From an uncultured Bacteroidales bacterium (GTDB lineage Bacteria > Bacteroidota > Bacteroidia > Bacteroidales > Paludibacteraceae): 35,258 nucleotides of DNA. The stretch covers positions 1 to 35,258 of the forward strand of contig CADAZU010000034.1 in NCBI GenBank assembly GCA_902792535.1, read 5' to 3'. Below the pieces are notes generated by a model that did no database searches, was not told the origin of the DNA, and saw only the letters and a list, made by a program, of their open reading frames with translations. The translations under genes and the position numbers were made by a program. Positions 1 to 35,258 of the stretch are shown piece by piece (position 1 is the stretch's first letter; each line of letters starts with the position of its first letter).

Positions 1-1
1 G

Positions 2-1303
2 GACATCTATTACCAGCACAACCTGCCGAACAACAACCACTTGTATTTCGACCTTGTGGGTACGTATATCAACAGTAGCAACGACCGCCGTTTTGAGCAA
101 ACACCACTGGGCGAAACGGTTGCCGATACGACCGATGTAACCTCTCGCGTCAGAGGCAACAAATACTCACTCATCGGCGAAGCCATCTACGAGAAAGAAT
201 GGGAGAACATCGCCTTGACGGTCGGCGTACGTCACAACCAGCAATGGATGGAAAACCTGTATAATGTACAAAGGGACGATATACAAGGTACAAAGGTTTC
301 TATGATGACCGCTGAAACCTACGCTTTTGCGGAAGTGCAGCAACGCGTCAAGCAGTTTTCCTATGCTGTGGGTATCGGAGCCATGCACACGTATATCGAG
401 CAAGCCGGACAGAAACAATCAAACTGGATTGCCCGTCCGCAACTGACGCTGAGTTATGACTTCGGAAAAGGTGTGTTCTGGAAATACAAGGGCTATGTGT
501 CCGGCTACCAACCCTCGCTGTCTGCTATGTCGGACGTGGCGCAACAGATTGACAAGTACCAGATTCGGCAAGGCAATCCGAATCTCAAACCCGTTATGTT
601 CGTTGCCAATGAGATGCAACTTTCTTGGCAGTCCAAATACGTCAATCTGAACCTCTGGGCGAACTACTCATACGACCACAAACCTATTATGGATGAGACA
701 CTTGAGCTTTCTACTTTGAGCGATAGCGGTCTTTCTACTCTGAGCGAAGCGGTCTCACCTATGGTCGTCCGCACATACGCCAACCACCGCGGTTTTCATC
801 GTCTGCAAGTGGCTCCGAGTGTGCAGGTGCGTGTGCTCAATAACAGCCTAATCTTCACCGTTGCGCCGTTCGCCAATTACTATGTGAGCCTCGGCAATTC
901 CTACACGCACAAGCATTTCAATCCGGGCGTTCGCGCCAGTATCATGGGCATGTACAAGGGTTGGCAGTTCTTCGGCGAAGTAACCACGCGCAGCAATAAC
1001 CTCTGGGGCGAGACGCTGGAGTACGGCGAGTTCTACCATCATATCGGTCTTGGTTACAATGCCGACAAATGGGGCTTCCGTGCGATGCTGATGAATCCCT
1101 TCTCTGTCAAGGGCTACAGCATCGAGACCAAAGACCTCTCCGCACTTGCTCCGAACACGCAGCACGCCGAGATGCGGGATTTCCGCCAAATGCTCATTCT
1201 CAATTTCCATTGCAACCTCGATTTCGGTACCCAACGTCGCGAAAATGGCAAACGTATCAACAACGAGGACAAAGAAAACGGTATCTTGAGTGGTACGAAA
1301 TAG
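2..1303 (+). CDS. Outer-membrane beta-barrel (TonB-receptor-like) protein, C-terminal part
   Basis: The open frame runs in from the left edge, so the N-terminus (any signal peptide, plug or carboxypeptidase-like domain) is missing. About 433 residues are visible. They have alternating aromatic/polar strands typical of Bacteroidota outer-membrane barrels, and the segment YQIRQGNPNLKP (about residues 180-191) matches the 'GNPxLKP' motif of the OMP_b-brl_3/TonB-receptor family. It should sit in the outer membrane as a receptor or transporter; the substrate is unknown. A 30-bp micro-repeat element (266-295) is translated in frame as VQRDDIQGTK. A near-duplication of 24 bp (707-754) gives LSTLSDSG followed by LSTLSEAV. 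The gene ends 7 bp before the convergent metallopeptidase gene. The family assignment is good, the specific function unassigned. Confidence 0.8.
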   Translation, partial: DIYYQHNLPNNNHLYFDLVGTYINSSNDRRFEQTPLGETVADTTDVTSRVRGNKYSLIGEAIYEKEWENIALTVGVRHNQQWMENLYNVQRDDIQGTKVSMMTAETYAFAEVQQRVKQFSYAVGIGAMHTYIEQAGQKQSNWIARPQLTLSYDFGKGVFWKYKGYVSGYQPSLSAMSDVAQQIDKYQIRQGNPNLKPVMFVANEMQLSWQSKYVNLNLWANYSYDHKPIMDETLELSTLSDSGLSTLSEAVSPMVVRTYANHRGFHRLQVAPSVQVRVLNNSLIFTVAPFANYYVSLGNSYTHKHFNPGVRASIMGMYKGWQFFGEVTTRSNNLWGETLEYGEFYHHIGLGYNADKWGFRAMLMNPFSVKGYSIETKDLSALAPNTQHAEMRDFRQMLILNFHCNLDFGTQRRENGKRINNEDKENGILSGTK

Positions 1304-1310
1304 GCAAATT

Positions 1311-1997
1311 TTATATGAGGCGTAGTTGCTTGCGGAGCGCTTTCCATTGGGGAAGGCGTTGCGTCATGAGGGCTTTGAAAGCAGGTCCGTGGTTTTGGAC
1401 TGCCAGATGGGTCAGTTCGTGAACGACCACATACTCGATACATTCACGCGGTACGCGGGCTAACTCCAGATTGAACAGCAGTTTCCGTTTGCGCGCAATG
1501 CAGCTGCCCCATTCGCTTTTCATGCGTCGGGTGCTCCAAACGACGGGTGCTTCTCCGATACGGAGCAGCCATTCATTGATCATCTGTTCCAAGATAGGAT
1601 GCAGTTGTGCGCGGTACCATTCGTACAAGACCGCCTCGCAGCGCGCCGGTGTGGTCTGCGGTCGGCAGCGCAGAATGATCCGGTTGCCTTCCATCGTCAC
1701 GGAAGGGGAACCGGACGAGAGGGGTTCCACCTGCAGCGTATAGGGGATGCCGAAAAGGAGATGTTGCTCGCCGGAGAGGTATTCGCGGGCTTTGTTGCGC
1801 GGACGGGACAGCACTTTCTCGCGGCTACGGCATATCCATTGCCATTTAAGCATCAGAAAATCCCGCACTTCTTGTTCGCTGACCCAAAACGGAATGCTCA
1901 GCCGCACGCGACCGTCCGGCGGATAGACCGCCAGACGCATTCCACGGATCATCTTGCGCTCTACGTCAATCTCTATGTCCTCCATTCGAATCACCAT
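1311..1997 (-). CDS. YgjP-type M48-family metallopeptidase (DUF45)
   Basis: This 228-residue protein ends in the YgjP/DUF45 zinc metallopeptidase signature: VVVHELTHLAVQNHGPAF near residues 190-207, where the HExxH of HELTH provides two zinc ligands and the glutamate, and the later His of NHGP is the expected third ligand. The upstream 'RRMKSEWGSC' (about 157-166) is also characteristic of the family. There is no signal peptide or membrane segment, so it is cytoplasmic. Family members are often annotated as SprT/YgjP-like proteases of unknown substrate. The start is uncertain: the ATG at 1997 would leave a leader of only about 5 nt from the predicted promoter, and the ATG at 1985 (MEDIEIDVE) is a plausible alternative. 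It is transcribed divergently from the DUF2130 gene. Confidence 0.85.
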   Translation of the reverse strand: MVIRMEDIEIDVERKMIRGMRLAVYPPDGRVRLSIPFWVSEQEVRDFLMLKWQWICRSREKVLSRPRNKAREYLSGEQHLLFGIPYTLQVEPLSSGSPSVTMEGNRIILRCRPQTTPARCEAVLYEWYRAQLHPILEQMINEWLLRIGEAPVVWSTRRMKSEWGSCIARKRKLLFNLELARVPRECIEYVVVHELTHLAVQNHGPAFKALMTQRLPQWKALRKQLRLI

Positions 1998-2007
1998 AAA
2001 CGGGTTG

Positions 2008-2039
2008 CAAAGGTACTACAAAAAATGCACATACGCAAG
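2008..2039 (-). promoter_or_regulatory. Bacteroides-type promoter for the YgjP-like gene
   Basis: On the minus strand the -7 box is TACCTTTG (2008-2015), a perfect TAnnTTTG. About 20 bp upstream is CTTG (2036-2039), a one-mismatch version of the -33 TTTG. Confidence 0.6.
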
Positions 2040-2054
2040 AAATATGCGTCAAAA

Positions 2055-2086
2055 TTTGCACATATCAAAAAAAAGCAGTAATTTTG
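2055..2086 (+). promoter_or_regulatory. Bacteroides-type promoter for the DUF2130 gene
   Basis: TTTG at 2055-2058 and TAATTTTG at 2079-2086, separated by 20 bp, match both halves of the Bacteroidota sigma-ABfr consensus exactly. The start codon is only 18 nt after the -7 box, so the leader is about 10-12 nt, with AAGG touching the ATG. It is back to back with the divergent YgjP promoter. Confidence 0.75.
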
Positions 2087-2104
2087 CACGCAAATCGTGC
2101 AAGG

Positions 2105-3295
2105 ATGAAAGAATTGAAATGCCCCAAGTGCGGGAATGTTTTTACGGTCGATGAGAGCGAGTACGCAGCGCTGCTGAGTCAGGTGAAGAACGCGGAGTTC
2201 GAGAGCGAGCTGGCGCGTCGTGTCCATGAGTTGGAGCAGAGTCACAAGGCGCAGCAGCAGGCGGATCAGGCTCGTCAGGCGGCGGAGCAACAGGCGGCGC
2301 AGTTGCGTCGCGACCAGCAGTTTGCCCAGCAGATGCAGGCGTTGCAGACCCAGATCCAGAGTCTGCAAGCGCAGATAGCGCAGGCGGAGCAGCAGAAGCA
2401 GATTGCGGTGATGGAGTTGCGGCAGAAAGCGCTGACCGAATATGCCAAGAAAGAGCAAGAGTTAGCTACTCTCCGCAGCCAGATGGACGCGCAGTTGAAA
2501 GCGATGCAGGCGCAGGTGGAGTACTACAAGGACCTCAAGACCCGCATGTCCACGAAGATGGTGGGCGAGACGCTGGAGCAGCACTGTGCGACCGAGTTCG
2601 CACGGATCCGTTCCCTTTTCCCGTACGCCTATTTTGAGAAGGACAACGAGGTGGTGGAAGGTACGAAAGGCGATTTCGTCTTCCGCGACTATTCGGAGGA
2701 CAAGGTGGAGTACATATCCATCATGTTTGAGATGAAGAACGAAGCCGACGAGACGGCGACGAAGCATAAGAACGAGGACTTTTTGGCGAAGCTGGACGCC
2801 GACCGACGCAAGAAAGGATGCGAGTACGCGATCCTGGTGTCGATGCTGGAGCCGGACAGCGAACTCTACAACGGCGGAATAGTGGATATGTGCCACCGAT
2901 ATGAGAAGATGTATGTCATCCGTCCGCAGTTTTTTGTGCCGATTATCACGCTTCTTTGCCAAGCCAACAAGAAGAGTCTGGACGCCAAGCGCGAGTTGGC
3001 AATCGTGAAGGCGCAGCAGGTGGATGTGACCAATTTTGAGGAGAAACTGATGACGTTCAAGGACGCTTTCGGCCGCAACGTGCGGCTGGCGAACGAGCGT
3101 TTTGCGGACGCCATCGACGAGATAGACAAGACGATCGCACATCTGCAGAAAGTGCGTGAGAACCTCGTCAAGTCGGGTGACAACCTGAGTCTGGCGGACA
3201 AGAAACTGCAGGAAGTGACGATCAAACGTCTGACGGCAGGTAATCCCACGATGCAGGCAAAGTTCGAGGAAGCGAAGGGTGAGTCAGAGAGTTAG
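2105..3295 (+). CDS. DUF2130 domain-containing protein
   Basis: The 396-residue product begins with a short zinc-finger-like segment (MKELKCPKCGNVF, one CxxC). It continues with a long Gln/Ala-rich coiled coil (about residues 25-150) and then the DUF2130 domain (about 155-350), which includes 'GETLEQHCATEF', 'KGDFVFRD' and 'MFEMKNEADET'. The domain resembles a nuclease-like fold, but its function is not established. I chose the ATG at 2105 over the upstream TTG because the promoter -7 box covers the TTG. The stop codon lies inside an 8-bp micro-repeat array (3286-3320) that forms the whole spacer to sufC. In other Bacteroidota this protein is usually a single gene, so linkage to sufC may be incidental. 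Confidence 0.85.
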   Translation: MKELKCPKCGNVFTVDESEYAALLSQVKNAEFESELARRVHELEQSHKAQQQADQARQAAEQQAAQLRRDQQFAQQMQALQTQIQSLQAQIAQAEQQKQIAVMELRQKALTEYAKKEQELATLRSQMDAQLKAMQAQVEYYKDLKTRMSTKMVGETLEQHCATEFARIRSLFPYAYFEKDNEVVEGTKGDFVFRDYSEDKVEYISIMFEMKNEADETATKHKNEDFLAKLDADRRKKGCEYAILVSMLEPDSELYNGGIVDMCHRYEKMYVIRPQFFVPIITLLCQANKKSLDAKRELAIVKAQQVDVTNFEEKLMTFKDAFGRNVRLANERFADAIDEIDKTIAHLQKVRENLVKSGDNLSLADKKLQEVTIKRLTAGNPTMQAKFEEAKGESES

Positions 3296-3320
3296 TGAAT
3301 TAGAGAATTAGTAAATTAGG
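3286..3320 (+). repeat. 8-bp micro-repeat array between DUF2130 gene and sufC
   Basis: Four imperfect units, the last three being AGTGAATT, AGAGAATT and AGTAAATT. The first unit supplies the TAG stop of the upstream gene, and the array fills the gap to sufC. Confidence 0.75.
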
Positions 3321-3323
3321 AGA

Positions 3324-4073
3324 ATGAGTAAGTTATTAGAAATAAAAGATTTACATGCCTCGATAGGAGGCAAGGAGATCCTGAAGGGTGTGAACCTTGT
3401 GATCAACGAAGGCGAGGTGCATGCCATTATGGGTCCGAACGGCGCCGGCAAATCGACGCTGAGTGCTGTGCTGACGGGTAATCCGGCATACGAGGTGACG
3501 CGCGGCGAAGTGTATCTGAAGGGACAGAACTTGTTGGCGATGGAGCCGGAGATTCGCGCACGCGCAGGTGTGTTCCTTAGTTTTCAGTATCCTGTGGAGA
3601 TACCGGGCGTGAGCATGACCAATTTTATGCGTACGGCGATCAACGCCAAGCGTGAATACGAAGGCAAAGAACCGCTTTCGCCGCGGGAGTTCCTTGCGCT
3701 GATGCGGGAGAAGAAAAAGATGCTGGAGTTGCCGGACAAACTGAATAACCGCTCGGTCAACGAGGGTTTCAGCGGCGGCGAGAAGAAGAAAAACGAGATC
3801 TTCCAGATGGCGATGTTAGAGCCGTGTCTGTCCATCTTGGACGAGACGGACAGCGGTTTGGATATCGATGCGCTACGTATCGTTGCGGAGGGCGTGAACC
3901 GTCTCAAGACGCCGCAGAACGCATCTATCGTCATTACCCACTATCAGCGGCTGCTGGACTATATCGTGCCGGATTTCGTGCATGTCCTCGCGGACGGGCA
4001 GATCGTCAAAACAGGCGATAAGACTCTGGCATTGGAGTTGGAAGAGAAGGGGTATGAAGGGTTGAATCTATGA
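3324..4073 (+). CDS. sufC: Fe-S cluster assembly ATPase SufC
   Basis: This is the ABC-type ATPase of the SUF system. With SufB/SufD it forms the cytoplasmic scaffold that builds Fe-S clusters. The 249-residue length is normal. The Walker A motif GPNGAGKST is near residue 38, the ABC signature is '[11 protein letters not shown]' (the SufC-specific variant), and Walker B is '[12 protein letters not shown]'; the H-loop is 'VITHY'. It is followed by sufD with an ATGA overlap, so the two are co-translated. SufB, which normally precedes sufC in Bacteroidales, is not here; the upstream gene is DUF2130. The large number of Fe-S proteins encoded later in the window fits a need for SUF, but no direct link is visible. 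Confidence 0.95.
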
Positions 4074-4735
4074 GCGAGATAATTATTCATAGTGGTGAGC
4101 GGTTCGAACAGGTCTATTTGAACGAGCCCGGGCTGGAGCTGCATTTCGTGCAGGAGGCAGGGTCGACGCTGAAGATTCATGTGCTGAACATTCCTGTTGA
4201 TATATCGGAATATCGAGACATCGAGATATCGAACAATATAATCGTAGAGCAAGTTGGAGAAGGGTGCGAGACGGAGATCTATGCGCTGGCGCATTTGCTG
4301 GGCGAGGCACATGTGACGACCGAGACGCACGTGAAGCATGCCGTGGGTGGCGGCAAGTCGAACCAGCTGCTGAAATTCGTGCTGGAGGACAAAAGCCGCG
4401 GACGGTTTATCGGCGATCTGAAGATCGCGCCGGACGCCCAGAAAGTGGAGGCGCACCAGACTAACCGTAACTTACTGCTCTCCGAGGACGCCGAGATGCG
4501 TACGCAACCACAGTTGGAGATCTATGCCGACGATGTCCAAGCCACGCATGGTGCTTCTACCGGGCAGCTAGACGAGAGTGCGCTCTTTTATATGCAGCAG
4601 CGCGGCATAGACAAACAAAAAGCGCGCCAACTGCTGGTCGGTGCGTTTATGAAAGAGGTGATTGAGGCTATCGGAGAGCAACACTCCGCTGTCAGAGAGC
4701 AGCTACTGAACGCGATTGATGGAGTAGTCGAGTAA
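4070..4735 (+). CDS. sufD: Short SufD/SufB-family protein
   Basis: The C-terminal core of the SufB/SufD family is clear: '[37 protein letters not shown]' (written here only as a family landmark), then '[16 protein letters not shown]' with its conserved His in ATHGAS. It should pair with SufC as scaffold or iron-entry subunit. At 221 residues it is about half the usual SufD length (roughly 400-450) because the N-terminal half is missing. Codons 45-55 carry an 8-bp micro-repeat array (4201-4233). The start overlaps the sufC stop (ATGA), so the short form is not a simple loss of operon structure. The 3' end overlaps the convergent prenyl synthase gene by 33 bp. I call it sufD from operon order; it could be a minimal SufB/D. 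Confidence 0.8.
4201..4233 (+). repeat. 8-bp micro-repeat array inside sufD
   Basis: Units ending in ATCG: GAATATCG, AGACATCG and AGATATCG, preceded by a partial unit. They are translated in frame as part of [12 protein letters not shown]. It sits near the N-terminus of the shortened SufD. Confidence 0.7.
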
Positions 4736-5695
4736 GTCAATCAGACTCTTTTTCTCCGGTGAGTCACGGAATACCGAAAGGGCTTGCGTGGCTTGTTTTT
4801 TATACTCGATCATCCGCTGCACGGCGTACTCGTCGCCCTTGAACCGCAGCACAAAGGACTTGATCTCCTGCAGCGCTTTCTCCGTCTCGGAACCTAATTC
4901 GTTGGCAGCGAGCCGTTCTCCCAACGCACGGATATAGTCCGCTTCGGGTTGCGGCGCGCGGCGGAGCGCGATGATCAGCGGCAGGGTCACTTTACCATCC
5001 CGCAGGTCACTCATCGTCGGCTTGCCGATCTCCTCCAAGTCGCTATAATCGAAGATGTCATCTTTGATCTGGAAACATAGTCCCAACAGTTGTCCGAACT
5101 GACGGAGGGCTGTTCGTTGCCGCGGCGTACAACCGGCGGACTCTGCCCCCACTTCGGCGCAAGCCTGAAAGAGCTGAGCGGTCTTCTGGTCAATGACCTT
5201 CAGGTATCGCTCTTCGTCTATCCACATCGATTGCCCGACGTGGAGCTGGAGCATCTCGCCGCCGGAGAGACTGCGACCCAATTGGGAGACGAGTTCCAAG
5301 ATACGGATATTGCGTACTTCGGCTACCAGCCCGATCACCTTCGCCAGCATATAATCACCCGTGAGAATAGCTACTTTGTTGCTCCACTGGGTATGCACGG
5401 CAGGCTGTCCGCGGCGGGTGTCCGAGCTATCAACGACATCGTCATGCACCAGGCTGGCGTTATGCAGCATCTCCAGTGCTACCGCGGAGCGAAGGGTCTT
5501 GTCTGTAATAGGATTGCATATCTGTGCAGAGAGCAACACAATCAGCGGACGCAGTTGTTTGCCGGCACGCGCAGTAATATAATCCAGCACTTTCTGCTGG
5601 ATCCGCTCGTCCGACTGCATCGTCTCGCGCAACACCTTCTCGTACCGCTTCCAACCTGCCTCTACGGGGTGCCGTATGTCTGATAAACTAGCCAT
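4703..5695 (-). CDS. ispB: Trans-polyprenyl diphosphate synthase
   Basis: A long-chain isoprenyl diphosphate synthase that condenses IPP onto an allylic diphosphate to make the side chain of menaquinone. The first Asp-rich motif is in LVHDDVVDSSDTRRG and the second in QIKDDIFDY; GKQLRP and QACAEVGAESAGCT are also family landmarks. At about 330 residues its length is normal. I chose the ATG at 5695 (MASLSDIRH), because the longer frame to 5737 would run through the promoter. No membrane segments: cytoplasmic. Its 3' end overlaps sufD by 33 bp in convergent orientation. Chain length cannot be read with certainty; ispB is used in the general octaprenyl-type sense. Confidence 0.88.
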   Translation of the reverse strand: MASLSDIRHPVEAGWKRYEKVLRETMQSDERIQQKVLDYITARAGKQLRPLIVLLSAQICNPITDKTLRSAVALEMLHNASLVHDDVVDSSDTRRGQPAVHTQWSNKVAILTGDYMLAKVIGLVAEVRNIRILELVSQLGRSLSGGEMLQLHVGQSMWIDEERYLKVIDQKTAQLFQACAEVGAESAGCTPRQRTALRQFGQLLGLCFQIKDDIFDYSDLEEIGKPTMSDLRDGKVTLPLIIALRRAPQPEADYIRALGERLAANELGSETEKALQEIKSFVLRFKGDEYAVQRMIEYKKQATQALSVFRDSPEKKSLIDLLDYSINRVQ

Positions 5696-5712
5696 TTGAT
5701 GAAAATCGAGCG

Positions 5713-5743
5713 CAAAGGTACTAAAAAAATTGCACATATCAAA
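5713..5743 (-). promoter_or_regulatory. Bacteroides-type promoter for the prenyl synthase gene
   Basis: On the minus strand the -7 box TACCTTTG is at 5713-5720 and the -33 TTTG at 5740-5743, spaced 19 bp. It overlaps the promoter of the divergent gene. Confidence 0.75.
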
Positions 5744-5760
5744 ATTTTTTACTACTTTTG
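5729..5760 (+). promoter_or_regulatory. Bacteroides-type promoter for the zinc-ribbon membrane protein gene
   Basis: The -7 box TACTTTTG is at 5753-5760 with ATTG (one mismatch to TTTG) at 5729-5732, spaced 20 bp. It shares bases with the divergent promoter, so the two may compete. Confidence 0.6.
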
Positions 5761-5786
5761 CCCCAAATTTAAATTCTTATCTCACA

Positions 5787-7355
5787 ATGAAACGCTTTAA
5801 ACTACCCCAAGCAGCAACAATCGCAGGTATTGTTGTGTTGTCTGTCATCTTCATCGGACAGCGAATTTTACTAAACAGGAGTTTTTCGGATAAGCCGATT
5901 CGCATAGTGGTTGACCGCAACGTGCCGCTGGTGTCTATGATCGCCGGCGACGAAGAGACAATCGGCAAGATCAAGAAAGGCGATACGGTCGATTATCTGG
6001 GTGTTGTAGCCGGAACGAGGCACCATCCGTATGGTCTGTTGGTGCAAACGAAAGAGGGTGAACGCGGTCTGCTGGCTGCGGCGGAGATGGGTTTTCCGAT
6101 GATGATGGAGAACGGAAGTGACAGTCTGCCGGTGAAGGTGAAGAGTCTCTTCCGCGAAAAAGGCAAGAATGGCGCAAAAGGCACCTTATATTATAATATA
6201 GTTAGCGCGCGCGGAGAGAAGAAGAAAGTACATCTGGATGAGGTGCGTCCCGTGCTGCCGGACAGCCTGAGCAAAAAGCGGCTGGATAAAGAAGGTGATT
6301 ACTATATGACCAAAGCCAAATTCGAGCGGCTCTATATCGGTCATAAGTTGGCGGAGAACGACGCGCGCTATCGTCCGGCATGGCTGATAGACAAGACCAA
6401 GAAAGGTTTTCTGGCGTATTATCCGAATATCGAGGTGATTGATTCGGACGGCAAGATCCGCAATCCGATAGTAGCCTATGGAGCAGACAGCGTGGCAATC
6501 ACTTATGGTTTTGAGGACAGCCATGCGTACAGCAACAATCGCTGGATCGTCAAATGGATGCCGCTGTTGGGTACGATCGTAGATGTGGACTTCTTCGCGG
6601 CGATGATAGAGAGTTCGATGCGTTATAATTGGATTCACAGCGATGATGAGAATTATAGTGCGAAAGCAGAGATCGAATGGGGCGATATACCTATTCTTTC
6701 CTATGTGGGGCTGTTCTTTTGGATCGTATTGGGTCTGATATGGATCTTCGTGGGCTTTACATTGGTGACTTTGCTCATGGAGGCGGCGCTCTATTTCCGG
6801 TTCACGTATTATCATCTGCCGGATAATATAGTAGCGATTCTCTTTGCTGTTGTAGCAGTTGTGGTAACTTATATCTGGACTGCACTGATGGCGGTATGGG
6901 GATGTCTGTGGCTCTTCCTGCCGGTGATCCCGTTTGCCGGATATTGCGCTTATCTGTATTCCGTCCGTATGCTGTCAACAGCTCCACATACCCGCTGCCC
7001 GGATTGCAAGCGGATGGAGACGATAGAGTTCCACAGCCGTACGTTCCAGCGCGAGTACGACGAATGGCGCCCGGAGTCCAAAGCCATCAGTTCGCATACC
7101 GAGCGGTGGAAGACATGGACGGATGTGACGACCAAATGGAGCGACGGTTCTACTACGCATAGGCGCGAGGACGAACGCAATCATAGCCGTACGACCACTC
7201 AGTATGCCGACTACTCCGTGCTATACCATGTTCGGTTATACCACCGCAATTATTATTGCCCCGAATGCGGATACAAGGAGTACATGCCGGAGGAGGAATT
7301 AACCGAATTACAGCGTCATTATAAGGGTCAACACACTTCCGTAACGGAGAGTTGA
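5787..7355 (+). CDS. Membrane protein with SH3-like segment and split zinc ribbon, unknown function
   Basis: I do not recognise this 522-residue protein. An N-terminal hydrophobic helix (about residues 8-27) is followed by an exported-looking segment that resembles an SH3-like fold ('VPLVSMIAGDEETIGKIKKGDTVDYLG' region), then a long soluble part. Two or three strong hydrophobic segments follow at about residues 308-340 and 350-400. The C-terminal tail contains CPDC (about residue 409) and CPEC (about residue 491), which could form one zinc ribbon from widely separated halves; between them is a basic/aromatic, Ser/Thr/His/Arg-rich stretch. The start at 5787 was chosen because the upstream extension covers the promoter. 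Its neighbours give no clue. Confidence 0.7.
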   Translation: MKRFKLPQAATIAGIVVLSVIFIGQRILLNRSFSDKPIRIVVDRNVPLVSMIAGDEETIGKIKKGDTVDYLGVVAGTRHHPYGLLVQTKEGERGLLAAAEMGFPMMMENGSDSLPVKVKSLFREKGKNGAKGTLYYNIVSARGEKKKVHLDEVRPVLPDSLSKKRLDKEGDYYMTKAKFERLYIGHKLAENDARYRPAWLIDKTKKGFLAYYPNIEVIDSDGKIRNPIVAYGADSVAITYGFEDSHAYSNNRWIVKWMPLLGTIVDVDFFAAMIESSMRYNWIHSDDENYSAKAEIEWGDIPILSYVGLFFWIVLGLIWIFVGFTLVTLLMEAALYFRFTYYHLPDNIVAILFAVVAVVVTYIWTALMAVWGCLWLFLPVIPFAGYCAYLYSVRMLSTAPHTRCPDCKRMETIEFHSRTFQREYDEWRPESKAISSHTERWKTWTDVTTKWSDGSTTHRREDERNHSRTTTQYADYSVLYHVRLYHRNYYCPECGYKEYMPEEELTELQRHYKGQHTSVTES

Positions 7356-7390
7356 TGGCGATGTGTAATTTTTACGTCAATTTTTCCACA

Positions 7391-7418
7391 TTTGTTTGCG
7401 AAAAAAGTAGTACCTTTG
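7391..7418 (+). promoter_or_regulatory. Bacteroides-type promoter for uxaC
   Basis: TACCTTTG at 7411-7418 is a perfect -7 box. TTTG occurs at 7391-7394 (16 bp spacer, short) and at 7395-7398. The leader to the uxaC ATG would be about 66 nt. Confidence 0.6.
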
Positions 7419-7489
7419 CAGCCGTTAATTTATGCAAGGCATAAAGACGTGAGAAACAACATCATTTAACACAATAAAATCTAACAATT

Positions 7490-8908
7490 ATGATCAAGCC
7501 TTTCATGGACAAAGATTTCCTGTTGCAGACAGAGACCGCGCAGGAACTGTATCACAATCATGCGGCTAAGATGCCGATCATCGATTATCACTGCCACCTC
7601 ATCCCCCAGATGGTTGCCGAGAACAAACGTTTCGAATCCATCGCACAGATCTGGCTCATGGGTGACCACTACAAATGGCGCGCTATGCGTTCCAACGGTG
7701 TGGACGAGCGTTTCTGCACAGGCAAAGACACTACCGACTGGGAGAAGTTCGAGAAATGGGCGGAGACCGTTCCGTACACCTTCCGCAACCCGCTTTACCA
7801 CTGGACCCATCTGGAGCTCAAGACCGCTTTCGGTATTGAGGAGCGTCTGAATCCCGAGACCGCACGCGCTATCTATGACAAGTGCAACGACCTCATCGCC
7901 AACGACCCGAAGTTCTGTCCGCGCGGACTGATGAAGCACTACCATGTGGAGCTCGTCTGCACGACCGACGACCCGGCTGATAGCCTTGAGTGGCACAAGA
8001 TGGTGAAGGAAGACCCGACCGCAGAGGTACGCATGTTGCCTACTTGGCGTCCGGACGCAGGCATGAACATCGAAGCCGCTACTTGGAAAGCCTATATCGA
8101 GAAACTGGCTAAGGTAGCCGGTGTGGAGATCCGCAATTTCGCCGACATGGTAGATGCGCTCCAGAAACGCCATGACTTCTTTGAGTCGATGGGTTGCCGT
8201 CTCTCCGACCACGGTATCGAGGAGTTCTACGACGAGCCGTACACCGACGCAGAGATCAACGCCATCTTCCAAAAAGCTCTCGCCGGCAAGGAACTCTCCG
8301 TCTATGAGATCCGCCAGTACAAGCACGCTTATCTCCACGCGCAGGCCGAGATGGACTACGCTTCGGGTTGGACTCAGCAGTACCACTACGGCGCTATCCG
8401 TAACAATAACTCGAAGATGTTCGCGCAACTCGGAGCAGACACCGGTTTTGACTCCATCGGCGAGTTCACAACCGCAAAAGCCATGAGCCATTTCCTCGAT
8501 GAGATGAACAGCGAAGGACATCTGGCTAAGACCATTCTCTATAACCTCAACCCGTGTGCGAACGAAGTAATCGCAACTATGCTGGGTAACTTCCAGGACG
8601 GTTCGGTACCGGGCAAGATCCAGTTCGGTTCGGGCTGGTGGTTCTTGGATCAGAAGGACGGCATGGAGAAGCAGATGATGGCACTCTCCAACCTCGGCCT
8701 CTTGAGCCGCATGGTAGGTATGCTGACCGACAGCCGTTCGTTCCTGAGCTATCCGCGTCACGAGTATTTCCGCCGCACGCTCTGCAACGTCCTCGGCAAC
8801 GACATCGAGAACGGCATGATCCCGTACACCGGCTACGAGAAAGCCCGCGTTCAACAGATGGTAGAAGACATCTGCTACAACAATGCGAAGAATTATTTCA
8901 AATTCTAA
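7490..8908 (+). CDS. uxaC: Glucuronate isomerase
   Basis: UxaC interconverts D-glucuronate/D-fructuronate and D-galacturonate/D-tagaturonate, the first step of hexuronate use in the cytoplasm. The 472-residue length is normal. The amidohydrolase-type metal site appears as 'PIIDYHCHLIP' (about residues 26-36), followed by 'IWLMGDHYKWRAMRSNGV', and the C-terminal 'DSRSFLSYPRHEYFRR' is a family landmark. It belongs with kdgK, kdgA and exuT downstream, but 3.2 kb of accessory DNA now separates it from them. UxaB/UxuB and UxaA/UxuA, needed to reach 2-keto-3-deoxygluconate, are not in the window. It has its own promoter. Confidence 0.96.
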   Translation: MIKPFMDKDFLLQTETAQELYHNHAAKMPIIDYHCHLIPQMVAENKRFESIAQIWLMGDHYKWRAMRSNGVDERFCTGKDTTDWEKFEKWAETVPYTFRNPLYHWTHLELKTAFGIEERLNPETARAIYDKCNDLIANDPKFCPRGLMKHYHVELVCTTDDPADSLEWHKMVKEDPTAEVRMLPTWRPDAGMNIEAATWKAYIEKLAKVAGVEIRNFADMVDALQKRHDFFESMGCRLSDHGIEEFYDEPYTDAEINAIFQKALAGKELSVYEIRQYKHAYLHAQAEMDYASGWTQQYHYGAIRNNNSKMFAQLGADTGFDSIGEFTTAKAMSHFLDEMNSEGHLAKTILYNLNPCANEVIATMLGNFQDGSVPGKIQFGSGWWFLDQKDGMEKQMMALSNLGLLSRMVGMLTDSRSFLSYPRHEYFRRTLCNVLGNDIENGMIPYTGYEKARVQQMVEDICYNNAKNYFKF

Positions 8909-8921
8909 ATGACTACGCATC

Positions 8922-8954
8922 CCCGCTTGCCTCTCAAAACGAGAGGTGAGCGGG
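8922..8954 (+). terminator. Hairpin after uxaC
   Basis: Stem CCCGCT-TG-CCTCTC pairs with GAGAGG-TG-AGCGGG around a 5-nt loop, with one internal TG/TG bulge. No T-tract follows, so it may stabilise the uxaC 3' end rather than terminate. Confidence 0.5.
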
Positions 8955-9009
8955 TGGTGATTAACGTGTAGATTTTGCACGTTATTTATGGCAGAAATGA
9001 ATAAATATT

Positions 9010-9165
9010 ATGAGTATAGATTTTCCTATCGCAATTGGAAAATTTAAGAAAGAACCGACAATCGCAATTGCAAATAGTGCCACAATCAAGATTTATCGGT
9101 TATTAACCGACAAGGCCATGCCGGATATGGAGGAACTGAAAAGAATATTGTCAAAAGAACCATAA
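9010..9165 (+). CDS. Possible small protein (51 aa), unknown
   Basis: An ATG-started frame of 51 codons (begins MSIDFPIAIG, ends KRILSKEP) lies in the 412-nt gap after uxaC. It has a plausible mix of charged and hydrophobic residues, with a predicted helix near the end (MPDMEELKRIL), but no recognised domain. Base composition is AT-richer than the neighbouring uronate genes, like the rest of the accessory block. It could be a remnant of a longer gene or a chance frame. No clear promoter. Confidence 0.3.
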   Translation: MSIDFPIAIGKFKKEPTIAIANSATIKIYRLLTDKAMPDMEELKRILSKEP

Positions 9166-9196
9166 CCACTACACTACAGGTTGAGTTGTGGATGGG

Positions 9197-9253
9197 AACG
9201 ATGACCGACTCACCACCGAGCGATGACCGAGAGAAGACCGAGACATGAGCGAG
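9197..9253 (+). repeat. Imperfect repeats of GATGACCGA-type words
   Basis: The stretch contains GATGACCGAC, GATGACCGAG, AAGACCGAG and ACATGAGCGAG in close succession. It is non-coding and lies before the small secreted-protein gene. Confidence 0.45.
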
Positions 9254-9320
9254 AAAAGAATCCCCTCCGTGGTTTCGTAATGGCAAAGCTAATTAATACA
9301 AACATTTAATACATCGAAAT

Positions 9321-9764
9321 ATGAAAAGAATATCACTCTTGTTTCTATTAGCACTAGTTGCTATGATGAATGTCTATTCACAAAAGTATATATGGGTACT
9401 GGATAGACTTAAGGTCGGTATGACAAAAAATCAAGTATTATGGGAAGTAGGAGAACCTAATCTTCAAAAATATGATAAAAAAACTAAGACTCGCTATATT
9501 TACTACAATATGCTTGAACATAAAGGAGGTTGGGCCGAACCAACTGTTTCATGTGTCGTAATTCTTATTAACGATAGCGTTGTAAAATGGGGGCGATATT
9601 ATGAAGGGAATTTTATAAGTTTGAATCCTGATACTATTCAGTCTACGAAAGAGAAGGAGAATCCTGTGGAACGACTGAGTACGCTAAAATCAATGTTGGA
9701 TAATGGGCTAATTACTGAGGATGAATATAATGCTAAGAAAAAGGAGATTCTTGACAATTTATAG
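9321..9764 (+). CDS. Small secreted protein with BamE/OmlA-like and SHOCT segments
   Basis: The 147-residue protein starts with a signal peptide (MKRISLLFLLALVAMMNVYSQ) without a lipobox, so it is probably periplasmic. Residues about 31-45 (LKVGMTKNQVLWEVGEP) match the helix-turn found in SmpA/OmlA/BamE-like and related periplasmic domains. The last 30 residues (ERLSTLKSMLDNGLITEDEY, then NAKKKEIL) fit a SHOCT domain, a short C-terminal helix-hairpin often involved in oligomerisation. The gene is AT-rich relative to uxaC and kdgK, which suggests recent arrival with the accessory block. The function is unknown. Confidence 0.7.
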   Translation: MKRISLLFLLALVAMMNVYSQKYIWVLDRLKVGMTKNQVLWEVGEPNLQKYDKKTKTRYIYYNMLEHKGGWAEPTVSCVVILINDSVVKWGRYYEGNFISLNPDTIQSTKEKENPVERLSTLKSMLDNGLITEDEYNAKKKEILDNL

Positions 9765-9871
9765 AAGAAATTCGAAATTGTAAATTACTGAGAGCATCCA
9801 ACCCCTTGCAAGAATGCGAAAAATCCTAATAATATTATTCTGTACAGGTGGAAGGACGAGATACGGAGGGA

Positions 9872-9909
9872 AATGAGTGAGTGAATGAGTGGATGATAGA
9901 ATGAGTAAC
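9872..9909 (+). repeat. 8-bp micro-repeat array, intergenic
   Basis: Units AATGAGTG, AGTGAATG, AGTGGATG and ATAGAATG in tandem, followed by a partial AGTAAC. Same architecture as the arrays found inside genes. The rest of the gap 9765-9959 shows nothing else. Confidence 0.6.
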
Positions 9910-9959
9910 TTGTAGGAATTTTCTATAGGGATAAGTGACAAATATCAAAATTCAAATAT

Positions 9960-10255
9960 ATGATATCAATAGATAAACAGACATTATTTCTTTTATACGA
10001 TGCGCCGGACAATACAGCTCAGGTGCAAGTAGTGGTACGAGATGAGGCCATTTGGATGACTCAAAAAGCATTGGCTACGCTTTTCATGAAAAGGCGACAT
10101 ATTACTTTTTAGAAACATATACTATAGATGCAGTACATATGAAAGAAGTCTCCAATGCTGAAGCACATAAAAAGGTAAAAAACACAACTAGAATCTTCCA
10201 TCAGTATATTTCCGTAATAGAAGAAGAACTAGCAAAAACGACTGATGATTGGTAA
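9960..10255 (+). pseudogene. Decayed RhuM-family (virulence RhuM-like) gene
   Basis: The frame beginning at 9960 encodes about 50 residues that look like a RhuM N-terminus (VVVRDEAIWMTQKALATLF, compare the family's 'WLTQxQMAxLF'), then diverges and stops at 10110-10112. A second frame (10052-10255) carries an unmatched segment ending in 'EVSNAEAHKKVKN' and a terminal helix, resembling the extreme C-terminus of RhuM-type proteins. The middle of the roughly 330-residue family is gone. I read it as an internally deleted, frameshifted remnant of a mobile accessory gene. Its stop overlaps the ATG of the next gene (TAATG). The C-terminal match is weaker than the N-terminal one. Confidence 0.5.
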
Positions 10256-10608
10256 TGAAAGCGAAGTGGGTGAATATAGTGGATCGGTTGCAGGGGAATG
10301 TGGATCAGAGACATTATGCACGGCGGATTCCAGGAAACGGGGAATGGGCTGCCGTGTGCGCGAAGCCGGAGTTGAGCAAGAAGACAAAGAAAGCAAAAGC
10401 AGAACACCCAACGGCAAAAGCCTTTGCTGAGTTGATGGCGGAGACAAAGGCAATCATGCATGATCCGGTACGCAAGGCGGAATGGCAGGCACGATATGAG
10501 GAGGCTGTGCGGAAGGCAAGGAAATATAACAAGCCTATACAAGGGAGGCTGTACGATTATATCAAACATGAGTTGAGCGAGGAGAGAAAGCAGGGTATTC
10601 TCCCGTAG
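10255..10608 (+). CDS. Basic helical protein upstream of RAYT, unknown
   Basis: A 117-residue basic protein beginning MKAKWVNIVDRLQGNVDQRHY. It is predicted mostly helical after residue 40, with many Lys/Arg and repeated 'KA' positions. It contains no domain I can name and no membrane segment. It starts at the RhuM remnant's stop (TAATG) and lies 142 bp upstream of the RAYT gene, with an 11-bp tandem array between. Its basic charge and position make a nucleic-acid-binding partner of the transposase a reasonable guess, but nothing in the sequence proves it. Confidence 0.55.
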   Translation: MKAKWVNIVDRLQGNVDQRHYARRIPGNGEWAAVCAKPELSKKTKKAKAEHPTAKAFAELMAETKAIMHDPVRKAEWQARYEEAVRKARKYNKPIQGRLYDYIKHELSEERKQGILP

Positions 10609-10630
10609 ATGTTACGGCGTCGTCATAGTG

Positions 10631-10674
10631 AGCACCCGATGAGCATCCGATGAGCATCCGATCGGCATCCGATG
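10631..10674 (+). repeat. Four 11-bp tandem units upstream of RAYT
   Basis: Units AGCACCCGATG, AGCATCCGATG, AGCATCCGATC and GGCATCCGATG, directly abutting. The rest of the 142-nt gap is purine-rich with no recognisable promoter. Confidence 0.85.
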
Positions 10675-10750
10675 GAGACAGGTGGAAAGGTCGGGGAAGA
10701 GAGGGAGAGAGAAGAGGGAAACAATGAAATCTCTATAAAAAAGAAATGAA

Positions 10751-11929
10751 GTGGCGGAAGAAGATCGCATATATAGAGAGGTGAGCCATTCCATGCAACG
10801 GAGATGCGAGGGATGGGATTACAAAGGACGAGGGATATATATGCTCACGCTCGTAGTACGCGACAGGCAGCCGTTGCTATGCACGATAGATGAAGATGAA
10901 AATGGGGCGCGTGCTGAGTTAACGGAGGTAGGACGCGCAGTAATAGAAGAGACAGGACATATATCCGAGATATATCCGCAGATACGGGTTCTATGCAAGC
11001 AGATCATGCCAGACCACCTGCACTTGCTGCTGTTTGTGGAAGAGGCGCTGCCGGTGCATTTGACATCCGTCGTTAGCGGATTCAAACTTGGATGCAACAG
11101 GGGGTATTGGAATTCGCTCGCGGAACTCGCGAACACAGAACACTGCGGGGAGGAGAAGGAAGATACGGAGAAGATAAACGGGGAGGAGAAGGGAAAAACA
11201 CAAACAGCGGTGTCATGTGCTGCCGATTTTTGTGAGGCAGAAAAGAAAGATACACAGGCAAGACGGACAGGTCTATGGGCGGAAGGGTATCACGATCGGA
11301 TATTGTTCCACAAGGGGCAGCTGGATGCGCTGGTACACTATATAAAGGATAATCCGCGAAGGTTCGCTCTCAAACGAGCTAACCCGGAGCTGTTCAAAAT
11401 ACGGCAACATCTGCAAATAGCGGGGATGAACTTTACTGCAATGGGGAACATCTTCCTTGCGGACTACCCGCAAAAGGCGGTGGTTCAATGCTCGCGGAAG
11501 TTACACCAAGCTGAGATAGATGCCAAGAAGGCAGATTGTTTAGAGGAGGCGGTAAAAGGGATGGTCTTTGTTTCGGCGGCTATCTCCGAAGGAGAGAAGC
11601 AGATATGCAGGGCAGTACGAGAGGCAGGACATCCGATAGTGGTACTTTTGGAGAAGGGTTTCCCGAAACCGGAGGATCTGAACTACAAGTATTTCAAGCC
11701 GAAAGGAGTGTATTTCGAGGCTTGCGCAGCGGGGAAATTGCTACTGTTGGAGCCGGAGAAGGAGCTCTTTGAGCAGGCAGAAATAGAAGCGGATGTAGTA
11801 ACGAAAGCTGGGGACATACCTCATGAGACGCTACGGTACCGGTTTCTGGCGCTCAACGCTATCGCTGAGAGGATATGCGGGAAGGAGAGAACCCCGGCAA
11901 CGGAGATGCCGGGCACAGAACACCGCTGA
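10751..11929 (+). CDS. RAYT (REP-associated Y1 HUH transposase) with extra C-terminal domain
   Basis: The N-terminal part (residues about 20-210) is a Y1/IS200-like transposase: 'WDYKGRGIYMLTLV' opens the fold, 'MPDHLHLLLFV' (about 86-96) holds the HUH metal-binding pair His-Leu-His, and 'HYIKDNPRRFALKR' carries the expected catalytic tyrosine and the RAYT signature. Such enzymes nick single-stranded REP hairpins. Residues about 215-375 form a second domain ('MVFVSAAISEGEKQICRAVRE', then 'GKLLLLEPEKE') with a Rossmann-like look, perhaps DprA/SLOG-related; that is inference. A Glu/Lys-rich insert at about 130-165 contains a REP-like sequence translated in frame. The GTG at 10751 gives 392 residues; the ATG at 10793 may be the real start. 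The last codons and stop are made from another REP-like copy. Confidence 0.85.
   Translation: MAEEDRIYREVSHSMQRRCEGWDYKGRGIYMLTLVVRDRQPLLCTIDEDENGARAELTEVGRAVIEETGHISEIYPQIRVLCKQIMPDHLHLLLFVEEALPVHLTSVVSGFKLGCNRGYWNSLAELANTEHCGEEKEDTEKINGEEKGKTQTAVSCAADFCEAEKKDTQARRTGLWAEGYHDRILFHKGQLDALVHYIKDNPRRFALKRANPELFKIRQHLQIAGMNFTAMGNIFLADYPQKAVVQCSRKLHQAEIDAKKADCLEEAVKGMVFVSAAISEGEKQICRAVREAGHPIVVLLEKGFPKPEDLNYKYFKPKGVYFEACAAGKLLLLEPEKELFEQAEIEADVVTKAGDIPHETLRYRFLALNAIAERICGKERTPATEMPGTEHR
11110..11146 (+). repeat. REP-like element A, inside the RAYT gene
   Basis: Inverted TTCGC/GCGAA pair (11113-11117 with 11129-11133) with an inner CTCGCG repeat, followed by the conserved tail CACAGAACACTGC (11134-11146). 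It is translated within the transposase. Confidence 0.65.
11893..11926 (+). repeat. REP-like element B, at the 3' end of the RAYT gene
   Basis: A 7-bp stem CCCGGCA/TGCCGGG with a 7-nt loop, followed by the tail CACAGAACACCGC (11914-11926). It supplies the last residues (PATEMPGTEHR) of the RAYT protein and part of the stop codon context. Confidence 0.75.
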
Positions 11930-11954
11930 TGGAAAGGAAGGATAGATAGGAAGG

Positions 11955-12000
11955 GAATCCCGCTCGCGGAACTCAGCCAAGTGGGGGCACAGGACATTGC
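11955..12000 (+). repeat. REP-like element C
   Basis: A degenerate copy beginning with CCCGCTCGCGGAACTC, close in sequence to element A, and ending in the tail CACAGGACATTGC (11988-12000). The hairpin is weaker than in B or D. Confidence 0.6.
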
Positions 12001-12011
12001 GGGAAGGGGAT

Positions 12012-12045
12012 CCCGGCATCGGAGGTGCCGGACACAGAACATCGC
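12012..12045 (+). repeat. REP-like element D
   Basis: CCGGCA/TGCCGG stem (12013-12018 with 12026-12031), followed by ACACAGAACATCGC. It is the last of the cluster; the next 110 nt are an A/C-rich low-complexity run leading to kdgK, without a recognisable -7 box. Confidence 0.7.
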
Positions 12046-12163
12046 AGACAAAAAAGGAAATAACAAATATAAACACAAATAAAACAAATAAACGCAAACA
12101 CAATAAAACAAAAGCAAAACAATAATTAACAATATTTATTAACCAATTTAATTCATTTAACCT

Positions 12164-13181
12164 ATGGCTAAAATTATTACATTGGGCGAGATTATGCTTC
12201 GCCTGAGTCCTGAAGGACAAGACCGTTTCATTCAGTCTGATCATTTCCGTATCATCCCCGGTGGTGGTGAGGCTAACGTGGCTATTTCGTGCGCCAACCG
12301 AGGCTTATTTCGTTACCAAACTGCCGAAACATGAGATCGGCCAGATTGCCGTTAACTCGCTGCGCCGTTATGGCGTGAACACCGAGTACATCGTTCGTGG
12401 TGGAGACCGCGTAGGTCTGTACTACTGCGAGACAGGTGCTTCGATGCGTCCGTCCAAGGTCATCTACGACCGTGCTCACAGCGCTATCGCTGAGGCTGAT
12501 CCGAAGGATTTTGACTTCGACAAGATCATGGAAGGTGCAGCATGGTTCCACTGGAGCGGCATCACTCCGGCTATCTCGGACAAGGCTGCAGAGATCACCA
12601 AACTGGCTTGCGAGGCTGCAAAACGTCACGGCGTAACCGTTTCGGTTGACCTGAACTTCCGTAAGAAACTGTGGACCAGCGAGAAAGCTATCTCTATCAT
12701 GCGTCCGCTGATGAAGTACGTGGATGTTTGTATCGGTAACGAGGAAGACGCAGAGCTGTGCCTCGGCTTCAAGCCCGATGCAGATGTAGAAGGCGGCGAG
12801 ACCAACGCTGAGGGCTACAAGGGCATCTTCGAGCAGATGATGAAAGAGTTTGGCTTCAAATACGTTGTTTCGACGCTGCGCGAGAGCTACAGCGCTACCT
12901 TCAACGGCTGGAAAGCGATGATCTACAACGGCAAGGAGTTCTACCAGAGCAAGCGTTATGAGATCAACCCGATCATCGACCGCGTAGGTGGCGGTGACTC
13001 GTTCTCCGGCGGTCTGATCCACGGTATGCTCAAATATCCGGACAACCAAGGTGCAGCGCTTGAGTTCGCAGTAGCTGCTTCGGCGCTGAAGCACACCATC
13101 AACGGCGACTATAACCTCGTCAGCGAGGATGAGGTTCTGAGCCTCGCAGGTGGTAACGCAAACGGACGTGTTCAGAGATAA
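12164..13181 (+). pseudogene. kdgK: 2-keto-3-deoxygluconate kinase (PfkB family), frameshifted
   Basis: KdgK phosphorylates 2-keto-3-deoxygluconate before KdgA cleavage. The N-terminus (MAKIITLGEIMLRLSPEG, then IPGGGEANVAISCAN) is in one frame up to about 12298. The rest, from EAYFVTKLPKHEIGQ to the C-terminus, is in another. It includes the PfkB signature 'DRVGGGDSFSGGLIHG' with the catalytic Asp. Between SCAN and EAYF only one base remains where I expect about nine (roughly Y-G-L plus), so an approximately 8-nt deletion explains the shift and would restore about 341 residues. Everything else is intact and codon use is normal, so the lesion is very recent or an assembly error. Confidence 0.85.
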
Positions 13182-13185
13182 ATTT

Positions 13186-13219
13186 AAGTGACTAAGTGAC
13201 TAAGTACCAAGGACCAAGG
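13186..13219 (+). repeat. Micro-repeat array left of the four-helix-bundle gene
   Basis: Tandem AAGTGACT, AAGTGACT, AAGTACCA and AGGACCA starting 4 nt after the kdgK stop. It shares AAGTACCAAGG (13202-13212) in inverted orientation with the array on the other side of the gene. Confidence 0.75.
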
Positions 13220-13225
13220 AAAACT

Positions 13226-13600
13226 ATGCAGGGAGCAGAACTACAGAAACGACACAAACAATTTGCCATCCGTATAATAAAGATGGTAGATGCGATGCCA
13301 CATACCATTTCTGCTATGGCTATAGCGCGTCAAATCGTCCGTTCCGGAACGTCTCCTTCGGCTAATTATAGAGCCGCTTGTATTGCCAAGTCCGAGAAAG
13401 ACTTTATCAATAAATTAAAAATGGTAGAGGAAGAATTGGATGAGACATTACATTGGTTAACCTTGATAGAGGAGTGTGAAATGTTGCCTTCTGAGAGAAT
13501 GCAGGATATAATTAACGAGTGTACTGAGTTACTTAAAATCACTATAAGCTCAATAGTATCAACAAGAAAATCTATTAATGAACCCAAAGAGACAAAATAG
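13226..13600 (+). CDS. Four-helix-bundle protein (23S rRNA IVP / bIVP-type)
   Basis: The 124-residue helical protein matches the family found in 23S rRNA intervening sequences and as free-standing genes in Bacteroidota. Landmarks are 'FAIRIIKMVDAMP', 'IARQIVRSGTSPSANYRAA' and 'EEELDETLHWL'. Members form pentamer-like bundles, bind nucleic acid, and are related to the Avd accessory protein of diversity-generating retroelements; the role of free-standing copies is unknown. It begins at the ATG 13226, because the upstream GTG frame would translate the repeat. It lies inside the uronate operon, flanked by inverted arrays containing the same 11-bp word, which suggests it arrived as a small unit. 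Confidence 0.85.
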   Translation: MQGAELQKRHKQFAIRIIKMVDAMPHTISAMAIARQIVRSGTSPSANYRAACIAKSEKDFINKLKMVEEELDETLHWLTLIEECEMLPSERMQDIINECTELLKITISSIVSTRKSINEPKETK

Positions 13601-13628
13601 TACTTGGTACTTTGTCCCTTGGTACTTA
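13599..13628 (-). repeat. Micro-repeat array right of the four-helix-bundle gene (inverted)
   Basis: On the minus strand units GTACCAAG, GGACAAA, GTACCAAG (13603-13625). It overlaps the TAG stop of the four-helix-bundle gene and ends 6 nt before the kdgA ATG. CCTTGGTACTT (13617-13627) is the exact inverse of 13202-13212. Confidence 0.75.
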
Positions 13629-13633
13629 AAATT

Positions 13634-14302
13634 ATGGCAAAATTTGATAAGTTTCAGGTGATGGCGAAGATTGCCGCTGCACCGATGGTTCCTGTGTTCT
13701 ATCACAAGGATGTAGAAGTTTGTAAGAACGTGATTAAGGCTTGCTACGAGGGCGGCGTACGCGCTTTCGAGTTCACCAACCGTGGCGATTTCGCACACGA
13801 AGTGTTCGGAGAGTTGAGCAAGTGGGTAGCTAAAGAGTGCCCAGAGCTGGCTCTCGGTATCGGTAGCGTTGTTGACGCTCCGACCGCTGCTCTCTATCTG
13901 CAACTGGGTGCTAACTTCGTAGTTGGTCCGTTGTTCAACAAAGACATCGCAGTGGTCTGCAACCGCCGTTGCGTGACCTACTGTCCGGGCTGCCTCACAC
14001 CGAGCGAGATCGGTGCAGCACAGGAAGTTGGTTGCGAATTCACGAAAGTGTTCCCGGGCGATGTGGTAGGTCCGAACCTTGTGAAGGGTCTGATGGCTCC
14101 GATGCCGTGGTCGAAGATCATGGTTACCGGCGGCGTGGCTCCGGAGAAAGAGAATCTGGAGAAATGGTTTGCTGCAGGCGTTTACTGCGTGGGTATGGGC
14201 AGCAAGCTCTTCCCGAGCGACAAGGTGAAAGCCGGCGACTGGGCATACGTAACCGCAAAGTGCAAAGAGTGCTTCGAGATCATCGCTAATTGTAAAAAAT
14301 AA
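13634..14302 (+). CDS. kdgA: 2-keto-3-deoxy-6-phosphogluconate aldolase
   Basis: It cleaves 2-keto-3-deoxy-6-phosphogluconate to pyruvate and glyceraldehyde-3-phosphate in the cytoplasm, the last step of hexuronate breakdown. The 222-residue TIM-barrel protein shows the Schiff-base lysine in 'CEFTKVFPGD' and the glutamate in 'VRAFEFTNRGD', with the phosphate-binding 'VTGGVAPE' and 'GMGSKLF' near the C-terminus. The ATG at 13634 was chosen because the longer frame would start in the micro-repeat array. It is followed 6 bp later by exuT, so these are co-transcribed. Confidence 0.93.
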   Translation: MAKFDKFQVMAKIAAAPMVPVFYHKDVEVCKNVIKACYEGGVRAFEFTNRGDFAHEVFGELSKWVAKECPELALGIGSVVDAPTAALYLQLGANFVVGPLFNKDIAVVCNRRCVTYCPGCLTPSEIGAAQEVGCEFTKVFPGDVVGPNLVKGLMAPMPWSKIMVTGGVAPEKENLEKWFAAGVYCVGMGSKLFPSDKVKAGDWAYVTAKCKECFEIIANCKK

Positions 14303-14308
14303 TACACT

Positions 14309-15570
14309 ATGAATGACGTTAAAAAAGCAGTCATGACCAACTGGCGTTGGGTCATGTGTGCGATGCTTTTCTTCGCCACAACGGTTAACTACATGGACCG
14401 TCAGGTTCTGTCGCTGACCTTCAAAGAGTTTATTCAACCTGAGTTTCACTGGACCGACTCCGACTACGGAACCATCACCGGTGTGTTCTCCATCGCCTAT
14501 GCTATCTTCTGCCTCTTTGCCGGTAAGTTCATCGACTGGATGGGCACGAAGAAAGGCTACCTGATTGCCATCGTCGTATGGTCGTTAGGTGCCGTGGTTC
14601 AATTGCAATGGTCAGCGTGTGGCTGTTCCTGGCTTGCCGTATGGTGCTGGGTCTTGGTGAGGCGGGTAACTTCCCAGCTGCTATCAAGGTGACCGCAGAG
14701 TATTTCCCGAAGAAGGACCGCGCTTTCGCTACCTCTATCTTCAACGCAGGCGCATCGGTAGGTGCGTTGGCAGCTCCGGCTACTATTCCTCTGCTGGCTA
14801 AATCCATGGGCTGGGAGTGGGCGTTCATCATCATCGGTGCGCTGGGCTTCCTCTGGGCCGGTATTTGGGTATTCGTTTATGACAAACCGGAAGAGTCCGC
14901 TCACGTGAACGAGGCTGAGTTGGAGTACATCCATCAGGACGAAGTCGAAAGTCAAAAGTCGAAAGTCGAAAGCAATGAGGAGAAACAGATGTCGTTCGCC
15001 GAGGCTTTCAAGCATAAACAGACCTGGTCGTTTGCGTTTGGTAAGTTCATGACCGACGGTGTTTGGTGGTTCTTCCTCTTCTGGGCTCCGGCTTATTTCC
15101 AGGACCAGTTCGGTATCAAGGCTTCCGACCCGCAGGGTATCGCAGGCCGTATGCGTGCTATGTTGATCTTTGCGTTCTTCCCGATCTTTGCGTTGTTTGC
15201 ACAGCCGCTGGGCGGTATCTACGGTCCTTGGGCAGTAGCTATCATCATCGGTATCGTGGGAGCTGCTCACCAGAGCTGGAGCGCCAATATCTTCTCCACC
15301 ACGGGTGACATGTTCCCCAAATCGGCTGTAGCTACCATCACCGGTATCGGCGCCATGGCAGGCGGTGTGGGCTCGTTCCTCATCAACAAAGGTTCGGGTA
15401 TGCTCTTCACCTACGGCGAGAAGATGGGCGATGCCTTCGCTTTCGCAGGCTTCACGGGCAAACCGGCAGCTTACATGATTGTGTTCTGCATCTGCGCAGT
15501 GGCTTACCTGATCGGCTGGAGCGTAATGAAGGCGCTTGTACCGAAATACGAGCCGGTAGTGGTAAAATAA
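14309..15570 (+). pseudogene. exuT: Hexuronate transporter (MFS, ExuT-like), frameshifted
   Basis: A major-facilitator sugar-acid permease of the inner membrane, which would bring glucuronate/galacturonate to UxaC. The first frame covers helices 1-3 (start MNDVKKAVMTNWRWV, with 'NYMDRQVLSL'). The second, from IAMVSVWLFLACRMVLGLGEAG on, covers the rest with 'GLGEAGNFPAAIK'. The frames join at about 14600-14602, where roughly 13 nt (H-A-x-C-G in relatives) appear to be missing. The central cytoplasmic loop carries a 7-bp array (14944-14971, translated VESQKSKVES). A rho-independent terminator follows. As in kdgK, the lesion is isolated in an otherwise clean gene. Confidence 0.85.
14944..14971 (+). 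repeat. 7-bp micro-repeat array inside exuT
   Basis: Four units: GTCGAAA, GTCAAAA, GTCGAAA, GTCGAAA. It lies in the loop between the two six-helix halves of the permease, where extra residues are likely to be tolerated. Confidence 0.85.
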
Positions 15571-15595
15571 TCGGACAAAACGTCTTAATATTGAA

Positions 15596-15635
15596 AAAAT
15601 TGTGTACTTTTCTCGCAAAGTGCACAATTTTTTTG
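15596..15635 (+). terminator. Rho-independent terminator after exuT
   Basis: A 15-bp stem (15596-15610 pairs with 15617-15631, one G-T wobble) around loop TCTCGC, followed by a T-run. Its T-tract overlaps the -33 box of the next promoter. Confidence 0.85.
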
Positions 15636-15663
15636 TGTATATCAAAAAAATGTTGTACCTTTG
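15632..15663 (+). promoter_or_regulatory. Bacteroides-type promoter for two small lipoprotein genes
   Basis: TTTG at 15632-15635 and TACCTTTG at 15656-15663 with a 20-bp spacer. The leader to the ATG at 15712 is about 43 nt. Confidence 0.75.
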
Positions 15664-15711
15664 CACTCGGATTTAGGACAAATCTATTAACTCAATAAAA
15701 CAGCAATTATT

Positions 15712-16113
15712 ATGAAAAAGTTTTTTGTGGCAATGATGGCGCTTTGCGCCGTAACTATGGGCTTCACTTCGTGCAACAAGAAAGCAGACCCGGCAACCCA
15801 GCCGATTACAGGTCACACCTATCGCTGCACCGTTTCCGAAAAAGGAGTGACAGGCTATACCCAATTCACGTTCCATGACAACTTCAAATGTACCTTTGAA
15901 AGTCTGGTTCCGCCGGCAACTGAGCCCACCAAACGTGATCTTTTGGTGTGGGATATGACGGGCAAAGATATCTGTATCAAGGCTGCAAACGGTACGAATA
16001 TGGCCGGAGAGGAAATCTATCACGGCATCTATAATGCGGAGAAGAATTCGATAGCTATCACGATAACCGCTATGCCGGAACAAGAGGCTATGACATTTGT
16101 ATTGTATAAGTAA
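15712..16113 (+). CDS. Small lipoprotein, unknown
   Basis: A 133-residue protein with a signal peptide ending in a lipobox (MGFTSC, Cys at about residue 21), so it is lipid-anchored in an envelope membrane. The mature part is beta-rich ('GHTYRCTVSEKGVTGYTQFTFHDNFKCTF') and resembles the small lipocalin-like or META-type lipoproteins common in Bacteroidota, but I cannot assign a family. It has its own promoter and is followed 21 bp later by another small lipoprotein gene. Confidence 0.75.
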   Translation: MKKFFVAMMALCAVTMGFTSCNKKADPATQPITGHTYRCTVSEKGVTGYTQFTFHDNFKCTFESLVPPATEPTKRDLLVWDMTGKDICIKAANGTNMAGEEIYHGIYNAEKNSIAITITAMPEQEAMTFVLYK

Positions 16114-16134
16114 ACAACCAATAATACAACTATT

Positions 16135-16401
16135 ATGAAAAAGATCTTTATGAGCCTAATGGCTTTAGCATTCATGGCTTTGACGGCAAGTTTGGTGTCC
16201 TGTGATCCTAATTCCGCCCAGTGTTGGAAACTCAGTGCTACCTATAAATCAGGAGCAGTACAGGAGGAGTATTTCTATGGCACTGGAGTGGAGGCAGATG
16301 CCCGTTTGGAGCAGATTCGTCAGGCCGCTCCTTCGGATAACAGTGTAACCCGCATTCACCGCGAGCAGACTTTCCTAAGCAAGGATAACTGTCATAAATA
16401 A
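16135..16401 (+). CDS. Small lipoprotein, unknown
   Basis: An 88-residue protein with signal peptide and lipobox (ASLVSC, Cys at about residue 23). The mature part contains two further cysteines (SAQCWKLSATY near the start and KDNCHK at the end) that could form a disulfide across the domain. No family recognised. It is likely co-transcribed with the preceding lipoprotein gene. Confidence 0.7.
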   Translation: MKKIFMSLMALAFMALTASLVSCDPNSAQCWKLSATYKSGAVQEEYFYGTGVEADARLEQIRQAAPSDNSVTRIHREQTFLSKDNCHK

Positions 16402-16470
16402 TAGATAAGATTCATTCCTTCGAACGGTATATCAATCCCATCCAGTATGTCGCTACTGTCACGGTCTGTT

Positions 16471-16583
16471 TCTATGGGGCTTGGGCTGTAGCTATCATCA
16501 TCGGTATTGTGGGAGCCGCTCACCAGAGCTGGAGCGTTATGAAGATTTTAGTTCCACGGTATAAACCGGTGGAAATAAAATAA
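16471..16583 (+). pseudogene. Remnant of a second ExuT-like transporter
   Basis: About 37 codons read AWAVAIIIGIVGAAHQSWS followed directly by VMKILVPRYKPVEIK and TAA. The first part matches exuT around 15220-15283, and the second matches its very C-terminus (15515-15570). The two are joined at the 9-bp word GCTGGAGCG (16528-16536), which occurs in exuT at both 15275-15283 and 15515-15523. The fragment has many silent and some replacement differences from exuT, so it derives from a diverged paralogue. The rest of the gap 16402-16671 (16402-16470) shows no feature I can identify. Confidence 0.75.
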
Positions 16584-16597
16584 TCGTTCGATAGACC

Positions 16598-16631
16598 TTG
16601 CCGCCTGACCCCGTATGGGCGAGGGCGGCAA
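16598..16631 (+). terminator. Hairpin after the transporter remnant
   Basis: Perfect 8-bp stem TTGCCGCC/GGCGGCAA with an inner CCC/GGG pair. There is no T-tract; possibly the old terminator of the deleted transporter gene. Confidence 0.5.
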
Positions 16632-16671
16632 CGGTTTGTGACAATTTGTGCGTATAATTAAAAGACTTTAG

Positions 16672-17211
16672 ATGAGTAAGAAAGTAGTTGTTTTATCCAC
16701 CTCGCTGCGTGCGGGGTCGAACAGCCACGCGCTGGCGGAGCAGTTTGCCGAAGGTGCCAAAAGCGCCGGAAACGAAGTGGAGTTGATCTCGCTTCGTGGC
16801 AAGGAAATCAAGTTCTGTATCGGTTGTCTCAAATGTCAGGAGACAGGTGCGTGTGTCTTCAAGGACGACGTGCCGGCAATCATGGAAAGTGTACTCAATG
16901 CGGATGTTATCTGCTGGGCAACACCTATTTATTATTACGAGATGTCGGGTCAGATGAAGACGCTCATCGACCGAATGAACGCCATGTATCCGAAGGATTA
17001 CAAGTTCCGCGACATCTATCTGCTGACCACGGCGGCAGAGGACGAACCGTTTGTGCCCGAACGCGCCGAGAGTGGTCTTATGGGATGGATCGACTGTTAC
17101 GAGAAATGTACCCTCAAAGGGCATCTCTTCTGCGGCGGCGTCAATGATCCGCGCGAGATAAGCGGTCACGCCAAACTGCAAGAAGCATTTGAAATGGGCA
17201 AGAACTGTTAA
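16672..17211 (+). CDS. Flavodoxin-family NAD(P)H-dependent oxidoreductase
   Basis: A 179-residue FMN-binding protein of the NADPH-dependent FMN reductase/iron-sulfur-flavoprotein type. The phosphate-binding loop is 'STSLRAGSNSHALA' (about 9-22), and the middle holds 'CIGCLKCQETGACVFKDD' with four cysteines. 'ATPIYYYEMSGQMKTLIDR' is the typical flavin-site helix. It is cytoplasmic. It overlaps the AraC regulator by one base (TAATG), so the two are translationally coupled and the regulator probably controls this redox region. A paralogue of the same type is at 20149-20664. Confidence 0.88.
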   Translation: MSKKVVVLSTSLRAGSNSHALAEQFAEGAKSAGNEVELISLRGKEIKFCIGCLKCQETGACVFKDDVPAIMESVLNADVICWATPIYYYEMSGQMKTLIDRMNAMYPKDYKFRDIYLLTTAAEDEPFVPERAESGLMGWIDCYEKCTLKGHLFCGGVNDPREISGHAKLQEAFEMGKNC

Positions 17212-18116
17212 TGCAGCCGAAAATCCTACATATCCGTTCGGTCAATGATTACGCGCGGTACATCTCTGCGCCGGAGCTGCATCCGCTCGTCAGCGTCATC
17301 CATTACGACGAACTGACGGCGATGCGGCATAGCCTGAACAGCTATGAGGTCTATGCCATGTTCCTCAACGACGGCGAACTGCCCGAACTGACCTACGGCA
17401 CCGTCCAATACAACATGCCGCAGCACACACTCATGTGTGTTGCGCCCGGACAGATAGGCGGCAAAGCGGACGCCGGAGAGATTATTCAGGCGAAAGGCTG
17501 GGCATTGCTTTTTGACCCGAAACTGTTGCATGACACGTTTCTTGGCAAGCAGATGAGCCGATATAGGTTTTTCAGTTACAACACCTCCGAGCCGCTGATG
17601 ATGACGGAGGAGGAAAGGCAGATTCTGGTGGATTGTTTCGAGCACCTACGCGCGGAACTGAAAGCGAGCGACCAGAAGGGTTTAATCGCCTCGTGGCTTT
17701 CGCTCATTCTCGAATACTGCCTGCGTTTCTACAGCCGTCAGTTCAAGATGCAGAGCACGGGTGAGAAAGGACTGTTGAATCGCTTGGAGACCGTTTTGGA
17801 TACCTATTACGACCGCGGTCTGCAAGCAGAACAAGGACTCCCCTCCGTCAGTTACTGCGCCTCGCAGCTATGCCTCTCCGCCGGCTATTTCGGCGACCTC
17901 ATCCATGAAGCCACAGGCGGCACCGCCACGGCGTTCATCCATCGCTACATCATCCGCAGAGCCAATGAGTTATTGCGTTCCGGCATCACCGCTTCACCCC
18001 GTTCCGGTGCAGCCACTGTCTCCTCTGTCGCCTATGACCTCGGCTTCCAGACTCCGTCCCATTTCTCCCGCGTATATAAGAAAGTTACCGGCCTTCCGCC
18101 TTCGGCGTATAAATGA
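17211..18116 (+). CDS. AraC-family transcriptional regulator
   Basis: A 301-residue regulator. Residues about 1-170 form a cupin-like sensing domain ('HTLMCVAPGQIG', 'GWALLFDPKLLHDTFLG'), as in many Bacteroidota AraC proteins linked to flavodoxin or reductase genes. The two helix-turn-helix motifs are in the last 90 residues, ending 'VAYDLGFQTPSHFSRVYKKVTGLPPSAY'. The linker before the second HTH is longer than usual (SGITASPRSGAAT, about nine extra residues). It is co-translated with the upstream flavodoxin-type gene and probably regulates the downstream redox genes; the signal is unknown. Confidence 0.9.
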   Translation: MQPKILHIRSVNDYARYISAPELHPLVSVIHYDELTAMRHSLNSYEVYAMFLNDGELPELTYGTVQYNMPQHTLMCVAPGQIGGKADAGEIIQAKGWALLFDPKLLHDTFLGKQMSRYRFFSYNTSEPLMMTEEERQILVDCFEHLRAELKASDQKGLIASWLSLILEYCLRFYSRQFKMQSTGEKGLLNRLETVLDTYYDRGLQAEQGLPSVSYCASQLCLSAGYFGDLIHEATGGTATAFIHRYIIRRANELLRSGITASPRSGAATVSSVAYDLGFQTPSHFSRVYKKVTGLPPSAYK

Positions 18117-18157
18117 GACTTTCCCGAAAACAGGCAAGCCTTTCCTAAAATCAGATA

Positions 18158-18187
18158 ATTGTATATTAAATAATTGTAGTAATTTTG
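18158..18187 (+). promoter_or_regulatory. Bacteroides-type promoter for the 18236 operon
   Basis: TAATTTTG at 18180-18187 is a perfect -7 box; ATTG at 18158-18161 is a one-mismatch -33 element with an 18-bp spacer. The leader to the ATG at 18236 is about 43 nt. Confidence 0.6.
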
Positions 18188-18235
18188 CAGCGTCAAAATT
18201 AAAACAACAGTATTAACAATCAAAAACGTACAATT

Positions 18236-18502
18236 ATGGCACAGAAAATTTTAGTAGAGACATGGGGCGACTTCGGTAAAATCGAGAACCTCCAGGAGAT
18301 TATGCCCGTGGAAATGCAGATGGCGTATGACCTGCGCGACAAAGGCATCATGGATCATCTGATGGTCAAAGACGGACTCAAAGGCGCGTATATCCTTTAC
18401 AACCTGACGGACAAGAAAGAAGTAGAAACGCTGCTGAAGAAATTCCCGCTGTACCCCTATTTCGAGCGCATCGAGATGACACTTGTAGAACAGAGTTTTT
18501 AA
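18236..18502 (+). CDS. Muconolactone-isomerase-like small protein
   Basis: An 88-residue soluble protein with the alpha+beta pattern of the dimeric alpha-beta barrel/muconolactone delta-isomerase-like group: a beta strand (KILVETWG), a helix (EIMPVEMQMAYDLRDKGI), a strand (GAYILYNL), a helix (KKEVETLLKKF) and a strand (ERIEMTLV). Such small proteins accompany nitroreductase and flavodoxin genes in Bacteroidota. The enzymatic role is unproven. It is the first gene of a run (18236, 18506, 19085) with very short gaps. Confidence 0.65.
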   Translation: MAQKILVETWGDFGKIENLQEIMPVEMQMAYDLRDKGIMDHLMVKDGLKGAYILYNLTDKKEVETLLKKFPLYPYFERIEMTLVEQSF

Positions 18503-18505
18503 CAC

Positions 18506-19075
18506 ATGAAACGTATTCTTACTATCCTCTGCGCTCTATGCGCAATTATCACCATAGGGTCTGCCAAGACCCTTGTGGCGTATTATGACGAAAATACAAC
18601 TATGTCAATCAATGTGATTGTTGGAAACGAGACCTTTACCGCCACGCTGGCGGACAGCGAGACAGGCAATGCCTTTGCGCAACTGCTGCCGATGACGGTG
18701 ACGATGAACGAACTGAACGGCAACGAGAAATACCACTATCTGAACTCATCCCTACCGACTGACAGCTACCGGCCCGGTACTATCCAAACCGGCGATCTGA
18801 TGCTGTATGGCAACAACTGCGTGGTGCTGTTCTACGAGACGTTCAGCAGCTCTTATTCCTACACACGTATAGGCAAGATTGACGATCCTTCGGGCTTGGC
18901 GGAAGCCCTCGGAACGGGCAATGTCTCCGTGCGTTTTGAGAAAGCGGAGACTACAGACCTTACGCCAAATGTACAAAGTGACGAAAAACCATGTACAAAG
19001 GTGATTGAGAACGGACAGGTCTATATCCAATACAAAGGAAAGACGTACGATTTACTAGGACAAGAAATAAAATAA
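18506..19075 (+). CDS. Secreted cyclophilin-like fold protein
   Basis: A 189-residue exported protein: signal peptide MKRILTILCALCAIITIGSA, then a cyclophilin-like domain. Landmarks are 'NVIVGNETFTATLADSETGNAFAQLLP', 'MNELNGNEKYHYL', 'GTIQTGDLMLYGNNCVVLFYETF' and 'YTRIGKIDDPSGL', found in the flavodoxin-associated cyclophilin-like family. The C-terminal part (VIENGQVYIQYKGKTYDLLGQEIK) looks like the short terminal motif seen on some Bacteroidota surface proteins. A 30-bp micro-repeat element (18971-19000) is translated as VQSDEKPCTK exactly between these two parts. Confidence 0.8.
   Translation: MKRILTILCALCAIITIGSAKTLVAYYDENTTMSINVIVGNETFTATLADSETGNAFAQLLPMTVTMNELNGNEKYHYLNSSLPTDSYRPGTIQTGDLMLYGNNCVVLFYETFSSSYSYTRIGKIDDPSGLAEALGTGNVSVRFEKAETTDLTPNVQSDEKPCTKVIENGQVYIQYKGKTYDLLGQEIK
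18971..19000 (+). repeat. 30-bp GTACAAAG element in the cyclophilin-like gene
   Basis: Outer units GTACAAAG at both ends; inner units TGACGAA and AAACCAT. Same size and reading frame as the copies at 266-295 and 32867-32896. Confidence 0.85.
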
Positions 19076-19084
19076 ATTAATATA

Positions 19085-19684
19085 ATGAAAGCAATCAAAT
19101 TATTCTGTTTTATGGCAGCAGCAATGCTCGTTGCCTGCAACCAAACAAATGACAAAATGGTAAATGACCAAATGGCAAACGGTTTTATGGACCTGGCGCG
19201 TGCACGCTTTGCGGTGCGCGAGTATGCCCAAACGCCTGTCGAGCAAGCCAAGATCGACTCTATTCTGGAGGCGGGACGTTTGGCGCCCACGGCGAAGAAT
19301 GTGCAGCCGCAACATATCTACGTGTTGCAGTCTCCCGAAGCGATCGCCAAGATCAACGAACTGACCCGTTGCGCATACCATGCACCCGTCGTCTTCCTCG
19401 TTTGCTATGACACGGAACTGGCTTGGACCAAAGATGGCGAGAGTTCCGGCAACATGGACTGCTCCATCGTCGGTACGCATATGATGCTCGAAGCTACGGA
19501 ATTGGGCTTGGGAACCTGCTGGGTCAAATGGTTCGACCCGGCAGAAGTAGCAGCTGCTTTTGAGTTGCCGGCAAACCATAAACCGTCGTTTATCATGCCT
19601 TGCGGATATGCAGCAGAAGGCGTGCAACCACATGCGAATCATTTCAGCCGCAAACCGCTCAGCGAGACTGTAACCTATAAGTAA
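19085..19684 (+). CDS. Nitroreductase-family lipoprotein
   Basis: A 199-residue FMN-dependent nitroreductase with a signal peptide and lipobox (MLVAC, Cys at about residue 18), so it is anchored outside the cytoplasmic membrane, unusual for this family. The domain is marked by 'FAVREYAQTPVEQAKIDSILEAGRLAPTAKN' and 'GTHMMLEATELGLGTCWVKW', then 'PCGYAAEG' near the end. A micro-repeat array (19147-19176) directly after the lipobox encodes NDKMVNDQMANG as linker. It needs electrons outside the cytoplasm, which the neighbouring Fe-S membrane protein could supply. The electron donor is inference. Confidence 0.88.
   Translation: MKAIKLFCFMAAAMLVACNQTNDKMVNDQMANGFMDLARARFAVREYAQTPVEQAKIDSILEAGRLAPTAKNVQPQHIYVLQSPEAIAKINELTRCAYHAPVVFLVCYDTELAWTKDGESSGNMDCSIVGTHMMLEATELGLGTCWVKWFDPAEVAAAFELPANHKPSFIMPCGYAAEGVQPHANHFSRKPLSETVTYK
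19147..19176 (+). repeat. AAATGAC-type micro-repeat in the nitroreductase linker
   Basis: Units AAATGACA, AAATGGT, AAATGACC and AAATGGC, 30 bp in all, placed directly after the lipobox. The same family occurs at 20849-20870 and 29044-29083. Confidence 0.8.
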
Positions 19685-19751
19685 AAAGATCGCGATTAGG
19701 CTTCCTACCAACCCTTTAGCTTTCTCGATAACTCGATCTATCGGAACGCCG

Positions 19752-19790
19752 GCCTGCTTCACCTCCGAGCAGGCTGGTTCTTTCTTTTTT
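19752..19790 (+). terminator. Rho-independent terminator after the nitroreductase gene
   Basis: Stem GCCTGCT/AGCAGGC with a 9-nt loop, followed by a T-rich run ending in six Ts at 19785-19790. Confidence 0.75.
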
Positions 19791-19793
19791 GTT

Positions 19794-19855
19794 ATGACCG
19801 TTTTGACCTTTTTGACCGTTTCACCCCAAACGGTCAATTCGGTCAATCCGGTCAT
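19794..19855. repeat. Large palindrome built from TTGACC-type units
   Basis: Two 28-nt arms (19794-19821 and 19828-19855) around the loop CACCCC, pairing with only a few mismatches. Each arm is itself three imperfect copies of an 8-9-bp unit such as TTTGACCGT. It sits directly after the terminator. Confidence 0.8.
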
Positions 19856-19927
19856 ATATTTTTTTGTCTTGCACTTTCTGCACTTTCGCCCATCAAAATG
19901 CAAATAGTGCAATGTCATTTTATTATT

Positions 19928-19950
19928 TTTTCGAACGCCCTGTTCGAAAA
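19928..19950. repeat. Short perfect hairpin
   Basis: TTTTCGAAC/GTTCGAAAA, 9-bp stem with a 5-nt loop (GCCCT), in the 464-nt gap 19685-20148. The gap otherwise holds the terminator, the palindrome and the promoter; 19951-20076 shows nothing else. Confidence 0.6.
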
Positions 19951-20076
19951 TTCGGCGTTAGTTGTTCTTGTATATTCTTAGTCATCTGTTATCCATCACC
20001 GAACCTATTGCCTACCCATCTCGGTCCAATTAATCGGCAATTACAGGAAATCGGGCAAACTTTTCTGCAATTTGTG

Positions 20077-20108
20077 CTTGCATATGTCAGAAAAAAGTAG
20101 TACCTTTG
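20077..20108 (+). promoter_or_regulatory. Bacteroides-type promoter for the flavodoxin-hydrolase-Fe-S operon
   Basis: TACCTTTG at 20101-20108 is a perfect -7 box and CTTG at 20077-20080 is a one-mismatch -33 box, spaced 20 bp. The -7 region (AAAAAAGTAGTACCTTTGCA) is the same as at uxaC. Confidence 0.65.
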
Positions 20109-20148
20109 CACCCGAATTATGCAAACACATCAAACTATTTCAAACAAT

Positions 20149-20664
20149 ATGAACATCCTCATTCTTCAAGCTTCGCCGAGAGCGAACGGCAACACCGCCT
20201 GGATGGCGGAAGAGTACAAGAACGCAGCTGAGGCTGCTGGTCACAAGGTAACACTTGTCAACGTGTCGCGCAAACATATCGCAGGCTGTCTGGCGTGCGA
20301 GTACTGCCACGGAAAGGGCAACGGTGCGTGCATCCAGAAAGACGACATGCAGGAGCTTTATCCGCTCATGGCGGAGGCAGAAGTGCTTGTACTCGCTGCG
20401 CCAATTTATTATTTCACCCTCTGCGCACAGATCCAGGCACCTATTCAGCGAATGTACTGCGTCAATGCGCCGGCTAAAGTGAAGAAGATGACACTTCTCT
20501 GCTCGTCCTATTCTCCGAACGTCTATGACGGCGCAACGGCTGAGTTCCGCGACATCTGCAACTACTGGCACGCAGAGAACACAGGCGTCGTAACGGCTAA
20601 GATCGACGAGCAGAAGACCGATGCCACCAAACAGAAAATCATTGACCTGGTAGCCAAGTTATGA
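20149..20664 (+). CDS. Flavodoxin-family NAD(P)H-dependent oxidoreductase
   Basis: A 171-residue paralogue of the 16672 gene. The FMN loop is 'QASPRANGNTAWMA', the four-cysteine segment is 'CLACEYCHGKGNGACIQKDD', and the flavin-site strand is 'LAAPIYYFTLCAQIQAPIQR'. Cytoplasmic. The ATG at 20149 was chosen because the upstream ATG at 20119 would leave a leader of only a few nt after the promoter. It overlaps the next gene (ATGA), so the flavodoxin and the hydrolase are co-translated. It may generate reduced flavin for the exported reductases nearby; this is inference. Confidence 0.87.
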   Translation: MNILILQASPRANGNTAWMAEEYKNAAEAAGHKVTLVNVSRKHIAGCLACEYCHGKGNGACIQKDDMQELYPLMAEAEVLVLAAPIYYFTLCAQIQAPIQRMYCVNAPAKVKKMTLLCSSYSPNVYDGATAEFRDICNYWHAENTGVVTAKIDEQKTDATKQKIIDLVAKL

Positions 20665-21770
20665 GAAAACTATTCACACTCCTTGCAGCTGCGCTTATGC
20701 TTATCGGCTGCAACAAACCCAATGAACAAACTATGCAACTGACTCAAGAATGGGATAAAACCTTCCCGCTGTCCGAAGAAGTGACCCACAAGAAAGTGAC
20801 GTTTGAGAACCAGTACGGCATCACCCTCGTCGGCGATTTATATTGGCCCAATGACCAAATGGTAAATGGCAAGCGTGCCGCTATCGCGGTGTCCGGTCCT
20901 TTCGGTGCTGTCAAAGAGCAGTCTTCGGGTCTCTATGCCATGAAGATGGCGGAGCGCGGATTTATTGCCCTTGCTTTTGACCCTTCCTTCACCGGCGAGA
21001 GCAGCGGCGAACCCCGCAGAACGGCTTCGCCGGATATCAACACCGAAGATTTCATGGCGGCAGTGGACTTTCTGTCCAAACAGCCGGAAGTGGATGCCAA
21101 CCGTATTGGTATCATCGGTATATGCGGGTGGGGTGGCATAGCGCTCAACGCCGCTGCGGCTGACACACGTATCAAGGCGACGGTAGTATCGACCATGTAT
21201 GACATGACCCGCGTCAGCGGTAATGGTTATTTCGATTCCGAGGATAAAGAAGAAAGCCGTCACGCAGCTCGTGAAGCTTTGGCTACACAGCGTTTGAAAG
21301 ACCCCGCAGCCATGGCAGGAGGTGTGATAGACCCGCTGCCGGACGATGCGCCGCAGTTCGTCAAGGATTACTACGACTACTACAAGACCGAGCGCGGCTA
21401 TCACCCCCGCAGCGGTAACTCCAACGACGGCTGGCGCGTCATCGGCACGCAGGCATACGCCAACAGCCGATTCCTCTATTACATCAACGAGATCCGCTCG
21501 GCGGTCCTGATCATGCACGGCGAAAAGGCGCACAGCCGTTATTTCGGCGAAGCGGCATACCATTACATGGTGGACGGCAAGGCGGAAGGATACAAGACAG
21601 TCGTTGCCCCGAACCCGGTGCTGGAGAACAAAGAGCTGCTTATCATCCCCGGAGCCTCGCACTGCGACCTGTATGATGGTGGATTTACAGGTCCTACCGG
21701 ACATGGCGAGTCAAAGAATCTCATCCCGTGGGACACGTTGGCTGAATTCTTTGGTAAGAACTTGAAATAA
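20661..21770 (+). CDS. Alpha/beta hydrolase lipoprotein (dienelactone-hydrolase-like)
   Basis: A 369-residue envelope lipoprotein (lipobox LMLIGC, Cys at about 17) of the alpha/beta hydrolase fold. The nucleophile elbow reads GICGWGG, with cysteine where most relatives have serine, as in dienelactone hydrolases; the acidic/His end is 'IPGASHCDLYD'. 'GFIALAFDPSFTGESSG' is a typical oxyanion-side landmark. A short micro-repeat (20849-20870, NDQMVNGK) lies in a loop near residue 65. It is translationally coupled to the flavodoxin gene and followed 20 bp later by the Fe-S membrane protein. The substrate is unknown. Confidence 0.85.
   Translation: MRKLFTLLAAALMLIGCNKPNEQTMQLTQEWDKTFPLSEEVTHKKVTFENQYGITLVGDLYWPNDQMVNGKRAAIAVSGPFGAVKEQSSGLYAMKMAERGFIALAFDPSFTGESSGEPRRTASPDINTEDFMAAVDFLSKQPEVDANRIGIIGICGWGGIALNAAAADTRIKATVVSTMYDMTRVSGNGYFDSEDKEESRHAAREALATQRLKDPAAMAGGVIDPLPDDAPQFVKDYYDYYKTERGYHPRSGNSNDGWRVIGTQAYANSRFLYYINEIRSAVLIMHGEKAHSRYFGEAAYHYMVDGKAEGYKTVVAPNPVLENKELLIIPGASHCDLYDGGFTGPTGHGESKNLIPWDTLAEFFGKNLK
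20849..20870 (+). repeat. AAATGAC-type micro-repeat in the hydrolase gene
   Basis: Three units, CAATGACC, AAATGGT and AAATGGC, translated as NDQMVNG, the same peptide type as in the nitroreductase linker. Confidence 0.65.
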
Positions 21771-21790
21771 TCCAATTAGAAACGTAAATT

Positions 21791-23275
21791 ATGTTACGCA
21801 AAATTCGAATAACTCTCGCCACGGTCTGTTTTGTGCTGATTAACCTGCTGTTCCTTGGTGTCAGTTGGGGGCTCAGCCAACATATCGCGTGGGTGGCAAA
21901 GATCCAGTTCCTTCCGGCTCTGTTGGCGTTGGACTACGCGATGCTGCTTGTTCTCATCGTCGTGACGCTCCTTTTCGGACGCATCTACTGTTCGGTCATC
22001 TGTCCGCTGGGTGTGATGCAGGATCTCTTCGGTTGGATGGGAAAGAAAGCAAAGAAGAACCGCTACAGCCATTCTCCGGAGAAGAAATGGCTGCGTTATG
22101 GTGTGCTGGCGGTGTTCATCCTCTGCCTCATCATCGGTTTTGCGCCCGTGACTACGCTGTTAGCGCCATACTCGGCGTACGGCAGGGTGGTCAACTCGCT
22201 CTTCCGTCCGCTCTATGACCTGCTCAACAACGGTCTGGCGGCTTTTGAGAGTCATTACGATAGTTATATTTTCTCCGAAGTGCAGCTCTGGATGCGTAGC
22301 GTAACTACGTTTATAGTAGCGTTGCTGACGCTCGGCGTGCTCGGTTTCTTGGCATGGCGCAACGGACGAACGTATTGCAACACCATCTGTCCGGTCGGTA
22401 CGATCCTCTCTTTCTTCAGCCGTTTCTCACTCCTGCGCGTGCAAATGGACAAGGATAAATGCAAGAACTGCTCCCTCTGCGAGAAGAACTGCAAGGCGTC
22501 GGCGATTGATTTCAAGGCCGGCACGGTGGACGCAAGCCGTTGCGTAGCCTGCGGCGATTGCTTGGAGGTATGCCATTTCGATGCGCTGCATTATAAGCCT
22601 TCAGTATTCAGCCATCAGCATTCAGCCGGGTCAGACCTGCATCAGCCGGATATGAGCAAACGTGCTTTTGTGACGGGTGCAGTGCTGGCGACAGGCGCGG
22701 CTGCGATGGCGCAAGCGAAGATCAAAGTGGATGGCGGTATGGCGGTAATTGAGGACAAACAAGTGCCCGACCGCGAGACGCCTGTCACGCCTCCGGGATC
22801 TATCTCGGCGTATAACATGAACAGGCATTGCACAGCCTGCCAGTTATGCGTCAGCGCGTGTCCGAATAACGTGTTGCGACCCTCTACCGACCCGCTGCGG
22901 TTCATGCAGCCGGAGATGTCTTTCGAGCGCGGCTACTGCCGCCCGGAGTGTACGCGTTGCTCACAAGTTTGCCCGACGGGTGCTATCAAACCCATTACCA
23001 AAGAGGAGAAAACCGCCATTCACATCGGTCACGCCGTGTGGATCGAGCAGAACTGTATTCCTGTCACCAACGGTGACCACTGCGGCGCGTGTGCGCGTCA
23101 CTGCCTGGCTTGGGCGATTCAGATGGTGGAGAAGGAGATCAACGGCAAGACGGTCGAAGTGCCGGTAGTGGATACCGAGAAATGCATCGGTTGCGGCAAA
23201 TGCGAGAACCTTTGCCCCGCACGACCCTTCAGCGCCATCTATGTAGAAGGAAACACCATGCACCATATCAATTGA
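21791..23275 (+). CDS. NapH/CcoG-like membrane Fe-S protein fused to an exported ferredoxin domain
   Basis: A 494-residue polytopic protein. About four transmembrane helices occupy residues 1-200, with the paired CxxxCP motifs of NapH-type quinol dehydrogenases (YCSVICPLGVMQD and YCNTICPVGTILS). Then come 4Fe-4S motifs 'CKNCSLCEKNC' and 'CVACGDCLEVC', and after an internal Tat-like hydrophobic segment (SKRAFVTGAVLATGAAAMAQA, about 289-309) four more: 'CTACQLCVSAC', 'CRPECTRCSQVC', 'HCGACARHC' and 'CIGCGKCENLC'. This looks like NapH joined to NapG. It probably oxidises menaquinol and passes electrons to periplasmic reductases. A 7-bp array (22600-22627) lies at the junction. Confidence 0.88.
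   Translation: MLRKIRITLATVCFVLINLLFLGVSWGLSQHIAWVAKIQFLPALLALDYAMLLVLIVVTLLFGRIYCSVICPLGVMQDLFGWMGKKAKKNRYSHSPEKKWLRYGVLAVFILCLIIGFAPVTTLLAPYSAYGRVVNSLFRPLYDLLNNGLAAFESHYDSYIFSEVQLWMRSVTTFIVALLTLGVLGFLAWRNGRTYCNTICPVGTILSFFSRFSLLRVQMDKDKCKNCSLCEKNCKASAIDFKAGTVDASRCVACGDCLEVCHFDALHYKPSVFSHQHSAGSDLHQPDMSKRAFVTGAVLATGAAAMAQAKIKVDGGMAVIEDKQVPDRETPVTPPGSISAYNMNRHCTACQLCVSACPNNVLRPSTDPLRFMQPEMSFERGYCRPECTRCSQVCPTGAIKPITKEEKTAIHIGHAVWIEQNCIPVTNGDHCGACARHCLAWAIQMVEKEINGKTVEVPVVDTEKCIGCGKCENLCPARPFSAIYVEGNTMHHIN
22600..22627 (+). repeat. 7-bp micro-repeat array at the domain junction
   Basis: Four units, TTCAGTA, TTCAGCC, ATCAGCA and TTCAGCC, translated as SVFSHQHSA just before the internal Tat-like segment. 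Same family as 27368-27402. Confidence 0.85.
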
Positions 23276-23280
23276 TCATT

Positions 23281-24687
23281 ATGGACAGAAGAGAATTTAT
23301 CAAACATAGCGCAGCAGCCGTAGCGGCTACATCGGTTCTGGCAACCGCCTGCAAGAATAACAACGGAAAATCTCCTCTCCCCCTTGAGGGGGAGTCGGAG
23401 GGGGCTTCTATGTCTTTGCGAACAAACCCCAACACTGGCGACCAAGTATCCCTCTTAGGTTTCGGTATGATGCGTCTGCCTGTACAGGCTGGAGGAACGG
23501 CGCGTGAGAACCCCGATTCGCCTATTGACCAAGACGCCGTCAACGAGATGGTCGATTACGCCCTTGAGCATGGCGTCAATTTCTTTGACACCTCGCCTGT
23601 GTACTGCCAGGGATTATCAGAACGCGCCACGGGTATTGCTCTTTCACGCCACCCACGTAAATCTTATTATATATCCACCAAACTGTCTAACTTCTCTCCG
23701 GAAATATGGTCGCTGAAAGAATCCAAAGCGATGTTCGAGCACTCGCTCAAAGATCTGCAAACGGATTACATCGACTACCTGCTCTTGCATGGTCTCGGTA
23801 TGGGAGGAGGCGGACGCGATGCCGACGGAGCCTTCCGCGGACGGTTTATTGAGAACGGATTATTGGATTGGCTGGTGGAGCAGAAACGCAAAGGACGTAT
23901 TCGCAACCTTGGTTTCTCATTTCATGGTAGTCCGGAAGCATTGGCATCGATTCTCAGACTGCACGACGAAGGCAAATACCATTGGGATTTTGCACTTATC
24001 GAGCTCAACTACCTCGATTGGCACTATGCTAACGAGATTAACGCACGTAACACCGATGCGGAGTATCTGTATGGTGAGTTGGAGAAACGCGGCATCCCTA
24101 TGCTGGTCATGGAGCCCCTTTTGGGAGGACGGCTTGCCAAACAGCCGGATGCCATTACTGCCCGCATGAGAAAAAAAGACAGCCGTTTCTCGCCTGCCGC
24201 ATGGGCTTTCCGCTTTGCCGGAACACCCAAAGGCATCCTGTCTGTTCTAAGCGGTATGACATATATGGAACATATGCGGGAGAACATCGCTACCTATTCG
24301 CCACTTGTGCCGCTCAGTGATGAGGAAAACGAATGGCTCTTGACGCTCGCCAGAGACATCTACGAACTGAAAGCCATTCCTTGCACTGCCTGCAACTACT
24401 GCATGCCCTGCCCGTACGGACTGAATATACCGGGTATCTTTGCACACTATAACAAGTGTATCGCGGAAGGTACCATGCCGTCTGTAGATGGGCGGGATAA
24501 CGAGTTCCAACGCAACCGCCGTGCGTTCCTTGTGGGTTATGACCGCGCCGTGCCATCCGTCCGTCAGGCGGACCATTGTATCGGCTGCGACCATTGTGTG
24601 AGCCACTGCCCGCAGCGTATCGACATCCCCAAAGAGATGCAGCGTATCGACCGTTTCGTAGATCAACTACGACAAGCCAATTCATAA
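23281..24687 (+). CDS. Tat-exported aldo/keto reductase with C-terminal ferredoxin domain
   Basis: A 468-residue protein starting MDRREFIKHSAAAVAATSVLATAC: twin arginines plus a cysteine lipobox, so it should be a Tat-exported lipoprotein. The aldo/keto reductase barrel follows ('LGFGMMRLPV', 'GVNFFDTSPVYCQGLSE', 'YYISTKLSNF', 'DYLLLHGLG'). The end holds ferredoxin-type motifs 'CTACNYCMPCPYGLNIPGIF' and 'CIGCDHCVSHCPQ'. It is the obvious client of the tatA-tatC pair that follows and could take electrons from the upstream Fe-S membrane protein. A palindromic GC-rich element (23371-23406) after the signal is translated SPLPLEGESEGA. Its stop TAA begins the next micro-repeat array. Confidence 0.92.
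   Translation: MDRREFIKHSAAAVAATSVLATACKNNNGKSPLPLEGESEGASMSLRTNPNTGDQVSLLGFGMMRLPVQAGGTARENPDSPIDQDAVNEMVDYALEHGVNFFDTSPVYCQGLSERATGIALSRHPRKSYYISTKLSNFSPEIWSLKESKAMFEHSLKDLQTDYIDYLLLHGLGMGGGGRDADGAFRGRFIENGLLDWLVEQKRKGRIRNLGFSFHGSPEALASILRLHDEGKYHWDFALIELNYLDWHYANEINARNTDAEYLYGELEKRGIPMLVMEPLLGGRLAKQPDAITARMRKKDSRFSPAAWAFRFAGTPKGILSVLSGMTYMEHMRENIATYSPLVPLSDEENEWLLTLARDIYELKAIPCTACNYCMPCPYGLNIPGIFAHYNKCIAEGTMPSVDGRDNEFQRNRRAFLVGYDRAVPSVRQADHCIGCDHCVSHCPQRIDIPKEMQRIDRFVDQLRQANS
23371..23406 (+). repeat. GC-rich palindromic element translated in the aldo/keto reductase
   Basis: CTCCCCC (23377-23383) pairs with GGGGGAG (23388-23394) around TTGA, followed by a G-rich tail. 36 bp, in frame, encoding SPLPLEGESEGA. 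A related copy is in tatC. Confidence 0.8.
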
Positions 24688-24712
24688 TTTGTAACTTTTA
24701 ATTCGTAATTAT
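24685..24712 (+). repeat. 7-bp micro-repeat array filling the gap to tatA
   Basis: Units TAATTTG, TAACTTT, TAATTCG and TAATTAT. The first three bases are the stop codon of the aldo/keto reductase; the tatA ATG follows directly. Confidence 0.8.
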
Positions 24713-24889
24713 ATGCATATCGGTATTACAGAAATCATCATCATCGCCCTCATCGTTTTGCTGCTCTTCGGTGGCAAGAAAATCCCTGAACTGATGAAGG
24801 GCCTCGGCAAAGGCGTCAAGTCCTTCAAGGACGGCATGAAAGAAGGCGACGAGGAAGAGAAGAAAGACGAAACTAAAACTGAAAGCTGA
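24713..24889 (+). CDS. tatA: Sec-independent protein translocase subunit TatA
   Basis: A 58-residue protein with a single N-terminal helix ([27 protein letters not shown]), the FGxxK-P hinge and an amphipathic helix '[15 protein letters not shown]', followed by an acidic/basic tail. This is the classic TatA/TatE architecture. With TatC it exports folded proteins, here probably the aldo/keto reductase lipoprotein. No separate TatB is present, as is usual in Bacteroidota. Its stop (TGA 24887-24889) lies within a 7-bp array that also supplies the start of tatC. Confidence 0.93.
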
Positions 24890-24913
24890 AAGCTGATAGC
24901 TGATGGCTGAATC
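24879..24913 (+). repeat. 7-bp micro-repeat array joining tatA and tatC
   Basis: Five units: CTGAAAG, CTGAAAG, CTGATAG, CTGATGG and CTGAATC. Unit 2 contains the tatA stop and unit 4 the tatC ATG. Confidence 0.88.
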
Positions 24914-25652
24914 GTTTTGGGATCATCTGGACGAACTGCGTAGCGTGTTAATCCGTTGCGTGGTGGCGTGGGGTATCTGCGCGGTTGCGGTTTTCTGCTT
25001 CCGCGATGCGCTCTTTGCTTTTCTATTTGCTCCTGCCCATCCGGATTTTATCACGTATCGCTTGCTACGCTCCCTCCCTTATGGGGAGGGTTGGGGAGAG
25101 GTTTCGGTCTCCTTCATCAACACTCAATTAGCCGCCCAGTTCACCACCCATATGCAGGTGGCGGCGCTGGCAGGTCTGGTGATTGCTTTTCCGTTTCTGC
25201 TGTGGCAGTTATACGGATTTCTCTCGCCTGCCTTGTATCCCAATGAGAAACGCGCAGCGGGACGGATTATCGGCTTCGGGACGGTGCTTTTCCTCTGCGG
25301 CGTGGCGCTCAACTATCTGGTCATCTTCCCTTTCGCCTTCCGTTTTCTGGCTACGTACCAAGTGCAGCCGGAGGTGGTGAACCAGATTGCGCTGGATTCC
25401 TATGTCTCCACGCTGCTGATTCTCTCTCTGTTGATGGGTGTTCTTTTTGAGATGCCGATGGTGGCGTGGGCACTCGGCAAAGCGGGGCTCTTGGAAGCCG
25501 CGTGGCTCAAACAATACCGCCGTCATGCCTTGGTGGCACTCATGATCCTCGCCGCCGTCATCACCCCTACAGGCGACGCGTTCACACTCATGCTCGTCAC
25601 TATTCCGCTCTATCTGTTATACGAATTATCTATTATGGTCACACCCAAATAA
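24903..25652 (+). CDS. tatC: Sec-independent protein translocase subunit TatC
   Basis: The six-helix receptor of the Tat translocase in the inner membrane; 249 residues. Start 'MAESFWDHLDELRSVLIRC' is the N-terminal signature, and 'LINTQLAAQF'-like, 'PFLLWQLYGFLSPALYPNEKR' and 'LITPTGDAFT'-like segments match the family. The first periplasmic loop carries the translated palindromic element (25068-25101, SLPYGEGWGEV), where Bacteroides relatives have a different, variable loop. It follows tatA by 13 nt, and the TonB receptor ATG is 5 nt after its stop, so it is part of a continuous operon. Confidence 0.95.
   Translation: MAESFWDHLDELRSVLIRCVVAWGICAVAVFCFRDALFAFLFAPAHPDFITYRLLRSLPYGEGWGEVSVSFINTQLAAQFTTHMQVAALAGLVIAFPFLLWQLYGFLSPALYPNEKRAAGRIIGFGTVLFLCGVALNYLVIFPFAFRFLATYQVQPEVVNQIALDSYVSTLLILSLLMGVLFEMPMVAWALGKAGLLEAAWLKQYRRHALVALMILAAVITPTGDAFTLMLVTIPLYLLYELSIMVTPK
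25068..25101 (+). repeat. GC-rich palindromic element translated in tatC
   Basis: CCCTCCC (25072-25078) pairs with GGGAGGG (25084-25090) around TTATG, followed by a G-rich tail TTGGGGAGAGG. In frame, encoding SLPYGEGWGEV. The reading frame corresponds to that of the copy at 23371. Confidence 0.8.
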
Positions 25653-25657
25653 AGCCT

Positions 25658-27562
25658 ATGAAACTCTCGAAACCTTTGTACATTGTACTTTGTTCCTTTG
25701 TACCTTTTGTATCGTCTCTTTGTGCCGCAGAGGCGCAAGATACATTGCCGCCTATTCCGTTGCAGGAAGTAGTGGCTACCGGCACACGTACGACTACTGA
25801 TCCGCGGTTACTGCCGGTGACGGTTAATGTAGTCACCGAGGAAGTCCTGACGGAGAAACAGCAGCCGAATATCCTGCCGACCCTGACCGAACAGGTGCCG
25901 GGACTCTTTATCACCCAACGCGGCGTGTTAGGCTACGGCGTGAGCACCGGCGGTTCGGGTGGCATCAAAGTGCGCGGTATCGGCGGACAGCCTAATACGG
26001 ATGTCTTGGTGCTCATTGACGGTCTGCCGCAGTACGCAGGGCTATACGGTCATCCGATAGCCGATAACTACCAGACTTCGATGGCGGAGCGGGTAGAGGT
26101 CATCCGTGGTCCGGCGTCCCTCTATTACGGCTCCAACGCCATGGGAGGTGTCATCAATATCGTCACCCACCGGCCTAAAACAGATACCGTCCTCACGCGT
26201 ATCCATGCGCAAGGCGGTTCGTTCGGTTCGGTGGATGCCGGAATAACGAACCAACTCCGTCGCGGCAAATGGACAGAGGCGGTGGGCTTCAACTATGTGC
26301 GTACAAGCGGTCACAGGGAGAACACGGCGTTCTCCCAGTACAGCGGTTTTGCACGGCTGGGCTATGACATCAACGCCCATTGGATGCTGCAAGCCACGGG
26401 GAACATTGCCTATTTCAATACTGCCAACCCCGGCACGGTGACTGATCCTATCTTCGACAGCCACCAGCATATACTCCGTGGCATGGCGACCATCTCGGCG
26501 GAGAATCATTACGACCGCACGGAAGGAGCTATCCGTGCCTATTACTCCGGCGGCAGGCACCGTATCAACGACGGACACAAGGCTTCTGAACCTGCTCCGG
26601 CTACCGAATATAACCATACCGACCTCATGCTTGGCGTGAGTGCGTACCAGACCGTGCGTCTCTTCCGCGGCAACCATACGACTTTCGGCTTCGATTACCA
26701 GCATTTCGGCGGACACGTGTGGAACAAGGGACTAAGGGACGATGTACCAAGTACCAAGGATATTATCCGCAAGACCCAGTACGAGTTGGCAGGTTATGTG
26801 GATTTCCTGCAACAGGTGGTCTCTTGGTTCTCGCTGGACGCAGGCGTGCGGTTGGGTTGGCATTCCGTCGCGGGATTCTATTATGCGCCGCAGGCGGGGT
26901 TATCATTTTTACTGCCGCATGATGCGCAACTCAAAGCGGTTGTCTCCCGCGGTTTCCGCAACCCCACCATCCGCGAACTCTATATGTATGCGCCGGCTAA
27001 CGACAGCCTGCAGGCAGTCAGTCTCTGGAACTACGAGCTGTCGTACAAGCAATACTTCCTCAACGGGCGCATACGCATAGGCGCGAACATATTCTATTTG
27101 CACGCGAAGAACATGATTGAGACGCGTCCCATCGACGGCAGACCGCGTAACGTGAACACCGGCGAGCTGCGCAATGCCGGCGCAGAGGTGGAGTTCTCCG
27201 CCCGCGTCTGGCAGGGACTCATGCTCGGCGCTAACTATAGTTACCTCTACATGGCGAACCCTGTTCTCGCAGCACCGGAGCATAAGCTGAATATATCCCT
27301 TGCGTACCACCATGACCGTTTCCGTATCGGCACGAACGTGCAGTATATCCACGGTCTTTATACGCAAATCAGCAATCAGCCGTCAGCCGTCAGCCATCAG
27401 CAGAATTTCTGTCTCTGGTCAGCCCATGCCGCCGGACGTATATGGCGCGAACTATGGGTGACCCTCACGGCGGATAATATCTTGGGTACCGAGTATGAGA
27501 TCAATGCCGGTTTCCCTATGCCCAAAACAACCGTCATGGCGGGACTTCGATTTGCATTTTAA
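25658..27562 (+). CDS. TonB-dependent receptor (BtuB/CirA-like)
   Basis: A 634-residue outer-membrane receptor. After the signal peptide comes a TonB-box-like/plug region ('LQEVVATGTRT', 'VNVVTEEVL', 'GIKVRGIGGQPNTDVLVLIDGLPQ') and 'VEVIRGPASLYYGSNAMGGVINIVT', the standard plug signature; the 22-strand barrel ends with aromatic residue F. The signal peptide (PLYIVLCSFVPFV) is encoded by an inverted 30-bp repeat element (25674-25703). Two more arrays are translated inside the barrel: 26729-26758 (GLRDDVPSTK) and 27368-27402 (ISNQPSAVSHQ). The ligand could be a metal or cofactor for the redox operon; this is not shown by the sequence. Confidence 0.92.
   Translation: MKLSKPLYIVLCSFVPFVSSLCAAEAQDTLPPIPLQEVVATGTRTTTDPRLLPVTVNVVTEEVLTEKQQPNILPTLTEQVPGLFITQRGVLGYGVSTGGSGGIKVRGIGGQPNTDVLVLIDGLPQYAGLYGHPIADNYQTSMAERVEVIRGPASLYYGSNAMGGVINIVTHRPKTDTVLTRIHAQGGSFGSVDAGITNQLRRGKWTEAVGFNYVRTSGHRENTAFSQYSGFARLGYDINAHWMLQATGNIAYFNTANPGTVTDPIFDSHQHILRGMATISAENHYDRTEGAIRAYYSGGRHRINDGHKASEPAPATEYNHTDLMLGVSAYQTVRLFRGNHTTFGFDYQHFGGHVWNKGLRDDVPSTKDIIRKTQYELAGYVDFLQQVVSWFSLDAGVRLGWHSVAGFYYAPQAGLSFLLPHDAQLKAVVSRGFRNPTIRELYMYAPANDSLQAVSLWNYELSYKQYFLNGRIRIGANIFYLHAKNMIETRPIDGRPRNVNTGELRNAGAEVEFSARVWQGLMLGANYSYLYMANPVLAAPEHKLNISLAYHHDRFRIGTNVQYIHGLYTQISNQPSAVSHQQNFCLWSAHAAGRIWRELWVTLTADNILGTEYEINAGFPMPKTTVMAGLRFAF
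25674..25711 (-). repeat. Inverted 30-bp GTACAAAG element in the signal-peptide codons
   Basis: On the minus strand units GTACAAAG, GAACAAA, GTACAAT, GTACAAAG (25674-25703), with a partial extra unit to 25711. Confidence 0.85.
26729..26758 (+). repeat. 30-bp element (CCAAG variant) in the TonB receptor
   Basis: Units GGACTAAG, GGACGAT, GTACCAA and GTACCAAG (8-7-7-8 bp), translated GLRDDVPSTK. Confidence 0.85.
27368..27402 (+). repeat. 7-bp micro-repeat array in the TonB receptor barrel
   Basis: Five units: ATCAGCA, ATCAGCC, GTCAGCC, GTCAGCC and ATCAGCA; the outer two are identical. Translated within a predicted surface loop. Confidence 0.88.
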
Positions 27563-27585
27563 CAACCTCTAAAAAATATACATTT

Positions 27586-28965
27586 ATGAAAAAACAAGTA
27601 ATTCTTATTCTTATGAGTCTTATCACTCTTACCGGTTGTGCCAAGAAGGCAACAGCGGAGCCGCAGACAGCCGGTAATAACAAACCTGTTGTGTACATGA
27701 CGCAGGAGATCTCGCCGGCGGCATTGGTGCGTATCTACGAAGCTCTCGGTCGTCCTGCTGAGGGACGCGTGGCGGTGAAGATCTCTACGGGTGAAGCAGG
27801 CGGTCACAACTACCTCAAGCCCGAACTCATTCGCCAGTTGGTTAATCAGGTGAATGGAACGATTGTGGAGTGCAACACCGCTTATCCTGGCAAACGCAAC
27901 TCTTTCGAGGCGCACTGGCAGACGATCAAGGACCATGGCTTCCTCGACATAGCATCCGTGGATCTCATGGACGAGGAGGGTTCTATGCGCATCCCTGTGC
28001 AGGACAGTACGTGGATTCATTATGACCTTGTGGGCAAGCATTTGGCGAACTATGACTTCATGATCAACCTTGCCCATTTCAAGGGGCACGCCATGGGCGG
28101 TTTCGGCGGTGTGCTCAAGAATCAGTCTATCGGTGTGGCTTCGGCGGCAGGCAAGGCGTATATCCACTCTGCCGGTGTGACGGAGGATGTGAATGAGTGC
28201 TGGTCGCATACAGGTAACCAGGAAGGTTTTCTGGAGTCCATGGCGGCTGCGGCTCAGGCTGTACATAACTATTTCGGCGGCGGCGAACGGATTTTGTATA
28301 TCAACGTGGTCAATAACCTCTCCGTGGACTGCGACTGCGACAGCCATCCTGCGGCACCGGAGATGAACGATATAGGTATTCTTGCTTCTCTTGACCCCGT
28401 GGCGCTTGACCAGGCCTGCGTGGATCTGGTTTTCCATTACCCGTCCAAAGAGGGCGATGACGCTGCGGCACTTATCGAGCGGATAAACTCAAGACATGGT
28501 ATTCATATTCTGGAGCATGCCGCCAAGATCGGTTTCGGTTCGCGCGAGTACCAACTCGTCTCTATCGATGGTGAAGACATGTTAGCGAGACTCAACGAGC
28601 AGCATATCAGTCTGATTGTCCGCAACGCCGGACTGACGACCGAATACCACCAGCACGGCGTGAACGACCTGCTGCAACTGCTGGAGAACGAACCGCAGCG
28701 GCTGCAAGGTGCCGTAGTGGCGGACAAGATGATCGGCAAGGCGGCTGCGGCGCTCATGGCAGTCGGCGGCGTGAAGCAGGTCCATACCAACCTTATCTCT
28801 ACACCGGCGCGTGAGATGCTGGAGAAAGCGGGTATTCAGGTCTTTGCCGCAGAGGAAGTGGAGATGATTCTCAACCGAGACAAGACAGGTCAATGCCCCA
28901 TGGACCAAAGTCTCAACGGAACGGATGATCCGGCAGAGTGCGTGGCCATCCTAAAAAACAAATAA
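27586..28965 (+). CDS. DUF362-DUF1893 fusion lipoprotein
   Basis: A 459-residue lipoprotein (lipobox LTGC, Cys at about 18). Residues about 35-300 match DUF362 ('VAVKISTGEAGGHNYLKPELIRQLV', 'FMINLAHFKGHAMGGFGGVLKN', 'DCDCDSHPAAPEMNDIGILASLDPVALDQACVDLV'), a family often linked with Fe-S/ferredoxin proteins. Residues about 320-435 match DUF1893 ('LIVRNAG', 'GVNDLLQLLE', 'GAVVADKMIGKAAAALM'). Neither domain has a settled function. It lies between the TonB receptor and the carboxymuconolactone decarboxylase gene with short gaps, so it is part of the redox operon. Confidence 0.87.
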   Translation: MKKQVILILMSLITLTGCAKKATAEPQTAGNNKPVVYMTQEISPAALVRIYEALGRPAEGRVAVKISTGEAGGHNYLKPELIRQLVNQVNGTIVECNTAYPGKRNSFEAHWQTIKDHGFLDIASVDLMDEEGSMRIPVQDSTWIHYDLVGKHLANYDFMINLAHFKGHAMGGFGGVLKNQSIGVASAAGKAYIHSAGVTEDVNECWSHTGNQEGFLESMAAAAQAVHNYFGGGERILYINVVNNLSVDCDCDSHPAAPEMNDIGILASLDPVALDQACVDLVFHYPSKEGDDAAALIERINSRHGIHILEHAAKIGFGSREYQLVSIDGEDMLARLNEQHISLIVRNAGLTTEYHQHGVNDLLQLLENEPQRLQGAVVADKMIGKAAAALMAVGGVKQVHTNLISTPAREMLEKAGIQVFAAEEVEMILNRDKTGQCPMDQSLNGTDDPAECVAILKNK

Positions 28966-28981
28966 AGCCAAACCGACCCTT

Positions 28982-30064
28982 ATGAGGAAGATTGTATGTT
29001 CCATACTTGCCGCGGCAATGCTATTTGCCGGCTGCACAAAATCAAATGATAAAATGAGTAAATGTGAAAATGATAAAATGAAGCTGTCGTTCACTACTGA
29101 TCAGGCGGCGTATATGTCTGCTATTGCTTGCAATGAAGCCAAAGGAGACCTCGTGGCGCTGGAATCAGCCATTCATGGCGGATTAGAATCAGAGCTGACG
29201 GTCAGCCAGATCAAGGAAGCGCTCTCGCAGTTGTATGCTTATACAGGTTTTCCGCGTAGTCTGAACGCGCTGGGTGTGCTCCAGCGTGTCATCGGAGACC
29301 GCCAAGAGAAAGGTGTCAAGGTGCTGATGGGCGAGGACGCAAGTCCGCTCGGCGATGATTACGATGCGCTCAAACAAGGCACGGAAGTACAGACCCAATT
29401 AACGGGCAAACCGTTTAACTATGAGTTTGCTCCCGCTACGGATTATTACCTCAAGGCACATTTGTTCTGAGATATTTTCGCCCGCGATAACTTGAGTTAT
29501 GCGGATCGTGAGTTAGTGACCGTTTCTGCGTTGAGCGGTCTGCAAGGTGTGGAGCCGCAACTCAAAGCCCATATCGCCGGAGCGCGCAATATGGGTGTGA
29601 CCGAAGAGCAGCTGCAGGGGATTGTTGTAGCCCTCGCAGCCAATGGTCTCTTGGACGAAGCCGGACGACTTGCAGGACTTCTGGAAACTGAGTGGCCGCA
29701 GGGCAAGCCTAATGATGCCTATGCGCAGTATTTTGTGGGGAATAGTTATTTGCAGCCTTACTATGGCGGCGTAGCGAACGTGACCTTTGAACCGCGTTGC
29801 CGCAATAACTGGCATGTTCACCACGGAGCCGTGCAAGTGCTGATCTGCGTGAGTGGCAAAGGATGGTATCAAGAGTGGAACAAACCTGCTGTGCCACTTA
29901 CACCGGGCACGGTGATCGCTATTCCGGAAGGTGTCAAGCACTGGCATGGAGCGGCTGCGGACAGTTGGATGCAGCATCTGGCTATTCACACGCAAGAGCA
30001 ACCCGGTGCCACCAACGAATGGTTGGAACCGGTTAGCGAAGAGCAATATAACAAGGTCCGTTAA
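28982..30064 (+). pseudogene. Carboxymuconolactone decarboxylase-cupin lipoprotein, interrupted by in-frame TGA
   Basis: One continuous frame of 361 codons is cut by a single TGA at 29468-29470. Before it: signal peptide and lipobox (LFAGC), a micro-repeat linker, and a carboxymuconolactone-decarboxylase (AhpD-like) domain. After it: a second such domain ('LSYADRELVTVSALSGLQGVEPQLKAHI') and a C-terminal cupin ('WHVHHGAVQVLICVSGKGWYQEW', 'IPEGVKHWHGAAAD'). The context 'KAHLF*DIFARDNL' suggests a glycine codon GGA changed to TGA. The downstream part could restart at an internal codon near 29492, but no good start is seen. It ends overlapping the aroC stop. Confidence 0.85.
29044..29083 (+). repeat. 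8-bp micro-repeat array after the lipobox
   Basis: Units AAATGATA, AAATGAGT, AAATGTGA, AAATGATA and AAATGAAG. It encodes the linker NDKMSKCENDKMK directly after the lipid-anchor cysteine, parallel to the nitroreductase linker. Confidence 0.85.
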
Positions 30065-31035
30065 GAGAGAACCAGGTTAGCGAGAGCCAGAGCGGTCATC
30101 GCTTCCACGACAGGCACGGCGCGTGTGGCAACACAGGCGTCGTGTCTTCCTTTTACGCCTGCTTTGGGTGTAGAGGGTGTGGGTTTGAAGACGCAACGGA
30201 AAGTGACCGGAGTACCATCGGAAATCCCTCCTGCGATGCCGCCGGAGATATGGTTGATAGCCGAACCGGGTTGCGTCACTCCGCCGAAACCGGTGCCGTA
30301 TTCGAATCCTTTGCAGGCATTGATGGACATGATAGCAAAAGCGAGTTCGGCTTGCAGTTTATTGAAAATCGGTTCTCCTGTGCCGGCAGGAAGCCCTTCG
30401 ATAATACATTCCACGATGCCTCCGATAGAGTCGCCGTCTTGACGGTACGCCTCGATGGTGTCTGCGAATTTGGCGGGGTCTGTCTCTGCTCCCACCTGAA
30501 TGAGTTTAGCCTGTATGGAGATGCCTTTAGCCGCTAGTTGCTGTTTCGCTATACATCCGGCTACCACTCTTGCTGCGGTCTCGCGGGCTGAGGCTCTGCC
30601 TCCTCCGCGGTAGTCACGAATGCCGTATTTCTGTTCGTACGTCTTATCGGCGTGCCCGACGCGGTACGAGTGTTTGAGAAACTCGTAGTCTTCGGGGCGC
30701 GCATCTTTGTTCCTTATTATAAAAGCAATCGGAGTGCCTAAAGTGACACCATTCATTACTCCTGAGAGCCATTCCACCTCATCGGGTTCACGGAAAGCTC
30801 TGGTAGATGTGCCGTAAGAAGCTTCTTTCGTTACTGTGTCGTTTACGTCTCGTTTACGTGTCGTTTCCGTGTCGTTTACGTGTCGATTACGTGCTGCACG
30901 GCGGTCTAACTCGTAGTTGATGAGGTCAAAATCAATATGCAGCCCTGCGGGAACGCCATCCAGCACGCCGCCTATTGCTGCTCCGTGCGATTCTCCGAAG
31001 CTCGTAAATGTCCATTTGTCTCCAAATATATTCAT
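30061..31035 (-). CDS. aroC: Chorismate synthase
   Basis: AroC converts 5-enolpyruvylshikimate-3-phosphate to chorismate (shikimate pathway, FMN-dependent, cytoplasmic). Landmarks are 'TFTSFGESHGAAIGGVLDGVPAG', 'YGIRDYRGGGRASARETAARVVAG', 'GFGGVTQPGSAINHISGGIAGG' and 'GRHDACVATRAVPVVEAMTALAL'. At 324 residues it is about 30 short, mostly from the C-terminus and a loop. Directly after 'YELDRRAA', next to active-site arginines, an array of five 11-bp units (30841-30895) is translated as a Arg/Asp/Thr-rich stretch where relatives have a compact loop. The stop overlaps that of the convergent gene. Confidence 0.92.
   Translation of the reverse strand: MNIFGDKWTFTSFGESHGAAIGGVLDGVPAGLHIDFDLINYELDRRAARNRHVNDTETTRKRDVNDTVTKEASYGTSTRAFREPDEVEWLSGVMNGVTLGTPIAFIIRNKDARPEDYEFLKHSYRVGHADKTYEQKYGIRDYRGGGRASARETAARVVAGCIAKQQLAAKGISIQAKLIQVGAETDPAKFADTIEAYRQDGDSIGGIVECIIEGLPAGTGEPIFNKLQAELAFAIMSINACKGFEYGTGFGGVTQPGSAINHISGGIAGGISDGTPVTFRCVFKPTPSTPKAGVKGRHDACVATRAVPVVEAMTALALANLVLS
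30841..30895 (-). repeat. Five 11-bp units inside aroC
   Basis: On the plus strand GTTTACGTCTC, GTTTACGTGTC, GTTTCCGTGTC, GTTTACGTGTC and GATTACGTGCT. 55 bp in total, so not a multiple of 3 by itself; the array sits in the loop after the DRR motif. Confidence 0.9.
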
Positions 31036-31037
31036 AT

Positions 31038-31213
31038 CTATGGCATGATAATTGAATTCCTATGGCATGATAATTGAATTCCTATGGCACTATAATTGAA
31101 TTCCTATGGCATGATAATTGAATTCCTATGGCACTATAATTGAATTCCTATGGCATGATAATTGAATTCCTATGGCACAATAATTGAATTCCTATGGCAT
31201 GATAATTGAATAA
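31038..31213 (-). repeat. Eight 22-bp tandem units in the aroC leader
   Basis: Seven full units and a partial eighth, each beginning CTATGGCA on the plus strand and containing GAATTC and ATAATTG. The only variation is the middle (CATGATA, CACTATA or CACAATA). On the minus, aroC-sense strand every unit contains ATG or GTG followed by CCA TAG. The array lies between the aroC start and its promoter. Confidence 0.95.
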
Positions 31214-31220
31214 TTTGCTG

Positions 31221-31252
31221 CAAAAGTAGTAAAAAGTTTGCATATATACAAA
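31221..31252 (-). promoter_or_regulatory. Bacteroides-type promoter for aroC
   Basis: Minus-strand -7 TACTTTTG (31221-31228) and -33 TTTG (31249-31252), 20-bp spacer. Transcription would run through all the 22-bp units before reaching the aroC ATG, giving a leader near 180 nt. Confidence 0.75.
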
Positions 31253-31268
31253 AAAAAGTGTAACTTTG
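31237..31268 (+). promoter_or_regulatory. Bacteroides-type promoter for the PCMD-GT2 genes
   Basis: TTTG (31237-31240) and TAACTTTG (31261-31268), 20-bp spacer, interleaved with the divergent aroC promoter. The ATG at 31287 is only 18 nt after the -7 box. Confidence 0.75.
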
Positions 31269-31286
31269 CACAAAATTTATCGATGT

Positions 31287-32363
31287 ATGAAGAAATTATT
31301 CGTAGTGTTGAGTGTTCTCGGGGTGGTTGGTGCGGCGAACGCACAGCAATTGCCGGATCCGCATTTCGAGAGTTGGGGAGGTAAGTTCAACGGAGATGTC
31401 CAGTTGACGGAATGGCATGGATCGAATGTCAACCAAGCCGGATTTAAGTTTACCTTTTTATATCAAAAACCCGGTCGCACGGGTTATTGCGCTTATATGA
31501 CCGACCGCGCAGTGGGAATACCAAAACTGGGTATCGGCGCGACGGGTCCCGGTTACCTGTCGCTGGGTGTGCCATGGCAGTATCTGAAGGGTTTGAATGT
31601 GAGTGGCGCGACCGCCGGAACGGAAGGCGGTATCGCTTGGAAATACCGTCCGGACACAATGAGCGTCTGGGTAAAACGCGTGGGACCCAAGACGAATGAC
31701 GAAGATTTCCATTTGCTCTATTATGCTTGGCAAGGCACGTCGAAAAGCCACCAGTACAAGAACAAGAAAGGCGGTTGTACTACTACCGAGCGTATTAACG
31801 AAGAGAGCGATATTCGTCGCGCCACGGACGGCAATGAGTGCGGCGTGGACGAACCGGCAAAGCAGATCGCCGAAGGTTGGTATCGCGCTCGTGCCAAGTA
31901 CGACGAGTGGATCCAAATCAAGGTGCCGATTCTGTATATGAATAATGGCAAGCCGACGATGTGCAATGTCATTTTCTCGGCGGGTAACTATCCGGCTTTC
32001 CGTGCGAATGACGGTCTGTACGACGGCAACGCGCTGTATGTGGATGATGTTGAGTTGATCTACTCGTCGCGGATTGACAAATTGGTGATCAACGGCAAGG
32101 AATGGAAGGATTTCAATCCCGATACGGAGAAGGTTCAAACCTATACGTTGGAGAGCGGCGAGAGCGTGAAAATTGAGGGTTTCCGCGGTATCGGTACGCT
32201 GACCAATATCAAGGGAGAGAAAGCGCGTTTCAACGGTCGCAAACTGGACAGCCAGGAGATGACGGTTGTACCCGGCGAGATCAACGGAGCACCTTGGGTG
32301 ATCACGGTCAAAGCAGAGGACGGCAGCAGCACGCATGTGTACAAATTAAAAATTAAAAAATAG
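31287..32363 (+). CDS. Secreted PCMD-domain (putative carbohydrate metabolism) protein
   Basis: A 358-residue exported protein with a signal peptide cut after 'VGAANA'. The body matches the PCMD family of Bacteroidota surface/periplasmic proteins: 'DPHFESWGG', 'YRPDTMSVWVKR', 'DEWIQIKVPI', 'MCNVIFSAGNYPAFRANDGLY' and 'GNALYVDDVELIYSSRIDKL'. A C-terminal Ig-like segment follows ('KDFNPDTEKVQTYTLE' to 'HVYKLKIKK'). The family is presumed to bind or process glycans; the activity is unproven. The start was chosen at 31287 over the TTG at 31266, which lies in the promoter. It is followed 26 bp later by a glycosyltransferase gene. Confidence 0.85.
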   Translation: MKKLFVVLSVLGVVGAANAQQLPDPHFESWGGKFNGDVQLTEWHGSNVNQAGFKFTFLYQKPGRTGYCAYMTDRAVGIPKLGIGATGPGYLSLGVPWQYLKGLNVSGATAGTEGGIAWKYRPDTMSVWVKRVGPKTNDEDFHLLYYAWQGTSKSHQYKNKKGGCTTTERINEESDIRRATDGNECGVDEPAKQIAEGWYRARAKYDEWIQIKVPILYMNNGKPTMCNVIFSAGNYPAFRANDGLYDGNALYVDDVELIYSSRIDKLVINGKEWKDFNPDTEKVQTYTLESGESVKIEGFRGIGTLTNIKGEKARFNGRKLDSQEMTVVPGEINGAPWVITVKAEDGSSTHVYKLKIKK

Positions 32364-32389
32364 CGTTGATAATAGAGAATTTAGACATA

Positions 32390-33562
32390 ATGGACTGGGT
32401 GCTCATCGGTGTACTGGGAGTGCTGTTTGTCGCGCAAGTATATTGGTACGCGCGGTATATGTGTGCCCCTGCGCGGAGAATGCGGCGGATGAAGAAACAA
32501 GCCCCGGGGCCTGCGGAGCACAATTATCCCGGTGTGTCGGTGGTCTTGTGTGCGCACAACGAGGCGTATAATATCTCGCAATATCTGCCGGTTCTTTTGA
32601 CTCAGGACTACCCGGAGTACGAGGTGATCGTGGTGGATGACGGATCGGAGGACGAGACGCGCGCTATGATTGAGCGGTATATGGTAAATGACCCGCGGCT
32701 GCATCTGACTTTCGTGCCGTATGGCGCCCGCGTGGGTTCGACCAAGAAACTGGCTTTGACGCTGGCTGCCAAAGCGGCGAAGTATGAGTACCTGCTGCTG
32801 ACGGACGCGGACTGCGTGCCCGAAAGCAATCATTGGATCCGCGAAATGATGCAGGGATTCGGGGATGTACAAAGGGACAATGTACAATGTACAAAGGATA
32901 TAGTCCTCGGCTTCAGCCCTTATTTCGAAGAGAAGGGGCATGTGAACCGCCTGGTACGATACGACACGTTGTTCAACGGACTGCACTACCTTGGATCGGC
33001 TCTCTGCGGACACCCGTACATGGGCGTGGGTCGCAATCTGGCATACCGCAAGGCGCTGTTCTTTGAGTCCGGAGGTTTTACTCATCTGATGAATAAGATT
33101 GCCGGCGACGACGACCTGTTTGTCAACCATGTGGCGACAAAGACGAACACAGCGGTCGTGCTGAGCAGAGACAGTTTCACTTGGTCGATTTCGAAGAAGA
33201 CGATGAAGGAATGGTGGCAGCAGAAGAGGCGTCATCTGTCTGTTTCTCCGGCGTACAAAGAGAGTACTAAAATACGGCTGGGCATAGAGCCTATGCTCCG
33301 CGGGCTATTCTATGCGGTGGCTCTATTTATGATGGTGATCTATTTCCCCGCTTCGTATTTAGAACTTCCGGCAATCCCGTTTATGGTGGCGGTGGGGCTG
33401 TTCCTCGTGAGATGGATCCTGCAGACCGCGGTCTTGAATGTGTCGGCACGGCGAATGGGACTGAAGCGGTTCAATATGTTCAGCGTCCTATGGTTCGACA
33501 TTACTTTGCCGCTGGTGTCGGCATGGATGCTGATAGTGCCCAAACGCGGCGCTAAATGGTAA
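32390..33562 (+). CDS. Family 2 glycosyltransferase, membrane-bound
   Basis: A 390-residue inner-membrane GT2 enzyme. An N-terminal transmembrane helix (MDWVLIGVLGVLFVAQVYWY) precedes the GT-A domain: 'SVVLCAHNEAYNISQYLPVLLTQDYPEYEVIVVDDGSEDET' region, DxD-type 'LLTDADCVP', 'GDDDLFVNHVA' as catalytic Asp region and 'KKTMKEWWQQKRRHLS' (QxxRW-like). Two or three helices close the C-terminus. A 30-bp element (32867-32896) is translated VQRDNVQCTK in a loop after the DxD motif. It probably builds an envelope polysaccharide; donor and acceptor are unknown. The ATG at 32390 was chosen; a TTG lies upstream. Confidence 0.9.
   Translation: MDWVLIGVLGVLFVAQVYWYARYMCAPARRMRRMKKQAPGPAEHNYPGVSVVLCAHNEAYNISQYLPVLLTQDYPEYEVIVVDDGSEDETRAMIERYMVNDPRLHLTFVPYGARVGSTKKLALTLAAKAAKYEYLLLTDADCVPESNHWIREMMQGFGDVQRDNVQCTKDIVLGFSPYFEEKGHVNRLVRYDTLFNGLHYLGSALCGHPYMGVGRNLAYRKALFFESGGFTHLMNKIAGDDDLFVNHVATKTNTAVVLSRDSFTWSISKKTMKEWWQQKRRHLSVSPAYKESTKIRLGIEPMLRGLFYAVALFMMVIYFPASYLELPAIPFMVAVGLFLVRWILQTAVLNVSARRMGLKRFNMFSVLWFDITLPLVSAWMLIVPKRGAKW
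32867..32896 (+). repeat. 30-bp GTACAAAG element in the glycosyltransferase gene
   Basis: Units GTACAAAG, GGACAAT, GTACAAT and GTACAAAG. Closest in sequence to the copy at 266-295, with the same frame and peptide pattern. Confidence 0.88.
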
Positions 33563-33567
33563 ATAAC

Positions 33568-33599
33568 AATTTAACAGTTCAACAGCTTAACAATTTAAC
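33568..33599 (+). repeat. 8-bp micro-repeat array between GT2 and DUF3467 genes
   Basis: Units AATTTAAC, AGTTCAAC, AGCTTAAC and AATTTAAC, outer two identical. It fills the spacer between the GT2 stop and the DUF3467 ATG. Confidence 0.85.
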
Positions 33600-33603
33600 G
33601 ATT

Positions 33604-33915
33604 ATGGCAAACGAGAAAAATCAATTGAACATTAACATCGCTCCTGACAAAGCGCAAGGAGTATTCGCCAATTTGGCATTGATAGCTCATACTCCGACGG
33701 AGTTTGTATTGGATTTCGCACAGATTATGCCCGGCATTCCGCAGGCTACTGTGGTTTCGCGTGTGGTAGTGACTCCGGATCAGGCAAAGAAAATCTTAGG
33801 TGCTCTGCAAAACAATATCGCTCAATACGAGCAGAAATTCGGTGTGATCAAGCCGGTTGGCGGTCCTGTACACGGTAGCACCTTGCCGCTGACCTTCACC
33901 GGAGGCGAAGCCTAG
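33604..33915 (+). CDS. DUF3467 domain-containing protein
   Basis: A 103-residue cytoplasmic protein matching DUF3467, a family conserved in Bacteroidota and of unknown function: 'GVFANLALIAHTPTEFVLDFAQIMPG', 'VVSRVVVTPDQAKKILGALQNNIAQYE'. The upstream frame through the micro-repeat is rejected; the ATG at 33604 directly follows the array. It is probably co-transcribed with the GT2 gene. Confidence 0.88.
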   Translation: MANEKNQLNINIAPDKAQGVFANLALIAHTPTEFVLDFAQIMPGIPQATVVSRVVVTPDQAKKILGALQNNIAQYEQKFGVIKPVGGPVHGSTLPLTFTGGEA

Positions 33916-33993
33916 TCGCGTTCGGCAAATGGATCGCAAGAATTAAAATTTTCGGGGACCCCATTATTGAAAAATAACAAAATATTCATTGCT

Positions 33994-34869
33994 ATGAAAA
34001 CATTCCCAGCTTCGCAGTTAATCATCAATGCGGATGGTTCTGCATTTCATTTACATCTCAAACCGGAGTTTCTGGCGGACAAGGTGATCCTTGTGGGTGA
34101 CCAGGACCGAGTAAATATGGTTGCGTCCTTCTTCGATGAAGGATCGATCGAGTGCGACGTACAGAGCCGCGAGTTCCACACCATCACCGGTAAGTTCCAC
34201 GGCAAACGTATCTCGTGTATCTCAACGGGTATCGGTACCGACAACTGCGACATCGTGATGAACGAGATCGACGCGCTGGCGAACATCGATTTTGCGACCC
34301 GTACAGAGAAATCCGAGAAGCGCGTGTTGGACATCGTTCGTATCGGTACGTGCGGCGGTATGCAGGAGGATATTCCTCTGGGTACGTTCCTGGTAAGCCA
34401 GAAATCCATCGGTTTCGACGGCGTCTTGGCGTTCTACAAGGACCGCGACAAGATCGCTGATCTGGGCTTCGAGAAAGCGTTTGTAGATTTTGTGGGCTAC
34501 CCGAAGAAGGCAGCTGTGCCGTACGTGGTAGCGGCTAATCCGGAGCTTGTGGACCGCATTGCGAAAGACGATATGATGCGCGGTTGCACGATCGCAGCCA
34601 ACGGTTTCTACGGACCGCAGGGACGCGTGCTGCGCGTGGATCTGGCTGTGCCGGACATCAACGAGAAGATCTCCGCTTTCCGTTATGAGGGCCAGCGCAT
34701 CACCAATTATGAGATGGAAGGCTCCTGTATCGCCGGACTTGCGCTCCACATGGGACACCGCGCTATGACGGTTTGCTGCGTCATTGCACAGCGCAAGATC
34801 GAAGCTGCCAACACCGATTATAAACCCCGTATCAAAGAGTTGGTACACACTGTATTAGAGAGAATCTGA
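33994..34869 (+). CDS. udp: Nucleoside phosphorylase (uridine phosphorylase type)
   Basis: It would cleave uridine with phosphate to uracil and ribose-1-phosphate (pyrimidine salvage, cytoplasm). The 291-residue protein has the nucleoside-phosphorylase-I fold: 'ILVGDQDRV' at the N-terminus, 'CISTGIGTDNCDIVMNEIDAL' and 'RIGTCGGMQEDIPLGTFLVS' phosphate-site motifs, and the purine/pyrimidine pocket 'NYEMEGSCIAGLALHMGH'. The ATG at 33994 was preferred over an upstream TTG. Distinguishing uridine from other nucleoside specificity cannot be done with certainty from sequence alone. Confidence 0.85.
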   Translation: MKTFPASQLIINADGSAFHLHLKPEFLADKVILVGDQDRVNMVASFFDEGSIECDVQSREFHTITGKFHGKRISCISTGIGTDNCDIVMNEIDALANIDFATRTEKSEKRVLDIVRIGTCGGMQEDIPLGTFLVSQKSIGFDGVLAFYKDRDKIADLGFEKAFVDFVGYPKKAAVPYVVAANPELVDRIAKDDMMRGCTIAANGFYGPQGRVLRVDLAVPDINEKISAFRYEGQRITNYEMEGSCIAGLALHMGHRAMTVCCVIAQRKIEAANTDYKPRIKELVHTVLERI

Positions 34870-34894
34870 TGTATCTATAAATACATTTTCATTG

Positions 34895-34925
34895 AGCAGC
34901 GTCATTCATTCCGGGTGACGCTGCT
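34895..34925. terminator. Hairpin between convergent genes (possible bidirectional terminator)
   Basis: Perfect 10-bp stem AGCAGCGTCA/TGACGCTGCT with an 11-nt loop. It lies after udp and overlaps the last codons of the convergent regulator gene; T-runs are weak on both sides. Confidence 0.6.
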
Positions 34926-35258
34926 TTGTATATCGTTGTTCTTTTCTCTGAACTCGGACGGAGTGAGACCTGTTGATGTTTTGAAACTGGTCGCGAAATA
35001 TTGGGGATTGCTGAAACCGCATGAATAAGCGACCTCTTTGACGGTGAGGTCTGTTTGTTTGAGCAGCGAACAAGCATGCTTGATACGCGCGGCTTGCAGA
35101 AAATCTTTCGGCGAGAGATTGAACAACTCATGCATTTTGCGTGTAAGCGATGAGCGGCTCATGTTCGTAGCTGTCATCAGTTCCTCCACGCCGATATCGG
35201 TATTCCCCATGTTCGTTTCCATAAAAGCGGTGAGCGTCTGGATGAACTGCTCGTTCTT
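34902..35258 (-). CDS. AraC-type DNA-binding C-terminus of a regulator, partial
   Basis: The frame runs off the right edge; about 118 C-terminal residues are visible. They form an AraC double helix-turn-helix: 'MGNTDIGVEELMTATNMSRSSLTRKMHELFNLSPKDF' and 'LTVKEVAYSCGFSNPQYFATSFKTSTGLTPSEFR' regions. The phrase 'FMETNMGN..IGVEELMTATNMSRSSL' is typical of hybrid two-component (HTCS) regulators of Bacteroidota, so the missing part may contain a histidine kinase and sensor. It is transcribed towards udp. Confidence 0.8.
   Translation of the reverse strand, partial: KNEQFIQTLTAFMETNMGNTDIGVEELMTATNMSRSSLTRKMHELFNLSPKDFLQAARIKHACSLLKQTDLTVKEVAYSCGFSNPQYFATSFKTSTGLTPSEFREKNNDIQSSVTRNE

Follow-up and report, generated by a model that had tools for sequence, protein, structure and literature searches.

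An S23 gene between inverted heptad arrays and a dispersed in-frame repeat of the same word suggest one kind of DNA element in an uncultured Bacteroidales bacterium

REP elements are small, dispersed and tied to one gene family, and Rickettsia palindromic elements, which are palindromic and roughly 100–150 bp long, land in frame inside unrelated genes. The heptameric repeats of Cyanobacteria are known as STRRs. Intervening sequences (IVSs) of 23S rRNA are located within the 23S rRNA gene and their RNA is cut out by RNase III, and diversity-generating retroelements (DGRs) depend on a reverse transcriptase and have template and variable repeats with adenine-directed change. Heptamers have been described as GGGAATC in Xanthomonas and GGGGA(C/T)T in Nostoc (PMC4692102) and as TAACTGA in Beggiatoaceae, Cyanobacteria and five Bacteroidetes (PMC4679880). 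In the sections of these two articles on which we draw, the heptamers of Xanthomonas, Nostoc and Beggiatoaceae are mainly intergenic, and horizontal transfer is suspected, but 'no mechanism is evident' (PMC4679880). 23S rRNA IVSs with an S23 ORF have been reported in Coxiella and Leptospira, and S23 proteins are given there, in the section consulted, as having 'no known function' (PMC4990558). The terms S23 and helix bundle do not occur in the main text of either heptamer article, and a literature search with few subscription journals and no bioRxiv preprints found no publication joining S23 to heptamer arrays.

Here, we analyzed a window (the whole stretch of 35,258 nucleotides, contig CADAZU010000034.1, from an uncultured Bacteroidales bacterium of the Paludibacteraceae) in which a 30-bp GTACAAA repeat occurs in several genes and an S23 gene lies between arms formed by arrays of that word in inverted orientation (Table 1). 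As in the 23S rRNA IVS, the S23-family ORF is placed between terminal inverted repeats that are predicted to fold into a stem and, because these arrays are inverted, the transcript could fold into a hairpin whose loop contains the ORF. The element differs from the IVS in lying outside rRNA, between two protein genes that read as a sugar kinase and a KDPG aldolase, in having arms made of degenerate heptad arrays of many words, and in the ORF-less solo arrays dispersed within and between genes. These observations suggest that the solo repeat and the S23 arms are one overlooked kind of DNA element. In the reading that we prefer, and to which we give an even chance, a complete IVS-like element would consist of an S23 four-helix-bundle ORF flanked by two inverted arrays of degenerate heptads, the 30-bp repeat would be an array of this arm type standing alone without an ORF, and S23 would help the arrays to spread.

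Table 1. Heptad arrays and the S23 element in the window
Feature	Location or context	Positions	Strand
Solo GTACAAA array, in frame	Outer-membrane beta-barrel gene (OMP_b-brl_3)	266..295	+
TTAGTGAA array	Gene junction	3281..3335	+
Left (5') arm of S23 element, GTGACTAAGTGACTAAGTACCAAGGACCAAGG		13181..13220	+
S23 / 23S_rRNA_IVP four-helix-bundle gene (PF05635, 8.4e-17)		13226..13600	+
Right (3') arm, copy of the left one in inverted orientation		13600..13633	-
AAGTCGA array	Loop of an MFS-type transporter, in place of native residues	14942..14972	+
GTACAAA array	Linker preceding the C-terminal domain of a cyclophilin-like protein	18971..19000	+
AAAGCTG array	Junction of tatA-like and tatC-like genes (names by reading)	24875..24911	+
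Longer array, containing the copy at 25674-25703	Most of the signal peptide of a TonB receptor, by reading (receptor ATG at 25658)	25672..25723	-
Diverged GGACTAAG/GTACCAAG copy, in frame	TonB receptor	26729..26758	+
ATCAGCC heptad array, in frame	TonB receptor	27367..27402	+
AAATGATA array	Small gene, directly behind its lipobox-like start (by reading)	29041..29081	+
Solo array	Loop of a glycosyltransferase	32867..32896	+
TAACAATT array	Gene junction	33553..33603	+

In RNA folding of the S23 element the two arms were paired (z -2.72). The structure model of the protein had a pLDDT of 96 and, when searched with Foldseek against the PDB, matched best 2rld (E 1e-6 to 1e-5) and then 2gsc (2e-3 and weaker). 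Weaker matches (E 0.02 to 0.06) were the Avd chains 8ub7 and 4dwl, and the model thus points to a four-helix-bundle fold similar to that of this DGR accessory protein. Uncorrected pN/pS values were 0.01–0.06, including 0.01 and 0.04 in comparisons with two orthologues that occupy the same junction, and the gene is under purifying selection. All five S23 genes of the window's genome sit between short-period arrays, mostly inverted. The sequence-only reading had noted shorter copies of the repeat around the gene at 13226; repeats do occur there, and they proved to be the inverted arms of the S23 gene.

We then compared cognate with mismatched flanks of S23 genes and counted loci over the 95th and 99th percentiles. 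Among 74 relatives of XCC0516, taken from the best 80 of at least 570 confirmed relatives (L138, L158, L163, L168, L180 and L202 were excluded by the flank, length or stop filter), 64 exceeded the 95th percentile (score of at least 11), 49 exceeded the 99th (score of at least 15) and 10 were below the 95th. These counts were obtained with windows fixed at both match ends, a choice made after earlier results were known; flanks bounded by the ORF stop and the closest ATG upstream had given 52/74 and then 53/74 over the 95th percentile, and a variant with a fixed upstream window 58/77. The first test had missed Xanthomonas because its right arm falls inside the open frame; its S23 gene is located between the published GGGAATC-type heptamers. 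The family set (94 loci, among them 60 added from the upper part of the matches listed, less L029 and L033) had 72/92 over the 95th and 48/92 over the 99th percentile, and at some S23 genes the flanks were direct rather than inverted (21/92 over the 95th percentile in direct orientation). For the genus set, which shares the five loci of the window's genome with the family set, the counts were 43/60 and 22/60, with 17/60 below the 95th percentile. Half of the cyanobacterial plasmid loci (6 of 12, from 28 records) were over both percentiles and the other six below the 95th. As controls, 22/159 neighboring ORFs reached 11 and 6/159 reached 14.5, and 6/319 ORFs of the window's own genome reached 14.5, three of these six being S23 genes. 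The arm period was 7 in 64/88 and 8 in 18/88, arm words were largely strand-specific relative to the S23 ORF, and upstream arms were purine-rich in 89/101. S23 ORF and arms tended to co-vary (Mantel r 0.203; maximum of 2000 permutations 0.079). Judged from these flanks, a two-arm structure around S23 is present in many phyla.

Comparison of one junction, that of the window's S23 element, among relatives (30 loci, 24 readable) revealed five bare junctions, ten solo arrays of several words, one inverted pair without ORF, three S23 genes with GTACCAA arms and one with ATTTACC arms, as well as two GC-rich palindromes and two other small ORFs. Arrays and S23 elements are thus present in some relatives and absent from others at this site. 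At one locus (L357) the S23 closely resembled that of the window but the arms had another word. Arm word and S23 protein are therefore not locked to each other, and the comparison gives a first instance of concerted word change in the two arms.

With regard to the 30-bp repeat itself, the four plus-strand copies and the minus-strand copy reported from the sequence were all found, although the latter is only part of a longer array. A 30-mer pattern with at most three mismatches matched the window at 266, 25674 and 32867 and gave no match in 100 shuffles. With exact outer units, the genome contained 11 matches, 4 of them identical, and none to the reversed pattern. The strict pattern occurred in 14 of 31 genomes of the genus (57 matches, 38 of which came with loci, 37 of them distinct). 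A proposed fixed 8-7-7-8 architecture was seen only in part: four units were spaced exactly 8-7-7 in 20/37, a count biased towards that spacing because the search pattern itself imposes it, whereas 11/37 were longer and unit extension failed in 6/37. The constant frame was similarly partial, with an open frame through 29/38 matches, of which 20 used the reported frame and 9 did not. A constant length of 10 codons was not borne out, as the arrays of the sampled genome, all words taken together, measured 25 to 66 nt (median 40); the solo GTAC copies resolved by unit extension consisted of tandem units over 28–57 nt.

The repeat is one word of a larger class of degenerate heptad arrays. We detected 54 such arrays at lags 7/8 in 435 kb of the window's genome and none in one shuffle; by mechanically predicted ORFs, 24 lay inside ORFs, 18 at ORF ends and 12 between genes, in contrast to the mainly intergenic heptamers described for Xanthomonas, Nostoc and Beggiatoaceae. 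Period 7 was sharp, with 38 arrays at lag 7 and 1, 1, 0, 1 and 1 at lags 5, 6, 10, 12 and 13. Array words outnumbered S23 genes in this genome, and two words, GTACCAA and AGTCGAA, were shared by arms and solo arrays. Like the published heptameric repeats, these are dispersed, tandem, degenerate 7-nt units, with convergent pairs in Xanthomonas; compared with what the consulted parts of those articles describe, they differ in the many degenerate words per genome and the frequent in-frame copies. The proposal of a stand-alone, constant-length family comparable to Rickettsia palindromic elements is therefore not supported: dispersed DNA in frame in unrelated genes is common to both, but the arrays are shorter, tandem (the 30-bp repeat as a whole is not palindromic), of several words per genome and linked to S23. 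The absence of a named description may hold for this word; it is limited to the word because heptameric arrays as a kind are known from Xanthomonas, Nostoc, Beggiatoaceae, Cyanobacteria and a few Bacteroidetes, as far as the portions consulted go (PMC4692102, PMC4679880).

Dispersal in frame within unrelated genes was supported, and alignments of host proteins gave different pictures for different copies. Of 29 fetched orthologues of the glycosyltransferase, the closest two alone had a clear counterpart of the insert; the others mostly had a gap, one (L083) had a short GQGTK, two had an unrelated insert and one was not alignable. In the cyclophilin-like protein, the linker with the copy was common to 5 of 11 relatives; this copy is therefore older, or it moved with the adjoining C-terminal domain. 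At the MFS loop an array of another word, that of the arms of a further S23 locus (L012), substitutes native residues rather than simply inserting. A specific copying mechanism, also proposed earlier, is a reasonable suspicion because one internal order of the units is met again in different genes and genomes.

An ordinary origin has to be weighed seriously, although we find it somewhat unlikely: the arrays could be heptamer microsatellites grown by slippage and spread by recombination or as repair filler without S23, whose genes would simply lie within the arrays or employ them as stems for processing. Many words per genome and the changing arm word at one junction are in line with this, as is the lack of a significant correlation between array density and S23 number (rho 0.22, p 0.16; 42 genomes, 18 of the 60 sampled being omitted with a first contig below 8 kb). 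Array-bearing genomes in which S23 was not found also agree with it, namely G007 (completeness 95%) and G041 (65%); S23 was likewise found in none of G063, G072 and G073 (75–92% complete), yet the strict pattern occurs in all three. Slippage of units does not predict, however, that the four-unit GTAC order is repeated in unrelated genes and genomes, and neither the sharp period 7 nor the concentration of inverted arms at S23 compared with neighboring ORFs (counts above, for the best 80 of at least 570 relatives) favors it.

Explanations that bring in a different mover are improbable. S23, fold-related to Avd, might act with a reverse transcriptase that copies array RNA into new sites, and the DGR RNP chains among the weaker fold matches and the strand-specific, purine-rich arm words would suit such an element; but RVT_1 was present in 22/61 genomes against 42/61 for S23, and a Pfam search, which a very divergent reverse transcriptase would escape, found RVT_1 neither in the window's genome (82.65% complete) nor in the single-contig genomes G001 (9 S23) and G024 (11 S23), which sets these arrays apart from DGRs. 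As far as RVT_1 shows, a reverse transcriptase in trans is not needed. At least as improbable are REP-like sequences mobilized by a RAYT, or Y1 transposase, even though an ORF at about 10784-11929 reads as RAYT-like and has its own repeats. REP or REPIN sequences with their RAYTs are likewise small and non-autonomous and plausibly rely on a single gene family, but here the units are tandem heptads and not REP palindromes, and the candidate partner is a helix bundle. Y1_Tnp was not matched in G044 (6 arrays in 17 kb) or G050 (7 S23), and a Y1 transposase is disfavored as the mover, with the qualification that Pfam can miss divergent RAYTs, the RAYT-like ORF of the window itself having no Pfam match. 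Least probable of all, and by our estimate very much so, is that the in-frame copies are protein linkers spread via gene or domain duplication: by reading, the linker and the residues that follow are common to the cyclophilin-like protein and L011, but no such domain accompanies the glycosyltransferase, MFS-loop, barrel and signal-peptide copies, and there are further arrays in intergenic positions and on the opposite strand. Pure domain shuffling could account at most for the linker copies.

Returning to arrays that spread with the help of S23, arms and solo arrays would be propagated by copying existing arrays into breaks or gaps, which would insert or replace a few tens of bases. S23 may aid this spread by binding arrays in the form of RNA or single-stranded DNA, and genic copies would survive only where the frame is kept, in loops, linkers, signal peptides and ends. 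We go no further than to infer that S23 moves or writes arrays, because array density does not significantly track S23 number and arm words can change. A broader version is tentative, and we regard it as possible rather than probable: the S23 genes of bacteria at large, and of at least one archaeal group, would be the gene of one overlooked IVS-like class, and the heptameric repeats described since the cyanobacterial STRRs would be its arms and solo products. S23 rings would read or rewrite arrays pairwise, the two arms thereby switching word jointly and staying complementary, and the same activity would patch arrays into breaks, feeding in-frame peptides into loops, signal peptides and linkers. 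S23 is a candidate partner of heptamer repeats, and a general element of this sort may include the 23S rRNA IVS as a special case. It would also offer a possible way for DNA repeats to provide unrelated proteins with in-frame sequence for loops and signal peptides. Given the physical link of S23 and heptamers in many phyla, both repeat spread and S23 function become testable.

For the GTAC word alone, the raw GTAC-arm score did not correlate significantly with the number of solo arrays (Spearman rho 0.18, p 0.32). Among the 31 genomes, the three with GTAC-armed S23, defined by an arm-score cut-off of 14 that was set once the scores were known, held 27 of the 57 solo matches, and 4 of 4495 triples were as extreme.

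The 30-bp repeat that the sequence-only reading had described inside unrelated genes, with units of 8, 7, 7 and 8 bp, is one word of a wider class of arrays (tandem runs of degenerate heptad units, the unit sequence being the word). Its claimed copies exist where they had been placed in the window, and three of them were recovered with a 30-base pattern (≤3 mismatches) that found none in 100 shuffles. The pattern with exact outer units matched 11 places, of which four are identical, in the window's genome (2.37 Mb in 84 contigs, 82.65% complete); read backwards, it had no match there. In the genus it occurred in 14 of 31 genomes, with 57 matches in total. Because of these shuffle, reverse-pattern and genus counts, the repeat is far beyond chance. 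Loci were available for 38 of the 57 matches (37 distinct). The proposed 8-7-7 spacing was the commonest form (20/37, with a search pattern that itself demands this spacing), but 11 matches were longer; automatic extension left six unresolved. An open frame ran through 29 of the 38 copies, and the frame that had been thought constant was used by 20 of these but not by the other nine.

Scanning the window and 20 further stretches (435,258 bases) for degenerate tandem units of period 7 or 8 yielded 77 arrays at the most permissive threshold, falling to 54 and 33 at thresholds of 15 and 18; one order-2 Markov shuffle gave no arrays. The period was sharp: counts were highest at lag 7 (38 arrays), followed by lags 14 (18) and 11 (15); lags 8 and 9 had nine each, lags 15 and 16 six and five, and lags 5, 6, 10, 12 and 13 none or one each. 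Array words included GTACAAA, GTACCAAG, AGTCGAA, ATCAGCC, AATTGAGA, ACAATTC and TATCGAAA. Relative to mechanically predicted ORFs (coverage 0.88), 24 of 54 arrays were internal, 12 intergenic and 18 situated at an end. Period 11, the second sharp period of this genome, was represented in the window at 30828-30893 and 9215-9259 (TTACGTGTCGT, ACCGAGAGATG). The window also contained a 22-bp tandem repeat upstream of a gene (CTATGGCATGATAATTGAATTC, ~8 copies, 31038-31211) and a hairpin with both arms made of 9-mers (GTTTTGACC / CGGTCAATC, 19791-19856).

The gene at 13226 encodes an S23 (23S_rRNA_IVP) four-helix bundle. The "shorter copies" reported at its flanks are indeed arrays, but they are inverted around the gene. 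The S23 model (pLDDT 96) had 2rld, an S23 protein of solved structure, as its best match (E 1e-6 to 1e-5), followed by 2gsc (E 2e-3 and weaker) and Avd chains of diversity-generating retroelements (E 0.02 to 0.06). Uncorrected pN/pS was 0.01 and 0.04 against two orthologues and 0.06 between these orthologues. All five S23 genes of this genome lie between short-period arrays, mostly inverted. We compared each upstream flank with the reverse complement of its own downstream flank, using flanks of other loci as background: 72 of 92 family loci were above the 95th percentile and 48 above the 99th, as were 43 and 22 of 60 genus loci, respectively (the five own-genome loci are counted in both sets). 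Among 74 named loci, from the best 80 of at least 570 confirmed relatives of XCC0516, 64 were above the 95th percentile (score 11) and 49 above the 99th (score 15); the named loci came from Proteobacteria, Bacteroidota, Planctomycetes, Chloroflexi, Acidobacteria, Clostridia, CPR groups and a Methanophagales archaeon. Six of 12 cyanobacterial plasmid loci (fetched from 28 matching records) exceeded both percentiles. As controls, 22 of 159 neighbouring ORFs of named loci reached 11 and six reached 14.5, and six of 319 ORFs in an own-genome sample reached 14.5, three of these being S23. In direct orientation, 21/92 family loci passed the 95th percentile. The best arm period was 7 in 64 and 8 in 18 of 88 cases, upstream arms were purine-rich in 89/101, median arm length was 30 nt, and the RNA of the window's element folds with arms paired (z -2.72). 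At five fetched loci (L013, L389, L390, L399 and L402), S23 flanks combined tandem words with short hairpins, and L013 stems varied in compensating fashion (GCTTC..GAAGC, GCTGC..GCAGC, GCTCC..GGAGC). In cyanobacterial plasmids, S23 was found between cas6 and cas4 in L426 and L428, and with cas10/cmr2 on one side and a cmr3-type gene on the other in L427; of these three, only L426 and L428 had heptad arms over the 99th percentile.

The closest known counterparts are the 23S rRNA intervening sequence (IVS) and certain heptameric repeats. The IVS is described as an S23 ORF within inverted repeats (PMC4990558), and heptameric repeats are reported from Xanthomonas, including GGGAATC, and Nostoc (PMC4692102), and from Beggiatoaceae and a few Bacteroidetes (PMC4679880). 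The element described here resembles the IVS in having an S23 ORF in inverted repeats but differs in lacking the rRNA location. A Xanthomonas S23 gene (L135), 83% identical to its relative XCC0516, is bracketed by inverted GGGAATC-type arrays. Arms at three other loci are of GGGATTC (L136), GGGAATC (L137) and GTGATTC (L139) type, seemingly at one accB-accC junction as judged from the flanks; in all four loci, the upstream arm best matched, or tied with, its own downstream arm. Plasmid S23 genes of Nostoc and Calothrix lie within TAGGGAG and TAGGGTG arrays (L423, L422). Xanthomonas heptamers would fall into place as S23 arms, and the arrays around these plasmid genes may be read likewise. Our literature search, with most subscription journals and bioRxiv outside its coverage, found no paper connecting IVS/S23 with heptameric repeats.

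S23 proteins and arm words appear coupled, though not rigidly. Across 4948 pairs from 101 armed loci, restricted to different genomes and dissimilar outer flanks, S23 identity correlated with word similarity (Mantel r 0.203; maximum of 2000 permutations, 0.079). The word was shared by 80% of 15 pairs at identity ≥0.65 and by 4% of 1570 pairs at <0.25; an antisense control gave lower sharing (27% and 1%). At the junction where the window has its S23 gene, L357 carries a similar S23 but a different arm pair.

This kdgK-kdgA junction, between a KDPG aldolase gene (named by reading) and an upstream sugar-kinase gene, was readable in 24 of 30 genus loci. Since these show each kind of arrangement, close relatives carry, as alternative states of one site, a full element, an ORF-less pair or a solo array.

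States of the KDPG aldolase junction in 24 readable loci
State	Loci	Details
Bare short junction (9-14 nt)	5/24	
Solo array, several words	10/24	six at detector score ≥15
Inverted arrays without ORF	1/24	L342
S23 between GTACCAA arms	3/24	window, L337, L353
S23, start broken, between ATTTACC arms	1/24	L357
GC-rich palindromes	2/24	L341, L347; CTCCCCCTTGAGGGGGAG kind
Another small ORF	2/24	

Among the solo arrays, L338, L351 and L363 scored under 15 and L343 was judged by eye; one array is common to L338 and L340. Without having the ORF, L342 carries a close match to the right arm of L357. In the window, palindromes of CTCCCCCTTGAGGGGGAG type also occur in aldo/keto-reductase-like (23371-23405) and tatC-like (25070-25103) genes, both named by reading.

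Of the 29 orthologues compared with the glycosyltransferase, only the two closest had residues clearly corresponding to VQRDNVQCTK, namely VPSDQVPSTK and VQSDKVQSTK, and most others had a gap; exceptions were a short GQGTK (L083) and an unrelated insert (L086, L087), and L102 was not alignable. In an MFS-type transporter near the S23 gene, the window, L353 and L344 all have an AGTCGAA array where native loop residues would stand, and in L341 the loop holds an ATCAGCC array; this is a replacement of about equal length rather than a clean insertion. The cyclophilin-like linker with the repeat was common to 5 of 11 relatives (four had different linkers and two were not alignable there), and this copy is therefore either older or came along with the C-terminal domain. 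The MFS-type gene is split by a frame change in the window (14309-15570), and a 74-bp fragment of it is repeated 1.2 kb downstream (16463-16536).

The physical link between S23 and heptad arrays is firm; a causal role of S23 is hypothetical. Searches for the RVT_1 family of reverse transcriptases gave no hit in G001 and G024, two single-contig genomes with 9 and 11 S23 genes, nor in the window's own genome, which is 82.65% complete, and some array-bearing genomes had no Pfam match to Y1 transposases. Arrays numbered 7 in 423 kb with 0-2 S23 genes and 18 in 325 kb with at least three, and density was not significantly related to S23 number (rho 0.22, p 0.16). Three genomes with GTAC-armed S23 had 11, 12 and 4 solo matches, and the other 28 had 30 in total; 4 of 4495 triples were equally extreme, under a threshold chosen after the scores were known, and rank correlation of arm score with solo number was not significant. 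The full statement, including a role of S23 in array spread, is in our judgment about evenly balanced between right and wrong. A RAYT-like ORF in the window lacked a Pfam match, so the Pfam scan can miss such ORFs. This RAYT/Y1-like ORF, recognized by reading within 10629-12048 (~10784-11929, motif HLHLLLF), is preceded by 11-mer TGAGCATCCGA repeats, and REP-like copies (..CACAGAACAC..) occur at 11121, 11901 and 12020.
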